From Bacteroidales bacterium (GTDB lineage Bacteria > Bacteroidota > Bacteroidia > Bacteroidales > UBA932): a stretch of DNA of 64,000 nucleotides. Location: NCBI GenBank assembly GCA_017631435.1, contig JAGBTG010000027.1, positions 1-64,000 on the forward strand. Direction: 5' to 3'. Shown piece after piece: positions 1 through 64,000 of the stretch. The number at the start of each line of letters is the position of its first letter. Position 1 is the first letter of the stretch. The translations under genes were made by a program, and so were the position numbers. A model generated the notes under the pieces. It made no database searches. It had not been told where the DNA came from and was given only the letters and a program-made list of their open reading frames with translations.

Positions 1-21
1 CTTGCGATTTGTCCTTTGTAG

Positions 22-94
<73 letters not shown>

Positions 95-138
95 ATGTAT
101 GTCTTACCCCGAGGGGTTATCGTTTCCGAATTGGACTG

Positions 139-170
139 CAAAAGTAGAGCTTATTTTTCAATTATGCAAA
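139..170 (-). promoter_or_regulatory. Bacteroidota-type promoter of the initiator tRNA
   Basis: Reading the minus strand, TTTG (170-167) is followed after 20 nt by TACTTTTG (146-139). This fits the Bacteroidota primary sigma consensus of a -33 TTTG and a -7 TAnnTTTG. The start would be near 132, leaving about 38 nt of leader before the mature tRNA. The -33 box lies inside the last codons of hisS. Confidence 0.75.
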
Positions 171-1511
171 TTTTATTTCATCTTTTTTGCAAATTGTCTG
201 TTCACCTGTTGTCTGATTTTTTATAACTACCGTTCCGTCAGCCACTTCCTGCTCACCAACAATTACAAAGTAAGGAACATTTTTCTTGGCTGCGTAATCA
301 AACTGTTTCTTGAGTTTGGTCTTGTCGGGATAAATTTCACAGTTGATTCCCTGCGCCCTCAAGCCTGCAATGATTGGGAGGGTGTATGCCACCTCTGCGT
401 CTCCCATGTTTGAGAAGAGCACTTTTGTACCCACAATTGCCTCTTTAGGGAATTTGTCCAAGCCTTGAAGCACGTCATAGATACGGTCTGCACCAAATGA
501 GATACCTACGCCGCTCATGCCAGGAAGGCCGAAGATGCCGGTAAGGTCATCGTATCTTCCGCCACCACAGATGCTGCCTATTGCAAAGTCTTTTGCCTTT
601 ACCTCAAAGATTGCTCCGGTGTAGTAGTTCAGGCCGCGGGCAAGTGAAAGGTCAATCTCCACCTCCTGTCTGATTCCTGCAACTGCAATGTATCCGAACA
701 ACTCCTCAAGTTCTGCAAGGCCTTTCAAGCCGGCCTCGCTGGATGCAAGGATCTCTTTCATGGTTGCAAGTTTCTCTGCAGTTGAGCCGCTCAATGTAAG
801 TACAGGCTCTATTGTTGCAATTCCATTCTCATCAATTCCTCTCTCTGTCAACTCGGCTTTTACTGCGTCAAGGCCTATTTTGTCAATCTTGTCAATTGCA
901 ACTGTAATGTCTACGAGTTTGTCGGGATGACCAATAACCTCTGCAAGTCCTTGAAGGACTTTTCTGTTGTTGATCTTGATGCATACGTTGATGCCGAATT
1001 TTGCAAATACCTCATCTACTATCTGTACAAGTTCAAGCTCATTGATGAGTGATTTGCTTCCAATTACGTCTACATCACACTGGTAGAACTCCCTGTAACG
1101 TCCTTTCTGAGGACGGTCTGCTCTCCAAACCGGCTGTATCTGGTAGCGTTTGAAAGGGAATGCAAGCTCGTTCTGGTGCTGTACCACGTATCTTGCAAAC
1201 GGTACTGTAAGGTCGTATCTGAGACCTTTCTCGCACACTTTCAATGAAAGGGCGTTGCTGTTTTCAAGTTCTTCCGGCTGAACTTTTGAGAATGCATCAC
1301 CGGAGTTGAGAATCTTGAACAGCAGTTTGTCTCCCTCGTCACCGTATTTGCCCAACAATGTTGAAAGGTTCTCCATTGAAGGGGTTTCAAGCGGGTTGAA
1401 TCCGTATTTTTTGAATACCGAACGGATTGTGTCAAATATATAGTTTCTTCCTGCCATCTCGGCAGGTCCAAAGTCTCTTGTGCCCTTTGGAATGCTTGGT
1501 TTCTGCGCCAT
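162..1511 (-). CDS. hisS: histidyl-tRNA synthetase
   Basis: Charges tRNA-His with histidine in the cytoplasm; class II aminoacyl-tRNA synthetase, 449 residues. Class II motif 2 lies around [17 protein letters not shown]. The histidine-specific loop reads [10 protein letters not shown], followed by GGGRYDDL. Motif 3 is in [12 protein letters not shown]-terminal anticodon-binding domain follows ([16 protein letters not shown] onward). The start lies one base after the stop of the upstream flavoprotein gene, so the two are probably cotranscribed. The family call is secure. Confidence 0.97.
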
Positions 1512-1512
1512 T

Positions 1513-2901
1513 TTATTTCTTCTTGTTCTTTAAATATTCGTCAATTGATGCAGCTGCCTTCCTTCCTGCACCCATAGCCAGGATTACTGTTGCTGCTCCC
1601 GACACCGCATCTCCACCGGCAAATACACCTTCTCTGGTTGTAACACCGTTTTCATCTGCCTGAATGCCGCCTTTGCGGTTTTTCTCAAGGCCTTTGGTTG
1701 TCTGGGCAATAAGCGGGTTAGGTGCTGTACCCAATGCCATGATAACCACATCCGCGTCTACTGTGAAGTGGGAATCCGGAACTGCTACCGGCGATCTTCT
1801 GCCACTTGCATCAGGCTCGCCCAACTCCATCTGCTCGCATTTGAGGCCGGTTACCCAACCTTTATCGTCTCCAACCACCTCAACAGGGTTGGTAAGAAGC
1901 TGGAATTTCACTCCCTCCTCTTTTGCATGATGAACCTCTTCTGCCCTTGCAGGAAGTTCCTTCTCAGTTCTACGGTATACTACAGTAACCTCTGCCCCAA
2001 GACGCAATGCAGTTCTTGCAGCATCCATGGCAACGTTACCGCCACCCACAACACAGACCTTGTTTCCTACATAAATAGGAGTTCTGGAATCCTCTTTATA
2101 GGCCTTCATAAGGTTGCTTCTGGTAAGGAACTCGTTTGCGGATACCACTCCGTTCAAGTTCTCACCAGGGATATCCATAAATTTTGGAAGACCTGCACCA
2201 CTGCCAATGAAGACAGCATCAAAGCCCTCCTTCTCAAACATATCGTCAATTGTAAGGGTGCGTCCCACTACAACATTGGTCTCTATCTTAACACCCAACT
2301 TCTTCACATTCTCAATCTCATGGGCAACTACTGTGTCTTTAGGAAGCCTGAACTCAGGGATACCGTATGTAAGTACACCACCGGCCTTGTGAAGTACCTC
2401 AAAGATTGTTACGTCATAACCCATCTTTGCCAAGTCACTTGCACAAGCAAGACCACCAGGGCCACTTCCAACAACAGCAACCTTAAAGCCGTTTGCAGGT
2501 GCTTTTGTTGCCACAGAGACATTGTTCTCCCTGCACCAGTCAGCAACAAAACGCTCAAGTTTACCAATGGACAAAGCATCCCCCTTTACACCAAGCACAC
2601 ACGAGCCTTCACACTGGTTTTCCTGAGGACAAACCCTTCCGCAAATTGCAGGAAGCGAACTGTCTATTGCAATCACCTTGGCAGCCTCCTCAAAATTGCC
2701 CTTTGCAATATGTGCAACAAAGAACGGGATCTTAACTGACACCGGGCATGCTGTCATACATGCAGGTTTCTTGCAGTTGAGACATCTTCTTGCCTCAAGC
2801 ATTGCCTCCTCATCTGTATATCCAAGGCAAACCTCCTTAAAGTTCTTTGCCCTTATCTGGGGATCCTGCTCCCTCACCGGTATTCTAGGTATTTTAGCCA
2901 T
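1513..2901 (-). CDS. GltD-like flavoprotein, NfnB/SudA-type subunit
   Basis: FAD- and NAD(P)-binding oxidoreductase of the glutamate synthase small-subunit family, 462 residues. The N-terminal domain carries two Cys clusters for [4Fe-4S] centres ([14 protein letters not shown] and [15 protein letters not shown]). An FAD-type Rossmann motif ([10 protein letters not shown]) and an NADPH-type motif ([12 protein letters not shown], followed by [10 protein letters not shown]) come next. The preceding gene overlaps it by one base and encodes the ferredoxin-reductase-like partner; no large glutamate synthase subunit is nearby. The pair therefore fits NfnAB (NADH-dependent ferredoxin:NADP+ oxidoreductase) or sulfide dehydrogenase SudAB better than true GltD. 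Whether it bifurcates electrons cannot be seen. Confidence 0.88.
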
Positions 2902-3755
2902 TATTTGCCCCTCCCTATTTTACATTTGTGATCTGCTTCAATCTCAATGTTCCTGTACATTGCCTGTCTGCGCATAGCCTCGTCAAAGTCTACATCGTAG
3001 GCATTGAACTCAGGGCCCTCCACACACGCAAAGCGCACTTTGCCGGCTACTGTTACCCTGCAGGCACCGCACATTCCTGTACCGTCAACCATAAGTGTAT
3101 TCAAACTTACAACCAGCGGAAGATTGAACTTCTTGGCAGTAAGGGTAACGAACTTCATCATTATCATAGGGCCAATGGCTACTGCCTGGGTATACTCCTT
3201 GCCCTCTGCAATAAGTTCCTCGAGTTTCTGGGTAACAAGGCCCTTGAAGCCTTTAGATCCGTCATCGGTACAGATATACAGGTTATCACACACCTGCTGC
3301 ATCTCTTTCTCCAGGATAACAAGGTCTGCACTCTTGGCTCCAAGGATAACATCTACCTTAGCTCCCTTTTCATGGAAATATTTTGCCTGTGGATATACAG
3401 GTGCTGTACCCAATCCACCCGCTATGAAGACGAATGACATTTTTGCCAATTCCTCGTCGGGAAGAGCAATGAATTCAGATGGCTGCCCCAAAGGACCTAC
3501 CACATCTGCAAAATGCTCCCCCTCCTCTTTGGCGCAAATCTCCTTGCTGCTGGCGCCAATGGCCTGGGTTACAATTGTTACAGTACCTTTTTCCCTATTA
3601 TAGTCACAAACGGTAAGTGGAACCCTTTCACCATCCTCATCAGACCTTACAATAAGAAACTGCCCTGACTGGGCAGAAGCTGCCAACCTTGGGGCCTCCA
3701 CCTCCATAAGGGTGATTACCGGGTTAAGTACCTCTTTCCTTACTATCTTATACAT
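2901..3755 (-). CDS. ferredoxin-NADP+ reductase-like subunit, NfnA/SudB-type
   Basis: Sulfide/dihydroorotate dehydrogenase-like FAD/NAD-binding protein, 284 residues. The N-terminal beta-barrel has the flavin-binding RVPLT motif. A nucleotide-binding domain follows (FIAGGLGTAPVYP). A C-terminal Cys cluster (MCGACRVTVAGKVRFACVEG) should hold a [2Fe-2S] centre. Its stop overlaps the next start as TAATG, indicating translational coupling with the GltD-like partner. Together they likely exchange electrons between NAD(P)H and ferredoxin. Confidence 0.88.
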   Translation of the reverse strand: MYKIVRKEVLNPVITLMEVEAPRLAASAQSGQFLIVRSDEDGERVPLTVCDYNREKGTVTIVTQAIGASSKEICAKEEGEHFADVVGPLGQPSEFIALPDEELAKMSFVFIAGGLGTAPVYPQAKYFHEKGAKVDVILGAKSADLVILEKEMQQVCDNLYICTDDGSKGFKGLVTQKLEELIAEGKEYTQAVAIGPMIMMKFVTLTAKKFNLPLVVSLNTLMVDGTGMCGACRVTVAGKVRFACVEGPEFNAYDVDFDEAMRRQAMYRNIEIEADHKCKIGRGK

Positions 3756-3767
3756 ATCTTATATAAT

Positions 3768-6269
3768 TTACTCTATTTCATTCAATGACTTGAAGTTGTA
3801 ACCTCTCAACTTCATCTCTTCAATTATCTCACCCAAACGGTTGTACAGCCTGTCTGTACGCTCCTCTGCCACTCCCGGATGGATAAGGATAATTGCTCCG
3901 TTCAAACCGTTCTGTTTCTCAAATGCATAAAGCTTGTCTATAAGCTGCTGTGAGCTCTTGTAGCTTTTCATTGAAGGGGTAGTATAGTCTGCAGGGGTTG
4001 CAGTGCCCGGTGTGTAGTTGAGCACCTTGTAGCCCAGACTCTCTGTAAGCTGCACACTCTCACGGTTATAGTATTCGTATGGAGGAAGGAACCAGCTTGA
4101 GTTCTCTTTGCTCACTCCAAACTTTTCCAATTCCCTTGCATTGGCTTTGATATCCTCAAGGATCTGGTCATAGGTTACAATCAGCGAATCCCTGTTGCTC
4201 CACTCAGCATACAGCATATGTGAATCCGAGTGTCCTCCAACATAGTGCCCCTCCTTAATGATTTTCTCAATCATATCCTTGTGCTCCTCAAGTCTCAAAG
4301 CGTTTCCGGTAAAGAAGAACGAACCTTTTATCTTCTTCTTTTTAAGGGTCTTCACTATTGTCTCTGCTCCCTGGAACAATGAATCTGCTGTAAACACAAG
4401 GTATATGTCCTTCTTATCAGGATTGATTCTAACCACACAATCGTATGCATCCTTCTCCACATTCAGGCTCTTCTGTTTTCTGCCCATTTCTGCCATTGCT
4501 GAAAAATAGTATGTCAGGCCTGCTGAACCGTCCATTGTTGGCTCATTTGAAGCGTAATCGCCAAGATCATCATGGTAAACCGCCTCACCATTATTGAATA
4601 CTGCATACTCATCTGGTTTGGTAAGGGACCCACCAGCCCTCTCCTCAAAAAGATCCTTCTGGATAGGGCCGTCAATCAGACCTCCAGGAGTAATGTCATT
4701 CCACACCACAAGATAAGAAGAGTGAGGATATTTAGGATAATCGGCAATCTCAGGATAACCCACAATCATAGTTGTACCCCAAGGGTTACATCCAAGCAAC
4801 CAATCCCTTAGAGCCATCTCCATCTCCACAAATGTTGAGTCTCCCGACGAAATATTGTACAATCTTGCATAACTCACAGCTGCCGAAGTAAGATTGTTCG
4901 AACACCATAGGTAAGGAACTCCATGCATGAACGGATCATCGGCACCCCTTTTCTGCAACATCTCAAGACCAAGTTTCATGAAACGCTGGTATTTCTTGGC
5001 AACTTTCTCATCAGCACTTCTCGACTGGAGGAAGTGTCCCAAGTTGATGAATGGATACCACTGATAGTGGTGGTACTCACCCCTTCTGCCGGTCTCCATC
5101 CAAGGGGTTACAGGCTCAAGGTCTCCCCAATAGTCTGCCTTCTTCTTCCACTCAGGCATGCCGGTAAACTCTGCAAGGGTTGCCGCTGCAAGCTCAAGGT
5201 CGTCTACATATGAATCCTCCTCGTAGAAGTATGGTGAAACAAGACATGCTGTCTGTGTATTGCCAGGGAACTCCTCACCAAACGCAAAAGCCTGTGTTGC
5301 CTTAATCTGCATCACATTGGCAAGCTTAGGGTCAATATCCTTGAACAATTTTGCACCCAAAGCAAAAGTTGATGCAAACTTGCCCGCGGTAGATGCCACA
5401 CCTGTTGTGCGGTTAATGTACTTGCCCAATCCCTGAGGTTTTCCGGTCACAAAGTACACAGGTCTTCCTGTACCGGGGCCCCAACCGTAATCCACAGAAT
5501 CTCTATGAGGCACCCTGAATCCTGCATGATCCCTGTCGCCTGCAACCTGGTTGAACATCACCTTATCCTCAGGATTCATTCTGTTGAGCCACTCAAGTCC
5601 CCATTTTGCCTCATCAAGGATGTCGGGAATACCATTTGAACCTTTTCTGCCGTTTGCAAGGTATTCATCCTTAAAGACGGATTTGTCCTCAGCCATATAG
5701 TATGCGAACATCATATGGTAAGTTGCTGTAGCTGAGGTTGTCTGGTACTGCAAGTAATCTGTTGCATCATGCCATCCGCCCCTTACGTCTATCTTCTCCC
5801 CGTTACGGGTAGGATGATCCACTATATAGCCGTCGTGCTGGTGGCAAAGGGTATCTGTATAAGGATTGTCACCGCAACGCTGCTGTCTCATATACACAAG
5901 CATGAAGTCTGCTAGGCCCTCATATACATCAGCTCCAATCCTGAAGTTTGGAGATTTTGCACCTGCGCACTCAATATAGTAGCCGCCTTCCTGCTTGAGG
6001 TTGCTGAAGTTCAACCTGTACGCAGAAGCCATGCCCCATTTCTTGCCGCTCACTGCCTTTGTTGTACCGGTAAACACAACATCACCGGTAACAGCATCAC
6101 ATACATTGAACTGCTCCGCTTGAGCGTCTTCTGTAGAAATAAACACTGCAACCTTCACATCTGCAGGCAAATAACCCACACTGTTAACCCTCACCCACTT
6201 CTGGGCCATCAGCTGCATACTGCAGGCCAATATGGCAATTAGAAACAACAGTCTTTTCATGCTACACAT
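3768..6269 (-). CDS. secreted GH9 glycosidase fused to CE4-type deacetylase domain
   Basis: Predicted two-module carbohydrate-active enzyme of 833 residues. A signal peptide (about 1-23) is followed by a CelD_N Ig-like domain (25-110) and a GH9 catalytic domain (about 115-595). GGWHDATDY supplies the Asp pair (168, 171), and NEPTMDGSAG carries the probable acid Glu 576. A NodB/CE4 domain spans about 620-830. Its zinc motif HSDSH (680-684) and IILIHPG are intact, but the usual TFDDG motif reads FTADS, with one Asp missing. The start may be the internal ATG at 6260 (MKRLL), which gives a more usual signal peptide. ILAC could also act as a weak lipobox. Substrate is not evident. nfnA follows after 12 bases. 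Confidence 0.88.
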   Translation of the reverse strand: MCSMKRLLFLIAILACSMQLMAQKWVRVNSVGYLPADVKVAVFISTEDAQAEQFNVCDAVTGDVVFTGTTKAVSGKKWGMASAYRLNFSNLKQEGGYYIECAGAKSPNFRIGADVYEGLADFMLVYMRQQRCGDNPYTDTLCHQHDGYIVDHPTRNGEKIDVRGGWHDATDYLQYQTTSATATYHMMFAYYMAEDKSVFKDEYLANGRKGSNGIPDILDEAKWGLEWLNRMNPEDKVMFNQVAGDRDHAGFRVPHRDSVDYGWGPGTGRPVYFVTGKPQGLGKYINRTTGVASTAGKFASTFALGAKLFKDIDPKLANVMQIKATQAFAFGEEFPGNTQTACLVSPYFYEEDSYVDDLELAAATLAEFTGMPEWKKKADYWGDLEPVTPWMETGRRGEYHHYQWYPFINLGHFLQSRSADEKVAKKYQRFMKLGLEMLQKRGADDPFMHGVPYLWCSNNLTSAAVSYARLYNISSGDSTFVEMEMALRDWLLGCNPWGTTMIVGYPEIADYPKYPHSSYLVVWNDITPGGLIDGPIQKDLFEERAGGSLTKPDEYAVFNNGEAVYHDDLGDYASNEPTMDGSAGLTYYFSAMAEMGRKQKSLNVEKDAYDCVVRINPDKKDIYLVFTADSLFQGAETIVKTLKKKKIKGSFFFTGNALRLEEHKDMIEKIIKEGHYVGGHSDSHMLYAEWSNRDSLIVTYDQILEDIKANARELEKFGVSKENSSWFLPPYEYYNRESVQLTESLGYKVLNYTPGTATPADYTTPSMKSYKSSQQLIDKLYAFEKQNGLNGAIILIHPGVAEERTDRLYNRLGEIIEEMKLRGYNFKSLNEIE

Positions 6270-6295
6270 TCTTTTCCTAAAATTATTATATCCAA

Positions 6296-6303
6296 CAAAT
6301 ATA
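6296..6303 (-). promoter_or_regulatory. -7 box (TATATTTG) upstream of the GH9-CE4 gene
   Basis: The minus strand reads TATATTTG, matching TAnnTTTG, 27-36 bases upstream of the two candidate ATGs. No clear TTTG lies 19-21 bases further upstream, so this is a -7-only prediction. Confidence 0.4.
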
Positions 6304-6406
6304 GTAAGATTTTACATATCTGGAAAGGAAGAATAAATGAATCTCGTTTCCGGCAAATCGGAATCCACGCTCATACCATTCCCGGCCGGGGCAATATACG
6401 CAAAGA

Positions 6407-6430
6407 GCCGGCTGAAATTACTCAGCCGGC
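6407..6430 (-). terminator. hairpin downstream of the HMA-domain gene
   Basis: A perfect 9-bp GC-rich stem (GCCGGCTGA/TCAGCCGGC) with a 6-nt loop lies about 35 bases past the HMA gene stop. The following U tract is short, so it may be a weak terminator or an mRNA-protecting 3' hairpin. Confidence 0.5.
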
Positions 6431-6463
6431 CCATTTATGCGTCACCTGTACCGCAACAAACTG

Positions 6464-6865
6464 CTATTTATGCTCGTGTTTGTGCTCGGTTGTATGTTTC
6501 TCATCCTTGCTGTGGTCGTGGTCGCAGCAGCTGTCGTGGTGAGTGTGTTTCTCCTTGCCTTTAACAACCTCTTTTACCTCGTAGCCTTTTTTTGCCAATA
6601 CAGCAACAATGTTCTCCTTTGTATTTTTGGTAGCATCGTACTGGATCCAGAAAGTCTGCTCCTCAAGGCTTACTTTAAAGTCTTTGATACCCTTGATTGC
6701 AGCAGGAACTACGCTCTGCGCTTTCTTTACACAATCGTTGCAATGTAGGAATACGCTAAAGGTTACCTCCTCAATGTTCTTTTTCTTTTTGCCCTGAGCC
6801 TGGGCGTTGAATGCAAATGCTGAAAACATTACAGCAAATACCATCAAAAATTTAATTGCTTTCAT
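6464..6865 (-). CDS. secreted heavy-metal-associated (HMA) domain protein with His-rich tail
   Basis: Small exported metal-binding protein, 133 residues. A signal peptide ends near AQAQ (24). A ferredoxin-like HMA fold follows, with the metal site HCNDC (Cys 42 and Cys 45). The last 25 residues form a His/Cys/Asp tract containing HTHHDSCCDHDH. It lies 52 bases downstream of a TonB receptor and a HYC_CC_PP protein on the same strand, suggesting one metal-handling operon. Copper or zinc is the likely ligand from family knowledge; the sequence does not decide. Confidence 0.85.
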   Translation of the reverse strand: MKAIKFLMVFAVMFSAFAFNAQAQGKKKKNIEEVTFSVFLHCNDCVKKAQSVVPAAIKGIKDFKVSLEEQTFWIQYDATKNTKENIVAVLAKKGYEVKEVVKGKEKHTHHDSCCDHDHSKDEKHTTEHKHEHK

Positions 6866-6917
6866 ATCCGTTTAGTTTATATGTTGTTTTAATCCGTTAT
6901 TTCAATTTTTTATTTTA

Positions 6918-9227
6918 CTATTTCCACATGGTGTATCTCATTCCAATGTAGAACATCCTTCCCATAAGAGGGCCCCAGACCATTGAGGCGTTGAAATCCT
7001 TGCCGTAAGGGGCAGTTGCGTTCATGATAGGGTTCTTCTGGGTATAGTTGGTGATGTTCTCAACACCCACATACACATCTACAAGGTTGAGTTTCTTGGT
7101 AATCTGGGCAAACATCATAGGGTAGATGTCGCTCTCTCCTCCGCCCATGAACTGAGGCAGCTTGCAAGGTCCGTTCAACTGTGCAGTAGCGTCAAATGTC
7201 CATTTGTTCATTGGAGTTGCATACTGCAAATTCAATACCGCCTTGTATTTGCTTGTCATAGGGGCATCCACCAGACCCTGGTTCTTCATTGACATCTTTG
7301 CATTGCTGTATCTGAAGGTTGCAATAGCGGTGAATCTCTCAATTGGCTCTACCGACAAATCAAACTGATAGGTATCTGTATATGCCTGGTTGTTGCCCAT
7401 TGTAGCCTCTGTAATATCGTAGATATCAACAGTATTGCCTGCCAAGCCCGAATCCCAGTCATAAACTACTTTATGGTTGAAAGTGCTCCTGAAATAATCA
7501 AAGCTGAAGTAGTTGCTCTCCCTTCCGCCAATATTGAAGTACTGGGTAAAGTTACCTCCGAATGTCCATGCATCCTCTGCTGTAATCTTGTCTGAAATGT
7601 TCAAGCCCCTTCCGCTCGACATCACGCCAAGGTTGTCTGTAATGATATATGGAGTCCTGAATCCCCTGCCTCCGGTAAGCCTTACAATTGTCTGGTCTGA
7701 GAAAGAGTATTTGAAGCTTGCCCTTGGAGCCACCTGCCATCCGTAAAGCGAACTGTAGTCTGCCCTCAAGCCTGCTACAAGGGAGATCTTCTCGTCCAAG
7801 GTGTAGGTATACTCGCCATAAGCACCCATCACCTCCTCTTTCACACTTGAATTCCATGTCTTGAATCTGTCGGGAGCAATAGTGCTGTGGTCTTTGTACT
7901 GGCTCTGCACATCATCAAGTCTGCCGCTCAAACCAACAGTAAACTGATGGTTGTCGTTGATGGTATGGTGATACATGGCATTGAAGAAGCCCATGTTCTG
8001 GTATCCGCCAAAATCCTTGATACCATAGCTGCTCTCCATATCATAATATGAATAATCTGCAACCACTGCCACGTTCTTTGTCTGGTCTTCGTTCAACGGA
8101 ATGCCAAGTTTGAAGAAACCGCTCACACCGGTATTGTGGATCTCATTGCCCCAGATACCCATATCGTATGCCTTGCCAAGAAGCGAGCTTCCCTCACCCC
8201 TCTCATTCATACCCTCCTCATAATCCTTGTGGCCTCCAATTCTGGTATCGTTCACAAACTTTGCACCAAATCTCACCTGTGTACCGTTAGGGTTGAAGTA
8301 CAGCCACCTGTTGTCAAAGTTGAACTGCTGTGTAAGGGGATCATCCCTGAAGGTATCATCGTTGCCGTCATGAACCTTATTGTCCTTAGAGAAATGGCCC
8401 ATCATAACTGTGCTCCATTTGTCATTCCACTGAAGGGATGATGCAACGTTTGCCTCAGTCCTCAAATTGTTGTTGAGGAAAAGGTTGATGAACAGAGGAT
8501 TCTCTGCTGTAGGCTTCCTGTGCTCCACATTGATCTGGCCGGTAATGGCCTCAAGACCGTTCACAACTGAAGAAGGTCCTTTTGCAATCTGGATACTCTC
8601 CAGCCACTGGCCCGGGATATAGGTAAGTCCAAAAGGAGAAGCAAGCCCCCTCATCACAGGACGGGTCTCATCCAACATCTGGGTGTAGCTTCCCGACAGT
8701 CCCAACAGTTTAATCTGTTTGGCACCGGTAACGGCATCCGAATATCCCACACTCACACTTGCCGAACTCTCAAAACTCTCAGCCAATGAACAGCATGCCA
8801 TCTTGCAAAGGCCTGCCGCAGAAATCACCTCTGTCTTGATGCTGGTGGTCTTTGAGAGGAAGTTTGACTGCTGGCGTCCGGTTACGGTAACCTGGTCAAG
8901 CTCATTCTCAGGCTCAAGGACAAACTCAATAGCCGCACCCGGAAGGAGATTCACCCCGTTCTCATACAGTTTGATGGTATCAGCCTTATATCCCACATAG
9001 GCTGCAATAAGGGTAATGTTGTCACCCTTGATTGATTTGAAAGTAAAGTTACCCTCCTCGTCGGCCTCAACCACACTCTTCTGCTCCATCCACCATACAT
9101 TGGAGAATGCACCGGGCTCCTTCTCCTTAAGGGCGTTGAGAATGTAAACCTTACCGTTTATTTTCTGTGCTGCTGCAAATGTACTGCATGCAAACACCAA
9201 TAGAATCAGTGTAAAAAATCTTTTCAT
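6918..9227 (-). CDS. TonB-dependent outer-membrane receptor, probably metal-related
   Basis: Outer-membrane beta-barrel transporter, 769 residues. A signal peptide (about 1-20) is followed by a carboxypeptidase-regulatory-like domain (22-105) and a plug domain (about 110-235, with IQIAKGPSSVVNGLEAITGQ). A C-terminal barrel ends in an aromatic-rich strand (GMRYTMWK). The plug start has an unusual Cys cluster (Cys 141, 145 and 146 in GLCKMACCSL), which could bind a metal ion. No SusD partner follows; its neighbours are a HYC_CC_PP protein and an HMA protein, so metal or metallophore transport is more likely than glycan import. Confidence 0.88.
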   Translation of the reverse strand: MKRFFTLILLVFACSTFAAAQKINGKVYILNALKEKEPGAFSNVWWMEQKSVVEADEEGNFTFKSIKGDNITLIAAYVGYKADTIKLYENGVNLLPGAAIEFVLEPENELDQVTVTGRQQSNFLSKTTSIKTEVISAAGLCKMACCSLAESFESSASVSVGYSDAVTGAKQIKLLGLSGSYTQMLDETRPVMRGLASPFGLTYIPGQWLESIQIAKGPSSVVNGLEAITGQINVEHRKPTAENPLFINLFLNNNLRTEANVASSLQWNDKWSTVMMGHFSKDNKVHDGNDDTFRDDPLTQQFNFDNRWLYFNPNGTQVRFGAKFVNDTRIGGHKDYEEGMNERGEGSSLLGKAYDMGIWGNEIHNTGVSGFFKLGIPLNEDQTKNVAVVADYSYYDMESSYGIKDFGGYQNMGFFNAMYHHTINDNHQFTVGLSGRLDDVQSQYKDHSTIAPDRFKTWNSSVKEEVMGAYGEYTYTLDEKISLVAGLRADYSSLYGWQVAPRASFKYSFSDQTIVRLTGGRGFRTPYIITDNLGVMSSGRGLNISDKITAEDAWTFGGNFTQYFNIGGRESNYFSFDYFRSTFNHKVVYDWDSGLAGNTVDIYDITEATMGNNQAYTDTYQFDLSVEPIERFTAIATFRYSNAKMSMKNQGLVDAPMTSKYKAVLNLQYATPMNKWTFDATAQLNGPCKLPQFMGGGESDIYPMMFAQITKKLNLVDVYVGVENITNYTQKNPIMNATAPYGKDFNASMVWGPLMGRMFYIGMRYTMWK

Positions 9228-9304
9228 CTTGTAATTGGGTTAATTGTGTCTATAAAGGAACTGTACCTGCACAAAGCAGATATTCAAGAGGTTGTATATA
9301 GACA

Positions 9305-9808
9305 CTATATTCTGAAAGTGCAAAGCTCCGCCTGCAGCCCAACACTTTGGGGCAGCAGAGGCTCGCCATACTCAATATCCTTCACACACATCTGGAACTG
9401 GTCCATCAGTTCCAACGCGCCGGCATCCCACATTACAGATGCGAGAAGTTGCGGTTGAGGAACGTCCCATTGGGTGGAATCATTGGTATTCTGGTCATGT
9501 GTAAGGACATATACACTTGTAGAACAGCAGCCTTCATGGCCATTCTCCCCTTCGTTCTGAGGTGCATCATGGTGATGGTGGGTGCACCCGTGGGAGCAAC
9601 TGTGGTCGTCGGGATGATGGGCATGTGTATATGTGTTACCGTTGGAATCTGTGTGGGAATGGACATACTCACATGGGGTCTCACCAAACAGCAGAATAAG
9701 GGATGCGGTCCCCTCGGCATTGCATTTGTGCACGCCATAGCCCATGGTTGAAACCACATATAGAGCGGCAACCATGATGAACAACATATCCCTCATTATT
9801 TGTTTCAT
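9305..9808 (-). CDS. HYC_CC_PP-family protein, His-rich
   Basis: Exported or membrane-anchored protein of 167 residues. A hydrophobic N-terminus (MLFIMVAALYVVSTMGYGVH) is followed by HKC, a His cluster (HTDSNGNTYTHAHH, CSHGCTHHHH) and GHEGCC. The spacing of His, Cys and the CC pair matches the small Bacteroidota family named HYC_CC_PP, often found beside TonB receptors and HMA proteins. Metal binding is inferred from composition and context. The -7 box lies only five bases before the ATG, so the true start may be Met 5 or the message may be leaderless. Confidence 0.7.
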   Translation of the reverse strand: MKQIMRDMLFIMVAALYVVSTMGYGVHKCNAEGTASLILLFGETPCEYVHSHTDSNGNTYTHAHHPDDHSCSHGCTHHHHDAPQNEGENGHEGCCSTSVYVLTHDQNTNDSTQWDVPQPQLLASVMWDAGALELMDQFQMCVKDIEYGEPLLPQSVGLQAELCTFRI

Positions 9809-9813
9809 GGGGG

Positions 9814-9841
9814 CAAAAGTAATAATTTTTTTTTACTTTTG
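9814..9841. promoter_or_regulatory. face-to-face divergent -7 boxes between the metal operon and sppA
   Basis: CAAAAGTA (9814-9821) and TACTTTTG (9834-9841) form a perfect 8-bp inverted repeat with a 12-nt T/A-rich spacer. Each arm is a perfect TAnnTTTG box, one per strand. Transcription would start near 9807 (minus) and 9848 (plus). No clear -33 TTTG was found for either. Confidence 0.5.
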
Positions 9842-9884
9842 TATTGTACACACCTTAGTATAAATACAAAACAAGATAACGCTT

Positions 9885-11648
9885 ATGAAAGATTTTCTTA
9901 AGACCACATTGGCCGTAGTAGTGGGCACATGCATTACCCTTACTGCAGGCTTTTTCTTTTTCATTGCAATTTTTGGAGCAATAGCTGCCCTTGGAGAGAG
10001 TTCCGAGCCTGTTGTTCCTGCAAATGCAATCCTTAAAGTAGACTTCAGCAACCCGGTTACCGAACTTGGTGAGGAGGATGCAATGGCTGCACTGCAGAGC
10101 CTGAACTTCAGTTCAACCAAACCTATTGGAATACTCAAGACCGTAAAGGCAATTGAGAATGCCGCTACCGATCCGGCAATCAAGTTCATCTACCTTAACC
10201 TCAACAGCATGAACATTGGCATGGCCAACATGGAGGAGGTAAGGAACGCCCTTGAATTTGCCAAACAGCAGGGCAAAGGGATTGTTTCCTATGCCGACAA
10301 CTACTCGCAGGGAGCATACTACCTTGCATCAGTTTCAGACAAGATTTACCTCAACTCAGACGGCTCTGCCCCAATCGTAGGTATTGGCAGCAGCATGATG
10401 TTCTTCAAGGATCTTCTCGACAAATTGGGAATTCAGGTGCAGCTTATCCGTCATGGCAAGTTCAAGGCAGCAGCCGAGCAATTCATTGCCTCAAACATAA
10501 GCAAGGAGAACTATCAGCAGAACAAGGAGATGATTGACTCCATCTGGGAGAGTTGGGCAAAGGAGATCTGCAGCAGCAGAGGCATTACCGTGGAGGAGTT
10601 CAACAAGCTTGTTGACAATCTTGAGCTCTTCTCCGGAGAGTCTATGGTTGAACACGGCCTTATAGACGAGCTTGTAAGCAAAGACCAGATGGCTGCAATC
10701 ATGTGCACCCTATTTGGTGTAGAGGAAGATGACGACCTTCAGTTCGTTTCACTGGCAACATACGCAGATGCCAAAGTTAAACCTAACCTTTCTGCAAAAG
10801 AGAAAGTAGCCGTAATCTATGCCGACGGCGAGATAACAATGGACGCACAGCAGGGACTTACCGTAAAAAAATTCTACCCGATCATCAGAGAGGTTAACCG
10901 CGATTCAAGCATCAAGGCTGTAGTGCTGAGAGTGAACTCTCCAGGTGGAGACGCACAGGCTGCAGAGATCTTGAACAAGGAGCTTCAGCTATTGAGATCA
11001 AACAAACCCCTTATTATAAGTATGGGTGAGTATGCTGCTTCAGGCGGATACTGGATCTCGGCAAAATCTGAAAAAATCTTTGCAGACAACACTACCCTAA
11101 CCGGTTCAATTGGTGTGTTCAGCATGTCCATGAACTATGGAAAAGGCCTCAAACAGCATCTTCATGTAAACACTGCCAACATTGGCTCAAACGCCCACAG
11201 CACCATGATGAACGGTGTTGACCCGCTGGATGCCAAAGAGGTTGCCTTCATGCAGGGAATGGTTGAGGATATCTACACCAAATTCACCGCATTGGTATCT
11301 GAGGGACGCGAGCTTCCTGTTGAGTATGTAGACGAAGTTGGCCAGGGCCGCGTATGGACCGGTGCCGATGCTTTCCGCAACAAACTTGTAGACGAAATTG
11401 GTGGCCTTACAGACGCCATCCAGTATGCAGCAGCCTGCGCAGACCTTACCGATTACAGGATTGAGGAGTACCCTAAGGCAAAAACCCAGGTAGAGCAGAT
11501 TCTTGAGCTACTCCAGGGGGCCGAGGCTTCTGTAAAAGCAATTGCCAACCCTGAGGAGTCCATCAGAGAAATCTACTCAAGCATCCTTGAGGAGGGCCAG
11601 TTCAAAGTTTACGCCCGCCACCCTTACTGCTACGAGTTCAGATACTAA
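9885..11648 (+). CDS. sppA: signal peptide peptidase SppA, 67-kDa type
   Basis: Membrane-bound serine protease that degrades cleaved signal peptides, 587 residues, the usual size of the long type with two tandem S49 domains. One N-terminal membrane segment spans about 7-36. The Lys/Ser dyad is recognisable: Lys 194 in RHGKFKAAAEQF of the first domain and Ser 386 in GEYAASGGYW of the second. It is transcribed alone and ends in a strong terminator. Confidence 0.93.
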   Translation: MKDFLKTTLAVVVGTCITLTAGFFFFIAIFGAIAALGESSEPVVPANAILKVDFSNPVTELGEEDAMAALQSLNFSSTKPIGILKTVKAIENAATDPAIKFIYLNLNSMNIGMANMEEVRNALEFAKQQGKGIVSYADNYSQGAYYLASVSDKIYLNSDGSAPIVGIGSSMMFFKDLLDKLGIQVQLIRHGKFKAAAEQFIASNISKENYQQNKEMIDSIWESWAKEICSSRGITVEEFNKLVDNLELFSGESMVEHGLIDELVSKDQMAAIMCTLFGVEEDDDLQFVSLATYADAKVKPNLSAKEKVAVIYADGEITMDAQQGLTVKKFYPIIREVNRDSSIKAVVLRVNSPGGDAQAAEILNKELQLLRSNKPLIISMGEYAASGGYWISAKSEKIFADNTTLTGSIGVFSMSMNYGKGLKQHLHVNTANIGSNAHSTMMNGVDPLDAKEVAFMQGMVEDIYTKFTALVSEGRELPVEYVDEVGQGRVWTGADAFRNKLVDEIGGLTDAIQYAAACADLTDYRIEEYPKAKTQVEQILELLQGAEASVKAIANPEESIREIYSSILEEGQFKVYARHPYCYEFRY

Positions 11649-11680
11649 AAGCCTATCTTCCTACAAGAACATATAAAAAG

Positions 11681-11717
11681 TGCCCATTGTGACGTTGTCC
11701 TAATGGGCATTTTTTTT
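11681..11717 (+). terminator. intrinsic terminator of sppA
   Basis: Stem TGCCCATT (11681-11688) and AATGGGCA (11702-11709), followed by eight T residues. Confidence 0.85.
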
Positions 11718-11756
11718 GCCCGCATGAGTATTTTATCCGGGAAAACTCCCGCACCT

Positions 11757-11920
11757 GGAACAAAGTACATCGGCAACAGCAAAACATCCTCATTCAGGCC
11801 GCAAAACCAGGACAAAATACACCGGCGACAGCAAAACATCCTCATTCAGGCCGTAAAACCGGGACAAACCACACCGGCAACAGCAAAACATCCTCATTTA
11901 GGCCGCATAACCGGGAGGAA
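11757..11920. repeat. 52-bp tandem repeat, about three copies
   Basis: Three near-identical units begin at 11771, 11823 and 11875, exactly 52 bases apart, with a partial start before the first. Each contains the core ACAGCAAAACATCCTCATT followed by AGGCCG. Fifty-two is not a multiple of three, so a reading frame would change in each copy, arguing against coding. With the flanking terminators this explains most of the 346-bp gap between sppA and infB; no gene is seen there. Confidence 0.85.
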
Positions 11921-11931
11921 CCTGTCGGGAA

Positions 11932-11969
11932 GAAAAAAGGTGATCCGACGCAATGCAGATCACCTTTTT
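11932..11969 (-). terminator. bidirectional terminator after infB
   Basis: Stem AAGGTGATC (11937-11945) and GATCACCTT (11958-11966). On the minus strand a run of six T follows the hairpin, about 30 bases after the infB stop. A T run on the plus strand makes it functional both ways. Confidence 0.85.
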
Positions 11970-11994
11970 CATATTGGATAGAACCTGTAACCCG

Positions 11995-14790
11995 TTACAA
12001 TGTTCTCTTGATCTCAACAATCTGGTAAGCCTCAACAACGTCACCAACTTTAATATCGTTGTAGCCGTCGATGTTCAAACCGCAATCGTAGCCGCTGTTA
12101 ACCTCCTTAACATCGTCCTTGAAGCGTTTCAATGAACCAAGGCTTCCGGTGTAGATTACGATACCGTCGCGGATTACGCGCACTTTTGCATTTCTGGTAA
12201 GTTTACCCTCTTTAACCATACAGCCGGCAATTGTACCAACTTTAGAGATCTTGAAGGTCTCACGTACCTCTGCAGTTGCTGTAACCTCCTCTTTCTCCTC
12301 TGGAGCAAGCATACCCTCAATACCGCTCTTAACCTCGTTGATGGCATCGTAGATTACAGAGTAAAGCCTGATCTCAATCTCCTCGTTGTCTGCAAGTTTT
12401 CTTGCATTTGCAGAAGGTCTTACCTGGAATCCGATGATGATTGCATTTGATGCTGCAGCCAACAGTACATCAGACTCCGAGATGGCACCCACTGCCTTGT
12501 GGATAACGTTCACATGGATCTCCTCAGTTGAAAGTTTGATCAATGAATCGCTCAATGCCTCAATTGAACCGTCCACGTCACCCTTGATGATAACGTTAAG
12601 CTCCTGGAAGTTTCCAATTGCAATACGGCGTCCGATCTCCTCCAAGGTAATGTGTTTCTGGGTTCTCAAGCCCTGGATACGCAATAGCTGCTCTCTCTTG
12701 TTTGCAATGTCCTTAGCCTCTTTCTCATCATCAAACACGTTGAAAGTCTCACCTGCATTAGGGGCACCGTTCAAACCAAGGATTGATACCGGAGTTGAAG
12801 GACCTGCCTCTGCAACTTTCTGACCGCGCTCGTTGAACATAGCCTTAACCTTACCTGTGTAGCAACCGCTAAGGATAACATCACCTACGCGCAAAGTACC
12901 TGCCTGTACAAGGATTGTAGCAAGGTAACCTCTACCTTTGTCCAATGAAGACTCAATAACGGTACCTACCGCTTTCTTGTTAGGGTTTGCCTTAAGCTCA
13001 AGCATATCTGCCTCAAGCAACACCTTCTCCAAAAGCTCCTCAATACCTATACCCTGTTTTGCAGAGATCTCCTGGCACTGGTATTTACCGCCCCAGTCCT
13101 CTACAAGGATGTTCATCTGAGAAAGCTGCTCCCTGATCTTGTCGGGATTAGCAGCCGGTTTATCTATTTTGTTGATTGCAAAGATCATTGGACAGCCTGC
13201 AGCCTGTGCGTGGCTGATAGCCTCAATGGTCTGTGGCATTATGGCGTCATCGGCAGCAACAATAATGATTGCAAGGTCGGTAACTTTTGCACCGCGGGCA
13301 CGCATTGCGGTAAACGCCTCGTGACCTGGGGTATCAAGGAATGCAATCTTTCTTCCGTTAGGCAATTTTACGTTATATGCACCAATGTGCTGGGTAATAC
13401 CACCAGCCTCACCGGCAATTACATTAGCTTTACGGATATAGTCGAGCAATGATGTCTTACCGTGGTCTACGTGACCCATTACGGTTACGATTGGAGGTCT
13501 CTCCTCAAGCATATCTGGGGTATCAACCTCGTTACCGCCATCAATGGTCTCCTGAATCTCTGCAGTTACAAACTCAATCTTGTATCCGAACTCCTCTGCA
13601 ACAAGTACAAGAGCCTCAGCATCTAGTCTCTGGTTGATTGACACCATAAGACCCAAGTTCATACAAGCCTCAATTACTTTAATTACAGGAGTGTTCATCA
13701 TTGTTGAAAGGTCGTTTACAGTAACAAACTCAGTAACTTTGAGAATGTTGCTGTTCATCATCTCCAACTCTTCCTCCTCCATCATTCTCTGAACGTTCTG
13801 CTCCCTCTTCTCCTTTCTGTATTTTGAGCCTTTGGTCTTGCCTTTGCCCTCAACCATTCTCTGGTAGGTCTCCTTTATCTGCTTCTGTACTGCATCCTCG
13901 TCAACCTCTACCTTTACAGGTTTGAATTTCTCTTTCTTGTTGCCTTTGCCGTTGTTCTGGTTCTTGCCACCCTGCTGTTTTGCAGCATTAGGGTTTGCGC
14001 CGTTACCAGGTTTGCCATTATTCTGGCCGTTGTTGTTTCCAGGTTTGCCATTGTTCTGTTTAGCCTCCTTAACAACGTCAACCTTCTCGTTCTTCTTGTG
14101 GATTCTCTCTCTCTTGCCCTTGTTCTTGTTCTCGGCAAAGTTGCCTTTCTTCTTATCCTTATCAAAGGCTGTAAGATCAATCTTACCTACAGTCTTCACA
14201 CCTGCAAGTTGCTCATATTTGGTCTCAATATGTGTAGACTGCGGCTTCTCAGACTCCTTTGCCTGTGCTTCAGGCTGTGGTTTCGCTGTTGGGGGTACAG
14301 GTGTCTGCTCCACTTTCGGGGTCTGTACAGCCTTCACTTCAGGCTGCGGCTTAACCTCCGGTTTCTCTACCGGTTTCTCTACTGGCTTGGTCTCCACTAC
14401 AGGCTGTGGCTTTTCTTCCACTTTAACCTCCTGCTTAGGCTCTGCCTTAGGCTTGTCCAAATCTATCTTGCCAAGGATCTTGGGACCTCTGACCTCTGTG
14501 ACTGTTGTTTTCACAAAGAGTTCCTTCTCTGGCTCCTTCTCCTCAATGGCTTTTGGCTCCTTGTCTGTAATGTCCTTAACCTTAATGGCCACCTTCTTTG
14601 ATTCCGCCTTTACAATCTGCTCCTTCTTGAACTCCTTTGCAACAAGAGCATACTGCTCACCGGTAAGTTTGGCACCCGGATTGGAATCTATGCTGATTCC
14701 CTTCTTGCGAAGGAACTCAACCAATGTACCCAATCCAATATTGAACTCTTTAAGGACTTTATTAATTCTGATGTTGTCGTTTTCTGTCAT
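11995..14790 (-). CDS. infB: translation initiation factor IF-2
   Basis: GTPase that brings initiator tRNA to the 30S ribosome, 931 residues. The N-terminal third is low-complexity (Lys/Pro/Glu/Gln repeats at about 90-190, Asn/Gly/Lys-rich at about 220-280). The GTPase domain begins near residue 436 with GHVDHGKT, then DTPGHEAF and NKID. Domains II to IV follow. Last gene of rimP-nusA-infB; 31 bases separate it from nusA. Confidence 0.97.
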
Positions 14791-14821
14791 ATTATTTCCC
14801 CCAATTTAAATTCTACAAAAA

Positions 14822-16054
14822 TTATTTCTCCTCCTCAAACTCAGATTTGAGAATGTTCTGTACCTCAACAACTGTCTCCTCCTCCAAATCTGCACGCTTC
14901 ATTATATCCTGTACAGAAAGTGCAAGTACGCTCTTTGCAGTATCGCATCCGATGCCTTTCAATGCATCAATTACCCACTGCTCGATCTCGTCGCTGAACT
15001 CGCTCAACAATACATCCTCTTCCTCCTCGTCAAGCTCTCTGAATACCTCAATCTCCTGGCCAACCAACATGCTTGCAAGTTTGATGTTGCTACCGTTCTT
15101 ACCAATAGCCAAAGAGACCTCACCAGGTTTCAACCATACGCTGATTCTTCCCTCCTCAACTTTGATTGAAGAGATTTTTGCAGGGCTCAATGCCCTCTGA
15201 ACCAAAAGTTGGGTATTTGAAGTCCAGTTGATGATATCAATGTTCTCATTCTTGAGCTCCCTTACAATACCGTGGATACGTGAACCTTTCACACCCACAC
15301 ATGCTCCTACCGGATCAATTCTGTCATCATAAGACTCCACTGCAACCTTAGCTCTCTCGCCAGGGATACGTACAATCTTCTTTATTGTAATAAGTCCGTC
15401 AAAGATCTCAGGGACCTCCTGCTCAAACAGTTTCTCAAGGAACACAGGTGCTGTTCTTGAAAGGATGATTACAGGGTTGTTGTTCTTCATCTCCACTCTT
15501 GAGATTACCGCTCTCACAGACTCACCCTTACGGAAGAAATCTGAAGGGATCTGCTCTGCTTTAGGAAGGAGCAGCTCGTTGCCCTCCTCATCAAGTACAA
15601 GAACCTCCTTCTTCCATGCCTGGTAAACCTCACCAACCATAATCTCACCAATTCTGTCTCTGTAGGCATTGAAAAGGTTTGCCTTCTCAATATCCATAAT
15701 TCTTCCCGACAGATTCTGTCTCAAGTTAAGGATTCCCCTTCTTCCGAAGCTTGCAAGCTTCACCTCCTCGGTAAACTCCTCACCAATCTCATAAGAGCTG
15801 TCAATCTTGTCAACCTCCTCCTTTGAAATCTCAGTATTTGGATCCTCAACTGTCTCAACAACAGTTCTGTTTCTCCAGATCTCAAAATCACCCTTGTCAA
15901 TATTGATGATAATGTCAAAGTTATCGGCAGTACCATACATCTTGGCAAGCTGGGTACGGAAAATGTCCTCCAATACACTCATCATTGTAGGACGATCAAT
16001 GTTCTTAAGCTCCTTGAACTCTGCAAATGTGCTTATTAAATTAAGGCCTTCCAT
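14822..16054 (-). CDS. nusA: transcription termination/antitermination factor NusA
   Basis: RNA-polymerase-binding elongation factor, 410 residues. The N-terminal RNAP-binding domain is followed by an S1 domain (about 130-200, near GEVYQAWKKEVLVLDEEG) and two KH domains (VGACVGVKGSRIHGIVREL and LAIGKNGSNIKLAS). An acidic C-terminal stretch (ELDEEEEDVLLSE) precedes a helix-hairpin-like tail. Central gene of the conserved rimP-nusA-infB operon. Confidence 0.96.
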   Translation of the reverse strand: MEGLNLISTFAEFKELKNIDRPTMMSVLEDIFRTQLAKMYGTADNFDIIINIDKGDFEIWRNRTVVETVEDPNTEISKEEVDKIDSSYEIGEEFTEEVKLASFGRRGILNLRQNLSGRIMDIEKANLFNAYRDRIGEIMVGEVYQAWKKEVLVLDEEGNELLLPKAEQIPSDFFRKGESVRAVISRVEMKNNNPVIILSRTAPVFLEKLFEQEVPEIFDGLITIKKIVRIPGERAKVAVESYDDRIDPVGACVGVKGSRIHGIVRELKNENIDIINWTSNTQLLVQRALSPAKISSIKVEEGRISVWLKPGEVSLAIGKNGSNIKLASMLVGQEIEVFRELDEEEEDVLLSEFSDEIEQWVIDALKGIGCDTAKSVLALSVQDIMKRADLEEETVVEVQNILKSEFEEEK

Positions 16055-16082
16055 TCTTATGTTTTGTTTCTTGTTATTACTT

Positions 16083-16553
16083 CTACTTGAATTTGATTAC
16101 CGGCTTACATGATTTTATACCATCGTAAGTAAACGCAGTAACGGTATCCTGCTGTACCTTTTTCTTGCTCCCTTCAACCTTCACCATCTTGCTTACAGTT
16201 ACCTCAAATCCCTCTTCAGCTGCTGATGAAAGCACACCCTTCATCTTGCCGCCACCCTTTACAACCACCTCAACCTCACTTCCTACGAACTTGATATATT
16301 GGTCCAGAACTTTAAAAGGTTGGTCCAGACCGGCAGAAGTCACAGTAAGCGAATAGTCCTCAACATCCCTGTCAAAGGCAGCTGCAACAATACGGTCTAT
16401 ATCAATGCAGTTGTCAATTTTCACATCACCTTCCCTGCTTTCAATTGCAATGGTAATGTCATTGTCTTTTGAGATTTCTATATCTACCAGGAATAATCCG
16501 TTATCGTTCAAATAATTGGCAATTGTATTGCCCAATGCTTCAGATGTTATCAT
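16083..16553 (-). CDS. rimP: ribosome maturation factor RimP
   Basis: Cytoplasmic 30S assembly factor, 156 residues from the ATG at 16553 (MITSEALGN). Typical features are FLVDIEISKDNDITIAIES, the conserved DRDVEDYSLTVTSAGLDQP near the domain junction, and a small C-terminal beta domain. An upstream in-frame TTG exists, but the ATG gives the normal family length. It begins the rimP-nusA-infB operon. Confidence 0.93.
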   Translation of the reverse strand: MITSEALGNTIANYLNDNGLFLVDIEISKDNDITIAIESREGDVKIDNCIDIDRIVAAAFDRDVEDYSLTVTSAGLDQPFKVLDQYIKFVGSEVEVVVKGGGKMKGVLSSAAEEGFEVTVSKMVKVEGSKKKVQQDTVTAFTYDGIKSCKPVIKFK

Positions 16554-16685
16554 AATATTTGCGCATATAACAAAGGGCAACCGCACGCGGTCACCCTTCA
16601 AGCCTTTCTTTTCAAGCGCAAAGGAAAGAAAAATTTATCAAATATGCAAATTATGGCAACTCTTCCTTATTACATATTTTTTTAT

Positions 16686-16693
16686 TACTTTTG
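16686..16693 (+). promoter_or_regulatory. -7 box (TACTTTTG) of the lpx operon
   Basis: A perfect TAnnTTTG lies 25 bases before the lpxD ATG. No TTTG -33 box is visible at the expected spacing. Confidence 0.5.
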
Positions 16694-16717
16694 CTTTGAT
16701 ATATATAATACCTGAAT

Positions 16718-17707
16718 ATGGAAGTAACAGCAGAAGTAATTGCGCAACATTTCAACGGTGAAATTATAGGTGACCCTACCGTAAAGGTTTCATCCGTAGC
16801 AAAAATTGAACAGGGCAAACCGGGAAACATCTGTTTCCTTGCAAACCCCAAATATGAGCACCATCTGTACACTTGCAAGGCAAGCATCATCATCATAAAC
16901 AAGTCTTTCCAGCCAAAGGAGCCGGTAGAACCTACCCTCATCCTTGTTGACAATGCCTATGAGGCGGTTGCCTCCCTGCTTGATCTGCTCAACACCCTCA
17001 AGAAGGCCAAAAAGAGCGGAAAGTCATGGAGAGCAAGATGTGCATGGAGTGCCAAATTGGGCAAAGGGGTGTATGTTGGTGAATTCTCATTTGTCGGGAA
17101 GAAAAGCCGCATTGGAAAGGATACCCAGATTTACCCTCAGGTGTATATTGGCAATGATGTTGAAATTGGCGAGAACTGCATCCTTTTCCCTGGTGTTAAA
17201 GTGTATGACGGCTGCAAGATTGGCAACAACTGTATCCTGCATGCCAATGTGGTAATTGGATCAGACGGTTTTGGTTTTGCTCCAAGGGAAGACGGTTCAT
17301 ACAAGAAGATTCCGCAGACAGGTATAGTAACCATTGAGGATGATGTGGAGATTGGAGCCAATACTGTTGTAGACAGGGCTACAATGGGTACTACCCTCAT
17401 AAAGAAGGGTGTAAAACTGGATAACCTCATTCAGGTAGCACATAACGTGGAGATTGGAGAGCACACAGTAATGGCAGCCCAGACAGGCGTTGCAGGCTCT
17501 TCTAAAGTGGGAGCAAAGTGTATTATTGGCGGACAGGTGGGCATTGCAGGCCATATCACCATCCACGACAAGACAAGCATTGGCGCGCAGGCCGGAATAT
17601 TGGGCAACACCAAAAAGGAGGGCGAGACCCTTATGGGAAGCCCTGCTTTCGACTACAAGCAGTATCTCAAATGCTATGCCTTGTTCCGCAAACTCCCTAA
17701 CAAATAA
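16718..17707 (+). CDS. lpxD: UDP-3-O-acylglucosamine N-acyltransferase LpxD
   Basis: Adds the second acyl chain in lipid A synthesis, 329 residues. An N-terminal uridine-binding domain (1-100) is followed by a left-handed beta-helix of hexapeptide repeats (about 110-300). The catalytic His is in [12 protein letters not shown]. First gene of lpxD-lpxC-fabZ-lpxA-wbqC, with 47 bases before lpxC. Confidence 0.96.
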
Positions 17708-17754
17708 GAATATTCACTATATTTGCAGTTTGTAACAATATAGAAACTCTGAAA

Positions 17755-18672
17755 ATGAACAATAAACAGCATACGCTTAAAAGCAAATACACTTTCAAAG
17801 GAAAAGGGTTGCACACGGGAAAAAACGTAACCATGACAATCGAACCCGCACCGGCAAACCACGGAATCAAGTTCAAGAGGGTTGACCTGGGCGAGGATGC
17901 AATCATTGATGCAGTTGTGGATTACGTAACCACCACAGCAAGGGGTACTACCCTTGAGAAAGGGGAGGTAAAAATCTCTACCCTTGAGCACCTGATGGCA
18001 ACTTTCAACGGACTTGGCATTGACAATGCACTTGTATGCATAGATGCGCAGGAGGTTCCTATTCTCGACGGAAGTGCAAAGCCTTATGTTGAGGAAATCT
18101 GCAAGGACGGGCTTGTGGAGCAGGACGCACCAAGGGCATACCTTGAGCTTCCCGACAAGATTGTATATAGAAACGAGAAGACCGGTTCTGAGATAATCAT
18201 CATGCCGGATGACCATTTCTCTGTAGACCTTATGATAGACTACAACTCAAAGGTTCTTGGCAACCAGTACGCAAGACTTGACGAGAACACAGATTTTGCA
18301 AAGGATATTGCCCCTTGCAGAACATTCGTGTTCTTCCACGAGCTTGAGCCGCTGTTCAAAAACAACCTCATAAAAGGCGGTGATCTTGACAACGCAATTG
18401 TAATTGTTGAGCACCCTGTTCCTCAGGAGGAGCTCGACCGCCTGGCAGGAGTATTCAACACCTCATCTCTTGAGCGTGCACCTGAGGGGTACCTCAACCA
18501 CCTTGAGCTGAGATTTGCCAATGAGTGTGCAAGACACAAGCTGCTTGATATCCTTGGAGACTTTGCTTTGGTAGGATGTCCAATCAAAGCCAAAGTTATC
18601 GGATACAAGACAGGCCATGGAATCAACACCCAGCTTGCAAAAATCATAAGAGAACAACTAAAGAAGAACTAA
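17755..18672 (+). CDS. lpxC: UDP-3-O-acyl-N-acetylglucosamine deacetylase LpxC (not fused to FabZ)
   Basis: Zinc deacetylase committing flux to lipid A, 305 residues. Glu 78 and His 79 in STLEHLMAT match the catalytic Glu and a zinc His of the family. The zinc His and Asp of HKLLDILGD and the catalytic His of KTGHGINT are present. Bacteroidota usually carry one LpxC-FabZ fusion of about 460 residues. Here a single TAA ends LpxC and fabZ starts 12 bases later in the same frame. Confidence 0.95.
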   Translation: MNNKQHTLKSKYTFKGKGLHTGKNVTMTIEPAPANHGIKFKRVDLGEDAIIDAVVDYVTTTARGTTLEKGEVKISTLEHLMATFNGLGIDNALVCIDAQEVPILDGSAKPYVEEICKDGLVEQDAPRAYLELPDKIVYRNEKTGSEIIIMPDDHFSVDLMIDYNSKVLGNQYARLDENTDFAKDIAPCRTFVFFHELEPLFKNNLIKGGDLDNAIVIVEHPVPQEELDRLAGVFNTSSLERAPEGYLNHLELRFANECARHKLLDILGDFALVGCPIKAKVIGYKTGHGINTQLAKIIREQLKKN

Positions 18673-18684
18673 AACCTATGTGAT

Positions 18685-19167
18685 ATGGAAAATAACACAA
18701 TACCTAAATACGACCCTAATGCTGTTCCGGCAATAGACGTGAACGGAATAAAGAAACTTCTTCCTCACCGCCCTCCATTCCTTATGGTAGACAGAGTTGC
18801 TGAAGTGAACGAAAACTACATAATAGGTGTAAAGACAATAGGTGTAAACGAGGGATTCTTCATAGGACACTTCCCTGAAGAGCCTGTTATGCCGGGTGTG
18901 CTTATCATTGAGGCTATGGCACAGGCTGGCGGTATCCTTGTACTGCACGGCGTTGAGGAGCCTGAGAAATACTCAACATACTTTGCAAAGATTGACAATG
19001 CAAAGTTCAAGAAAAAGGTTGTCCCTGGAGATGTGCTTGTTCTCAAGCTTACCATCACCCAGCCATTGAGAAGATCTATCGTGTGCATGCACGGTGAGGC
19101 ATACGTGGGCGACACCCTTGCTTGTGAGGCCGACATGGTTGCTCAGGTAATCAAAAACAAAGAATAA
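18685..19167 (+). CDS. fabZ: 3-hydroxyacyl-ACP dehydratase FabZ
   Basis: Hot-dog-fold dehydratase of fatty acid elongation, 160 residues. LLPHRPPFLMVDRV and GHFPEEPVMPGVLIIEAMAQ carry the catalytic His and Glu. It is in frame with lpxC and separated from it by one stop codon and four codons (AAC CTA TGT GAT). No Shine-Dalgarno is seen before the ATG, so translation may depend on coupling. Confidence 0.95.
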   Translation: MENNTIPKYDPNAVPAIDVNGIKKLLPHRPPFLMVDRVAEVNENYIIGVKTIGVNEGFFIGHFPEEPVMPGVLIIEAMAQAGGILVLHGVEEPEKYSTYFAKIDNAKFKKKVVPGDVLVLKLTITQPLRRSIVCMHGEAYVGDTLACEADMVAQVIKNKE

Positions 19168-19186
19168 CGTTTAAACACAATACATT

Positions 19187-19981
19187 ATGCAAAATTCATG
19201 TATCCATCCAAATGCAAAGATTGGCAAGGATGTAAAGATCGGACCTTTCTGCTACATTGCAGAGAATGTTGAGATTGGTGACGGCTGCGAGATTGGACCG
19301 AACGCAATCATTTACGACTACGTAAAGATGGGAAAGAACTGCAAGGTATTCCCTGGAGCTGTAGTTGGCGCAATCCCTCAGGATCTTAAATTCTCCGATG
19401 AGATTACTTGGGTGGAGATTGGAGACAATGTCACTATCAGAGAGTGCGCTACCATCAACAGGGGTACTGCTGCCAGCGGCAAGTACAAGACTGTTATTGG
19501 AAACAACACACTAATCATGTCATACGCACACGTTGCCCACGACTGTGAGGTTGGAAACAACTGTATTCTTGTAAGCTACGTAGGCATTGCAGGTGAGACT
19601 GTAGTTGACGACTGGGCAATCATTGGAGGTGCTTCAGCTGCACACCAGTTCTCCAACATTGGTACACACGCAATGGTGGGCGGCGGCTCCCGCATAAGCA
19701 AGGATGTTCCTCCTTATGTATTGGCCAGCAAGCTTCCTCTATCATTCTGCGGAATCAACATTGTAGGTTTGCGAAGAAGAGGCTTTACCGTTGAGCAGAT
19801 TGACAGAATCAAAGAGATCTACAAGGTTATCTACCAGAGCGGACTCAATGTTTCTGCTGCATGCAAGAAGATTGAGGAGGAATTTGAGGAGAGCGTAGAG
19901 AAGAGAACTATCCTCGATTTCATCAACCGTTCAAAGAGGGGTATCATCAGATACAACCCTAAAGCAGTAGCTGACGAGTAA
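19187..19981 (+). CDS. lpxA: UDP-N-acetylglucosamine acyltransferase LpxA
   Basis: First enzyme of lipid A synthesis, 264 residues (family about 260). Hexapeptide-repeat beta-helix from about 5 to 190, with the catalytic His in SYAHVAHDCEVG, then a helical C-terminus (GLRRRGFTVEQIDRIKEIYK). It follows fabZ after 19 bases. Confidence 0.96.
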   Translation: MQNSCIHPNAKIGKDVKIGPFCYIAENVEIGDGCEIGPNAIIYDYVKMGKNCKVFPGAVVGAIPQDLKFSDEITWVEIGDNVTIRECATINRGTAASGKYKTVIGNNTLIMSYAHVAHDCEVGNNCILVSYVGIAGETVVDDWAIIGGASAAHQFSNIGTHAMVGGGSRISKDVPPYVLASKLPLSFCGINIVGLRRRGFTVEQIDRIKEIYKVIYQSGLNVSAACKKIEEEFEESVEKRTILDFINRSKRGIIRYNPKAVADE

Positions 19982-19992
19982 CATTATTTGAA

Positions 19993-20676
19993 ATGATTTT
20001 TGAGACATCCCTTTTAAGCACTGCATATTTCCCCCCTATTGAGTACTTTGCAGTGATTGCAAACTCCAGGAGAGCGGAAATAGAGAGCGGGGAGATGTAT
20101 CAGAAACAATCATACAGAACCCGTTGTCACATTAATGGTGCCAACGGGCTTCTTGTTCTTACCCTACCTGTCCTCAGAAGCGCTTTAAAAGAAGAGGGTG
20201 CAAGCAGCCATAAGATTCCCACAGCTGATCTTAAGATAGACTACTCAAAACCCTGGTTGTTGCAGCACAAGAGGGCACTTGAAGCGGCATACATGTCATC
20301 CCCTTTCTTTGAATACTATATGGATGACATATATGAAATTCTTGATAGCGGGGAGGAGAGTCTTCTTGCCATGAATACTGCCCTCACCCGTAAGGTTGCG
20401 GAACTGATAGGCATTGAAACACCTGTAGAACTGTCGGGAAGAGAATTCATAATGCCGGGGTCTGAAGTTCTTGTAAAGGAGGGGATTTCTGATTTCAGAG
20501 ATTCAATACATCCCAAAAGGGAATCCAATCTGCTGGAGAGGCTTCAATTGAACAAGCCCTACTGGCAGGTTTTCACCAACAAGCAGGGCTTTGTTCCAAA
20601 TCTCACAATACTGGACCTTCTTTTCAACGAAGGGCCTAATGCCATATCTTATCTAGAATCTGTATCCTACAGATAG
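19993..20676 (+). CDS. WbqC-like family protein
   Basis: Protein of 227 residues in the WbqC-like family, whose members often sit in surface polysaccharide gene sets but lack a proven activity. Visible family features are LLSTAYFPPIEYFA at the N-terminus, YQKQSYRTRCHI, and LLQHKRALEAAYMSSPFFEYY. It follows lpxA after 11 bases, which hints at an envelope role. Its 3' end overlaps the convergent porin gene by 24 bases. Confidence 0.85.
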   Translation: MIFETSLLSTAYFPPIEYFAVIANSRRAEIESGEMYQKQSYRTRCHINGANGLLVLTLPVLRSALKEEGASSHKIPTADLKIDYSKPWLLQHKRALEAAYMSSPFFEYYMDDIYEILDSGEESLLAMNTALTRKVAELIGIETPVELSGREFIMPGSEVLVKEGISDFRDSIHPKRESNLLERLQLNKPYWQVFTNKQGFVPNLTILDLLFNEGPNAISYLESVSYR

Positions 20677-22206
20677 CAGCAGTTTCCAGTTTGTATTTTT
20701 ATTTACCCCTACAGGGGCAGCTATGTCTGTATCACCGTACAGGGTGAACTCCTGTGTCTTCTTTCCAAGCAGTTTCTGGAATGTAAGGTCAACGAAAATA
20801 TCACCCGCAGGCTGAGGAATTGAAAGTCCTGTACCCAATGACATCACTTTTCTCTCATCCTCGGAAGAGCCGTTTACATATGGAGATGAATAGTACTGAT
20901 ATCCACCCCTTACTGCACATACCGGATTCACATTTATCTCAGCACCTATCCTGACAATATTCTGCTTGCCCAACAGCTGCTGGATTTCACTGTTTTCCTG
21001 GTCATAACCGAACTCATAGTCCATATCCTTAAGCCTTGCCCTTGAGTAGTCCACACACTCATAATCAAGACTCAATACTCCAAGAGACCCCATCACAAAA
21101 GCAGTTCCGGCATTCCATCTGAAAGGTGTGTTCAATCTGTAATTATATGTTCCTAGCGGTGAAATGAGGCTCTGGCGGTAACCGTCATCAAACTGGGCGT
21201 TCATGCCTCCCTCCCACTCTTCTTCAATATACATCCATGTTGGAGTGCTTATGCTTGCTCCAAATCTCAACCACTGTACCGGCACATATATCATACCGGC
21301 TTTAAGATTCACACCTGTACCTGTAGCCGAGTACTTGTACCCTTGCGAGAAATTCATGAATCCTGTCTGGAAATTCCTGCTGTCCAAAGCTTCCTCAGCA
21401 TATTTTTCTTCATAACGGTAAGAAATGCTCTGGATACCGAGATTAAAACCTATAAACAGTTTGTTTGAGAAGTTTCCGCCCCAGTTGATGGCAGCCTCGG
21501 TAACATTTCCCACAGAAGAACTCCTGTATTTCTGCCTGAGCATTCCACCAACCGAAATATCTGTTCCGTTGAGGTTTTCAGTTGCTGCAATATACATATC
21601 TTCTGTTCCGGGCAAAGTATCCATCAGCGAGTTGTTCCATGCAAGCACGGAGTTCCATGATGCACCGCTGCTGTAAAACGGATCTTTTCCTCCCCCCATA
21701 TCCATATTTGGAGCATAGATACCATCTGTATCATAAGCAAGGGATGAGAGCCAGCTGGTCTGGTCTGTCATGCCATAAGCTTTCTTGGCAAAAGTATAGT
21801 TGTTCTGCCTGTTGAACGCTATACCAAAATTCCAGTTAAGAAGTCCAGAATGCTCCCTGCCTGTATTTGCCGTATATACAAAACCTATATTTGATATGCC
21901 CGCTCTGGTCTTAGAACCGCTCTGCATGCCACCAAGGTAATCCGCCTCACTGCGTGATACTGTTACCGAAGGGGTAAACACCACCTCAGAAAACCTGTAC
22001 ACTGCACTTGCTGCAGGATTCAATGACAATGCGCCCATATCACCACCCAAGGCCACAAACGCATTTCCCATTGCTACACTCCTTGCCGTACCCTCTGCAT
22101 ACTGCTCCGAGTAACGGAGCGCATCGTATGCATTCTGTGCCATTGCCGATACACCCATAAATGCACAGGCAACGATTGATATAATTTTTCTGATCATCTT
22201 CATCAC
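20653..22206 (-). CDS. FadL/OmpP1-type outer-membrane protein
   Basis: Outer-membrane barrel of 517 residues. A signal peptide ends at SAMAQ (about 24). The next part (RSVAMGNAFVALGGDMGALSLNPAA) is the conserved start of Bacteroidota OmpP1/FadL/TodX-like proteins. Many amphipathic strands follow, ending in an aromatic-terminated strand (LLLSVGYRF). It may pass hydrophobic compounds; the substrate is unknown. It follows the His-rich lipoprotein gene after 10 bases. Confidence 0.85.
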   Translation of the reverse strand: MMKMIRKIISIVACAFMGVSAMAQNAYDALRYSEQYAEGTARSVAMGNAFVALGGDMGALSLNPAASAVYRFSEVVFTPSVTVSRSEADYLGGMQSGSKTRAGISNIGFVYTANTGREHSGLLNWNFGIAFNRQNNYTFAKKAYGMTDQTSWLSSLAYDTDGIYAPNMDMGGGKDPFYSSGASWNSVLAWNNSLMDTLPGTEDMYIAATENLNGTDISVGGMLRQKYRSSSVGNVTEAAINWGGNFSNKLFIGFNLGIQSISYRYEEKYAEEALDSRNFQTGFMNFSQGYKYSATGTGVNLKAGMIYVPVQWLRFGASISTPTWMYIEEEWEGGMNAQFDDGYRQSLISPLGTYNYRLNTPFRWNAGTAFVMGSLGVLSLDYECVDYSRARLKDMDYEFGYDQENSEIQQLLGKQNIVRIGAEINVNPVCAVRGGYQYYSSPYVNGSSEDERKVMSLGTGLSIPQPAGDIFVDLTFQKLLGKKTQEFTLYGDTDIAAPVGVNKNTNWKLLLSVGYRF

Positions 22207-22216
22207 TTTAAATTAA

Positions 22217-23266
22217 CTATCTTCTTCTGTATGAACCTGAAGCACTTCCACTGCTGCGTGATCCTCCACCACCATTGCTGTAGCTGCTTCTTCCCGACGA
22301 ATACGAACTGCTTCTGTTATTCTGGTACGATTGGCTTGAGCTGCTTCTCCTGTACTCATTCTGGCTGTTCCTGTTCTGCTGGTCCCTGTTCACCTGCTCT
22401 TTCTTCTGCTGCACCTGCTGCTTCTGCTGCTGGCTTGCTGAAGATGCATTCTCCTTTTTTGATGCAGGCGCAGACTTCACGTTGCCGCTGCTGCTGTTGC
22501 CAACTGTCCTTCTGTACTGAGGTTTGCCCTGCTGGCCCTGTTGTACCCCCTGCGGGCGTTGCTGTCCTGCAGGCTGACCATTTACAACTGCAGTATTGCT
22601 TCTGGTGCCGGCAGTTCTCCTTGTAACACTGCCTGAAGGATTGCCCATAGGAGATTTGCTTCCGGTTGAAACATACCCTCTGTTCACATCCCTATATGAA
22701 GGGGTATAATCCCTCTTGCCATAATATACAGGTCTTGCAGGCTGGTGAGGACGGTGGTGCGAAGGATAATGTATATGCCCGTAATGAGGATACCAGTGGT
22801 GGTGTCCGTGCCAGTAGTCATGATACCAATGATGTCCATACCAATAATGGTCGTACCAATGATGGTTATACCAGTGGTAATCATACCAGTAAGGCCTTGC
22901 ATACCATGAATGGTACCATCTCCAGCTGTGGCTGCTCCATGCAAAATCCAGTGTCCACCAAGGATACAGGTCTACATATTCAACATTAACCACATATACC
23001 GGAGAATCAAATTTTCTCAAGCGCTCTTCATAACTTTCGCCTTCAGCCAGGGCCACCGAAGCGGGTACCACCTGCTCAGGCTGGGCCTGCGCATATTCAA
23101 CATACTGCTGCACAGGTGCCGCCTGCACATTTGATGCTGCAGTTGTAGAGTAATATATTCCATTCCTGTACTGTGACGCGCCCCACTGGGCTGTAAGGTT
23201 TGCCGTGCCACAAGAGACAAAGGCAAAAAGTGCTGCCACCAAAAGAAATAAGTTGCTGTTTTTCAT
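22217..23266 (-). CDS. lipoprotein with a His/Trp/Tyr-rich segment
   Basis: Unrecognised surface or periplasmic lipoprotein of 349 residues. The lipobox is FVSC near residue 19. An ordinary region up to about 115 is followed by about 50 residues dominated by His, Trp and Tyr (WYNHHWYDHYWYGHHWYHDY), then a basic stretch and a Gln/Ser/Asn/Arg-rich low-complexity tail ending in YRRR. The His/aromatic tract could bind metal or glycans. An AGGAGG Shine-Dalgarno precedes the ATG, unusual for the phylum. Confidence 0.8.
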   Translation of the reverse strand: MKNSNLFLLVAALFAFVSCGTANLTAQWGASQYRNGIYYSTTAASNVQAAPVQQYVEYAQAQPEQVVPASVALAEGESYEERLRKFDSPVYVVNVEYVDLYPWWTLDFAWSSHSWRWYHSWYARPYWYDYHWYNHHWYDHYWYGHHWYHDYWHGHHHWYPHYGHIHYPSHHRPHQPARPVYYGKRDYTPSYRDVNRGYVSTGSKSPMGNPSGSVTRRTAGTRSNTAVVNGQPAGQQRPQGVQQGQQGKPQYRRTVGNSSSGNVKSAPASKKENASSASQQQKQQVQQKKEQVNRDQQNRNSQNEYRRSSSSQSYQNNRSSSYSSGRSSYSNGGGGSRSSGSASGSYRRR

Positions 23267-23271
23267 TTTTC

Positions 23272-23277
23272 CCTCCT
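23272..23277 (-). promoter_or_regulatory. canonical Shine-Dalgarno AGGAGG
   Basis: On the minus strand AGGAGG lies five bases before the ATG of the His/Trp/Tyr-rich lipoprotein. Bacteroidota genes rarely use a strong Shine-Dalgarno, and I saw no comparable one at other starts here. Confidence 0.6.
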
Positions 23278-23296
23278 GTGTTTAATTTATTATTTG

Positions 23297-23304
23297 TACT
23301 TTTG
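23297..23304 (+). promoter_or_regulatory. possible -7 box (TACTTTTG) of proS
   Basis: A perfect TAnnTTTG on the plus strand would start transcription near 23311, with about 110 nt of leader. A minus-strand box (TATATTTG at 23329-23322) for the lipoprotein gene lies 18 bases away. No -33 box was found for either. Confidence 0.35.
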
Positions 23305-23423
23305 TCATCCAATATATATTACAAATATATCAAAAAATATTCCATTAGTGAAAGACACGCAAAAAACGGGCCAACAATAGCTTCTGGAATTTTAGATTAA
23401 AAGATACAAAATAAGACAACATA

Positions 23424-24902
23424 ATGGCAAAAGAGGTTACAAAAAGAGAAGACAACTATTCTCAGTGGTACAACAATCTTGTAGTTAAAGCAGATTTGGC
23501 TGAGAATTCTGCAGTTAGAGGATGTATGGTAATCAAACCATACGGTTATGCAATTTGGGAGAAAATGCAGGCACAGCTTGACAAAATGTTCAAGGAGACC
23601 GGACATCAGAATGCATATTTTCCACTTTTCATCCCCAAATCATTCCTCAGCAGAGAGGCTGAGCACGTGGAGGGATTTGCAAAGGAGTGTGCAGTTGTAA
23701 CCCACCACAGACTTATGGTTGCTCCCGACGGAAACGGAGTTGTAGTTGACCCTGCAGCAAAACTTGAGGAGGAGCTTATCGTAAGACCTACTTCAGAGAC
23801 AATCATCTGGAACACATACAAAAACTGGATCAACTCATACTGGGACCTTCCTATCCTTTGCAACCAGTGGGCAAACGTAGTGAGATGGGAGATGAGAACC
23901 CGCCTTTTCCTAAGGACAGCAGAGTTCTTGTGGCAGGAGGGACACACTGCACATGCAACAAAGGAGGAGGCTATTGAGGAGACAGAAAAGATGGTTAACG
24001 TATATGCAAAATTTGCAAGGGAGTATATGGCAGTTCCTGTAGTTGTAGGAAAGAAATCTGCAAACGAGAGGTTTGCCGGTGCTCTTGACACATACTGCAT
24101 TGAGGCAATGATGCAGGACGGTAAAGCACTTCAGGCAGGTACCTCACACTTCCTCGGCCAGAATTTTGCAAAGGCATTTGACGTAAAATACGCAAGCAAA
24201 GAGGGTACATTGGAGTATGTATGGGCAACTTCATGGGGAGTTTCAACCCGTTTGATGGGTGCACTTATTATGGCCCATTCAGATGACAACGGACTTGTAC
24301 TTCCTCCAAAATTGGCCCCTATCCACGTTGTTATGGTTCCTATCTTCAAAACAGAGGAGGAGCACGCAGCCATCATAGCCAAGATGGAGGAGTTGAAATC
24401 AGAGCTTGAGAAATTTGGCCTTTCAGTTAAGATTGACGACAGGGACAACCTCAGAAGCGGCTTCAAATTTGCAGAGTGGGAGCTTAAAGGTGTTCCGGTA
24501 AGAATAGCAATGGGTCCTAGAGACCTTGCAAACGGCACAGTTGAGGTTGCAAGAAGAGATACCCTTACCAAAGAGTCAATGCAGCTTGACGGTGTTGCCC
24601 AGGCAATCAATGTCCTAATGGACGCTATCCAGGAGAACATCTACCAGAAAGCCCTTGATTTCAGAGCGGCAAAAACTATGCAGGTAGACACCTGGGAGGA
24701 GTTCAAGGAGAAGATTGAGGAGGGAGGATTCCTTCTATGCCACTGGGACGGCACCCCTGAGACTGAGGAGAAGATCAAAGAGGAGACCAAGGCAACCATC
24801 CGTTGCATTCCATTGGATACAAACGTAGTGATGGAAGAGGGCAAATGTATCTACTCGGGCAAGCCTTCAAGCCAGAGAGTAATTTTTGCAAGATCATACT
24901 AA
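23424..24902 (+). CDS. proS: prolyl-tRNA synthetase, archaeal/eukaryotic type
   Basis: Class II synthetase of 492 residues, the short form without the bacterial editing insertion. Motif 1 region is in [20 protein letters not shown]. Motif 2 is [19 protein letters not shown], and motif 3 is in [20 protein letters not shown]. An anticodon-binding domain and the extra C-terminal domain typical of this type, ending RVIFARSY, follow. Two envelope-related genes follow on the same strand. Confidence 0.96.
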
Positions 24903-24934
24903 TATAAAAAAGATATAAAGAGCAATACAGATTT

Positions 24935-25645
24935 ATGGCAGCAGATCCTTTACCGAAGCAGCAGCAGAAAATACTTGAAGGGCTACAGGTAAAAGCCCAC
25001 ATCAAGTCATGCGTGTATGACCAGTCGCTTGAAGTTTTCAACGAGCTCAAGGAGATTTTGGGTGAAATCAGCAACGATCTCAACGATATCCTTGCAGAAA
25101 CAGAGACAAACCGCAAGATAAGACTGGAGTACAGGGACAGGGGAAAATTTGAGGCGGAACTCAAATTTGCAGATGATGTGCTCATGTTCAGCATGCACAC
25201 AGACATCTTCCAGTTTGACAGAGACCATGCTGTATGGAAAAACCCTTACACAAAGGCAGATCCGTACAACTCATATTGCGGTGTCATAAGCGTATACAAC
25301 TTCCTTTCAGACTCAATCAAGTTCAGCAGGAGCGAAGACTTGGGCTATCTTGTAGCCAGGATGTTTGTAAACAGGGAGAAGAAATTCTTCATAGAAGGAA
25401 AAAGGCAGACAAGACAAAAGATCTCAGACTTTGGAAAAGTTGACCTTACCAAAGAGGAGCTGATAAGTTTTGTGGAGTCTGCAATGATGTATGCCTTGTC
25501 ATTTGATTTGCTTGTACCTCCATTTGACCTTGTAAAGGTTGCAAGCGTAGAACAGATAAATGCAAAAATAGAGAGTGCCAAAATGAGAACAGGCAAACGT
25601 ATGGGTTACAAATACAACTCAGACGACGTGCTTGAAAACGAATAA
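24935..25645 (+). CDS. conserved hypothetical protein
   Basis: Cytoplasmic-looking protein of 236 residues with no signal peptide or membrane segment, and no function I can name. The N-terminal third is helical and probably coiled coil (SLEVFNELKEILGEISNDLNDILAE, about 30-60). A compact part with YRDRGKFEAELKFADDVLMF follows, and the C-terminus is basic. It sits 32 bases after proS and 3 bases before the DUF3078 gene, so the three are likely cotranscribed. Confidence 0.7.
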   Translation: MAADPLPKQQQKILEGLQVKAHIKSCVYDQSLEVFNELKEILGEISNDLNDILAETETNRKIRLEYRDRGKFEAELKFADDVLMFSMHTDIFQFDRDHAVWKNPYTKADPYNSYCGVISVYNFLSDSIKFSRSEDLGYLVARMFVNREKKFFIEGKRQTRQKISDFGKVDLTKEELISFVESAMMYALSFDLLVPPFDLVKVASVEQINAKIESAKMRTGKRMGYKYNSDDVLENE

Positions 25646-25648
25646 CCG

Positions 25649-26764
25649 ATGAAGACCTTGCTTAAAAGAACCTTTTGTATGGCAATGGTGCTGCTGTTTG
25701 CAGCATCACTTCCTTTGCATGCCCAGTTCTGGACCAGTAAAAAGAAGAGCACAGTTAACGAAGAGGCAATAGAGCAGGCTAAAATTTCAAACCTCAACAG
25801 CGCGCAGGAATTATGCAGGATTATAGGTTCACAGTTTGCCGTACCTGAGATAAGCTATGAACCTGTAACTCCTCCAAAATTCTGGACAAACGGAATGCTT
25901 ACCGAGCTTGGATTCTCACAGGTATCCCTTACCAACTGGGCTGCCGGAGGATACGGGTCTGTAGCATTGAACAGCTACCTGAACGCTCATGCAAACTATG
26001 ACAAGAACGGCATGTTCTGGGACAACAGGATACAGCTTTCATACGGTTTTATACAATCCCATGAAGAGGGCTACAGAAAAAGCAGCGACAAGATTGTAAT
26101 TGACAGCAAATGGGGATACAGGGCTATCAGCAAGTTCTATTTTTCTGCAAACTTCAACTTCAGGTCACAGTTTTCTCCAGGCTTTGAATACAGCCAGAAG
26201 GAGATAGAGAAAAACGGGGAGAAAGAGAAAGTAACCGTAGCAAAGCAGGTGTCAAAGATATTTGCACCTGCATACATGTCTCTGGGTCTCGGTATCGACT
26301 ACAAGCCGGGCAACGGCAAGGAGCTCTCGGTAAACTTGGCCCCACTTACAGGAAACCTTGTAATTGTAGCACATTCCGATACTCTTATACAGAAGAAATA
26401 CGGCAATGCCGCATACCAGACTGCAAGATGGGAGCTTGGTGCCCAGTTTAAGGCCACATTGAACAAGGACCTGATGAAAAACCTGAAGATCAACACAGCC
26501 CTTACCCTCTTCTCTGATTATCTCAACAAGCCAAAGAATATGCAGGTAAACTGGGATATGCAGCTTACATACAAGCTGAACAAGTACATGCAGACAGGCA
26601 TAAGGACCAACCTTATTTATGATGACAACATCCTCTTTACCAGCAACAGGAAATTCTTCAACGAAAAGACAGGAGAAATGGAGAATGTGATGCAGCCAAG
26701 GGTACAGCTGCAGGAGGTGTTCAGCATAAACTTCGCATACACCTTTGGTGTATTCAAGAAATAG
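25649..26764 (+). CDS. DUF3078 outer-membrane protein
   Basis: Predicted outer-membrane barrel of 371 residues. A signal peptide ends near LHAQ (about 24). The DUF3078 signature is clear (FWTNGMLTELGFSQVSLTNW, then AGGYGSVALN). Alternating amphipathic strands run to a final strand ending FGVFKK. Function is unknown; the family is typical of Bacteroidota. Its stop lies six bases from that of the convergent folP. Confidence 0.85.
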   Translation: MKTLLKRTFCMAMVLLFAASLPLHAQFWTSKKKSTVNEEAIEQAKISNLNSAQELCRIIGSQFAVPEISYEPVTPPKFWTNGMLTELGFSQVSLTNWAAGGYGSVALNSYLNAHANYDKNGMFWDNRIQLSYGFIQSHEEGYRKSSDKIVIDSKWGYRAISKFYFSANFNFRSQFSPGFEYSQKEIEKNGEKEKVTVAKQVSKIFAPAYMSLGLGIDYKPGNGKELSVNLAPLTGNLVIVAHSDTLIQKKYGNAAYQTARWELGAQFKATLNKDLMKNLKINTALTLFSDYLNKPKNMQVNWDMQLTYKLNKYMQTGIRTNLIYDDNILFTSNRKFFNEKTGEMENVMQPRVQLQEVFSINFAYTFGVFKK

Positions 26765-26770
26765 CCTCTA

Positions 26771-27604
26771 TCACTGCAGGCACTCCCACAATTTCACACA
26801 CTGCACAGCCTCTGCCACATCGTGCACCCTCAAGATATCGGCACCCAGAAGAAGTGCCTGAAGGTTCATTGCGCAGGTACCGGCCAATGCCTCATCGGGA
26901 GTAATGCCAAGAGGTTTCCATATCATCCCCTTGCGTGAGATTCCTACAAGGAGCTTCCTCTCCACACCGGCAAATTCTGCCACTTCACCCTTCATCTGCG
27001 GCATCCCCTTGAACAGCGTATAGTTCTGCTCCATATTCTTGGCAAACCCAAACCCAGGGTCCATAATGTACTCCTTGATTCCGCAGGCTGCCGCCCTCCT
27101 TTCAAAAGACTTGAAATAGCGGACAACCTCCTCCACTACCCCGCTGGGATAATCGCACATCTGCTGCATGGTACTTGGAGTGCCCCTCTTGTGCATGGCA
27201 ATATACGGCAACCCAAGTTCGCCTACCGTAGAAAGCATATAGGGATCATCCTCCCCGGCAGAGATGTCATTCACAATGAACTCCCCAATAATATCATAGG
27301 CACGGCGCACAATATCACTTCTGAAAGTATCAATTGAAATCTTTACTCCCGACAGATTTTCCCTGGCTACAAGCTCAAGCACACCTTTGAGATACTCCCA
27401 CTCCTGCTCCAAGGAGACCGGAGTGCTCCCCGGACGGGTGGAACATGCCCCCAAATCAACAATTGAGGCTCCCTGGGAGACCATCTGCCCAATCCTGGAC
27501 AAAACCTCCTGCGCAGCAGTTAATCTGCTTCCGCTGAAGAAAGATTCATTGTTCACATTTATGATGCCCATAACCTGAGGGCGTACAGAGGGTGAAGGTG
27601 CCAT
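26771..27604 (-). CDS. folP: dihydropteroate synthase
   Basis: Joins p-aminobenzoate to the pterin pyrophosphate in folate synthesis, 277 residues. TIM-barrel landmarks are GIINVNNESFFSGS (an unusual form of the GIxNVTPDSF loop), DLGACSTRPGSTPVS (usually DIGGESTRPG), ISIDTFRSD, NDISAGEDD and MDPGFGFAKN. The loops diverge, but all elements are in order. A minus-strand TAAATTTG box (27655-27648) and one TGTCGGGA copy lie just upstream. Confidence 0.92.
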   Translation of the reverse strand: MAPSPSVRPQVMGIINVNNESFFSGSRLTAAQEVLSRIGQMVSQGASIVDLGACSTRPGSTPVSLEQEWEYLKGVLELVARENLSGVKISIDTFRSDIVRRAYDIIGEFIVNDISAGEDDPYMLSTVGELGLPYIAMHKRGTPSTMQQMCDYPSGVVEEVVRYFKSFERRAAACGIKEYIMDPGFGFAKNMEQNYTLFKGMPQMKGEVAEFAGVERKLLVGISRKGMIWKPLGITPDEALAGTCAMNLQALLLGADILRVHDVAEAVQCVKLWECLQ

Positions 27605-27680
27605 ATATACTCCAAAAATTGTCGGGATGAAATGAAAAAATCTTTCACAAATTTAGAAGTATTTTCTCATTTTAAAGTTT

Positions 27681-27688
27681 TATCTTTG
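27681..27688 (+). promoter_or_regulatory. -7 box (TATCTTTG) of tmk
   Basis: A perfect TAnnTTTG lies 24 bases before the tmk ATG; the expected start is near 27695. No -33 TTTG is visible. Confidence 0.45.
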
Positions 27689-27712
27689 TTAATTGGATAA
27701 AAATGTAAAAAG

Positions 27713-28417
27713 ATGCTCATAGTACTGGAAGGACTTGACGGTGCAGGCAAAAGCACCCAGGTAAAGAGACTGAAAGAATATTTGACAAGCAAAGGGGTAA
27801 CCCTAAGATACCTCCATTTTCCAAGGTATGATTCCCCACTTTATGGAGAACTTATAGGGAAATATCTCCGTGGGGATTTTGGAAGCATTGAGCAGGTGCA
27901 CCCGCAAATTGTGGCACTCCTGTTTGCTTTGGACAGGATGGATGCAGCGGCAACCATAAAGGAGTGGCTTGCAGCAGGCGATTGTGTTCTGCTTGACAGA
28001 TATGTGTACTCCAACATAGCCTACCAGTGCTCAAAAATAATGATGCAGCCGCAGTTTGCGCAGAACCGCGAGCAGCTTGCCAAGGAACTGAGAGACTGGA
28101 TCTTTGATACCGAATACAACAAATACGGCATTCCTAAACCGGACCTTAACCTGTTCCTTAACGTTCCCATTGAGTTTGTAGACTCCAAGCTTAAGGAGAG
28201 CCGCAACGGCGACGACGACAGGGACTACCTCAACGGTAAGGAGGACATTCATGAGGCCGACATCAAATTCCAAATCTCTGTGAGGGAAATTTATCTGCAG
28301 CAGACAGAGCTTGACCCCAACTTTGTAAAGGTTTGCTGCGAGGATGCAAATGGGAAAATGCTCCCTCCGGCAGAAATTTTTGCAAACATCAAGGAGCAGG
28401 TTGACAAACTTTTTTAG
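27713..28417 (+). CDS. tmk: thymidylate kinase
   Basis: Phosphorylates dTMP to dTDP, 234 residues. The P-loop is GLDGAGKST. The dTMP-binding DR motif is in LLDRYVYSNIAYQ. The lid region is in KESRNGDDDRDYLNGKEDIHE. It is longer than the roughly 210 residues of E. coli Tmk. It is followed after 11 bases by the BT_3928-like gene. Confidence 0.95.
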   Translation: MLIVLEGLDGAGKSTQVKRLKEYLTSKGVTLRYLHFPRYDSPLYGELIGKYLRGDFGSIEQVHPQIVALLFALDRMDAAATIKEWLAAGDCVLLDRYVYSNIAYQCSKIMMQPQFAQNREQLAKELRDWIFDTEYNKYGIPKPDLNLFLNVPIEFVDSKLKESRNGDDDRDYLNGKEDIHEADIKFQISVREIYLQQTELDPNFVKVCCEDANGKMLPPAEIFANIKEQVDKLF

Positions 28418-28428
28418 TTTAAGGAAAG

Positions 28429-29691
28429 ATGAAATTTCTTAGGGCCATATGCAGATTTGCCTTTGGACTCCTGTTCATTTTTGCAGGATTCATAAAGGGT
28501 ATAGACCCTATTGGCACAGCCCTCAAGATAAAGGAGTACATTGGGGCATTCCACCTGGATTCGCTTGATTTCCTCTCAATCCCCCTATCGCTGATCCTTA
28601 CCTGGGCAGAGTTCCTTATAGGAGTAGCCATACTCAAAGGATTGAAGATGAAGCTATTCTCAAAAATAGCCCTTGCATTTATAATCATCTTCACACTCCT
28701 CACCCTATGGATTGCCATAGCAAACCCTGTGAGCGACTGCGGTTGTTTTGGAGAGGCCATCCATCTGAGCAACAAGGCCACATTCATAAAGAACCTCATC
28801 CTTCTGGGTGCCGCACTGGTAATCTTCTTTCAAAGGAACAAGTACCATACAATCGCCCGCCCCAAAGTTGAATGGGGATACCTTGGGATCTACTCCATCC
28901 TCATCATAGGTCTGCAGATATACTCGCTGATGAAGATTCCACAGATAGACTTTGGTATCTACAAGCCAGGCACAGACCTTATTGCACGGCAGCAGCAGTA
29001 TCAGGAAAGGGAGTATGAAACCACTTTCATCTACTCAAAGGACGGCGAGGAAAAGACATTTACAATAAATGATCTTCCCGACAGCACCTGGACATTTGTA
29101 GATGCCAGAACTGTTCTGGTGAGTGGTGCAGCCGAAGATGCCAGCGTGGACTTCTCCTTCATTGATTCACACGGCAACCCTGTAGGAAATGAAATAGTAC
29201 AGCAGAGAGGTCCGGTATTCTTTATCTCCATTTACAACGCCAAAGCCTTGGGTCCGCGTGCCGTAAAGAAGATAATGAACCTTGCAGACACCCTCTACAG
29301 GCATAACCTGCAGCTCTACATTATAAGCGCAAACAGCGTTGAGACAACACAGGCCCTCTTTGAACCATACGAGCAGGAAGACGGGCGTACATACTCCATC
29401 CTCTATTCAGACTACAAGGCTGTAATCTCGCTGAACCGCTCCAGCGGTGGACTCACATATGTGAACAGCGGCATTATAATAAAGAAATGGGCAAGGGAGA
29501 ACTACCCTATAGACAACATTACAGACATCCTTAAGGAAGATCCCGAAATAATCACCGCCCAGACCCGTATAAGCGAGCAGCTCTTTGCAGAGATATCGCT
29601 ATTTGTCATATTGTGCCTGATAATGATAATAAGGTTCATATCCAGGCTTGTATACAAACCACAATTCAAAACTGTAATATTCAAGAAATGA
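28429..29691 (+). CDS. BT_3928-type DoxX/MauE-like membrane protein
   Basis: Inner-membrane protein of 420 residues. The N-terminal half has about four hydrophobic segments of the DoxX/MauE type (MKFLRAICRFAFGLLFIFAG onward) with a conserved DCGCFG at about 103-108. A fifth segment near 145-165 leads to an extracytoplasmic region with a thioredoxin-like flavour but no CxxC, and the last segment is near 390-410. A role in thiol redox is suggested by the family, unproven. Its stop overlaps the next start as ATGA. Confidence 0.8.
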   Translation: MKFLRAICRFAFGLLFIFAGFIKGIDPIGTALKIKEYIGAFHLDSLDFLSIPLSLILTWAEFLIGVAILKGLKMKLFSKIALAFIIIFTLLTLWIAIANPVSDCGCFGEAIHLSNKATFIKNLILLGAALVIFFQRNKYHTIARPKVEWGYLGIYSILIIGLQIYSLMKIPQIDFGIYKPGTDLIARQQQYQEREYETTFIYSKDGEEKTFTINDLPDSTWTFVDARTVLVSGAAEDASVDFSFIDSHGNPVGNEIVQQRGPVFFISIYNAKALGPRAVKKIMNLADTLYRHNLQLYIISANSVETTQALFEPYEQEDGRTYSILYSDYKAVISLNRSSGGLTYVNSGIIIKKWARENYPIDNITDILKEDPEIITAQTRISEQLFAEISLFVILCLIMIIRFISRLVYKPQFKTVIFKK

Positions 29692-30866
29692 GCCATATGA
29701 AAAGACTGACCTCACTATTTGCCGCTTTGGCGGCCATTGTTTTAGTTTCATGCTGCAGCAAGCCGGAAAAACCCAAAAATGTAATATACCTCATAGGTGA
29801 CGGTATGGGCTTTGGTGCCGTATCATCGCTGCTGCTGAGCGAAGATGCCCAAACAGGCTTTGAAATGGCTCCGGTAATTGGACTCAACGAAACCCAGTCT
29901 GCCAACAACCACGTAACCGACTCCCCCGCCGGCGGCACAGCCCTTGCAACAGGCACCCGTACCCGCAACGGTTTCCTTGGAGTTGACCCGGATACCGTAC
30001 AACTTACAAGCATACTCAAAAAGGCACAGGCAATGGGCAAGAAAACCGGTATAGTGGTGAACACCACCCTTACCGAGGCAACCCCAGGCGCCTTCTACGC
30101 CGGTGTACCATCCCGTTCAATGAGCTATAAGATTGCAGAACAGTTCACACAGAGCGGCGTGGATGTAGCTATTGGTGCAGGCCTCTCAGCCTTCATCAAC
30201 CGCCCCGATTCGGTGGATATGACAGCTGTACTTATTGGGAAGGGATACGATGTATACTTAGACTGGAAATCTGTGCTGAACACAAATTCTGAAAAATTTG
30301 TCGGGATACTGGAAATGGGAGATGTGCACCGCAGGAACAAATCTTCAAAAACCGCTTCTGCCGCTGATGGTGCAGAAGTTTGCCTTGCCGCAAAACTTGC
30401 AGCAGAGGGTGGAAATCTTGATACTGTAAGGTTCTCCGAGCCGGTGGAATACCTTGGAAAGGCTTGTACAAAAGCCCTTGAGCAGCTTTCAAAAAATGCT
30501 CCCGACGGATTCTTCCTTATGATTGAGAGCGCCATCATAGACGGATACGGCCACAACAACGATTCAGAGGGGATGGTAGAGGAGATGAAGGAGTTTGACA
30601 CAACCCTGAAGATCCTTGCAGACTACGTGAACAAACACCCTGAAACCCTCCTTGTAGTAACCGCAGACCACGAGACCGGCGGCACCGCAGTAGGCTATAA
30701 AGGCCACGCAGTTGGCGAGCAGATACCCGTACACCTTACCTTCAGCACCAAAGGCCACACCGGCACAGTAGTTCCAATCTTCGCCTACGGCGCAGGTGCA
30801 GAAAAATTTGCCGGAATCTTCAAGAACTGGGAGATCCCTGGGATTATTGAGGGGTTGATGAGGTAA
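29688..30866 (+). CDS. alkaline phosphatase, lipoprotein
   Basis: Periplasmic or surface phosphomonoesterase of the PhoA family, 392 residues from the ATG overlapping the preceding stop; an ATG at 29697 is equally possible. The signal ends in lipobox LVSCC. Metal and catalytic motifs are GDGMG, TDSPAGGTALATG (Ser nucleophile), VTADHETGG and FSTKGHTGTVVPIFAYG. It probably releases phosphate or dephosphorylates envelope compounds. The gene ends one base from the convergent small gene. Confidence 0.92.
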   Translation: MSHMKRLTSLFAALAAIVLVSCCSKPEKPKNVIYLIGDGMGFGAVSSLLLSEDAQTGFEMAPVIGLNETQSANNHVTDSPAGGTALATGTRTRNGFLGVDPDTVQLTSILKKAQAMGKKTGIVVNTTLTEATPGAFYAGVPSRSMSYKIAEQFTQSGVDVAIGAGLSAFINRPDSVDMTAVLIGKGYDVYLDWKSVLNTNSEKFVGILEMGDVHRRNKSSKTASAADGAEVCLAAKLAAEGGNLDTVRFSEPVEYLGKACTKALEQLSKNAPDGFFLMIESAIIDGYGHNNDSEGMVEEMKEFDTTLKILADYVNKHPETLLVVTADHETGGTAVGYKGHAVGEQIPVHLTFSTKGHTGTVVPIFAYGAGAEKFAGIFKNWEIPGIIEGLMR

Positions 30867-30867
30867 C

Positions 30868-31206
30868 TCATTTAAGAATATACCTCACTCCGCAATCCAG
30901 AATATATTCCAGCACATCCTTAAAGATGCCCTTTATCTCGGAGGGTGTGCATATATCGCTGGTGTCTCCGCATTCATCCAAAATACGCTGAGGCAGTTGT
31001 TCTATAGGCAAGTTAAGGAAGGCTGCCATCTTTGCGGTATCCTCACGGTCTACTGTGGCCAATTTCTTGCTTTCAATCTCTGTCCTGTAATCGGTGGTTA
31101 TATACTCTATCACCAATTCCTTGCGGTAGTTTATATCTGCACTTACGCAATCACCAAACGGTAGGTCACCGTCTGCTTCTGCAATGATTTTACTGTAATC
31201 AGCCAT
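30868..31206 (-). CDS. hypothetical protein, 112 residues
   Basis: Not recognised. Small acidic cytoplasmic protein with four Cys (GDCVSAD, ILDECGDTSDIC, ILDCGVRY) but no clear metal motif. The middle (KLATVDREDTAKMAAFLNLPIEQLP) looks helical. It has its own ATG, and a 13-bp hairpin separates it from the next gene. It looks real from its even composition and lack of a competing frame, but no role can be given. Confidence 0.6.
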   Translation of the reverse strand: MADYSKIIAEADGDLPFGDCVSADINYRKELVIEYITTDYRTEIESKKLATVDREDTAKMAAFLNLPIEQLPQRILDECGDTSDICTPSEIKGIFKDVLEYILDCGVRYILK

Positions 31207-31221
31207 ATGTTTGACTATAAA

Positions 31222-31253
31222 AAATTTGTCGGGACTATAATCCCGACAAATTT
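31222..31253. terminator. terminator made of an inverted TGTCGGGA pair
   Basis: A perfect 13-bp stem (AAATTTGTCGGGA/TCCCGACAAATTT) with a 6-nt loop holds two copies of the dispersed 8-mer in opposite orientation. It lies just past the stop of the choloylglycine-hydrolase-like gene and serves as its terminator; the T/A flanks could work in both directions. Confidence 0.7.
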
Positions 31254-31260
31254 AATGATT

Positions 31261-32340
31261 TTATTTCACCTGCACCATCTCCACCGGCTGTGTCTGGCTG
31301 GCATCAAGAGGATGCCACTGGTATTTCACTTTGCCAAAGTCTATGGCGCCAAGATCAATGCAACGGATGTTCACATTGTAGGCGGTGTGGTAGTAGACTT
31401 TCCTGTGGGTAAGGTCTATTGAGCTGGTCCACTGGGTTGCGCTTGGGATGTCAGGGAACTTGGTCCCGACATTGGTTTCAAAACCTAGCGGAACATCAAA
31501 GAAGTTCAAAAGATGGAAGGTCTGGAACACTGTAGAAGGAGCATCTGCCAATTGAGGGGCAGTGTTGCGGATGAAAGCTGCCCTGATAAAGCGTGAAGGA
31601 GGGGTAGCATCGCCTGGGATACCCAAAAGCCCCGAACCGCTTCCAATAGGGTTGACTGTGAACTCGCCCATATTGTGGGCATTGGCTGTACCGCCGTAGA
31701 GGTTCACATAGTTGCTCAAGTTTGTGAGATGCCACTCAAATCCTGGGGCATTGGTTATTACGCCTACCGTATTCTCATAGAAATGAGGCACTCCGTCTAC
31801 AATCTCAAGCACCACCTGTCTGCCGTTAGATTCACCAATTCTCCAATGTATCACAGCATTGCCTACCAGTCCTGTTACAATTGCCTTGCCGTTCAACAGT
31901 TCATTCTTCACCTCATCTATTGAAGAGAATTGGGTAAGGATCCACTGGTTGAGCTGCATGTCGGCAACGGTTATGTCGCGCTTTTGCGGATCAAAACTCT
32001 GGTATGAACCGTACTCAGGAAAGAAGAAGAGTCCGCAGGAAAGGCCTGCCTCGTTTATTCCTTCGGCTATGAAATTCTTGTCGGCAACGGTCAATCCTAC
32101 CACCCCGTATTTTGCAGTGAAGTACATTCCTTTACCCCCGTCGGGAGTATAAGAGAAAAGCTGTTCTCCCCTTGGGATGATGGTGTAACCGCTCTCAAGG
32201 TATCCTTTTGCCCACTCAATGGTCCTTGCCTGGATGTAGCTTCCATCTTTGGCAGTTAGGGCAATTCCTGTACATGCTCCAGCAGGCACCGCCATGCTGA
32301 AGGCTGCTATTAGTCCCATAAGTAATACTGATTTATTCAT
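31261..32340 (-). CDS. exported choloylglycine hydrolase family (bile salt hydrolase/penicillin V acylase-like)
   Basis: Ntn-hydrolase cleaving linear amide bonds, 359 residues from the ATG at 32340 (MNKSVLLMG); an upstream ATG would add 12 residues and spoil the signal peptide. The signal ends at PAGA, exposing Cys 23 as the N-terminal nucleophile (CTGIAL). Other active-site positions are visible: Arg in ARTIEW, Asn in EGINEAGLSCG, Asn in VITNAPGFEW, and Arg in PPSRFIRAAF. Bile acid conjugates, penicillins and acyl-homoserine lactones are possible substrates; the sequence does not choose. Confidence 0.88.
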   Translation of the reverse strand: MNKSVLLMGLIAAFSMAVPAGACTGIALTAKDGSYIQARTIEWAKGYLESGYTIIPRGEQLFSYTPDGGKGMYFTAKYGVVGLTVADKNFIAEGINEAGLSCGLFFFPEYGSYQSFDPQKRDITVADMQLNQWILTQFSSIDEVKNELLNGKAIVTGLVGNAVIHWRIGESNGRQVVLEIVDGVPHFYENTVGVITNAPGFEWHLTNLSNYVNLYGGTANAHNMGEFTVNPIGSGSGLLGIPGDATPPSRFIRAAFIRNTAPQLADAPSTVFQTFHLLNFFDVPLGFETNVGTKFPDIPSATQWTSSIDLTHRKVYYHTAYNVNIRCIDLGAIDFGKVKYQWHPLDASQTQPVEMVQVK

Positions 32341-32440
32341 AACTATTTTTATTGAACATTTACCAATACCTAACACTCTAATGGTGTTTTTGTTGCAATT
32401 TTGATTATCTTTACACCCAAATTTTTCATTTTAACACACT

Positions 32441-33784
32441 ATGTCAAATAACGCACTAATGGCAGTGTCTCCAATTGACGGCAGATACCGCAAACAAGTT
32501 GAAGATTTGAGCCTGTACTTTTCTGAGTACGCACTTATCAAATATAGAGTAAGGGTTGAGATTGAGTATTTCATTGCCCTATGTGAGCTTCCTTTGGAGC
32601 AGCTCAAGAGTTTTCCTGCAGAGAAATTTGCAGCTTTGAGAGATATCTACAACAATTTCTCATGCGAGGATGCACAGAGAGTTAAAGACATTGAGAAGGT
32701 TACAAACCACGATGTAAAGGCTGTTGAGTACTTCATAAAGGAGGAGTTCAAGAAACTTGGCATTGAGAAATTCGGAGAGTTCGTTCACTTTGGACTTACT
32801 TCACAGGACATCAACAACACTTCAGTTCCACTAAGCCTTCTTGAGGGCATCAGGGATGCATATATGCCTGCCTTGAACGAGGTAATTGAGATCCTTGAGG
32901 GCTTTGCAAAAGAGTGGGAGAACGTTTCAATGCTTGCACATACTCACGGCCAGCCTGCTTCCCCTACCCGTTTGGGCAAGGAGATTTATGTGTTTGTAGC
33001 ACGTCTTAAAGAGCAGTTGAGACTTTTGGAGACTGTTCCTTACTCAGCAAAATTCGGTGGAGCAACCGGAAACTTCAATGCACACAACTTTGCATATCCG
33101 GGCATTGACTGGAACAAGTTTGCAGCTTCATTTGTAGAGGGCAAGCTTGGTCTTAAACGTTCATACCCTACCACCCAGATTGAGCATTACGACAATCTTG
33201 CAGCACTTTTCCACAACCTTGAGAGAATCAACACAATCCTTATTGACCTTGCAAGGGATATGTGGACATATATTTCTATGGAGTACTTCCGCCAGAAAGT
33301 TAAAGCAGGCGAGGTTGGTTCTTCTGCTATGCCTCACAAGGTTAACCCTATTGACTTTGAGAACGCAGAGGGCAACTTTGGCATAGCTAACGCAATCTAT
33401 GCACACCTTGCTTCAAAACTTCCTGTATCAAGACTCCAGAGAGACCTTACAGACTCTACAGTATTGAGAAACGTAGGTGTTCCATTGGCTCATTCAATCA
33501 TCTCACTAAGATCATTGAAGAAAGGTCTTGGCAAGCTTATCCTCAACGAGGCTGCCCTTGACAGGGACCTTGAGGCTAACTGGGCAGTGGTTGCAGAGGG
33601 TATCCAAACCGTATTGCGCCGCGAGGGTTACCCTAACCCTTACGAGGCTCTGAAAGCCCTTACCCGCGGAAATGCAGGAATCACCAAGGAGAGCATCCAG
33701 GAGTTTGTTAAAGAGTTGAATGTAAGCGACTCGGTAAAACAGGAGATTCTGGTTATCACCCCTCAGAATTATGTAGGAAAATAA
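32441..33784 (+). CDS. purB: adenylosuccinate lyase
   Basis: Purine synthesis enzyme acting on adenylosuccinate and SAICAR, 447 residues. Superfamily signature GSSAMPHKVNPIDFENAEG is intact, with the catalytic His in LAHTHGQPASPTRLGKE. Length is typical of the bacterial PurB form. It has its own terminator. Confidence 0.97.
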   Translation: MSNNALMAVSPIDGRYRKQVEDLSLYFSEYALIKYRVRVEIEYFIALCELPLEQLKSFPAEKFAALRDIYNNFSCEDAQRVKDIEKVTNHDVKAVEYFIKEEFKKLGIEKFGEFVHFGLTSQDINNTSVPLSLLEGIRDAYMPALNEVIEILEGFAKEWENVSMLAHTHGQPASPTRLGKEIYVFVARLKEQLRLLETVPYSAKFGGATGNFNAHNFAYPGIDWNKFAASFVEGKLGLKRSYPTTQIEHYDNLAALFHNLERINTILIDLARDMWTYISMEYFRQKVKAGEVGSSAMPHKVNPIDFENAEGNFGIANAIYAHLASKLPVSRLQRDLTDSTVLRNVGVPLAHSIISLRSLKKGLGKLILNEAALDRDLEANWAVVAEGIQTVLRREGYPNPYEALKALTRGNAGITKESIQEFVKELNVSDSVKQEILVITPQNYVGK

Positions 33785-33792
33785 TACAGGAG

Positions 33793-33816
33793 TGGCCCTT
33801 CAACGGGCCATTTCTT
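33793..33816 (+). terminator. intrinsic terminator of purB
   Basis: Stem TGGCCC (33793-33798) and GGGCCA (33805-33810), then TTTCTTTT, beginning eight bases after the purB stop. Confidence 0.75.
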
Positions 33817-33831
33817 TTATACGGCAACAAC

Positions 33832-35118
33832 ATGAAGAAGTTCATCACCCTTTGTGCAGCAGCACTCCTGAGCATAGCGGCATTTGCCCAGCAGCCCAAA
33901 TATGAAACATATTTTACTCCCGACAGGCTCCGCATAGACCTCACCTTTGCTGGAGATGCTTCATACCAGAAAATCTATCTCGACGGCCTGGTAAAGGAGT
34001 GCGCCTGGAGCGGTTCCAAAACCAATCTCATAGACACCTTCAACTATGGGGAGTACCGCCTTGAGGTGCAGACACTGCAGGGAGAGGCAATCTACTCTAA
34101 GGGGTTCAATACCCTGTTCCAGGAGTGGAGGACCACCGCTGATGCCGTTACAACACCTCAGGCATTCTGCAGTTCGTATACTATCCCATACCCTAAGGAG
34201 GAGGTTGTACTGAAGGTATATGAAAGGGTAAAGGCTACGGGGGTGTACAGTGAAATTTTCTCTGTCGGGATTAACCCTGCCGACAAACTTATAAGCCATG
34301 AGGTGGCAAACAGCTGGAAGGTATCTTCATTGATGCAGAATGGGGATCCTGCCACAAAAGTGGACCTGTGCTTCATTGCAGAGGGATATACAGCCCAAGA
34401 GATGGAGAAATTCCGTGCAGATGCCCTCCGCTTTACGGAGTATCTCTTTACTATGGCTCCGTACAACAGGCACAAGGAGGATTTCAACATATGGCTTGTG
34501 GAGAGTGTATCTGAAGAGAGCGGTACAGACATCCCCCATGAGGATGTGTGGAAGAAGACCGTTGCAAATTCAAACTTCTACACCTTCCGCTCAGACCGCT
34601 ACCTTACAGCACAGAACCAAAAGACAATCTGCCAGATAGCAACCGCTGCACCATACGATGCCCTTTATGTGATTGTGAACAATGAGAAATATGGCGGCGG
34701 CGGAATCTACAACTTCTACGGCTTGAGCGCCAGCAACTGCAAATGGGCAGAAGAGGTCTTTGTGCACGAGTTCGGACACAGTTTTGCAGGACTTGGAGAT
34801 GAGTATTATGATTCAAGCACTTCATATGAGGAGTTCTACAATATAAAGATTGAGCCTTGGGAGCCAAACCTTACAACCCTTGTAAACTTTGAATCAAAGT
34901 GGAAAGATATGCTTCCTTCCGGCACTTCTGTACCTACCCCTCCCCTAAGTGACCCAAAAGACAACGTCTCAATGGGCGTTTTTGAGGGCGGCGGATATAT
35001 GGCCAAAGGAATTTACCGTCCGGTTATGGACTGCCGCATGAAGACAAACCAGGCACAGGGTTTCTGTCCTGTATGCCAGAGGGCAATTGAGAAAATGATT
35101 GGATATTACTGCAAATAG
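33832..35118 (+). CDS. secreted M64 family (IgA-type) metallopeptidase
   Basis: Zinc peptidase of 428 residues. A signal peptide ends at AAFAQ (about 20). An N-terminal beta-rich M64_N domain (25-155) is followed by the M64 catalytic domain. The zinc motif HEFGHSFAGLGDEYYD has two His and the catalytic Glu. Distal Cys residues (CRMKTNQAQGFCPVC) probably stabilise the C-terminus. Family members include an IgA-cleaving enzyme, but the substrate here is unknown. Confidence 0.9.
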   Translation: MKKFITLCAAALLSIAAFAQQPKYETYFTPDRLRIDLTFAGDASYQKIYLDGLVKECAWSGSKTNLIDTFNYGEYRLEVQTLQGEAIYSKGFNTLFQEWRTTADAVTTPQAFCSSYTIPYPKEEVVLKVYERVKATGVYSEIFSVGINPADKLISHEVANSWKVSSLMQNGDPATKVDLCFIAEGYTAQEMEKFRADALRFTEYLFTMAPYNRHKEDFNIWLVESVSEESGTDIPHEDVWKKTVANSNFYTFRSDRYLTAQNQKTICQIATAAPYDALYVIVNNEKYGGGGIYNFYGLSASNCKWAEEVFVHEFGHSFAGLGDEYYDSSTSYEEFYNIKIEPWEPNLTTLVNFESKWKDMLPSGTSVPTPPLSDPKDNVSMGVFEGGGYMAKGIYRPVMDCRMKTNQAQGFCPVCQRAIEKMIGYYCK

Positions 35119-35129
35119 TATCTGCCAGG

Positions 35130-35906
35130 ATGAAGAATTACAAATATTTCCTTTTTGATCTCGACCGCACACTGTGGGATTTTGACAAGAATGCCAAGAC
35201 CGCACTGTTCAAGCTGGTAGATTCCCAGCGGATTGGAGAGTTGTTTGGAGTAATGGACAAGGAGGAGTTCTTCCAGAAGTATGAGGTGATCAACCAGGGA
35301 TTGTGGAGGCAGTATGAAAAGGGGGAAATCCAGAAGGAGGAGCTCCGCTGCAACAGGTTCCTCTTTACCCTGCAGCAAATAAGGGATGAGGCACCGGCCG
35401 GATCTCTCCCTGCCCACAGCTATTCCCAAGAGCAGATGCTGAGTTTTGCCAGGGCTTTTGGGGAGAAATATCTGGAGTTCATGGCTATGGAGAGTTCTGT
35501 GGTTCCGGGAGCTGAGGAGGTACTCAAGGCTGTGAAGGCAAAAGGGGGCAAGGTTGCCATAATATCCAACGGTTTCAAGAGCGTACAGTACAGGAAGATG
35601 AACACCACCTGCATACACAAATATGTGGATGCGGTTGTCCTTTCAGAGGAGGTGGGAGTTATGAAACCTTCCCATATAATCTTCCGCAAGGCTCTGGAGG
35701 CCATATGTGGGGAGGAGTACTACAAACAGGCCCCATCCCGTGCCAGGAATGAGGCCATTATGGTTGGTGATGATTTTCCCAATGACATTGAAGGAGCCCA
35801 GATTTTTGGCATAGACCAGTTCTACTACAACCCATACAGGAGGGAGTGTGACGGCGGCCCGACATATGAGGGACACAACCTTACAGATCTGCTCAAATAT
35901 ATCTGA
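35130..35906 (+). CDS. YjjG-like HAD nucleotidase
   Basis: Cytoplasmic HAD-superfamily hydrolase, 258 residues, resembling the YjjG house-cleaning pyrimidine nucleotidase. Motif I is FDLDRTLWDF. The motif II region is IISNGFKSVQYRKM. Lys of motif III is in GVMKPSHIIF, and motif IV is MVGDDFPNDIEGA. It follows the M64 gene after 11 bases. Exact substrate is inferred from family only. Confidence 0.88.
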   Translation: MKNYKYFLFDLDRTLWDFDKNAKTALFKLVDSQRIGELFGVMDKEEFFQKYEVINQGLWRQYEKGEIQKEELRCNRFLFTLQQIRDEAPAGSLPAHSYSQEQMLSFARAFGEKYLEFMAMESSVVPGAEEVLKAVKAKGGKVAIISNGFKSVQYRKMNTTCIHKYVDAVVLSEEVGVMKPSHIIFRKALEAICGEEYYKQAPSRARNEAIMVGDDFPNDIEGAQIFGIDQFYYNPYRRECDGGPTYEGHNLTDLLKYI

Positions 35907-35921
35907 TTGCAGGCAACAAAA

Positions 35922-36257
35922 CTATTCGTTACAGGGAGTAATGATGAAAACCTCCTCATCTTTCTGGTGGAAAAGGTACTGCTCCCTGGCAAACTTCTCA
36001 AGGCTGTCCTTGTTGGATGTGAGCTCCTTAAGCTTCTCGTCTGTCTGCTGTATGGCTTCCCTGTAATGCACCTTCTGCCTCTCCTGCTGCTTTACTGTAC
36101 TGAGGTCATTCATCCACACAAAAATATTGTTGGTATCTATGAACAGAACCCACACCAGAAAGAACACGGATACCACCACATACTTGTTTCGGACCATTCT
36201 CAAAACTTTAGACTCGCCAAAGGCCTTTTTTATTGTGCTGATAACGTTGTTTGCCAT
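35922..36257 (-). CDS. FtsB/DivIC-type septum formation initiator
   Basis: Small bitopic division protein, 111 residues. A cytoplasmic N-terminus is followed by one membrane span (VVVSVFFLVWVLFID, about 27-42) and a periplasmic coiled coil (about 50-90). The tail KFAREQYLFHQKDEEVFII is the conserved DivIC/FtsB ending. It probably joins the divisome. Confidence 0.85.
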   Translation of the reverse strand: MANNVISTIKKAFGESKVLRMVRNKYVVVSVFFLVWVLFIDTNNIFVWMNDLSTVKQQERQKVHYREAIQQTDEKLKELTSNKDSLEKFAREQYLFHQKDEEVFIITPCNE

Positions 36258-36275
36258 ATTTTTACTAATTTAGCG

Positions 36276-36283
36276 CAAAATTA
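36276..36283 (-). promoter_or_regulatory. -7 box (TAATTTTG) of the DivIC-like gene
   Basis: On the minus strand TAATTTTG matches TAnnTTTG, 18 bases before the ATG. No -33 box is clear. Confidence 0.4.
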
Positions 36284-36304
36284 ATTTAAAAATTCATAAA
36301 AATT

Positions 36305-37207
36305 ATGAAACCGGCATTAATTATTTTGGCCGCAGGAATGGGCAGCCGCTACGGTGGATTGAAACAGATGGACGGCGTTGGTCCTAATGGTGAGACAATT
36401 TTGGATTATTCTGTATATGACGCTATAAAAGGTGGATTTGGTAAAGTGGTTTTTGTAGTACGCAAGAACTTCAGACACGATTTTGAGGAGAAGATTGCAA
36501 GCAAGTACAACAGTTTCATTGAGGTAGCATTTGTAGAGCAGGAGCTTGACAAACTTCCATACGGCTTTACCCTTAAACCCGGCCGTGAGAAACCTTGGGG
36601 AACAGCACATGCAATGCTTATGGCTGCCGAGGTTGTAAATGAACCTGCAGCAGTAATCAATGCAGACGATTTCTATGGCAGGGAATCGTTCAGGGTACTG
36701 GGCGAGTTCCTCAGCAACAATACAGAAAATAAAGGCAAATACTGCATGGTTGGCTTCAACCTCAACAAGACATTGTCTGAGAACGGAGAGGTTTCAAGGG
36801 GAATCTGCACAGTGGATGCAGACAATTACCTTACCACCGTTGAGGAGCACCACAAAATTGCAGAGCAGGACGGCACAATCACCGGCATTGGCATGAACGG
36901 AGCCCGCAGAACCCTTTCACCTGAAGCTTATGCATCAATGAACATGTGGGGCTTTACTCCCGACATCTTCACCCACACAGAAAAACTCTTCAAGGAATTC
37001 CTCAAGAAGAATGAGAATGAGCCTAAAAAGGAGTTCTATATCCCATTCGTTGTAAATGAGGCCATTGAGAAGAAAGGATGCTCAGTTAAAGTTCTTTCCA
37101 CTCCCGACAAATGGTTTGGCGTAACCTTCCAGGAAGACAGACCTTCTGTAGTGGAAAAACTGAAAAAGATGACCGAGGAGGGACTTTACCCGTCTCCACT
37201 GTTCTAA
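36305..37207 (+). CDS. sugar-phosphate nucleotidyltransferase-like protein
   Basis: Predicted nucleotidyltransferase of 300 residues. The nucleotide-binding loop is LAAGMGSRYGGLKQMDGVG, and the metal-binding Asp pair is in AVINADDFYG. PWGTAHAMLMA matches the base-recognition region of NDP-sugar pyrophosphorylases. The acceptor sugar is not evident. It is followed after 4 bases by the CPBP gene and close to manA, in line with sugar activation. Confidence 0.85.
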   Translation: MKPALIILAAGMGSRYGGLKQMDGVGPNGETILDYSVYDAIKGGFGKVVFVVRKNFRHDFEEKIASKYNSFIEVAFVEQELDKLPYGFTLKPGREKPWGTAHAMLMAAEVVNEPAAVINADDFYGRESFRVLGEFLSNNTENKGKYCMVGFNLNKTLSENGEVSRGICTVDADNYLTTVEEHHKIAEQDGTITGIGMNGARRTLSPEAYASMNMWGFTPDIFTHTEKLFKEFLKKNENEPKKEFYIPFVVNEAIEKKGCSVKVLSTPDKWFGVTFQEDRPSVVEKLKKMTEEGLYPSPLF

Positions 37208-37211
37208 CAAT

Positions 37212-38024
37212 ATGCTTAAAAGACTTTTCAACCATTTACCCAGCCTCAACCAATGCTGGGTAATTGTTTTTTTTCTGATAGTGGTTGGGGGACTGGGGGT
37301 GGGGACACTGCTCACAGCAATCTGCGGATATATGGGGATTGATGCCACATCAATAAACCCGCTCCTCTCCTATGTGCTGCCCATCATTCCGGCTCTTCTG
37401 TATATCCATTTCTCAGCTCCGGAAACTGGAGACGGCACTTCCATAGGCTTCAGGCCGGGAAAACTGGCATATTATCCCCTTTATGCAGCGGCAATACTGG
37501 CCCTTGGCTTTGTAACGGAGCCATTAAGCAGCCTGTTCCCTATGCCGGAATATATGCTGGAAATATTTGAAAAGATACTCAACAACTCCATTTGGGCCTT
37601 CATAACCACTGTGGTTGCCGCCCCGATACTGGAGGAATACCTGCTTAGAGGTGTCATTGAAAGGGGTCTTCTCAAGCATACCACACCACTGCAGGCCATA
37701 CTGTGGAGCTCGTTCTTTTTTGCAGTGATTCACCTCAACCCATGGCAAGCCATAGGGGCCTTTACTGCAGGTCTTTTCCTTGGATGGATCTACTGGAAAA
37801 CCCGCTCACTCACCGCCTGCATCTTCATTCATGCCGTAAATAACGGCACTGCCTATTTTATACAACTGCTCAACCCGGAACTTCCGGCTGGATGCACATA
37901 CAAAGATTTCCTTGATATGCACATGCCTGGCTGTTACTGGATAGTTTTTGTTATATTTGCATTTTTATTGGCAGCAATTTTGCTATACCTTAACAAGAGA
38001 TTAACAGGCACACTATATGAATAA
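37212..38024 (+). CDS. CPBP-family intramembrane metalloprotease
   Basis: Integral membrane protein of 270 residues with about seven or eight hydrophobic segments. The Abi/CPBP catalytic motifs are present: EEYLLRG (paired Glu and Arg, about 138-144), FFAVIHLNPWQA (His) and FIHAVNN. It likely cleaves membrane-embedded substrates; the target is unknown. Its stop overlaps the manA start by eight bases. Confidence 0.88.
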   Translation: MLKRLFNHLPSLNQCWVIVFFLIVVGGLGVGTLLTAICGYMGIDATSINPLLSYVLPIIPALLYIHFSAPETGDGTSIGFRPGKLAYYPLYAAAILALGFVTEPLSSLFPMPEYMLEIFEKILNNSIWAFITTVVAAPILEEYLLRGVIERGLLKHTTPLQAILWSSFFFAVIHLNPWQAIGAFTAGLFLGWIYWKTRSLTACIFIHAVNNGTAYFIQLLNPELPAGCTYKDFLDMHMPGCYWIVFVIFAFLLAAILLYLNKRLTGTLYE

Positions 38025-39315
38025 GCTATATCCATTGAAATTCATTCCCGACGCAAGAGAGAGGATTTGGGGAGGAGATTACCTTGCAAAGAAACTGGGC
38101 AAGCCATTTGATGAGGATTTTGCAGGGAAACCAGTTGGCGAGAGCTGGGAACTTTGGAGCCTTTACGGAGGAAGTTCTGTAGTACAGAACGGCTTCCTTG
38201 CCGGCAACACCCTGGATGAGCTTATGGAGATATACCTTGGAGACCTTGTAGGCGAAGGCGTTTACAACTGGTACAAAGGGGACTTCCCCGTGCTTGTAAA
38301 AATCCTTGACATAAAGGACAAGATATCTGTTCAGGTACACCCTGGCAATGATATTGCATTTGAGAGGGAGAACTCATACGGCAAAGCAGAGCTGTGGTAT
38401 GTAATGGAGGCATCTGAAGATGCTAGACTTTATGTGGGTTTCAACAAGGATGTTACCCCTGTAGAGCTTTACGAGAAATGCAAGGACGGTACCGTTAAGG
38501 AACTTCTCAACTGCATCCAGCCTAAAAAAGGGGATTGCCTGTACATCCAACCCGGATGTATCCACTCTGCAGAGGGAGAGGTTGTAATAGCAGAGATCCA
38601 GCAAAGTTCAGACATATCATACAGATTGTATGACTGGGGCCGCGAGAACAATCCTGCAACTGCCAGAAGAATAGATCTCGAAGATGCAATTGATGTAATA
38701 GATTACTCAAAATTTGAGAAGGAGAATTTCTATTTCAGCCAGGTTGGAGGCAATACAACTATTGCAGACACATCAAACTTCATTGTAAAGACAGTTGAGC
38801 TGCAGAAATCCGTTTCAGTGGTACCTTCGTTGCACGGAAGCTTTACAGTATATATGTGCATTGAGGGAGAAGCTGCCCTTAAAATGAACGACAATTCAAG
38901 TTACATGATATCCAAAGGGGAGACAATCCTTGTTCCTGCTTCAATGGATGACTTCACTCTTGTACCGGTAAACAGCACAGCACTGCTGCTTGAGATAACA
39001 ATGCCACAGCTTGCAGAAGAGCCCGACACATATCTCAACTACGACGAGCCTGAAGATGAGGCCCACGGCTCATACAAGGACTCTGTAAGCGAGATCAGCT
39101 GCGACGGGGAGACATTTGAAGATGAGGACGATGATCACCACTGCGGCTGCGGACATGATCACCATCATGATAATTGCAGTTGTGGAGGGCATCACCATCA
39201 TCATGAGTGCAGTTGCGGCAGCCACTCACACCAGCACTCACACTGCGGCATGGATGCATTTGAAGAGGACAATGACAATGTGCACCCTGCACAGAGATTC
39301 ATGAAGAGGAACTGA
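38017..39315 (+). CDS. manA: class I mannose-6-phosphate isomerase with His/Cys-rich C-terminal tail
   Basis: Interconverts mannose-6-phosphate and fructose-6-phosphate. Residues 1-330 form a normal cupin-type enzyme with zinc-site motifs QVHPGND (106-112) and IQPGCIHSAEGE, then YRLYDWGR. A further 100 residues follow: an acidic linker (330-373) and a cluster at 374-410 with 15 His and 7 Cys, including CGCGHDHHH and HHHHHECSCGSHSH. Most bacterial relatives end near residue 320. The tail looks like a metal store or delivery module for the zinc enzyme; this is inference. Confidence 0.92.
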   Translation: MNKLYPLKFIPDARERIWGGDYLAKKLGKPFDEDFAGKPVGESWELWSLYGGSSVVQNGFLAGNTLDELMEIYLGDLVGEGVYNWYKGDFPVLVKILDIKDKISVQVHPGNDIAFERENSYGKAELWYVMEASEDARLYVGFNKDVTPVELYEKCKDGTVKELLNCIQPKKGDCLYIQPGCIHSAEGEVVIAEIQQSSDISYRLYDWGRENNPATARRIDLEDAIDVIDYSKFEKENFYFSQVGGNTTIADTSNFIVKTVELQKSVSVVPSLHGSFTVYMCIEGEAALKMNDNSSYMISKGETILVPASMDDFTLVPVNSTALLLEITMPQLAEEPDTYLNYDEPEDEAHGSYKDSVSEISCDGETFEDEDDDHHCGCGHDHHHDNCSCGGHHHHHECSCGSHSHQHSHCGMDAFEEDNDNVHPAQRFMKRN

Positions 39316-39692
39316 TGACACCGGAAGTTAGAATAGACAAATTCCTTTGGGCAATAAGGGTATTCAAGACCCGCTCCGAGGCTGCTGACGCCTGCAAGAC
39401 CAACAAGGTTTATGTAAACGGCTCCGAGGCCAAATCATCACGAAATGTAAAAGAGGGCGACATCATTACCGTGCGTAAAGGTGCCATCAGATACCAGTAC
39501 CAGGTGCTTACCCCCATAGACAAACGCCAGGGAGCGGCACTTGTACCGCAGTACGCATTGAACATCACTCCGCAGGAAGAGCTTGACAAGCTGAATGCAC
39601 CAAACGAAACCATCTTCCTAAAACGCGACCGCGGCACAGGAAGACCTACCAAAAAGGAAAGAAGGGATATTGAAAAACTTCTGGGATTGTAG
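39315..39692 (+). CDS. S4-domain RNA-binding protein, Hsp15-like
   Basis: Small cytoplasmic protein of 125 residues. The N-terminal S4 domain reads RIDKFLWAIRVFKTRSEAAD. The C-terminal tail is basic (KRDRGTGRPTKKERRDIEKL). Hsp15/HslR relatives bind stalled 50S subunits with peptidyl-tRNA. The start overlaps the manA stop by one base (TGATG). The convergent neighbour is peptidyl-tRNA hydrolase, a related function. Confidence 0.88.
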   Translation: MTPEVRIDKFLWAIRVFKTRSEAADACKTNKVYVNGSEAKSSRNVKEGDIITVRKGAIRYQYQVLTPIDKRQGAALVPQYALNITPQEELDKLNAPNETIFLKRDRGTGRPTKKERRDIEKLLGL

Positions 39693-39713
39693 AAACTGTC
39701 GGGAAGATGACAA

Positions 39714-40334
39714 TTACAGTTTCTGCTCCGGTTTTGGCTCTGAAGCCGGTTTTGGCTGTGGTGCAGGTTTAGGTTTTGCATTGGCAACATTCATTGCCCT
39801 GTCAACCCCAAGTGTAGCAAAAGCCTTGATTGCCTCAATGGCCTTGTCCTCAATGAACGGAAGTTCCTTCTGCTCATCTGAAGTCCATTTTCCAAGAACA
39901 TAATCCACCTGACGTCCTTTGGCAAAGTTGTCGCTGATACCTACGCGCAATCTTGCGTAGTTGCTGTTGCCAAGGCACTCGTCAATATTTTTAAGGCCGT
40001 TATGTCCACCTGCACTACCCTGTTTGCGCATTCTCTGGGTTCCGAACGGAATTGCAAGATCATCAAGCACAACAAGGAGATTCTCCTGTTTTATCTTCTC
40101 TGCCTGCAACCAGTAGTTCACAGCCTTGCCGCTCAAGTTCATATATGTTGAAGGCTTGAGAAGAATGAGTTTGTGTCCCCTTACAGACACGGTACAGGTA
40201 GAACCATATCTGCCGGAAATAAAAGAAGTGCCGGACGCTTTTGCAAAAGCATCCAGCACTTTGAAACCTATATTGTGACGGGTATCTGCGTATTCAGCAC
40301 CAATGTTGCCCAATCCTGCAATAAGAAAGTTCAT
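39714..40334 (-). CDS. pth: peptidyl-tRNA hydrolase with Pro/Lys-rich tail
   Basis: Releases peptides from drop-off peptidyl-tRNA, 206 residues. Family landmarks are GLGNIGAEYADTRHNIGF (catalytic His), LLKPSTYMNLSG, LVVLDDLAIPFG and KQGSAGGHNGLKNI. Residues after about 186 form a Pro/Lys/Ala/Glu-rich tail (KPKPAPQPKPASEPKPEQ) not needed for catalysis. It is downstream of rplY by 27 bases in one operon. Confidence 0.95.
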   Translation of the reverse strand: MNFLIAGLGNIGAEYADTRHNIGFKVLDAFAKASGTSFISGRYGSTCTVSVRGHKLILLKPSTYMNLSGKAVNYWLQAEKIKQENLLVVLDDLAIPFGTQRMRKQGSAGGHNGLKNIDECLGNSNYARLRVGISDNFAKGRQVDYVLGKWTSDEQKELPFIEDKAIEAIKAFATLGVDRAMNVANAKPKPAPQPKPASEPKPEQKL

Positions 40335-40361
40335 ACCCGCCCTACAATTATCAGTTATTTA

Positions 40362-40949
40362 TTATTTTTTACCAGCTTTAGCAGCTGCAGCAGCACCTAG
40401 AGCAGCACGTGTCATCTTAACAGCGCAGATGATGGTTGCTTTAGGAGAAACGATGTTGATGCCCTCGTAGCTAAGGTCACCAGCAACGATAGTCTTGCCA
40501 AGACCTAGAGTAGTGATGTCTACCTCTAGAGTATCAGGAAGGTTCTCGATAGGAGCAGAAACTTTAAGTTTTCTTGAAGAAACCATTAGTTTACCACCCT
40601 GTTTAACGCCCTCTGAGTTACCAGTGATAACAACTGGAACATCAATAACAACTGGTTTCTCTGGGTTGATAGCCAAGAAGTCAGCGTGAAGAGCCTCGTC
40701 AGTTACCGGATGATACTGGATAGCGTGGAATACGCACTGGTATACTTTACCCTCTACATCAATGTCAAGAATGTATGAAGAAGGGGTGTGAGTAATTTTA
40801 GTCAACTCTTTAACGTCTAGTGAGAAGTTAACGTTCTCAACGTGGCTTCCGTAGATAACGCAAGGAACCTGCTCGTTTCTGCGGATCTGTTTTAGGCTCT
40901 GTTTGTTGCCGATTGTTCTTGCAGAACCTGTTAGTGATAGGTGTTTCAT
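40362..40949 (-). CDS. rplY: 50S ribosomal protein L25/Ctc type
   Basis: 5S-rRNA-binding ribosomal protein, 195 residues, long TL5/Ctc form. The N-terminal L25 domain (LTGSARTIGNKQSLKQIRR onward, to about 90) is followed by a beta-rich domain (90-180) and a short Ala/Lys tail (ALGAAAAAKAGKK). Cotranscribed with pth. A strong promoter and a hairpin-bearing leader precede it. Confidence 0.95.
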   Translation of the reverse strand: MKHLSLTGSARTIGNKQSLKQIRRNEQVPCVIYGSHVENVNFSLDVKELTKITHTPSSYILDIDVEGKVYQCVFHAIQYHPVTDEALHADFLAINPEKPVVIDVPVVITGNSEGVKQGGKLMVSSRKLKVSAPIENLPDTLEVDITTLGLGKTIVAGDLSYEGINIVSPKATIICAVKMTRAALGAAAAAKAGKK

Positions 40950-40977
40950 TGTTTTAAATAATTTTTTGTGTTACTCA

Positions 40978-41019
40978 GTCTGGATTTTCCAGACCCCATT
41001 GCACCAAAAAGCAGTGCAA
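40978..41019 (-). promoter_or_regulatory. two hairpins in the rplY leader
   Basis: The roughly 90-nt leader contains two perfect 6-bp hairpins: GTCTGG/CCAGAC (40978-40994, 5-nt loop) and TTGCAC/GTGCAA (40999-41019). They lie between the predicted start near 41040 and the ATG. Ribosomal protein leaders are often autoregulatory; no direct evidence here. Confidence 0.45.
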
Positions 41020-41046
41020 AAAGATATGCCCACTTTTTGTGAGCCG

Positions 41047-41077
41047 CAAAAGTAGTGATTTTCTTTGTATTTGCAAA
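41047..41077 (-). promoter_or_regulatory. Bacteroidota-type promoter of rplY-pth
   Basis: On the minus strand TTTG (41077-41074), a 19-nt spacer and TACTTTTG (41054-41047) match both halves of the consensus. Confidence 0.75.
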
Positions 41078-41084
41078 AAATAAA

Positions 41085-41110
41085 AAGGGCAACCGTTCAA
41101 GGCTGCCCTT
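41085..41110 (-). terminator. terminator of the DPP III gene
   Basis: On the minus strand AAGGGCAGCC and GGTTGCCCTT form a 10-bp stem (one G-U pair) followed by a T-rich tract, about 37 bases past the DPP III stop and just upstream of the rplY promoter. Confidence 0.8.
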
Positions 41111-41146
41111 CTGTTTCCGCTATGGGATATCTTATCTGATGGAGCT

Positions 41147-43174
41147 CTACTCAAATGAGTATTTTTTACCGTACTCCATCATCTGCTCAAGATAGTTGTC
41201 ATTATAAACAACCTCGTATTCTACAACTTCGCCCTGCTTGTTGGTTACAGGAACGATTGTTGGGTTGATGAAGCCCTTGTATGGTTTAAGCTCCAATGAA
41301 GCGTATCTCTCCTTAACCTCTTTGTGAAGCTCAGGATTGATATGAACAGCATATTTCTCAACAAGTTCTTTACCTGCTTTGTAATCACCCTCCGACTTGA
41401 TTCTCTGAACCTCAGCCAAAAGTTTGCCGAACAAACCGCGCAATGCCTGGAAATCGTTGATTACAAAATATGTCTTTCCGTCTCTTGTAACTTTCTCAAT
41501 CACATCTTTCTCTGCACCGGTCTTCTCTTTAAGGCCGTTCTCATAACACCACTCTGCAATAAGTTTCCTGTCCTGCATATGTGCCTCGGTATTGGTCTTG
41601 CCAAGCTCAATTCTCACAAACTGGGTAAAGATGCCGTTCTTGATGAAGTTGATGTACTCAGCCTTGTAAGCCTCCTCGTTTGGAAGGATACCAAGCTCTA
41701 CAAGTTTCTGGTCTGCAACATAGTACAAGCCAAACAAGTCTGCCCTTGCCTCCTCAAGTGTTGAGTTGTACTCACCAAGTGCAGTTGCAGAAACTCCAGG
41801 AAGCAACTGACCTGAACCGTGGCCAAGACACTCGTGCAAATCTGTATGAAGGTTACCTGTAAGGTTACCGTACTCCTTAACAAGTCTCTTCTCCTCATCA
41901 TCCCATGAGAACTCATTGGTCATGCTCTTTGGAGACTCCTCAGCAGCAAAATTGTATGCATCGGTAATGTTTGCAATGGTAACGGATTTTGAACCGTACT
42001 CCTTTCTGATCCAGTTTGAGTTAGGAAGGTTAATCCCGATAGGGGTTGCAGGGAAACAGTCGCCGCCAATGCAAGCCACATTGATAACCTTTGCAGTAAC
42101 ACCTTTCACCTCTTTTTTCTTGAACTTGCCGTCTACCGGAGAGTTGTCCTCAAACCACTGGGCGTTATCGCTGATAAGCTGGGTTCTGCGTGAAGCAGCA
42201 ATATCCTTGAAGTTAACTGAAGACTCCCAGGTTGCCTTACGGCCAAGAGGGTCGTTATAATCCTCAATGAAACCGTTGATGAAGTCTACCTGGCCCTGGT
42301 TCTCCTGTACCCAAGCTACATTGTAGTCATCCCAAGTTTTAAGGTCACCAGTCTTGTAGTACTCAATCAAAAGGGCAATGTAGTCTTTCTGTGCCTGGTT
42401 CTCTGCATACTCTGCAGCCTTCTCCAAATGGATGATGATTGCATTGATAGAATTTGAGAATCTGCCGCCAACCTTGTAAACCTCCTCAACCAGCTTGCCG
42501 TTTTCCTTTACAAGTCTTGTATTGATTCCGTATGCATAAGGTCTTGGATCCTTAGGATCCTCCATAGCAGCATAGAATTTGTTCACCTCATCCTTGGTAA
42601 TGCCCTCACCATAGAAGTTAACAGCCGAAGCCTCCACTATATCCTTGTCGCTTCCGGTATATTTTCTCTGCGGATAAAGCTCAGGATCAAACATTACAGG
42701 AATATAGTCATAGCATCCCTTCTCAGCCTTGATATTGTCCAATAGGGAAGCAAAGTACTCCTGTGTGCACTCAGGCATAATCTTGTCCTCTGCATAGTGG
42801 TGATGGATACCGTTGCTGAAGAACACTCTCTTGGCATATACCATAAATTTCTGCCACTGCTCACACTCCCTGTCTCCATTGTAGTTCTCTATAATTCTCT
42901 CAAGAGTCTTTCTGATTCCAAGGTTGTATTTGAAGTTCTGGCTGAAAAGGATATCCCTACCGCATTTTCCAGCTTCGCTCAAATGGTAGATGTAGGCTTT
43001 CTGCTGAAGTGTCAGTGAATCCCATCCCGGGATCCTGTACCTGAGCACCTGGATATCTGCAAATTCGTCAACCGTATACTTGAACGGCTCCTCTTTAGAT
43101 TGGGTTCCCTGTGAGCACGATGTTGCCACAAGGCCAAACCCGCATACGCATAACATAGTTTTTAAGAAATTCAT
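41147..43174 (-). CDS. dipeptidyl-peptidase III (M49), lipoprotein
   Basis: Zinc exopeptidase releasing dipeptides from N-termini, 675 residues. The N-terminus is a lipoprotein signal (LVATSC, Cys 20). The M49 zinc motif is HECLGHGSGQ, with the third ligand in EEARADLFGLYYV. HECLGH rather than HELLGH is the form seen in Bacteroides DPP III. It likely works in the periplasm on imported peptides. Confidence 0.94.
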   Translation of the reverse strand: MNFLKTMLCVCGFGLVATSCSQGTQSKEEPFKYTVDEFADIQVLRYRIPGWDSLTLQQKAYIYHLSEAGKCGRDILFSQNFKYNLGIRKTLERIIENYNGDRECEQWQKFMVYAKRVFFSNGIHHHYAEDKIMPECTQEYFASLLDNIKAEKGCYDYIPVMFDPELYPQRKYTGSDKDIVEASAVNFYGEGITKDEVNKFYAAMEDPKDPRPYAYGINTRLVKENGKLVEEVYKVGGRFSNSINAIIIHLEKAAEYAENQAQKDYIALLIEYYKTGDLKTWDDYNVAWVQENQGQVDFINGFIEDYNDPLGRKATWESSVNFKDIAASRRTQLISDNAQWFEDNSPVDGKFKKKEVKGVTAKVINVACIGGDCFPATPIGINLPNSNWIRKEYGSKSVTIANITDAYNFAAEESPKSMTNEFSWDDEEKRLVKEYGNLTGNLHTDLHECLGHGSGQLLPGVSATALGEYNSTLEEARADLFGLYYVADQKLVELGILPNEEAYKAEYINFIKNGIFTQFVRIELGKTNTEAHMQDRKLIAEWCYENGLKEKTGAEKDVIEKVTRDGKTYFVINDFQALRGLFGKLLAEVQRIKSEGDYKAGKELVEKYAVHINPELHKEVKERYASLELKPYKGFINPTIVPVTNKQGEVVEYEVVYNDNYLEQMMEYGKKYSFE

Positions 43175-43182
43175 ATAGTTTT

Positions 43183-43827
43183 TTATTGTTGATTATTGTC
43201 GGGATTATTGTCAATATTACTGTCGGGATTATTCTCCCCACTATTGTTGTTTTTATGTTTGTTTCTCATTGATGATACCATCTCCCTTACGGTTGCATAC
43301 CCTTTCAGGAATGCAGTTACAATGTTTTCCAAAGCCGAAAGCTTTGATACTGCATAATCTATATAGGTAAGGGGGTTGAGATATTTTTTGATGGTGTTCA
43401 GATGTGCTCCAAGCTCCATCTCCTTCATCTTTATCTTGTATGCATTCTCCTGACGGGCTGCCTTAATGTCTTCTATCTCAGAGCCAAAGAACATACGGGA
43501 GTAAAGCTTGAACATCTTGCCAAGGAAGAGGGAATCCCTCTTTAGGTATACCACAAGGAGCACCACAACAAAAATCAGTGCAGTTGCCCCAAATCCAATT
43601 GCTGTACTCCCTACAAGTTCACCTATCATGAATGCAACGGCAAATCCTGCCAGCTGAAGTATCACCACACCCAGCATAACGGCAACAAGCACCACGAGGG
43701 TCTTGTTGGAAAGGATGGAAAAATTTTCCACACCCTTATACTTGTACTCGTCTACCCTGAGGTTGACGTAATCCTTCACAGACTGTTCCAGGCTGCCAAG
43801 TTTCACTTTGTTGTCTTGTATGTCCAT
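43183..43827 (-). CDS. YqjE/holin-superfamily III-like membrane protein
   Basis: Inner-membrane protein of 214 residues. Two long hydrophobic segments (about 47-72 and 78-100) follow a soluble N-terminus. The C-terminal half is amphipathic helical, and the tail is Asn/Asp-rich (NNPDSNIDNNPDNNQQ) from two 24-base repeats, each carrying one TGTCGGGA copy. The YtxH gene lies 37 bases upstream, a common pairing in envelope stress genes. There is no sign of a prophage, so a lytic holin role is unlikely. Confidence 0.75.
   Translation of the reverse strand: MDIQDNKVKLGSLEQSVKDYVNLRVDEYKYKGVENFSILSNKTLVVLVAVMLGVVILQLAGFAVAFMIGELVGSTAIGFGATALIFVVVLLVVYLKRDSLFLGKMFKLYSRMFFGSEIEDIKAARQENAYKIKMKEMELGAHLNTIKKYLNPLTYIDYAVSKLSALENIVTAFLKGYATVREMVSSMRNKHKNNNSGENNPDSNIDNNPDNNQQ
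43192..43238. repeat. 24-bp imperfect direct repeat in the holin-like gene tail
   Basis: Two units offset by 24 bases share ATTGTCGGGATTATT-like sequence. Each contains one copy of the dispersed 8-mer and encodes NNPD plus Asn/Ser residues. Confidence 0.65.
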
Positions 43828-43864
43828 AATGAGATGTTTTAGAAGTCAGGTCAAGTCACGGATC

Positions 43865-44029
43865 TTATTGGTCTCCAGCCATCTTTTCTTTCAGATGGTC
43901 ATACTCCTGTTGAGCCTTTTCCCTAAGTTTCCTTCGGGTGTTCTCCCCTGAATCGGGAGCCAATAAGATGGCAGCTGCTGCACCTGCAAGTGCTCCGCCA
44001 ATGAACGCTAGTAATCCTTTACATTTCAT
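43865..44029 (-). CDS. YtxH-domain small membrane protein
   Basis: Short gene of 54 residues. The N-terminus MKCKGLLAFIGGALAGAAAA is a Gly/Ala-rich membrane segment. It continues ILLAPDSGENTRRKLREKA, the YtxH signature (LLAPxSGxxTR), then an amphipathic helix. A -7 box ends six bases before the ATG, so the message may be nearly leaderless. It is the first gene of a pair with the holin-like protein, probably envelope-stress related. Confidence 0.8.
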   Translation of the reverse strand: MKCKGLLAFIGGALAGAAAAILLAPDSGENTRRKLREKAQQEYDHLKEKMAGDQ

Positions 44030-44035
44030 AACCAA

Positions 44036-44065
44036 CAAATATATGGAAATTTTTTTCTAATTTTG
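44036..44065. promoter_or_regulatory. divergent -7 boxes for ytxH and the DUF486 gene
   Basis: On the minus strand TATATTTG (44043-44036) and on the plus strand TAATTTTG (44058-44065) both match TAnnTTTG, facing away from each other 14 bases apart. No -33 boxes were recognised. Confidence 0.45.
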
Positions 44066-44115
44066 TCAGTTATCCAACACATTTGGGACACATTTTGTTT
44101 AACGGATTTTAAAAA

Positions 44116-44487
44116 ATGGGAAAAGGAATTCTTACCATAATACTGCTGGTTGTATCAAATGCATTCATGACAATGGCATGGTACGGTCATCTGAAATTTG
44201 GAGCAGATAAGATGCTTCCAAAATGGGGTATGTTTGGCATAATCATAATCAGCTGGCTAATAGCGCTTTTTGAGTACTGCTTTCAGGTACCGGCAAACCG
44301 CATTGGCTCAAACCTGCACGGCGGACCATTCTCGCTGATACAGCTGAAAGTGATACAGGAGGTAATCACACTGCTTGTGTTTGTGGCCTTCTCGGCAATC
44401 TTCTTCAAGACAGAGAGCTTTAGGATGAACCACCTCATTGCATTTGTATTCCTTGTTCTGGCAGTTTATTTTGTATTCAAAAATTAG
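44116..44487 (+). CDS. DMT-like protein of the DUF486 family
   Basis: Inner-membrane protein of 123 residues with four hydrophobic helices. Conserved DUF486 features are FMTMAWYGHLKF, WLIALFEYCFQVPANR and FSLIQLKVIQEVITL. It resembles one half of a drug/metabolite transporter; the substrate is unknown. The clostripain-like lipoprotein gene follows after four bases. Confidence 0.85.
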   Translation: MGKGILTIILLVVSNAFMTMAWYGHLKFGADKMLPKWGMFGIIIISWLIALFEYCFQVPANRIGSNLHGGPFSLIQLKVIQEVITLLVFVAFSAIFFKTESFRMNHLIAFVFLVLAVYFVFKN

Positions 44488-44491
44488 AGAC

Positions 44492-45640
44492 ATGAAATTG
44501 ATAAAATATCTTTTCGCATCATTTGTACTGTTGTTTTCTGTAGCCTCATGCGATCCTGTCAGCCAGGATCCGCCACAATTCACAGAGCAGCAGAAGACCC
44601 TGCTGGTGTATATGGTTGCAAACAACAACCTTTCATCAAATGCCACAGGCAACATCAACGCCATGCTGCAGGGATATCTTCCAACAGAAGACAATCTGCT
44701 TGTATACCTCCACTCCACTAACAGCAATCCCATCCTTTTGAGACTCTATAGGGATGAGAGAGGTGCAGCAGCTAAAGACACAGTATACCGCTTTCCACAG
44801 AGGAACTCAGCAGATCCTGCATCCCTTACCAGTGCCATGAATGTATGCCGTACAATGTATCCTGCGCAAGAATATGGTTTGGTACTCTGGTCTCATGGAA
44901 CAGGCTGGCTTCCAAAACAATATTATGGAAAAACGAGATCATTCGGCCAGGACGCAGGAAACGAGATGGATATCATTGAGATGGCCAAAGCTATCCCGTT
45001 CAAGCTCAACTATGTAATTTTTGACGCTTGCCTTATGGGTGGAATTGAGGTAGCATATGAACTCAAGGATTCAGTTGACTACGTTATAGCCTCCCCTACC
45101 GAAATCTTCTCAGACGGATTTCCATACAGAAAGATGATGGAGCATATCTTCAAGTCATCTACCCAGCTCCAGGCTGTAGCACAGGAGTACTACAACCATT
45201 ACAACGACAAGAGCGGTTCTTCGCGCTCAGCTACCATTGCACTCATAAAGACATCTGAACTGGACAACGTTGCCCAGAAGGCAAAGGATATTTTCAACAA
45301 ATACGGCCATAACGGCAACTTGGACAACACACTTGTTGATACAACCGCCATACAGAAATACTATAGGGATCAAAAACACTGGTTCTACGATTTGGGCGGA
45401 CTTGTACAGCAGTTGGCAGGTGATGATGCCGACGCGTTCAACAAGGCTCTTGAGAGTGCGGTAATCTACAAAGCCGCAACCCCTGAGTTCATATCAGTAA
45501 AGATAGACCCTGCCAAGTTCTCCGGGTTGAGCACCTACATCCCTAGCTCTAAAGCCGATGCAGAGCTGCTTGAATACTATACCAAACTCCGCTGGAACCG
45601 GGATACCGGATACATACAGACAGAGGAGAAACAGGAGTAA
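44492..45640 (+). CDS. clostripain-family (C11) cysteine peptidase, lipoprotein
   Basis: Surface or periplasmic cysteine peptidase, 382 residues from the ATG at 44492 (MKLIKYLFAS); a longer in-frame upstream extension would overlap DUF486 and lose the signal. The lipobox is SVASC. The catalytic His is in LVLWSHGTGW and the Cys in FDACLMGGIEVAYEL, as in C11 enzymes. It probably cleaves after basic residues, by family analogy. Confidence 0.9.
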   Translation: MKLIKYLFASFVLLFSVASCDPVSQDPPQFTEQQKTLLVYMVANNNLSSNATGNINAMLQGYLPTEDNLLVYLHSTNSNPILLRLYRDERGAAAKDTVYRFPQRNSADPASLTSAMNVCRTMYPAQEYGLVLWSHGTGWLPKQYYGKTRSFGQDAGNEMDIIEMAKAIPFKLNYVIFDACLMGGIEVAYELKDSVDYVIASPTEIFSDGFPYRKMMEHIFKSSTQLQAVAQEYYNHYNDKSGSSRSATIALIKTSELDNVAQKAKDIFNKYGHNGNLDNTLVDTTAIQKYYRDQKHWFYDLGGLVQQLAGDDADAFNKALESAVIYKAATPEFISVKIDPAKFSGLSTYIPSSKADAELLEYYTKLRWNRDTGYIQTEEKQE

Positions 45641-45661
45641 CCGGAACAGCATACAAAAATG

Positions 45662-45690
45662 AAGGCGCCCAAACGGACGCCTTTATTTTT
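45662..45690. terminator. terminator between the convergent C11 and M28 genes
   Basis: Stem AAGGCGCCC/GGACGCCTT with one mismatch, a 4-nt loop and a following TTATTTTT tract. It sits where the two genes converge. Confidence 0.75.
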
Positions 45691-45707
45691 GTCTATTTCC
45701 TTTTTAT

Positions 45708-47342
45708 CTATTTCTTTCTCTTCAAATCCTCATTTCCGGTAACATACTCCTTGTACAATCCCTTTCTGCTTGGAAGATGATCAAGATTGCCAAGGCCGTA
45801 CATCATGATTGCGGTTACTGTAGATGCATGTTCCTGATACTCGGGAATGCTCTTGTTGTAAAGGTCGCGGTCTGTATGCCATATCTCACCGTACTGGAAA
45901 TTGTATCCTTTGGGATCTCCAAGAGTGTGGTTCAACGAAGGGCATCCGTTCATTACAAAATAGGCATGGTCAGAGCCGCCTGCGCTTGTAGGAACAGGGC
46001 CGGGATTGCCGGTATTCTTTTTCACCTCAAACGGAAAATCAGGATTGATGCCGCTTATAGGCTCGCATACCTTAACATAATCATCATACATGGCCTCAGG
46101 AACAGTGATTCCAAGAGGTACAAGCGGACCTCCATCCCTATTGAAGTAGTTTGCCACCTTATTCAAATCAATGCAACCGCTCTCCACAAAATGTTTGCTG
46201 CCCCACAAACCGAACTCCTCAGCAGCCCATACACAGAAAAGCAAAGTCCTTTTTGGTTTTGCTCCCGACAGTGCCAGCATTCTTGCAGCCTCCATTGTTG
46301 GAGCTGTTCCAACTGCACAGTCCACACCTCCTGTTGCAACATCAAATGCATCCAGGTGACCTCCACAAAGTACATATTCGTCGGGATACTCAGAACCTTT
46401 CATCACACCTATTATATTATGGAATTTCACAGGGCCCATCTTAAAGTGGTTGCGGATATCAAACTCCAGCTGGAAATACTCCCTGCGCTCCACCTTCTTC
46501 TCAATTTCTGCATACTGGTCTTCATGCAGTTTGATGTCTGGGGTGGTTGGAAGGGTCTCCCATGTCATGTTCATGCAGTTCTTCCTGTCATACAGGCATG
46601 TCATAGGTACTCTTGAAGACTGGATAATTCCAAGAATTCCGGCTTCTACCATCTCCCTGTAGAAAAGGGCAGGCTCGTACTCATACTCCTTCATCTTCTT
46701 TGGCTGTGGTGCAGGTTGTCCCTTCTTTACCTTTGGAGGATTGTTCCTCAACTCCCTGTTGTATCTCCTTATCTCTGCATTCTCCTTATCAATCTCTGCA
46801 TTCTTTGCAATTTTTGCAGCCCTTATGCTGTCTGCCTTAGCGGAATAATCGATAGGCCAACCGCTGCTCTTGCCACCAATAAGCACCCATGCACCTTTTA
46901 GCTGACCTTTCATTTTCTCAAACTCAGCTCTAGTTCTTGGCTCCTTAACCACATGACCCCTCTGCACACCTTTTGTACCGGCAGTGTATGATGGGGTCAC
47001 AAACTGTAATGTAGCGCCGCTGCCGCCCAACATGCGGCCGAACCACGGTCCGCGGTTGAATCCTACAGGCATCTGGCCCACCTCCTGGCGCCAAACCTCA
47101 AGCCCCCAGCTTTTGAACATATACTCAACCCAATCTGATGCATTCTCATACGCATCGGATCCTACAAGGCGTCCTCCAAACCTGTTGCACAGGATATCTG
47201 TGAGTTCCATTGTACGGTTGTCATTCTTTCCCATCTCAATCACCTTTTCCACTACAGAATCGCTGCTTTGCGCCTGCAAAGAAGAAAAGCACAACATTGC
47301 AAGAGCCAATGCTCCTGCACCAATTCTAACAAGTCTTTTCAT
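45708..47342 (-). CDS. secreted M28-family peptidase
   Basis: Zinc aminopeptidase/carboxypeptidase Q-like protein of 544 residues. A signal peptide ends at SLQAQ (about 25). The N-terminal part includes a PA-like insert and a Lys/Pro-rich stretch (KVKKGQPAPQPKKMKEY, about 205-222). Co-catalytic zinc residues are in CGGHLDAFD, GGVDCAVGT, WAAEEFGLWG, NRDGGP and GGSDHAYF. The substrate is unknown. The YbaN-like gene precedes it by 11 bases. Confidence 0.9.
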   Translation of the reverse strand: MKRLVRIGAGALALAMLCFSSLQAQSSDSVVEKVIEMGKNDNRTMELTDILCNRFGGRLVGSDAYENASDWVEYMFKSWGLEVWRQEVGQMPVGFNRGPWFGRMLGGSGATLQFVTPSYTAGTKGVQRGHVVKEPRTRAEFEKMKGQLKGAWVLIGGKSSGWPIDYSAKADSIRAAKIAKNAEIDKENAEIRRYNRELRNNPPKVKKGQPAPQPKKMKEYEYEPALFYREMVEAGILGIIQSSRVPMTCLYDRKNCMNMTWETLPTTPDIKLHEDQYAEIEKKVERREYFQLEFDIRNHFKMGPVKFHNIIGVMKGSEYPDEYVLCGGHLDAFDVATGGVDCAVGTAPTMEAARMLALSGAKPKRTLLFCVWAAEEFGLWGSKHFVESGCIDLNKVANYFNRDGGPLVPLGITVPEAMYDDYVKVCEPISGINPDFPFEVKKNTGNPGPVPTSAGGSDHAYFVMNGCPSLNHTLGDPKGYNFQYGEIWHTDRDLYNKSIPEYQEHASTVTAIMMYGLGNLDHLPSRKGLYKEYVTGNEDLKRKK

Positions 47343-47353
47343 ATTTGTGTGTA

Positions 47354-47716
47354 TTAATGTTTCTCCCTTTTAAGATACAGATGTATTGTTACCCCTACAC
47401 CTACCGATGCGAGTATGGCCACCACTACCCAACGGCTATGGAAGATGGCCATTCCAACTCCCAAAGTGAGCCATAAAGTTAATAAAATTCTTTTAAGCTG
47501 ATACAACGGAATTCCCTTCCTGGAAAAATATGAATGCACATAAGGTGATAGCCTTTTATTGGAGAGGATCATCTTTACCCCACTCCTGCTTGAGCGCATA
47601 TACAGCCAGATGGCCAACAACAATAGTGGCGTAGTAGGGAGGATTGGGAGAAACATCCCCAAAAATCCCAATGCCACCGCCAATGATGCTATTGCTATGT
47701 ATATGTATTTCCTCAT
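47354..47716 (-). CDS. YbaN/DUF454 family membrane protein
   Basis: Small inner-membrane protein of 120 residues from the ATG at 47716 (MRKYIYIA). A longer frame from 47755 would start upstream of the promoter. The DUF454 signature is VALGFLGMFLPILPTTPLLLLA, then LHSWFSRKG-like SYFSRKGIP. Three hydrophobic segments. Role unknown. Confidence 0.85.
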   Translation of the reverse strand: MRKYIYIAIASLAVALGFLGMFLPILPTTPLLLLAIWLYMRSSRSGVKMILSNKRLSPYVHSYFSRKGIPLYQLKRILLTLWLTLGVGMAIFHSRWVVVAILASVGVGVTIHLYLKREKH

Positions 47717-47724
47717 TTTTTTAT

Positions 47725-47741
47725 TAACTTTGGCAAAGATA
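47725..47741. promoter_or_regulatory. face-to-face divergent -7 boxes (ybaN-like gene/alanine transporter)
   Basis: TAACTTTG on the plus strand (47725-47732) and TATCTTTG on the minus strand (47741-47734) lie one base apart and both match TAnnTTTG. Transcripts would begin near 47739 and 47727. The promoters overlap so tightly that only one polymerase could bind at a time. Confidence 0.55.
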
Positions 47742-47759
47742 AACCTAAAATTCAAAACT

Positions 47760-49181
47760 ATGGTGCCTTTGACACAAATGCTTCATTTCTCCATTTCAGC
47801 TTTTGTTGATGCCCTGTCGGGAGCCTTATGGGGATGGCCTACAATCATTCTTCTTTTTGGAACACACATTTACCTTACCGTTATCCTCAAATTTCCTCAA
47901 AGGAAAATCTTTAAGGGAATCAAGCTTTCGTTTACAAGAGATGAGGGTTCCTCGGGCGATGTGAGCCAGTTTGGAGCACTTGCCACCTCCTTGGCAGCAA
48001 CCATTGGTACAGGAAACATCATTGGTGTGGCAACCGCCATCACCCTTGGCGGCCCCGGTGCAGTGCTGTGGTGCTGGATGGCCGGTTTCTTTGGAATAGC
48101 AACCAAATACAGCGAGGGACTCCTCGCCATCAAATACAGGGTAAAAAGCCACGACGGCACTATGATAGGTGGCCCAATGTATGCCCTTGAGAGGGGCCTT
48201 AAGATGAAATGGCTGGCAGTATTGTTCTGCGTATTTACAGCCATTGCCGCTTTTGGTATTGGAAACTCCGTGCAATCAAACGCAATTGCATCACTCCTTG
48301 CACAGCCTGGGCTTCTTGGAGAGTCATACACCGGTATCTCCACACAGATTACAGGTCTTGTAGTTGCAACCCTTGTGGCACTTGTAATCATCTTTGGAGT
48401 AAAGGCCATTGCCAAAGTATGCGAGGCGCTGGTTCCGTTCATGGCCATTTTCTATGTGCTTGGCTGCGTTGCAATCCTTTGCATCAACTGGGAGTTCATT
48501 GGCCCTGCAATAAACCTTATCGTAAAATCTGCATTCACCCCACAAGCGGCAGGAGGAGGGTTTGTAGGCGGTACCGTTATGATGGCAGCCCGCTTTGGTA
48601 TAGCCCGAGGCCTGTTCTCAAATGAATCCGGTTTGGGTTCTGCCCCTATCGTTGCTGCGGCAGCCCAGACAAGAAACCCTGTAAGGCAGGCTCTGGTTTC
48701 TTCTACAGCAACTTTCTGGGATACCGTTGTAGTATGTGCCCTTACAGGTCTGGTAATTGTGAGCAGCATCATCGCATACCCTCATATCAGTGTAAATGAC
48801 GGTGCCAAACTTACCCATATGGCATTTGCGGAGATTCCATACATCGGAACCCCAATATTGGTAATAGGACTTATCACCTTCACCTTCTCCACCATCCTGG
48901 GATGGAGCTACTACGGTGAGAAAGCTATCCAATACATTGCCGGCCGCAAGACAATCTATGTGTTCAGGGGCCTTTGGATAGTTGCGGCATATCTTGGTGC
49001 AAACATAGACCTTGCCCTTGTATGGAGCATGGCAGACTGCGCCAACGCCCTTATGGCATTCCCTAACCTCATCTCATTGCTTCTTTTGAGCAAGGTAATT
49101 GCAAGGGAGACCAACAAATACCTTTGGAAAAACAGGCTTGACGAGTACTCAACCTCTGAGCCCCCTACAATTGATGACTAG
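47760..49181 (+). CDS. alanine/glycine:cation symporter (AGCS family)
   Basis: Inner-membrane Na+- or H+-coupled amino acid importer, 473 residues from the ATG at 47760, with about 10-11 membrane segments. The family signature is GGPGAVLWCWMAGFFGIATK, followed by GGPMYALERGLK. FSNESGLGSAPIVAAAAQT is another conserved AGCS stretch. It faces the alanine racemase gene, suggesting alanine supply for cell-wall D-Ala. Confidence 0.94.
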   Translation: MVPLTQMLHFSISAFVDALSGALWGWPTIILLFGTHIYLTVILKFPQRKIFKGIKLSFTRDEGSSGDVSQFGALATSLAATIGTGNIIGVATAITLGGPGAVLWCWMAGFFGIATKYSEGLLAIKYRVKSHDGTMIGGPMYALERGLKMKWLAVLFCVFTAIAAFGIGNSVQSNAIASLLAQPGLLGESYTGISTQITGLVVATLVALVIIFGVKAIAKVCEALVPFMAIFYVLGCVAILCINWEFIGPAINLIVKSAFTPQAAGGGFVGGTVMMAARFGIARGLFSNESGLGSAPIVAAAAQTRNPVRQALVSSTATFWDTVVVCALTGLVIVSSIIAYPHISVNDGAKLTHMAFAEIPYIGTPILVIGLITFTFSTILGWSYYGEKAIQYIAGRKTIYVFRGLWIVAAYLGANIDLALVWSMADCANALMAFPNLISLLLLSKVIARETNKYLWKNRLDEYSTSEPPTIDD

Positions 49182-49215
49182 ACCGGGATTTTCTTCCCGA
49201 CAGATACTCATAAAA

Positions 49216-49249
49216 AAACCGGTGACTTCTTAATTGAGGTCACCGGTTT
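49216..49249 (+). terminator. terminator after the alanine transporter
   Basis: An 11-bp perfect stem (AAACCGGTGAC/GTCACCGGTTT) with a 12-nt loop and T-rich 3' flank, 35 bases past the stop. A5 on the left flank may let it work in reverse. Confidence 0.8.
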
Positions 49250-49264
49250 CCTTTATTCAAAAAT

Positions 49265-49381
49265 AAAGGAGAAGATATTTCCTGCAGGTGGACGACGCAG
49301 TCTCCTCTGCTTCGCCATTGCTTTGCAATAGCTCGCAACCGTCGAATGAGGTCCACCTGCAAGGAATATCTTCTCCTCTTT
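49265..49381. repeat. 117-nt long inverted repeat with nested hairpin, MITE-like
   Basis: Arms of 29 and 31 nt (49265-49293 and 49351-49381) pair almost perfectly; both contain GGAGAAGATATT and GCAGGTGGAC. The 57-nt interior carries a further small hairpin, GCCATTGC-TTT-GCAATAGC (one mismatch). No reading frame is present. It lies between the transporter terminator and the end of alr. This may be a small non-autonomous mobile element or a large structured RNA end; other copies would be needed to decide. Confidence 0.7.
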
Positions 49382-49399
49382 AATTAAATGCCACCAATT

Positions 49400-50509
49400 T
49401 TACTCATAAACTACCCTCTTCACGCGGCGTGCAACCGAAGTGAAGATCTCGTATGGGATAGTATCAAGGATCTTGGCCATATCATTTGCTGTAGGGTTAT
49501 CACCAAAGATGGTAACCTTGTCGCCCACTTTTGCATCAACACCTGTAATGTCAATCATACACATGTCCATACAGATATTTCCAATGGTTGGAACCAACTG
49601 GCCGTTTACACAGAATTTTGCATTTCCACGGCTGTAGTGGCGGTTAAGGCCGTCTGCGTAGCCAAGTGGAAGGGTTGCAATTGTCTTAGGGGTATCAAGT
49701 TTGCCGTGTCTGCCGTAGCCTACTGTACCATCCTCAGGGGTAAGTTCCTTAATCTGAAGAATCTTGCAAGTAAGTGAAGCTGCAGGTTTTACATTTGCCT
49801 GGTCAACTGCACTGATACCATAGATACCTACACCAAGGCGGGCCATATCCATCTGGTACTCAGGGAACCTCTCAATACCTGCAGAGTTGAGGATATGGTG
49901 GATAGGCTTGTAATCAAGAACTGCATCAATCATTGAAGAGTGTTTCTTGTACATCTCGTACTGTCCTCTTGTGAACTCGTCGTGCTGAGGATCATCTGAA
50001 GCAGCCAAATGTGAGAATATGGACTGTACCTTAACCCTTGGTTTGTCCTGCAGGTACTCCAAAAGCTCAGGAAGTTCATCTTTCATGAAGCCCAATCTGT
50101 GCATACCTGTATCAAGTTTGATATGAACAGGATAGTGGTCTATATTTCTTGATGCAAGGTAAGCGTCAAATTTGCGCATGGCATCCATTGTAGGGATAGA
50201 TGGCTCAAGGTAGTGGTTGACTATATCCTCAAATGAATCTGTACCCGCTGTAAGGACAAGGATAGGTTTCTTGATTCCGCCCACTCTAAGTTCAACACCC
50301 TCAACAGGATGGGCAATGCCAAAATAGTCTGCGCCGGCTTTCTCCATCTGGCTTGCAAACTCCACAGCACCGTGGCCGTATGAATTGGCTTTAATTAGGA
50401 TAAGCAATTTGGTAGTATCTTTCAGTTTTGATCTGAAATACTTGTAGTTGTGAAGCATGTTGGCATTGTTCAACTCCAACTGTGCAAAAGAATTTTGAAC
50501 TAAATCCAT
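49400..50509 (-). CDS. alr: alanine racemase
   Basis: PLP enzyme making D-alanine for peptidoglycan, 369 residues. The PLP-binding Lys is in LIKANSYGHGAVEFA. The barrel continues through FSHLAASDDPQHDEFT and MARLGVGIYGIS. The second catalytic Tyr region is GYADGLNRHYSRG, then ICMDMCMIDITG in the C-terminal domain. It is a stand-alone enzyme, not a MurF fusion. Confidence 0.95.
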   Translation of the reverse strand: MDLVQNSFAQLELNNANMLHNYKYFRSKLKDTTKLLILIKANSYGHGAVEFASQMEKAGADYFGIAHPVEGVELRVGGIKKPILVLTAGTDSFEDIVNHYLEPSIPTMDAMRKFDAYLASRNIDHYPVHIKLDTGMHRLGFMKDELPELLEYLQDKPRVKVQSIFSHLAASDDPQHDEFTRGQYEMYKKHSSMIDAVLDYKPIHHILNSAGIERFPEYQMDMARLGVGIYGISAVDQANVKPAASLTCKILQIKELTPEDGTVGYGRHGKLDTPKTIATLPLGYADGLNRHYSRGNAKFCVNGQLVPTIGNICMDMCMIDITGVDAKVGDKVTIFGDNPTANDMAKILDTIPYEIFTSVARRVKRVVYE

Positions 50510-50565
50510 AAATCGTTGTATAGTTATAGGTCACTTTAATGATGTAAAATTAAAAAAAACAAACC

Positions 50566-51033
50566 ATGAAAACCAAATCTTTTTTAGCAATTGCATGTAT
50601 TGCGGCAATTTCAATTGTTTCATGCGGCACAAGAAACAAATCCATTACAGAAAAACTCGTTGGAGTATGGACCGGCATTGACACTATCCAGATTGCAACA
50701 ATGGACTCAGTGGGAAACATTGCCATTGAAACCATAGCTGTCCCTATTGCAATTGAATACTTTGCAGACACCACCATGAGTGGCAAAGTGAGTTACAACG
50801 ATTCCACAACAGCCAACATCTCTGCAGTTGTGATTGTAGGTGAACCTTATATCTCATATTCAGGCATTATGGAAATAAATGACGCAAAACATGACCTCAA
50901 CGGAGAACTTGTTTACAGCGAGACCCCGGAGAGCCTTACAATGGAGTTTTTCTCACAAGACCCACAGACAGGGAAAGCCCACAAAGGGAAAGCAGTATTG
51001 AGCAGAAACGCCCAAGCACAGAAAAGCAAGTAG
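50566..51033 (+). CDS. small lipoprotein, lipocalin-like features
   Basis: Lipoprotein of 155 residues with lipobox SIVSC (Cys 20). KLVGVWTGIDTIQ resembles the start of lipocalin-like domains (LxGxW), and the rest is beta-rich with alternating hydrophobics. The C-terminus is Lys/Gln-rich. No close family recognised. A hairpin separates it from the M6 peptidase gene. Confidence 0.7.
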   Translation: MKTKSFLAIACIAAISIVSCGTRNKSITEKLVGVWTGIDTIQIATMDSVGNIAIETIAVPIAIEYFADTTMSGKVSYNDSTTANISAVVIVGEPYISYSGIMEINDAKHDLNGELVYSETPESLTMEFFSQDPQTGKAHKGKAVLSRNAQAQKSK

Positions 51034-51050
51034 AATTTTCTGCAGGAAAG

Positions 51051-51122
51051 ATAATTTTTGGGCCAAAATGTATCGCAAAACTGTAACTGATGCATTTTGG
51101 CCATATTTTGTGCCCAAAAAAT
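51051..51122. repeat. composite inverted repeat upstream of the M6 peptidase
   Basis: GGCCAAAATGTATC (51061-51074) and GATGCATTTTGGCC (51089-51102) pair at 13 of 14 positions around a 14-nt loop. Outer arms AATTTTTGGGC and GCCCAAAAAATT extend it with a bulge of about 9 nt. There is no U tract directly after the stem, so it could be a weak terminator, an operator or an RNA 5' structure. Confidence 0.55.
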
Positions 51123-51151
51123 TGTATCTTAGCACATCTCACTGAGGCAGT

Positions 51152-52966
51152 ATGGGTACACACAGAAAACATATGGCATTTGCATTTCTATCATTCCTGG
51201 CAGCAGGCATTTGCCTTGCAGCCACAGCAGTTGCCTTCAGGAAAGATTTTCTTACACAAAACATACATACAATACCTGTATTGCTGGTGGAGTTTTCAGA
51301 TACAGGGTTTACACTCAACAACCCTACTGAAATGTTCCACAACCAGCTCAACGGAAACGGCTACAGCCATAACGGGGCACAAGGCTGTGCAGCGGAGTAC
51401 TTCAACACCAACTTTCAAGGAACAGCAAGATTTGAATTTCCAATAGCTGCTCAAGTATCTCTCGACACCACTATTGCAACATATGGAGCCCACAGTGCCA
51501 CCTTTAATGATACTGATGTAACACAATTGCTCCTTGATGCCTGCACCGCAGCACAGGCCCAGGGAACAGACTTTTCCCTATTTGATCCCGACAACAACGG
51601 CACAATTGAGAACATCGCCATCATCTTTGCCGGATACAGCGAGTCTGAAGGGGCCAGTGCAGATGCCATATGGGCCCACCAGAAAACCCTACCGGATGAG
51701 CAGATAACCATCTGTGGCCTGCAGGTCCTCTCATATACCTGCACACCTGAGCTGAAGGGGAACTCCGGCACAGAGATCTCCTCCATAGGCACTTTCTGCC
51801 ACGAGATTGCCCACTCTCTTGGCCTTCCCGACATGTATGACACAAACTCCGATACAGAAGGGCTTTCAACTGCACTTTGCGGCACCCTCTCCCTGATGGA
51901 CAAGGGAAATGCTTCAGGAGATGGCAATACACCACCTTACTTCACCTCCATAGAGAGGGAAATTCTGGGCATTGGAGAGGTGGAAGACCTTGTCCCGGGA
52001 AAGGAATACACACTGGAACCGGTGAATCTGTCGGGAAAAATATACAGGATAAAATGTGCATCTGAGGGGGAATACTACCTTTTGGAATGCAGGCATCCCG
52101 AGGGGTGGGACAAACATATTGGAGGGGGTGGACTTGTGTTGTACCACATTGACAAATCTGAATCTGTGCACGGAGGGTTCAGCTGCGCAGAGAGGTGGAG
52201 TTTCAACAATATCAACTGTTTTGCCGAGCATCCGTGCGCTGTTGCCCTTATCCCATCTGCAGGAGATGTGGGCACTACATCCCCGTTCTTTCCGGGAGTC
52301 TGCAAGATTACCGGCCTGAATTCGGAGAACCCTGCAGCCAGGCTTGCAGACTGGAACGGTGAAGGGACAGGCATTGCCCTTACTGAGATATGTTATTCCA
52401 ACGGCACCGTAAGGTTCAGGACTCTGGAAGACTACTTCCCCTGCAGTTCACTGCCAAAAGCCATGGAGTGCAAGGTTGCAGCATACCAGAATGACGCCAG
52501 GATAGAATGGACATCAGTGCTTCCGGCACAGGATGGGCCACAGATGACCTGGAGGGTAAGATGGCAGGAAAAAGGGGCACAAGAATACAGCAGCACCATA
52601 GCCGATAACACTACGGTGTATCTGAGCGACCTTCAGCCCGGAACACAGTACAATGTTGAAATAAGGTGCATGAGGGGAATGCAGTTGGGGCAGCCTATGG
52701 AGATTAAAGTAAAGACCCAGCAGACAAGTTCCGATTTCCCATACATTCATATTGGCCATGAAGAGCTCGGTGTAGGGGACAAAATGGATCTTAGAATCAT
52801 GAACCTCCCGTCAGACTGCATTGGAGTAGAATGGAAATTTGGAGGAACAGGCGTTTCTTCGGATATCCTGATACTGGAATCATCGGGAACGGCAATACTG
52901 GAAGCAATTTTAAAATATTCAGATGGATCGGAAGAACACATATACAAAAAGATTACTGTTGAGTAG
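51152..52966 (+). CDS. secreted M6-family metallopeptidase with fibronectin type III domain
   Basis: Immune-inhibitor-A-like peptidase of 604 residues. An N-terminal hydrophobic signal (about 7-28) is followed by the M6 catalytic region with zinc motif HEIAHSLGLPDMYD. STALCGTLSLMDKGN is the downstream met-turn-like segment of the family. A fibronectin type III domain (about 435-515) and a C-terminal beta domain follow. It may cleave host or bacterial surface proteins. The next gene overlaps its end by 44 bases. Confidence 0.88.
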   Translation: MGTHRKHMAFAFLSFLAAGICLAATAVAFRKDFLTQNIHTIPVLLVEFSDTGFTLNNPTEMFHNQLNGNGYSHNGAQGCAAEYFNTNFQGTARFEFPIAAQVSLDTTIATYGAHSATFNDTDVTQLLLDACTAAQAQGTDFSLFDPDNNGTIENIAIIFAGYSESEGASADAIWAHQKTLPDEQITICGLQVLSYTCTPELKGNSGTEISSIGTFCHEIAHSLGLPDMYDTNSDTEGLSTALCGTLSLMDKGNASGDGNTPPYFTSIEREILGIGEVEDLVPGKEYTLEPVNLSGKIYRIKCASEGEYYLLECRHPEGWDKHIGGGGLVLYHIDKSESVHGGFSCAERWSFNNINCFAEHPCAVALIPSAGDVGTTSPFFPGVCKITGLNSENPAARLADWNGEGTGIALTEICYSNGTVRFRTLEDYFPCSSLPKAMECKVAAYQNDARIEWTSVLPAQDGPQMTWRVRWQEKGAQEYSSTIADNTTVYLSDLQPGTQYNVEIRCMRGMQLGQPMEIKVKTQQTSSDFPYIHIGHEELGVGDKMDLRIMNLPSDCIGVEWKFGGTGVSSDILILESSGTAILEAILKYSDGSEEHIYKKITVE

Positions 52967-53384
52967 GCTCCTTATTGCAGCTGTTGCCGTTGCGTTACTG
53001 TTTTCATGCAGAAAGGATGAGGAAACAGATGGTGCCGGTATGCAGGATTTTGTCAAACGGGTAGAGTGCGGACTGTGGAGTCATGGCGGATTCCTTTTCA
53101 GATACGACCAAGAAAACTGCCAGTTCTCAATAAACCATGCCCGCAGGCTGGTAAGGATGCAGAGCGACAATCAGGAAGACTATGTCAACATCATATTTTC
53201 CGCACTCCCTACCCCTGCAATGACAAAAGTTGAAGCCGCATTAAGATACAAGGTAGGGAATGAAGAGATCTCCAACATCTCCAATATGGAGACCGTAAAG
53301 ATTGATAGCAATAAATTTTGGTTATGGGACAGCAGCAACTGTTTGGGTATAATAATCTGTCTGGGCAGCGTAACCGGTGAATAA
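52923..53384 (+). CDS. small lipoprotein downstream of the M6 peptidase
   Basis: Unrecognised lipoprotein of 153 residues with lipobox LLFSC (Cys 29). The ATG lies 44 bases inside the M6 gene in another frame. A TTG near 52958 would shorten the overlap and still leave a signal peptide, so the start is uncertain. The mature part has Cys pairs and a beta-rich look. The overlap suggests translational coupling and perhaps a joint function. Confidence 0.65.
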   Translation: MDRKNTYTKRLLLSRLLIAAVAVALLFSCRKDEETDGAGMQDFVKRVECGLWSHGGFLFRYDQENCQFSINHARRLVRMQSDNQEDYVNIIFSALPTPAMTKVEAALRYKVGNEEISNISNMETVKIDSNKFWLWDSSNCLGIIICLGSVTGE

Positions 53385-53413
53385 AAAAAAGTTGCGGTTA
53401 ACGCAACTTTTTT
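53385..53413. terminator. bidirectional terminator after the M6/lipoprotein pair
   Basis: Stem AAAAAAGTTGCG/CGCAACTTTTTT with a 5-nt loop directly after the lipoprotein stop; A/T tracts allow termination from both sides, including the convergent mini-histone gene. Confidence 0.85.
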
Positions 53414-53436
53414 ATTTCTTGCTGTAAATGAGCACC

Positions 53437-53613
53437 TTAGTTTTTACTAGCCTCAACAGAAAGTTTTCTGAACTCTTTCATCATCTTGCTTAGCTCAAGA
53501 GCTGATTTCCTTGCGCGTGTACCAGCTGCTTTGTTTCCCTTAAGTAGTTGAGCGTCAGCATCTTTACAGAAAGCGTCCATTTCACCTTTAATTTTCTCAA
53601 TTAGTTCTTTCAT
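53437..53613 (-). CDS. Hc1-like mini-histone
   Basis: DNA-binding-like protein of 58 residues from the ATG at 53613; an in-frame TTG two codons upstream is less likely. The sequence matches the small histone H1/Hc1-like proteins common in Bacteroidota: KELIEKIKGEMDAFCKDA, then GNKAAGTRARKSALELSK and EFRKLSVEASKN. Basic and helical; a nucleoid role is assumed from family. Confidence 0.85.
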   Translation of the reverse strand: MKELIEKIKGEMDAFCKDADAQLLKGNKAAGTRARKSALELSKMMKEFRKLSVEASKN

Positions 53614-53645
53614 CTCCAATAAATTTTTAGGTTAATTTCTTGTGT

Positions 53646-53677
53646 TAAAGTTAAAAACTAAATTTTATCTTTGCAAA
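53646..53677. promoter_or_regulatory. divergent promoters of the mini-histone gene and marC
   Basis: On the minus strand TTTG (53677-53674), a 20-nt spacer and TAACTTTA (53653-53646) form a near-consensus promoter for the mini-histone, starting near 53640. On the plus strand TATCTTTG (53666-53673) is a perfect -7 box for marC, sharing bases around the minus -33. Confidence 0.6.
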
Positions 53678-53701
53678 TAAAATACGAAAAATAATTTAGT
53701 T

Positions 53702-54286
53702 ATGAGCTTAGAATTCAGCGTGAAAGAGATTGTGAGTGCGTTTATGGTACTATTTGCCATCATTGACATTACCGGCTCCATCCCAATTATTATAGATTTA
53801 AAAAGCAAAGGAAACTCAATAAAACCATTACCTACAGTTATAGGTTCATTTGCAGTATTCATCGCTTTCCTTTATGCCGGTGAAGGACTGCTGTCATTGT
53901 TTGGAGTAGACATCCAGTCGTTTGCGGTTGCAGGCGCCATAGTGATCCTGGTACTTGCAATTGAGATGATTCTGGGAGTTGAACTGATGAAGAATGACGG
54001 TCCCAAAGGGGCAGCCACTCTGGTGCCGCTGATTTTCCCGCTTATTGCAGGAGCCGGCACACTTACCACACTGTTGTCATTGCGCGCAGAGTTCCAGACC
54101 GAGAATATCATTGTTGCAATCATACTGAACATGGTATTTGTTTACCTTGTACTGGCCAAATTGCCTCTTATTGAGAAAGTATTCGGACAGAGCCTTATCT
54201 ATGTATTGAGGAAATTCTTTGGAATCATCCTCCTTGCAATGGCAGTGAAGCTGTTTGTAACAAATATTTCAACTCTGCTAGGATAA
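53702..54286 (+). CDS. MarC-family integral membrane protein
   Basis: UPF0056/MarC-type protein of 194 residues with about six membrane helices. Family positions are visible in LFAIIDITGSIPIIIDLKS and GPKGAATLVPLIFPLIAGAG. Function is unsettled; despite the name the family is not shown to affect multidrug resistance. holA follows after seven bases. Confidence 0.88.
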   Translation: MSLEFSVKEIVSAFMVLFAIIDITGSIPIIIDLKSKGNSIKPLPTVIGSFAVFIAFLYAGEGLLSLFGVDIQSFAVAGAIVILVLAIEMILGVELMKNDGPKGAATLVPLIFPLIAGAGTLTTLLSLRAEFQTENIIVAIILNMVFVYLVLAKLPLIEKVFGQSLIYVLRKFFGIILLAMAVKLFVTNISTLLG

Positions 54287-54293
54287 CAACACA

Positions 54294-55337
54294 ATGGCCA
54301 AACAGACAGAGCAGGACAACCTTCAGCAGATGAATGCCCTCCTAGCCAATATTAAGGGAGGGAAATTCAGTCCCGTATATATTCTTATGGGAGAGGAGCC
54401 CTATTACTCAGACATAATCATTGAGGCCATTCTTGCCAACGTACTTGAACCTTCTGAAAGGGATTTCAACCAGACCGTTGTATACGCACAGGATACTACT
54501 TCCGCAGATATAGTGCAGGCCTGCCGACGCTTTCCAATGTTTGCCCCAAGGCAGCTTGTTATGGTTAAGGAGGCCCAACACCTTACCAGGCTTGATATCC
54601 TTGAGCAATATCTGGAGAGTCCTTCTGAGGAGACTGTACTTGTACTTGCCTTTACCAACAAGTCTGTAGACAAGCGCACAGGGTTCTACAAGAAAGCAAA
54701 AGCCAGCGCTACAGTTTTTGAATCAAAGGCCATAGCTGAATGGGATGTAGCCAAATGGATTACATCCTATATTCAGGGGAAAGGGTTTTCCATCACTCCA
54801 GATGCTGCATCCCTAATGGCCGAGCACACCGGAAACGTCCTCCGCAAGATAGTGCTCGAGGCCGACAAACTCTTTAAAGGGCTCCCTGCAGACAAGAAGG
54901 AGATTACCGTAAAGGATATTGAGACCAACATTGGCATAAGCAGGGAATTCTCTGCTTTTGAACTTACAAAATCACTTGTTTTTAAAGATTACGCCAATGC
55001 ATACAGGATTGCCCGCCACTTTGGAGACAATCCAAAGAAATACCCCCTTGTACTCACATTGGGAGCTATGTTCTTCTTTTTCTCCAGACTGCTCAAATGC
55101 CACGCATACTACATGAAGGATGGCGGCATAATGGAGAACTCCATCCGCAAGGCGGGAATCTTTGCCCAAGGTCAGATAAAGGAATATGCCACAGCAATGC
55201 GTGCTTTCCCTATAAAGAAGACAATGTCCACAATAGCCCTCATAAAGGAGTATGACTACAAAAGCAAAAGCGGAAATGCCGGAGGCGCTTCTGAAGGGGA
55301 TCTTCTTGTTGAGCTTATTTCACACATCATACACTGA
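54294..55337 (+). CDS. holA: DNA polymerase III delta subunit
   Basis: Clamp-loader subunit of the replisome, 347 residues. N-terminal FSPVYILMGEEPYYSDIIIE matches the start of the HolA fold. The AAA+-like part continues with PRQLVMVKEAQHL. The C-terminal domain (FELTKSLVFKDYANAYRIAR) is typical. Family length about 340. Confidence 0.9.
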   Translation: MAKQTEQDNLQQMNALLANIKGGKFSPVYILMGEEPYYSDIIIEAILANVLEPSERDFNQTVVYAQDTTSADIVQACRRFPMFAPRQLVMVKEAQHLTRLDILEQYLESPSEETVLVLAFTNKSVDKRTGFYKKAKASATVFESKAIAEWDVAKWITSYIQGKGFSITPDAASLMAEHTGNVLRKIVLEADKLFKGLPADKKEITVKDIETNIGISREFSAFELTKSLVFKDYANAYRIARHFGDNPKKYPLVLTLGAMFFFFSRLLKCHAYYMKDGGIMENSIRKAGIFAQGQIKEYATAMRAFPIKKTMSTIALIKEYDYKSKSGNAGGASEGDLLVELISHIIH

Positions 55338-55383
55338 CAATCCCCCTTTTTTGTTGTATCTTTGCGGTAAATTACGGAATTGA

Positions 55384-55782
55384 ATGGAAGGAACTGTTTT
55401 TGACCCGCTGAGAAAAAAACATGTCTCTCTTACCCCGGAGGAACAGGTAAGGCAACACTTCATACACTGGCTCAATGTTGAGAGGGGATATCCTCTGCAG
55501 CTGATGGCCAGCGAATACACCATAAAACTTGGGAGCAAGAGTTTCAGGTGCGATATTGTAGCCTTTGACAACAACCTCAAGCCACAGATAATTGTGGAAT
55601 GCAAGGCCCCCCAGGTAAAACTGAGCAACACAGTTCTCCAACAGGTGCTCAACTACAATCTTGTGCTTAAAGTGCCGCATCTGGTAATTACAAACGGAGA
55701 ATCCACATGCGTATGCAGCTACAACAGCCTTATGGGCAGATATGAATTTGCACAGGACATTCCCCACCATTCATCAAAGTAG
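55384..55782 (+). CDS. orphan HSDR_N-type nuclease-like domain protein
   Basis: Stand-alone protein of 132 residues matching the N-terminal domain of type I restriction subunit R (HSDR_N_2). The PD-(D/E)xK-type core is visible: FRCDIVAFDNNLKPQIIVEC then KAP, with Asp, Glu and Lys in order. No HsdM, HsdS or helicase is near; neighbours are holA and the CCA transferase, on the same strand with gaps of 46 and 9 bases. A DNA repair or RNA role is possible; the function is unknown. Confidence 0.8.
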   Translation: MEGTVFDPLRKKHVSLTPEEQVRQHFIHWLNVERGYPLQLMASEYTIKLGSKSFRCDIVAFDNNLKPQIIVECKAPQVKLSNTVLQQVLNYNLVLKVPHLVITNGESTCVCSYNSLMGRYEFAQDIPHHSSK

Positions 55783-55791
55783 AACAGACAA

Positions 55792-57198
55792 ATGGAACAT
55801 TTGAACAGCAAAATATTCAAGATAGTAGCCTCTGCAGCAAAAGAGCAGGGAGTAAGGGCCTTTGTAATAGGAGGCTTTGTAAGGGACTGCTTTCTCAAAA
55901 GGCCGAGCAAAGATATAGACATTGTTGTAGAGGGAAGCGGCATTGCCCTTGCTGAACTTGTTGCCAAGAAGGTTGGCAGCAAGCTTTCTGTTTTCAAGAA
56001 TTTTGGAACAGCCATGCTGCGCTACAAGGAAAACAGGGAGTCTGAATGGATAGAACTTGAGTTTGTAGGGGCCCGCAAAGAATCCTACAGAAGGGAATCA
56101 CGCAAGCCTATAGTGGAGGACGGCACCCTTGAAGAGGACCAGCAGAGAAGGGACTTTACTATAAACGCACTTGCTTTCAGCCTTCAGGAGGAGGACTTTG
56201 GTGCATTGGTAGACCCTTTCAACGGAATGGAAGACCTTAAAAACGGCCTTATCCGCACACCGCTTGATCCCGACACCACCTACTCGGACGATCCCCTGAG
56301 AATGATCCGTGCAATCCGCTTTGCCACCCAGCTCGGCTTTACAATTGTACCGGAATCCCTGGAGAGCATAAGGAGAAACAAGGAAAGACTCTCAATCCTT
56401 TCCCGTGAGAGGATAGCAGAGGAGCTCAACAAAATTCTCATGGCTGCAAAACCGTCAATAGGATTCTACCTTCTTGAGCAGACAGGACTGCTTGAGCAGT
56501 TCCTGCCTCAGATTAGCAAACTCAAAGGGGTTGAAACCCTGGAAGGAAAAGGGCACAAGGACATTTTCGCCCACACATTGCAGGTTTTGGACAATATCTG
56601 TCCCAATACAGATAACCTGTGGCTCAGATGGGCTGCACTGCTGCACGACATAGGAAAGCCAAGCACCAAGAAATATGAGCCCGGCACAGGCTGGACATTC
56701 CACAGCCACGATTTCATTGGAGGAAAGATGGTTCCGGGTGTATTCAAGCAGCTGAAAATGCCTCTGAACGAAAAGATGAAGTATGTACAGAAAATTGTAC
56801 AACTGCACCTGCGCCCAATTGCCCTTGCCCAGGAAGAGGTTACAGACTCGGCAGTTAGAAGGCTGCTGTTTGATGCAGGAGATGATGTAGATGACCTTAT
56901 GAAACTCTGCGAGGCCGACATCACCTCAAAGAACGACAAACTCGTACAGAAACACAAACGCAATTTTGCACTTGTAAGGGAAAAACTTATAGAAGTGGAG
57001 GCAAAAGATGCCATAAGGAACTTCCAGAACCCTATAAGCGGAGAGCTGATAATGCAGAAATACAATATCCCTCCAGGACGCGAGATTGGAATTATAAAGG
57101 AATATGTAAAGGAGGCAATCCTTGAAGGTATAATAGAAAACAACTATGAGCAGGCATACGCCCTCATGGAAAAAAAAGCAGCGGAAATGGGACTATAG
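55792..57198 (+). CDS. CCA-adding tRNA nucleotidyltransferase/poly(A) polymerase family, HD domain
   Basis: Adds or repairs CCA at tRNA 3' ends, 468 residues. The head has [21 protein letters not shown] with the catalytic Dx[12 protein letters not shown] follows, then the neck ALRFATQL-like region ([12 protein letters not shown]). A C-terminal HD domain has [11 protein letters not shown]. The initiator tRNA gene in this window lacks CCA, in line with need for this enzyme. The last six bases overlap the convergent gene. Confidence 0.92.
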
Positions 57199-57678
57199 CC
57201 CGTTTCCGCTTTCTTTAAGATACTCTCCAAAAATCTGTGCCGCGCTACGCACCATCTCTACACACGGACGCTTTTTGTAATACTCCGCATTCCTCTCCTG
57301 AGGCTGTACCGGAGCACCTATACCGGTCTCTTTTTTCTCCCTCAACCCAAGCAGCTCCGCACACACTATTGAGCCGTTGATTTGGGCAAACTTTGCAGCC
57401 ATATCCTGCACCACAGCATAATTGGCCCCTTTGCCTCCGTTATCCTTAGGGTCGGTGCATCCTGTCTGCAATCCTGCCAACAGGAACATTCCGCACGCTG
57501 CACCACAAGTTTCCCTCATCCTTCCAATACCGGCACCAAAAGATGCCGACATCCTGAGCGCCTGCTCCTGCGTAAAACCATAAATGTCTGCATACGCAGC
57601 CACAACACTCTGGGAACAGTTGTACCCCTCCTTAAAGAATCCTACTGCCCGTTCTACTCTCTCTTCAATGTCAATCAT
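57193..57678 (-). CDS. C_GCAxxG_C_C family protein
   Basis: Cys-rich protein of 161 residues. The family pattern is visible as [12 protein letters not shown], then [22 protein letters not shown] and a later Cys (QTGC). It is thought to be a redox or metal-cluster protein, function unknown. The NifX-like gene lies 38 bases upstream on the same strand. Confidence 0.85.
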
Positions 57679-57716
57679 AATTTCTTCCCGATAAATTTAA
57701 GAAACCCTGCCGTTTT

Positions 57717-58064
57717 CTAATGACACTCATGATGGTGGCAAATCTCGCCGTTATCCTTCACCTCACCTCTGAGGTAAGCCTCAACAAGCTCATCCACAGG
57801 TCCGCTGCAACCTCTGATTACAGCAATGCTGTTCCTGCCAAGGACATTCTTTGCCCCCTCGCCCATATTGCCTGCAAGCATAATCTCCACACCCATCTGG
57901 TGAAGCACCGGCGCAATGTTTGACTTGCAGCCGCAACCCTCAGGTGAAGGCATGGTCTCCTTGACAACAACCTTGTTATCCTCAATAGTATATATAGTAT
58001 AATATGCACAGTGGCCGAAATGATTGTCAACCACATTGTCTCTTGTTGGTACCGCTATTTTCAT
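57717..58064 (-). CDS. NifX/NifB-type dinitrogenase iron-molybdenum cofactor-binding-like protein
   Basis: Small protein of 115 residues with the NifX-like fold: IAVPTRDNVVDNHFGHCAYY at the start, GCGCKSNIAPVL, and LAGNMGEGAKNVL. The C-terminus CHHHECH adds a possible metal site. No nitrogenase genes are near; such orphan proteins are common in anaerobes and are thought to carry Fe-S or metal clusters. Confidence 0.85.
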   Translation of the reverse strand: MKIAVPTRDNVVDNHFGHCAYYTIYTIEDNKVVVKETMPSPEGCGCKSNIAPVLHQMGVEIMLAGNMGEGAKNVLGRNSIAVIRGCSGPVDELVEAYLRGEVKDNGEICHHHECH

Positions 58065-58118
58065 CTCAAAAACATTTTAATTAAACCTCGTAAAGATACA
58101 AAAAAAAACGCACCCGGA

Positions 58119-58220
58119 AGCCGCACCCGGCGTGAGCCGTAAACAAAAAAGGCGTCATCAGACGCCCGGCGGAGGCCGTGTAACACGGAAGGCCGGGAGC
58201 CGCACCCAGCGTGAGCTGTA
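58119..58220. repeat. two 23-bp repeats each followed by a hairpin module
   Basis: Copies at 58119-58141 and 58198-58220 match at 21 of 23 positions (AGCCGCACCC then GCGTGAG), 79 bases apart. Each is followed by an A run and a terminator-like hairpin. The block is clearly richer in G and C than its flanks. It fills most of the 321-bp gap between the NifX-like gene and the fucosidase; no gene was seen there. Confidence 0.7.
58145..58166 (-). terminator. second terminator of the GH29 transcript
   Basis: On the minus strand GGCGTC-TGAT-GACGCC is followed by six T residues. Confidence 0.75.
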
Positions 58221-58221
58221 T

Positions 58222-58254
58222 AAAAAAAGACAGCCGTGCAGGGCTGCCTTTTTT
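58222..58254. terminator. first terminator of the GH29 transcript
   Basis: Stem GACAGCC/GGCTGCC with one G-U pair, flanked by seven A on one side and six T on the other, so usable in both directions; about 130 bases after the fucosidase stop. Confidence 0.7.
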
Positions 58255-58385
58255 CAAAATAACAAAAAACCTATTTATAAATTAATAGAAATAAGTACAA
58301 GAAATAAAAATGGGCTTTTAATTTCAAAAGCATTACAAATATAATACTTTTTTATCCAAAACAAAGTTTTTGTGCTAAAAAATTA

Positions 58386-60392
58386 CTATCTGCCACTATA
58401 TTTTTTTATTGCAGGCAGAACTACAGCCTCAAAAATATCTCTTCTTATTATCCTGTAATGGGGCTTATATGCCTGATTATAAGTATCACTATGATGCACC
58501 ACATACTTACCCTCCTTAATTAGCGAAGATATGCGGGACGCATCCCTGGAAAATCCCTTTATACCCGGAGCTTTCTTCTTTACAACCCTCTTTATCACAT
58601 TCCACTCATCCAACCACTCCTGTGTAACATCAGGTTCCTGCCCGCCACCGGCAATAAAAGCATCCGCAAACTCTTCCACACTCATAATGCCGTCTGCAAT
58701 GACATCCAGACTTACCTGATAATAATTGTGCCTCCATCCGCACGGATCATAGTAGCTCTTTTCAGCAACGCAAGTCTGCACCGTATCCGCACCGGCCGCA
58801 CCAGCCTCCGCCGGATATACAACCATAGCCGGAGCCCTCTCCAATATCATCTTCTTCACTTCCCTGTTCAGGTAGCCAATAACCTGTTCCCTTGAAGCCA
58901 TAATATGGCTGGGCCCGAAATAGTCCTGAAAATTGCTCTTGTATATATCCTGAAGCGTAGCCTGCGGATAATTCCTGCACATCTGCTCCACAAAATTCTC
59001 CAATGCAACCATATCCACCGGTGCATAATCCAGTTCAACTACCCTCATATCTGCAGGAGAGGATGCATTTTTCTCCCCCAACTGAACTGTAATACCTCCC
59101 TCAACTTTCCGGTATTTTAGAGGGGACCCATCGGGAAAACTCCTGCACTCAACTATACCTGTATCCTCCAATGGTACAAAAATCTCTGTTGTATCCTTGA
59201 ACACATGGAGGAAATTCCTGTGCCCCTTCCTGGTTGAAACTCCCCACGGCTGCTCCGGAACAAGGCCGGCTGTGGTTCCATAAATGGTCTCACCATAGAT
59301 ATCCATCCACTCACCAATAGCTTTCAGGCGTACCAATGATTCGTCGGGAAGAGTACCATCAGGTCTTGGACCAATATTCAGAAGAAGGTTTGCCCCCTTT
59401 GCTGCGGTCTGCACAAGGTATTTTATAAGGAAATCCACAGATTTGTAGGTGGTATCTGTAATCCTGTATCCCCAGGAGCGGTTCATTGTCTGGCAGGTTT
59501 CCAGCGGCAGCACCGTGCTTATGGCCTGCTCGGAGTAACCGTAAAGGTTCTGGCCGGGGATATCCCTCTCAAAAATCTGGATATCCTCTCCAGGGAACGG
59601 ATCCATATGGTGGTTGTTTCCCACAAGACATGAAGGCTGCAGCTTATGGATAAGCGAATACTGGGCTGCAAGGTTCCAGGTTTCTGCCTTGAGGCCATTC
59701 TCCTGCCGGTCGCGGTCCCACAGGCCGTCAAACCAGATTGCTCCAATGGGACCATAGTTTGTAAGGAGTTCCGTAAGCTGGGTATCCATAAATTTGAGGT
59801 AGTTCTCATATGCCCAATTGGTCTGGAACACCGCAGAATCAATCTGTGGAAGTTTCTGACCATTGAAATATCCGGTTCTGCCCGTTCCACGGCCGGTACG
59901 TCCTACAGGATAATAATCCTCCCTACCCCAGTCTATATGGGAATAGTAAAGGTGGAGCCTTACCCCCTGCTTGTGGCACTCATCTGCAATCTCAGCCAGA
60001 ATATCCCTTTTGAAAGGGGTGGCATCAACGGAGTTGTAAGGGCTTGCCTTGGTATGGAAAATGGAAAATCCATCATGGTGTCTTGAGGTAATGCATATAT
60101 ATTTTGCTCCCGACAGTTTTATTGCCTTCACCCACTCGTGGGCATTGAAGTTCACAGGATAGAACCCTCCTGCCAGTTTCTCATACTCTTTGTAATTGAT
60201 CTTCTTATTGTGCATTACCCACTCACCGTCACCCAACATGGAGTAAATTCCCCAATGGATGAATATTCCAAAACGGGCCTGGTCAAACTCCTGTCTGCTC
60301 TGCATGTTCTGTGGAGAGGGAACATATCCCGGCTGTGCTGAAGCCACAAATGGGACAAGGGCCAAAAGCACACACATTAGTTTTAATTTCAT
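58386..60392 (-). CDS. secreted GH29 alpha-L-fucosidase fused to a conserved C-terminal domain
   Basis: Fucosidase of 668 residues. A signal peptide ends at ASAQ (20). The GH29 barrel spans about 25-375: FGIFIHWGIYSMLGDGEW, SRHHDGFSIF, and the nucleophile Asp 222 in GAIWFDGLWD. A beta-sandwich follows (about 375-460). From about 462 an extra domain begins with NYPQATLQDIYKSNFQDYFG, then CGWRHNYYQVSLDVI and VVHHSDTYNQAYKPHYRI. From memory, this domain is usually a separate small exported protein in Bacteroides relatives; here it is fused. It probably trims fucose from host mucin or plant glycans. Confidence 0.9.
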   Translation of the reverse strand: MKLKLMCVLLALVPFVASAQPGYVPSPQNMQSRQEFDQARFGIFIHWGIYSMLGDGEWVMHNKKINYKEYEKLAGGFYPVNFNAHEWVKAIKLSGAKYICITSRHHDGFSIFHTKASPYNSVDATPFKRDILAEIADECHKQGVRLHLYYSHIDWGREDYYPVGRTGRGTGRTGYFNGQKLPQIDSAVFQTNWAYENYLKFMDTQLTELLTNYGPIGAIWFDGLWDRDRQENGLKAETWNLAAQYSLIHKLQPSCLVGNNHHMDPFPGEDIQIFERDIPGQNLYGYSEQAISTVLPLETCQTMNRSWGYRITDTTYKSVDFLIKYLVQTAAKGANLLLNIGPRPDGTLPDESLVRLKAIGEWMDIYGETIYGTTAGLVPEQPWGVSTRKGHRNFLHVFKDTTEIFVPLEDTGIVECRSFPDGSPLKYRKVEGGITVQLGEKNASSPADMRVVELDYAPVDMVALENFVEQMCRNYPQATLQDIYKSNFQDYFGPSHIMASREQVIGYLNREVKKMILERAPAMVVYPAEAGAAGADTVQTCVAEKSYYDPCGWRHNYYQVSLDVIADGIMSVEEFADAFIAGGGQEPDVTQEWLDEWNVIKRVVKKKAPGIKGFSRDASRISSLIKEGKYVVHHSDTYNQAYKPHYRIIRRDIFEAVVLPAIKKYSGR

Positions 60393-60477
60393 AGTCTTGA
60401 ACGGTTGTATCTTATAATTTACAGTTAGTAAAAGTATAAAAAATTACTTAACTTTACACCCTCTAATTCAAATTCTT

Positions 60478-61830
60478 ATGACACAAGACAAAAAACTCAT
60501 AACCCGCCGCCAGGCCCTCAAGCACTTGGGGTTTGGTGCATTGGCAATTGCTGCGGGATACAGCCTTGTTACAAGCTGCAAGGGAAAAGTTAAGGAAGAG
60601 GCCGCAAACGGAACGCTTGTAATGGCAAAGAAAATGGACGAACTTACAGGAAAGGAGATCTCTTTGCTTGGATACGGCTGCATGAGATTCCCTACATACG
60701 AAACAGGTGAGACAGATGCCAGAGGCAGAAAAGTAAAGGCCATAGATATGGAGAAATCCAAAGCCCTCATTGAGTATGCTTACGCAAACGGAATCACACA
60801 CTATGACACAGCGTGGAACTACCATAACGGCAAATCTGCAGAGGCAATAGGGTCATTGCTTAAAGGCTATCCTCGCGAGAGCTTCACCCTTTGCAACAAG
60901 ATGCCTGGCTGGCTCATCACAGGTCCGGAGAAAGCAAAGGAGTTGTTTGAAACACAGCTTCAGCAGTGCGGCGTAGAGTACTTCGACTACTACTTGTGCC
61001 ACGCCATTTCAAACCAGGATGGCTACGACAAGCCATATGAGGAGTTTGGCGGCTACGAGGTTCTTGCCAAAGAGAAAGAGGCAGGCAGAATCAAGAGACT
61101 TGGTTTCTCGTTCCACGGCACCAAAGAACTTTTTACATACATATTGGACAAACGCCAGTGGGATTTTGTGCTTCTTCAGATAAACTACATGGACTGGGTT
61201 GACGAGGAGGCTGAGTTCTTCTACAATGAGGCTGCCCGCAGAGGTATCCCTTGTATGGTTATGGAGCCGCTTCTTGGAGGTTCACTTGCAAGCCTTACCC
61301 CTGATGCAAACGAAATTCTTGAAAAGGCAGCTCCTGGCATGTCAATTGCATCATGGGCATTCCGTTATGTAGGCTCGCTTCCAAATGTGCTTTGCGTATT
61401 GAGCGGAATGACACAGATGGAGCACCTGAAGGAGAACATCAATACATTCAGCAACTTCAAGCCGCTATCAGACAAGGAGAGGGAGGCTCTCCAGCTTGCA
61501 ATTGCAGAATACAGGAAATTCCCTCAGATTGGATGTACAACCTGCAGATACTGTATGCCTTGCAAATACGGAGTAGATATCCCTGCAATCTTCAACGCAT
61601 ACAACAAGTGTGTGAAAGAGAGCAACATCCCAGATTTGAACGGCCCTAGGGACGGCAAGTTTGAGAAGAAGAAACGTGCATTCCTTGCAACCTACAACAA
61701 CATGGTTCCTGAGGGGGCAAGGGCAGACAGGTGTATCAACTGCGGAGCCTGCAAGGGTGTATGCCCACAGAGAATGGATGTTCCTCAGCTGATCACAAAC
61801 ATTAAAAAACTTGTAAAGGAAATTGAATAA
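60478..61830 (+). CDS. exported aldo/keto reductase with C-terminal Fe-S clusters
   Basis: Oxidoreductase of 450 residues. N-terminal TRRQALKHLGFGALAIAAG resembles a Tat signal, followed by a possible lipobox LVTSC. The AKR barrel (about 55-350) has GITHYDTAWNYH (catalytic Asp and Tyr). The tail holds CTTCRYCMPC and CINCGACKGVCPQ, enough Cys for [4Fe-4S] centres. Tat export fits a folded cofactor-bearing enzyme. The substrate is unknown. Confidence 0.88.
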   Translation: MTQDKKLITRRQALKHLGFGALAIAAGYSLVTSCKGKVKEEAANGTLVMAKKMDELTGKEISLLGYGCMRFPTYETGETDARGRKVKAIDMEKSKALIEYAYANGITHYDTAWNYHNGKSAEAIGSLLKGYPRESFTLCNKMPGWLITGPEKAKELFETQLQQCGVEYFDYYLCHAISNQDGYDKPYEEFGGYEVLAKEKEAGRIKRLGFSFHGTKELFTYILDKRQWDFVLLQINYMDWVDEEAEFFYNEAARRGIPCMVMEPLLGGSLASLTPDANEILEKAAPGMSIASWAFRYVGSLPNVLCVLSGMTQMEHLKENINTFSNFKPLSDKEREALQLAIAEYRKFPQIGCTTCRYCMPCKYGVDIPAIFNAYNKCVKESNIPDLNGPRDGKFEKKKRAFLATYNNMVPEGARADRCINCGACKGVCPQRMDVPQLITNIKKLVKEIE

Positions 61831-63118
61831 CCTTAAACGGAAACATATCACATACATGGCCATCACTGCTGCAATTGCGGTGATGGCTATTGTATTGTCC
61901 GTTTCCAAAGCCGGATGCAGCAATGAGGTGGAACCTGAGCCCGAAACTCCTACCCCATTGCATCACCTTATGGACAACTCACTGTGCGAATATGAGGAGA
62001 CCAGGAGGTTTGATGCATCCATAAACCGTTTCATGCGCTACTGGGGAATCAGGGGCGGTTCCTTTGCCCTCATGAGAAACGACAGCCTTCTGTATGCCAA
62101 AGGATACGGCTTTGCCAACATGCAGGACAGCATCCCATGTGAAGTGAGGAACATATTCAGGGTTGCATCTGTTTCAAAACTCCTCACAGCAGTGGCCGTA
62201 ATGCACCTTGAGGAGACAGGCCAGCTTTCAACACAGGACTTTGTATTTGGAGAGGAGGGTATACTCAACGATTCACTGTTCCTGGATTACCGCGACAAAA
62301 AAATAAAGAAAGTTACCGTTGAACATTTGCTCAGACACACCAGCGGCTTCTCCAACCCCCACGGAGATGCAGCCTTCAATATGGAACTTGTAGCCAAGTT
62401 CCTGGACAAACCCCTTCCACTGAGTATGGATGACATGGTACTGTACGCATCCAAAAACAAGCTCAGAGCCATGCCGGGAGGAAGATTCAACTACTCAAAC
62501 CTTGGGTACATTGTACTCTCTAAAGTAATTGAGAAGGTATCCGGCATACCATACGAAACATATATTAAAGACAGCATCCTGGCCCCTATAGGGTGCTATG
62601 ACATTCATCTTGCAAACAACTATTCAGATGGGTTCAGGGAGAATGAAGTAACCTACTATGAGGTTAAGGAGGCAGAACTTGTACCGGCATATGACGGTAC
62701 AGATACTTTAGTGATGAAAAGCCTAGGCGGCAACGATGTCCGCGGCCTGTATGGTGCCGGAGGATGGGTTGCCTCACCGGTGGAGCTGCTGAAACTGGTT
62801 TCTGCAATAAACAAATGCCCCGTAAGGGAAGATTTCCTTACACCAGAAAGCATAGATTTCATGACCCCATACGGCAAAAATGCCAAACCTGCAGGATGGG
62901 CCAGCTCAAGTGCAAAATTCTGGCTCAGAAGCGGATCGATGTCAGGAACAAGTGCCCTCATAAAGGCACAGAAAGACGGATACTCCTGGGTATTCATCTC
63001 CAACAGTTCTTCATGGATTGGCCCGGGATTGGCCCGCCAAATGAACAGGGAGATTACCCAAGCACTCCGCAAAGTAAAAAAATGGCCGGAGGCAGACTAC
63101 TTTGCACTCCAGCCATAA
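61823..63118 (+). CDS. serine hydrolase of the class C beta-lactamase/DD-peptidase family
   Basis: Exported penicillin-binding-like hydrolase of 431 residues. The start is probably a TTG overlapping the reductase stop by eight bases, because it supplies the Lys/Arg-rich n-region (KRKH) of the signal; the next ATG (61856) lacks one. The signal may end in a lipobox-like KAGC. Catalytic motifs are SVSK (Ser and Lys) and YSN in GGRFNYSNLGY. The third motif, usually HTG or KTG, reads SGSMSGT, so activity on beta-lactams is doubtful. Confidence 0.85.
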   Translation: MNNLKRKHITYMAITAAIAVMAIVLSVSKAGCSNEVEPEPETPTPLHHLMDNSLCEYEETRRFDASINRFMRYWGIRGGSFALMRNDSLLYAKGYGFANMQDSIPCEVRNIFRVASVSKLLTAVAVMHLEETGQLSTQDFVFGEEGILNDSLFLDYRDKKIKKVTVEHLLRHTSGFSNPHGDAAFNMELVAKFLDKPLPLSMDDMVLYASKNKLRAMPGGRFNYSNLGYIVLSKVIEKVSGIPYETYIKDSILAPIGCYDIHLANNYSDGFRENEVTYYEVKEAELVPAYDGTDTLVMKSLGGNDVRGLYGAGGWVASPVELLKLVSAINKCPVREDFLTPESIDFMTPYGKNAKPAGWASSSAKFWLRSGSMSGTSALIKAQKDGYSWVFISNSSSWIGPGLARQMNREITQALRKVKKWPEADYFALQP

Positions 63119-63138
63119 ATATCCTTCATCCCGACAGT

Positions 63139-64000
63139 TTATTTCACCCACACGTTGAGTATCTCGCCTATGTACATCTTGTGCATTGGCTGCGCTGCCC
63201 TTTTTGCCCTTTCTGCAGGATCTGCAATTGCATCCGGTGAAAGGGACTGTGAAAGCATCTTCCTGCACTCCACCACCATCCAGGCCTGTGAGAATGCCAT
63301 TGCACCATTCTCAGTCTCCATTGGGGTAAGACCGGAACCTTTTACCTTGTCCTCATCCCTACCGGATTTGGTACCGCAATACTGGAGGGCATCCCTGTAA
63401 GCCTCTGTATAGAAAGTAAGTGTAAAGGTATCTGAACCTTCTATTACAGAATAGGTATATCTTGCAGGATTTATAAAACATATTGCCACCGGCTTGTTGT
63501 ACAGGATTCCAAAACCTCCCCAGCTGGCTGTCATCATATTGAACTTCTCCCTGTTGCCAGCAGTTATGAGCATCCAGTCCTGTGAAATCATCTTCATTAC
63601 ATTGCCGGGGATTTTGTCGGGAGCAATCTTCCTGTACCCTTCCATTCCTGAACTTTGATTCTCTGGGACTGCGGCGGTCTGCTGAGGCTGATATACCTGC
63701 TGAGGCTGCTGGACTGCCACTGCCGGAGCAACTGTCTGCTGGGGTGCTGCAGGTTGGGATGCTGCCGGTTGAGGTGCAGTTGCCGCAATCTGTGGCATCA
63801 CCTTGGAGAGTTCCGCCACACCTTCAACGCTGCAATACTTCATCCCTTCCCTGAAAGAGGCAAACGCCTCCTGGGCCGCATCTATTGTCTTCCTCCTGAA
63901 CTTACCGGTAATTGGAAGGAGTTTTGTCCCCTTCTTGTTAACCGCATCTGCGTATGTGATATAGTCCTCGGCTAAAATTGTCTCATTTCCGGTACCGTCA
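63139..64000 (-). CDS. flavin-reductase-like domain protein, truncated by the window edge
   Basis: The frame stays open to the right edge, so the N-terminus is missing. The visible part starts with about 70 residues (LPITGKFRRKTIDAAQEAFA and so on) I cannot assign. A Pro/Gln/Ala-rich linker comes next (VAVQQPQQVYQPQQTA). A C-terminal FMN-binding flavin-reductase-like domain follows (NVMKMISQDWMLITAGNREK, then NMMTASWGGFGILYNKPVAI). A FMN-dependent redox partner role is likely. The upstream domain would need the neighbouring sequence. Confidence 0.75.
   Translation of the reverse strand, partial: DGTGNETILAEDYITYADAVNKKGTKLLPITGKFRRKTIDAAQEAFASFREGMKYCSVEGVAELSKVMPQIAATAPQPAASQPAAPQQTVAPAVAVQQPQQVYQPQQTAAVPENQSSGMEGYRKIAPDKIPGNVMKMISQDWMLITAGNREKFNMMTASWGGFGILYNKPVAICFINPARYTYSVIEGSDTFTLTFYTEAYRDALQYCGTKSGRDEDKVKGSGLTPMETENGAMAFSQAWMVVECRKMLSQSLSPDAIADPAERAKRAAQPMHKMYIGEILNVWVK

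Follow-up and report, generated by a model that had tools for sequence, protein, structure and literature searches.

The 64-kb window, the whole stretch of DNA analyzed here, carries 36 exact copies of the 8-mer TGTCGGGA, 18 per strand, and this word ranks first by count among all 8-mers in the window. Forward-strand copies lie at 323..330, 920..927, 5621..5628, 7868..7875, 11923..11930, 13140..13147, 17092..17099, 20432..20439, 27620..27627, 30299..30306, 31227..31234, 34263..34270, 39697..39704, 43197..43204, 43221..43228, 47815..47822, 52029..52036 and 63615..63622, and reverse-strand copies at 1597..1604, 8691..8698, 15704..15711, 18150..18157, 27347..27354, 29076..29083, 31241..31248, 31464..31471, 33918..33925, 36958..36965, 37102..37109, 46263..46270, 49195..49202, 51586..51593, 51826..51833, 56268..56275, 60108..60115 and 63129..63136. 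Ten further GTCGGGA sites begin with C and form the CGTCGGGA variant, five on the forward strand (3455..3462, 9607..9614, 32139..32146, 46379..46386 and 59342..59349) and five on the reverse (4842..4849, 22292..22299, 23723..23730, 30500..30507 and 38046..38053). Thus the base before GTCGGGA is T in 36 of 46 sites, C in 10 and A or G in none; these counts, including the division of the exact copies between orientations, agree with the initial annotation. An A three bases downstream of the 8-mer is present at 37 of the 46 sites, a reach of the motif beyond the 8-mer that the annotation had missed.

Shuffling the window 100 times yielded a mean of 0.96 copies and a maximum of 4, and a null model combining synonymous-codon-shuffled genes with dinucleotide-shuffled gaps gave a mean of 1.4 and again a maximum of 4 (n = 100). 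Because codon shuffling reaches at most 4 copies versus the 36 observed, the TGTCGGGA excess is not a codon effect, and the earlier statement that protein conservation does not explain the motif holds. The 30 genic copies lie in either orientation and in several registers, and their distribution is uneven (anti/phase 2, 16; same/phase 1, 10; same/phase 2, 3; anti/phase 1, 1). Intergenic placement of some copies was also borne out, with the number revised from about seven to 6 of 36 by our own ORF calls.

Across the whole 2.17 Mb genome we counted 915 copies of TGTCGGGA (468 forward and 447 reverse) versus 89 of the reversed word used as a control (48 and 41), and the excess therefore extends well beyond the window. 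A 301-kb sample of the genome was used to define motif shape, variants, density and registers, and it describes a longer motif of roughly 12 bp, approximately YYRTCGGGAnnA, with TGTCGGGA as its core. In this sample the base before GTCGGGA is T in 139, C in 65, G in 4 and A in 1 of 209 sites; TGTCGGGA occurs 139 times versus 5.2 expected, CGTCGGGA 65 times versus 2.2 and TATCGGGA 29 times versus 3.1, and each remaining single-change variant of TGTCGGGA occurs at most 12 times. Core sites written as [CT][AG]TCGGGA reach 0.83 per kb, or about one per 1,200 bases (TGTCGGGA alone, 0.42 per kb), and the relative G003, assembled as one 2.23 Mb contig, has a motif density of 0.78 per kb. The motif is accordingly the strongest word at about one copy per kb, as is characteristic of uptake sequences.

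The 251 sites in the 301-kb sample favor certain registers, with 118 in anti/phase 2 and 71 in same/phase 1, a preference that a codon-usage or protein-motif effect would produce. The synonymous shuffles oppose that explanation, as do the 24 intergenic sites, where the flanking A is retained in 92%, and we regard it as extremely improbable. This A, at position +9, is present in 81, 69 and 81% of anti/phase 2, same/phase 1 and same/phase 2 sites, respectively, with T at 0–1% in these and the intergenic class (each more than 20 sites); three register classes of 2–9 sites have A at 50–56% and T at 17–50%. The motif is enriched 1.5 to 2.5 fold in intergenic DNA, and in G003 its A-rich flank extends to some 14 bases beyond the first G. 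The motif is conserved at the DNA level, beyond codons.

Both strands are used equally, as uptake sequences require. The absence of strand bias noted for the window (18/18) holds for the genome (468/447) and, in G003, relative to local GC skew (45 versus 41 sites in 9 of 12 stretches, the three with skew below 0.05 being omitted). This balance bears on the idea of a Chi-like signal, at which AddAB or RecBCD would pause and start recombination, causing the motif to accumulate. Chi is an over-represented octamer found mostly in coding DNA, and the motif resembles it in being high in number, genome-wide and largely coding; judged by titles and the openings of abstracts, none of the papers listed concerns a Chi site for this group, so one could exist undescribed. 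Unlike Chi, however, the motif is unstranded, has degenerate positions and flanking A, is enriched between genes and differs among members of one genus, and we consider a Chi-like role rather unlikely. A site for a chromosome-organizing protein acting in nucleoid structure, segregation or replication control would gain from the even spread of sites in the source genome, where the variance/mean ratio is 0.63 at a bin size of 5 kb (nominal P 0.011) and 0.51 at 10 kb (nominal P 0.016), with P rising to 0.07 at 20 kb, and the biggest motif-free gap in 301 kb is 5.5 kb. Against this stand the lack of the strong terminus-directed orientation bias that KOPS needs, the absence of such evenness from the G003 and second-motif samples, the source genome alone showing it, and the many sister species in which the motif is not enriched, which together make a chromosome organizer distinctly unlikely.

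We examined a genus set of 39 genomes and called a genome rich when it held at least 200 copies of a motif. The set divides into 13 genomes rich in TGTCGGGA, 11 rich in a second motif, CTCRGCGAT (1.0 per kb in those sampled), none rich in both and 15 rich in neither. Two mutually exclusive motifs within one genus are the main new result of this analysis. In surveys of 149 family and 295 order genomes, no genome from outside the genus reaches 400 copies of TGTCGGGA. On a single-gene tree built from ComEC in 30 of the 39 genomes, in which nine inner branches remain open, the 10 of 13 TGTCGGGA-rich genomes present all fall in one 13-row branch (support 97/95) together with G027, G149 and G130; the 11 second-motif rows spread over three branches and do not form one supported clade. 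No word with z above 8.1 was found in 76 kb of G161 or in 80 kb of G010 from another genus, and a tag as strong as TGTCGGGA is therefore not present in every species. Eleven genomes of a further genus, g19, hold 183–380 copies of TGTCGGGA versus 32–99 of the reversed word, and 85 kb from five of them contain 17 copies versus 6.8 expected; because the +9 A is lacking there (13 of 36 sites), the g19 word is not the motif found in the source genome. In g16 and g22 (80 kb each) TGTCGGGA is not in excess, and samples of 9–20 kb from other genera are too small for a decision on tag words.

The presence of two motifs in one genus and of none in 76 kb of a third species also argues against a Chi-like signal. 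A word that is species-specific and present on either strand could also serve a defense system, whether restriction, methylation or another kind, as a mark of self versus non-self. Such a mark is nevertheless very unlikely, as the motif is neither palindromic nor bipartite and has A-rich flanks, and its enrichment is the opposite of what is usual for restriction sites, which genomes generally avoid.

Uptake sequences are known mainly in Neisseriaceae and Pasteurellaceae, both of which have type IV pili. The Pasteurellaceae USS combines a short strict core with A/T-rich flanks at about 0.8 per kb on both strands and serves type IV pilus uptake; the motif described here shares the strict core with flanks, the density near 0.8 per kb and the use of both strands, and differs in the core itself, in the pilus machinery and in phylum. 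In Neisseriaceae the DUS is the most over-represented genome word, the classic 10-mer having about 1,900 copies, and its dialects follow phylogeny, share a common CTG core and leave five family members without an obvious DUS (PMC3630211). An over-represented word, dialects among relatives and species without a tag are common to both cases, whereas the two motifs found here have no obvious common core, the DUS is read by the type IV pilus system (PMC3868556), and its function has been demonstrated where that of the present motif is proposed.

Competence genes, proposed at the outset as a feature to look for, are widespread in the genus. ComEC and DprA each gave a match in 38 of 39 genomes, as expected of a lineage with uptake sequences. 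Against the uptake reading, both genes also occur in all 15 genomes that are rich in neither motif. The one genome lacking a ComEC match (G162) and the one lacking DprA (G155) are both TGTCGGGA-rich and both incomplete. ComEC is short (354–479 aa in 29 of 30 tree rows), the three proteins scanned have the Competence domain only, and stop codons inside the matched stretch are listed for 12 of the 38 matches. No type IV pilus/T2SS-type ATPase (PF00437) scored above the cut-off in any of the 39 genomes, 31 of which have short matches below it, and 13 of 14 control genomes pass. Judged by this ATPase, the genus appears to lack the type IV pilus machinery on which DUS and USS systems depend.

A parallel in machinery comes from Riemerella, in the same phylum. 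R. columbina and R. anatipestifer are reported to prefer their own DNA (PMC7965970), so self-preference exists in Bacteroidota, and Riemerella transformation needs ComEC and DprA as well as two further proteins, one with DUF5689 and one that is carboxypeptidase-regulatory-like and predicted to lie in the outer membrane (PMC8459023, PMC7965970). The essential domain types match an operon of the second-motif genomes, a likeness by domain type only. DUF5689 (PF18942) is present in 21 of 39 genomes of the genus and its 340-aa form in 15, each with a whole or partial locus of DUF5689 and a CarboxypepD_reg barrel. The 340-aa form occurs in all 11 CTCRGCGAT genomes, where it adjoins an outer-membrane barrel every time, and in no TGTCGGGA-rich genome (Fisher p 8e-7, which is no independent test because the genomes are related). 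Four other carriers of DUF5689 (G161, G163, G165 and G173) hold 28–57 copies of the second motif, and the link between protein and motif is therefore a lead only. Unlike Riemerella, the source genome (88% complete) gave no match to DUF5689 or to either barrel type searched, and no uptake motif is mentioned in the accessible portions of the two Riemerella papers.

None of the genes followed across the 39 genomes (DUF5689, two barrels and Endonuclease_NS) tracks TGTCGGGA as a receptor would. The 1068-aa CarboxypepD_reg barrel, or a relative at 37–40% identity, is found in 33 of 39 genomes at E 1e-20, and was rejected as a TGTCGGGA receptor on its absence from G000, G153, G154, G155, G158 and G164, all TGTCGGGA-rich. 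The 980-aa barrel has weak matches in ten genomes (E 1e-8 to 1e-15) and was set aside, as two of these loci match each other and one, with annotation, is TonB-receptor-like and lies beside aro genes. Endonuclease_NS, present in 29 of 39 genomes and 10 of 13 TGTCGGGA-rich ones, was likewise discarded because it is missing from TGTCGGGA-rich G003, G045 and G169. Compared with solved structures, the DUF5689 alignment gained no fold support: the best two matches (E 0.058 and 0.066) are nucleases aligned to the profile's end, where two of its rows presumably contribute a nuclease portion, and a replication factor A chain ranks third (E 0.54). A reading of the consensus prompts the idea that the DUF5689 protein could have an OB-fold-like shape.

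We propose that the TGTCGGGA motif is probably an uptake or self-recognition sequence of pilus-independent natural transformation. This reading is favored over Chi and KOPS by the genome-wide excess, the failure of codon effects, the lack of strand bias, the mutually exclusive motifs, the A-rich flanks and the presence of ComEC and DprA. In such a system a surface or outer-membrane receptor would bind the motif in duplex DNA, kin DNA would thereby be taken up preferentially, and ComEC and DprA would deliver the incoming DNA to RecA inside the cell; this favored uptake, followed by recombination, could then build up copies throughout the genome, irrespective of strand and in a variety of reading frames. 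The source bacterium would itself be competent, and we know of no transformation in its genus. With sister species that carry CTCRGCGAT and others that carry no tag, the tag would define DNA-exchange partners. A more specific version, in which pilus-free sequence-specific uptake has two dialects, the second read by a barrel, a DUF5689 surface lipoprotein and a nuclease and TGTCGGGA by another counterpart, is tentative and on balance doubtful. The original suggestion of an uptake, recombination or nucleoid signal thus gains a genome-wide, non-codon, unstranded excess, dialects and ComEC and DprA, and does not gain pilus machinery or a receptor.

Gene exchange in gut lineages is usually ascribed to conjugation. 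If the uptake reading is true, motif-guided self-recognition arose independently, and without type IV pili, in gut Bacteroidales, and the motif would offer a handle on DNA uptake by Riemerella, Porphyromonas and other Bacteroidota as well as a practical way to render such species transformable. By title and opening of the abstract, no uptake motif in Bacteroidota appears among the open-licence matches listed. The uptake machinery of P. gingivalis is described as mostly unknown in a study of its competence, and the available text of that study does not contain 'uptake sequence', 'uptake signal' or 'specific sequence' (PMC11532111).

One pair of copies in the window, at 31227..31234 (forward) and 31241..31248 (reverse), is inverted and intergenic, and forms a 13-bp stem with a 6-base loop at 31222..31253 (–18 kcal/mol, z –5.5). 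The pair is real, as first described, and the stem is likely to act as a terminator. It is the one clear case in the window, and three intergenic inverted pairs occur in 301 kb; this scarcity of inverted terminator pairs may weigh against the uptake reading. Close pairs of any type number 8 (4 convergent, 2 divergent and 2 tandem) versus 8.2 expected by chance among the 251 sites. Annotation of ten proteins, drawn from 6 of the 10 motif-poor gaps longer than 6 kb, gave commonplace functions, among them rpoB, EF-Tu and TonB receptors, and nothing mobile, a sample that is no test of mobile DNA. In alignments with relatives at 77–80% identity, 15 of 38 motif 8-mers are intact versus 16–22% of other 8-mers, and mean identity at motif sites (0.81, 0.75 and 0.76) is no higher than background (0.80, 0.77 and 0.77). 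Each relative compared keeps 8–12 motif sites per 22 kb, and individual sites thus turn over while density is maintained.

The window holds 36 exact copies of TGTCGGGA, 18 per strand, which makes it the most frequent 8-mer there; 100 dinucleotide shuffles gave a mean of 0.96 copies and a maximum of 4. This recount reproduces the initial annotation, as does the base preceding GTCGGGA, which is T at 36 and C at 10 of the 46 window sites and never A or G. Its argument that protein conservation does not account for the excess also holds. A null that shuffles synonymous codons inside called genes and dinucleotides between genes averaged 1.4 copies and never exceeded 4 in 100 runs, against 36 real, and genic sites occur in both orientations and several registers, with an uneven spread among registers; a codon effect therefore does not explain the excess. 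Genome-wide (2.17 Mb, 59 contigs, 88% complete), 915 copies compare with 89 of the reversed word (48 + 41). The second commonest 8-mer in the window (positions 1-64000) is TTGAGGAG, with 24 copies.

The absence of strand bias noted earlier for the window extends to the genome (468 forward, 447 reverse) and to G003, a relative assembled as one 2.23-Mb contig, where sites split 45 to 41 against local GC skew, scored per 20-kb stretch rather than by replichores (9 of 12 stretches with clear skew). This symmetry speaks against Chi of the usual oriented kind, and we regard a Chi identity as unlikely; it likewise counts against KOPS, and a role as a chromosome-organising site seems more doubtful still.

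A 301-kb sample of this genome comprised the window and 12 stretches, with loci L001-L008 omitted because they overlap these sequences. Observed against expected counts were 139 versus 5.2 for TGTCGGGA, 65 versus 2.2 for CGTCGGGA and 29 versus 3.1 for TATCGGGA, each remaining single-change variant of TGTCGGGA had at most 12 copies, and the [CT][AG]TCGGGA core reached 0.83 sites per kb. Of 209 GTCGGGA sites (those near stretch ends dropped from the logo; first G = 0), 87% have C or T at position −2, 78% have A and 2% T at position +9, and positions +10 and +12 are skewed towards A. The +9 A persists in every class with more than 20 sites (antisense phase 2, 81%; same-orientation phase 1, 69%; same-orientation phase 2, 81%; intergenic, 92%), with A at 50-56% and T at 17-50% in three small classes of 2 to 9 sites. 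Because the +9 A is retained across the large register classes and between genes, the motif is a DNA-level element of about 12 bp, YYRTCGGGAnnA. The G003 form is CYRTCGBGA: of 84 GTCGGGA sites, 98% carry C at −2, and the flank from +9 to +14 is A-rich.

In alignments with three relatives at 77-80% identity (L009-L011, titled ruminant-gut Bacteroidales MAGs), 15 of 38 motif 8-mers were conserved in full; the share among other 8-mers was 16-22% (for a background of 18%, binomial p = 0.0016, with sites that are common to relatives and hence not independent). Mean identity at motif sites is not above background, and the sites beyond the intact ones changed freely. Each relative carries 8 to 12 motif sites in 22 kb; individual sites are thus gained and lost while density is maintained, as expected of a tag and not of local regulatory sites.

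Related genomes share the motif: 13 of the 39 in the genus are TGTCGGGA-rich (at least 200 copies). Four TGTCGGGA-poor genomes sampled at 120-140 kb each all show another excess, CTCRGCGA and TCRGCGAT, which surpasses synonymous shuffles (in G157, 82 versus a maximum of 25) and occurs in both orientations and also between genes. This second motif, CTCRGCGAT, exceeds 200 copies in 11 of 39 genomes (274-817; reversed word 5-20) and has only 2-34 copies in the 13 TGTCGGGA-rich genomes. No genome is rich in both motifs and 15 are rich in neither, among them G161, where 76 kb yielded no strong word. The palindrome ATCGCGAT, counted on both strands at each site, occurs 24-28 times in samples of second-motif G074, G097 and G150 against 3.2-4.1 in synonymous shuffles, with TTATCGCGAT prominent alongside, and may be a separate signal.

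A tree of ComEC, a single fast-changing gene, covered 30 of the 39 genomes (9 of 27 inner branches open; TGTCGGGA-rich G154, G162 and G164 absent). All 10 TGTCGGGA-rich rows fall within one 13-row branch (support 97/95) with G027 (23 copies), G149 (117) and G130 (112); G168 (154 copies), whose branch is very long, lies outside it. Second-motif genomes, 11 rows in all, are divided among three branches (8, 2, and 1 together with G175), and the tree therefore does not show one origin for that dialect. Beyond the genus, none of 149 family and 295 order genomes searched reached 400 copies of TGTCGGGA, the highest counts being 380 (a 3.5-Mb family member) and 334 (a 2.9-Mb order member). Eleven genomes of g19, another genus of the family, carry 183-380 copies versus 32-99 of the reversed word; we rejected this excess as the same motif, since 85 kb had 17 copies versus 6.8 expected and the +9 A is missing. 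In G016, a family member outside the genus, a local cluster of about 460 bp (L245:5077-5540) contains TTTGCCTAAGCAA 12 times, mostly between genes and always in a single orientation, and looks like an iteron or regulatory array.

In density, use of both strands, exclusive sister-species motifs and flanking positions, the motif behaves like an uptake sequence, which sustains this much of the earlier uptake-signal reading; for paired terminator sites and for agreement of the dialects with phylogeny, the picture is mixed. A putative uptake or self-recognition role is moderately probable, and a defence mark very improbable. The likeness to the DUS and USS of Neisseriaceae and Pasteurellaceae breaks down at the type IV pilus: the PF00437 ATPase of type IV pili and type II secretion scored above cut-off in 0 of 39 genus genomes (13 of 14 controls), and we therefore do not class the motif with either. 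Among the literature matches listed, titles and abstract openings mention no such motif in Bacteroidota. The competence genes ComEC and DprA, to which the initial annotation pointed, were each detected in 38 of 39 genomes, including species with neither motif. The Competence domain was the only match in three ComEC proteins scanned, and for 12 of 38 ComEC matches stop codons are listed within the matching region. ComEC is short and highly divergent within the genus (in this genome, G000:C2:20781-21527), and additional, weaker DprA-family matches lie at G003:C1:1183485, G165:C4:23031 and G061:C20:1737. A transposon screen in Riemerella anatipestifer identified ComEC, DprA, ComF and RecA as essential for transformation, along with DUF5689, helix-hairpin-helix and DUF1343 proteins and a predicted outer-membrane carboxypeptidase-regulatory-like protein (PMC8459023); a second study reports that R. 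columbina favours its own DNA (PMC7965970).

A 980-aa CarboxypepD_reg barrel is followed by a DUF5689 protein of 340 aa, whose start resembles that of a lipoprotein. The operon comprises a BACON protein, an Endonuclease_NS nuclease that also carries BACON, Exo_endo_phos_3, the barrel, DUF5689 and peptidase M3 (L101:5578-15998 in G157; also L102-L104 and L107), with gene order from five genomes (G157, G150, G108, G074, G161) and Pfam names from G157, one gene's from G150; gene sizes at L105 and L106 match. The DUF5689 gene and barrel occur in 11 of 11 second-motif genomes and 4 of 28 others, none of these four TGTCGGGA-rich. In 10 of these 11 second-motif genomes, a nuclease match and the barrel are no more than about 2 kb apart; G171, the remaining one, has only a weak fragment at the contig end. 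The conserved operon looks like a candidate DNA capture or scavenging system and is a lead for the second dialect; because second-motif genomes are related, its co-occurrence with their motif may reflect joint inheritance.

DUF5689 takes another form in TGTCGGGA-rich G086, G140 and G156, in one frame with Endonuclease_NS beside a different barrel. This fused frame, found also in G061, G130 and G149 (six genomes), adjoins an OMP_b-brl_4 barrel at L110:2682-10309 (G086) and L108:1878-9459 (G061). Neither DUF5689 nor the barrel of the G086, G140 and G156 loci gave a match in TGTCGGGA-rich G000 (this genome), G153, G154, G155, G158 and G164, and we therefore assign no receptor to the TGTCGGGA dialect. 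The Endonuclease_NS family is present in 10 of 13 TGTCGGGA-rich genomes; in this genome, a stand-alone DNA/RNA endonuclease of the family (307 aa) lies at G000:C26:75809-76438, 12 kb beyond the window end.
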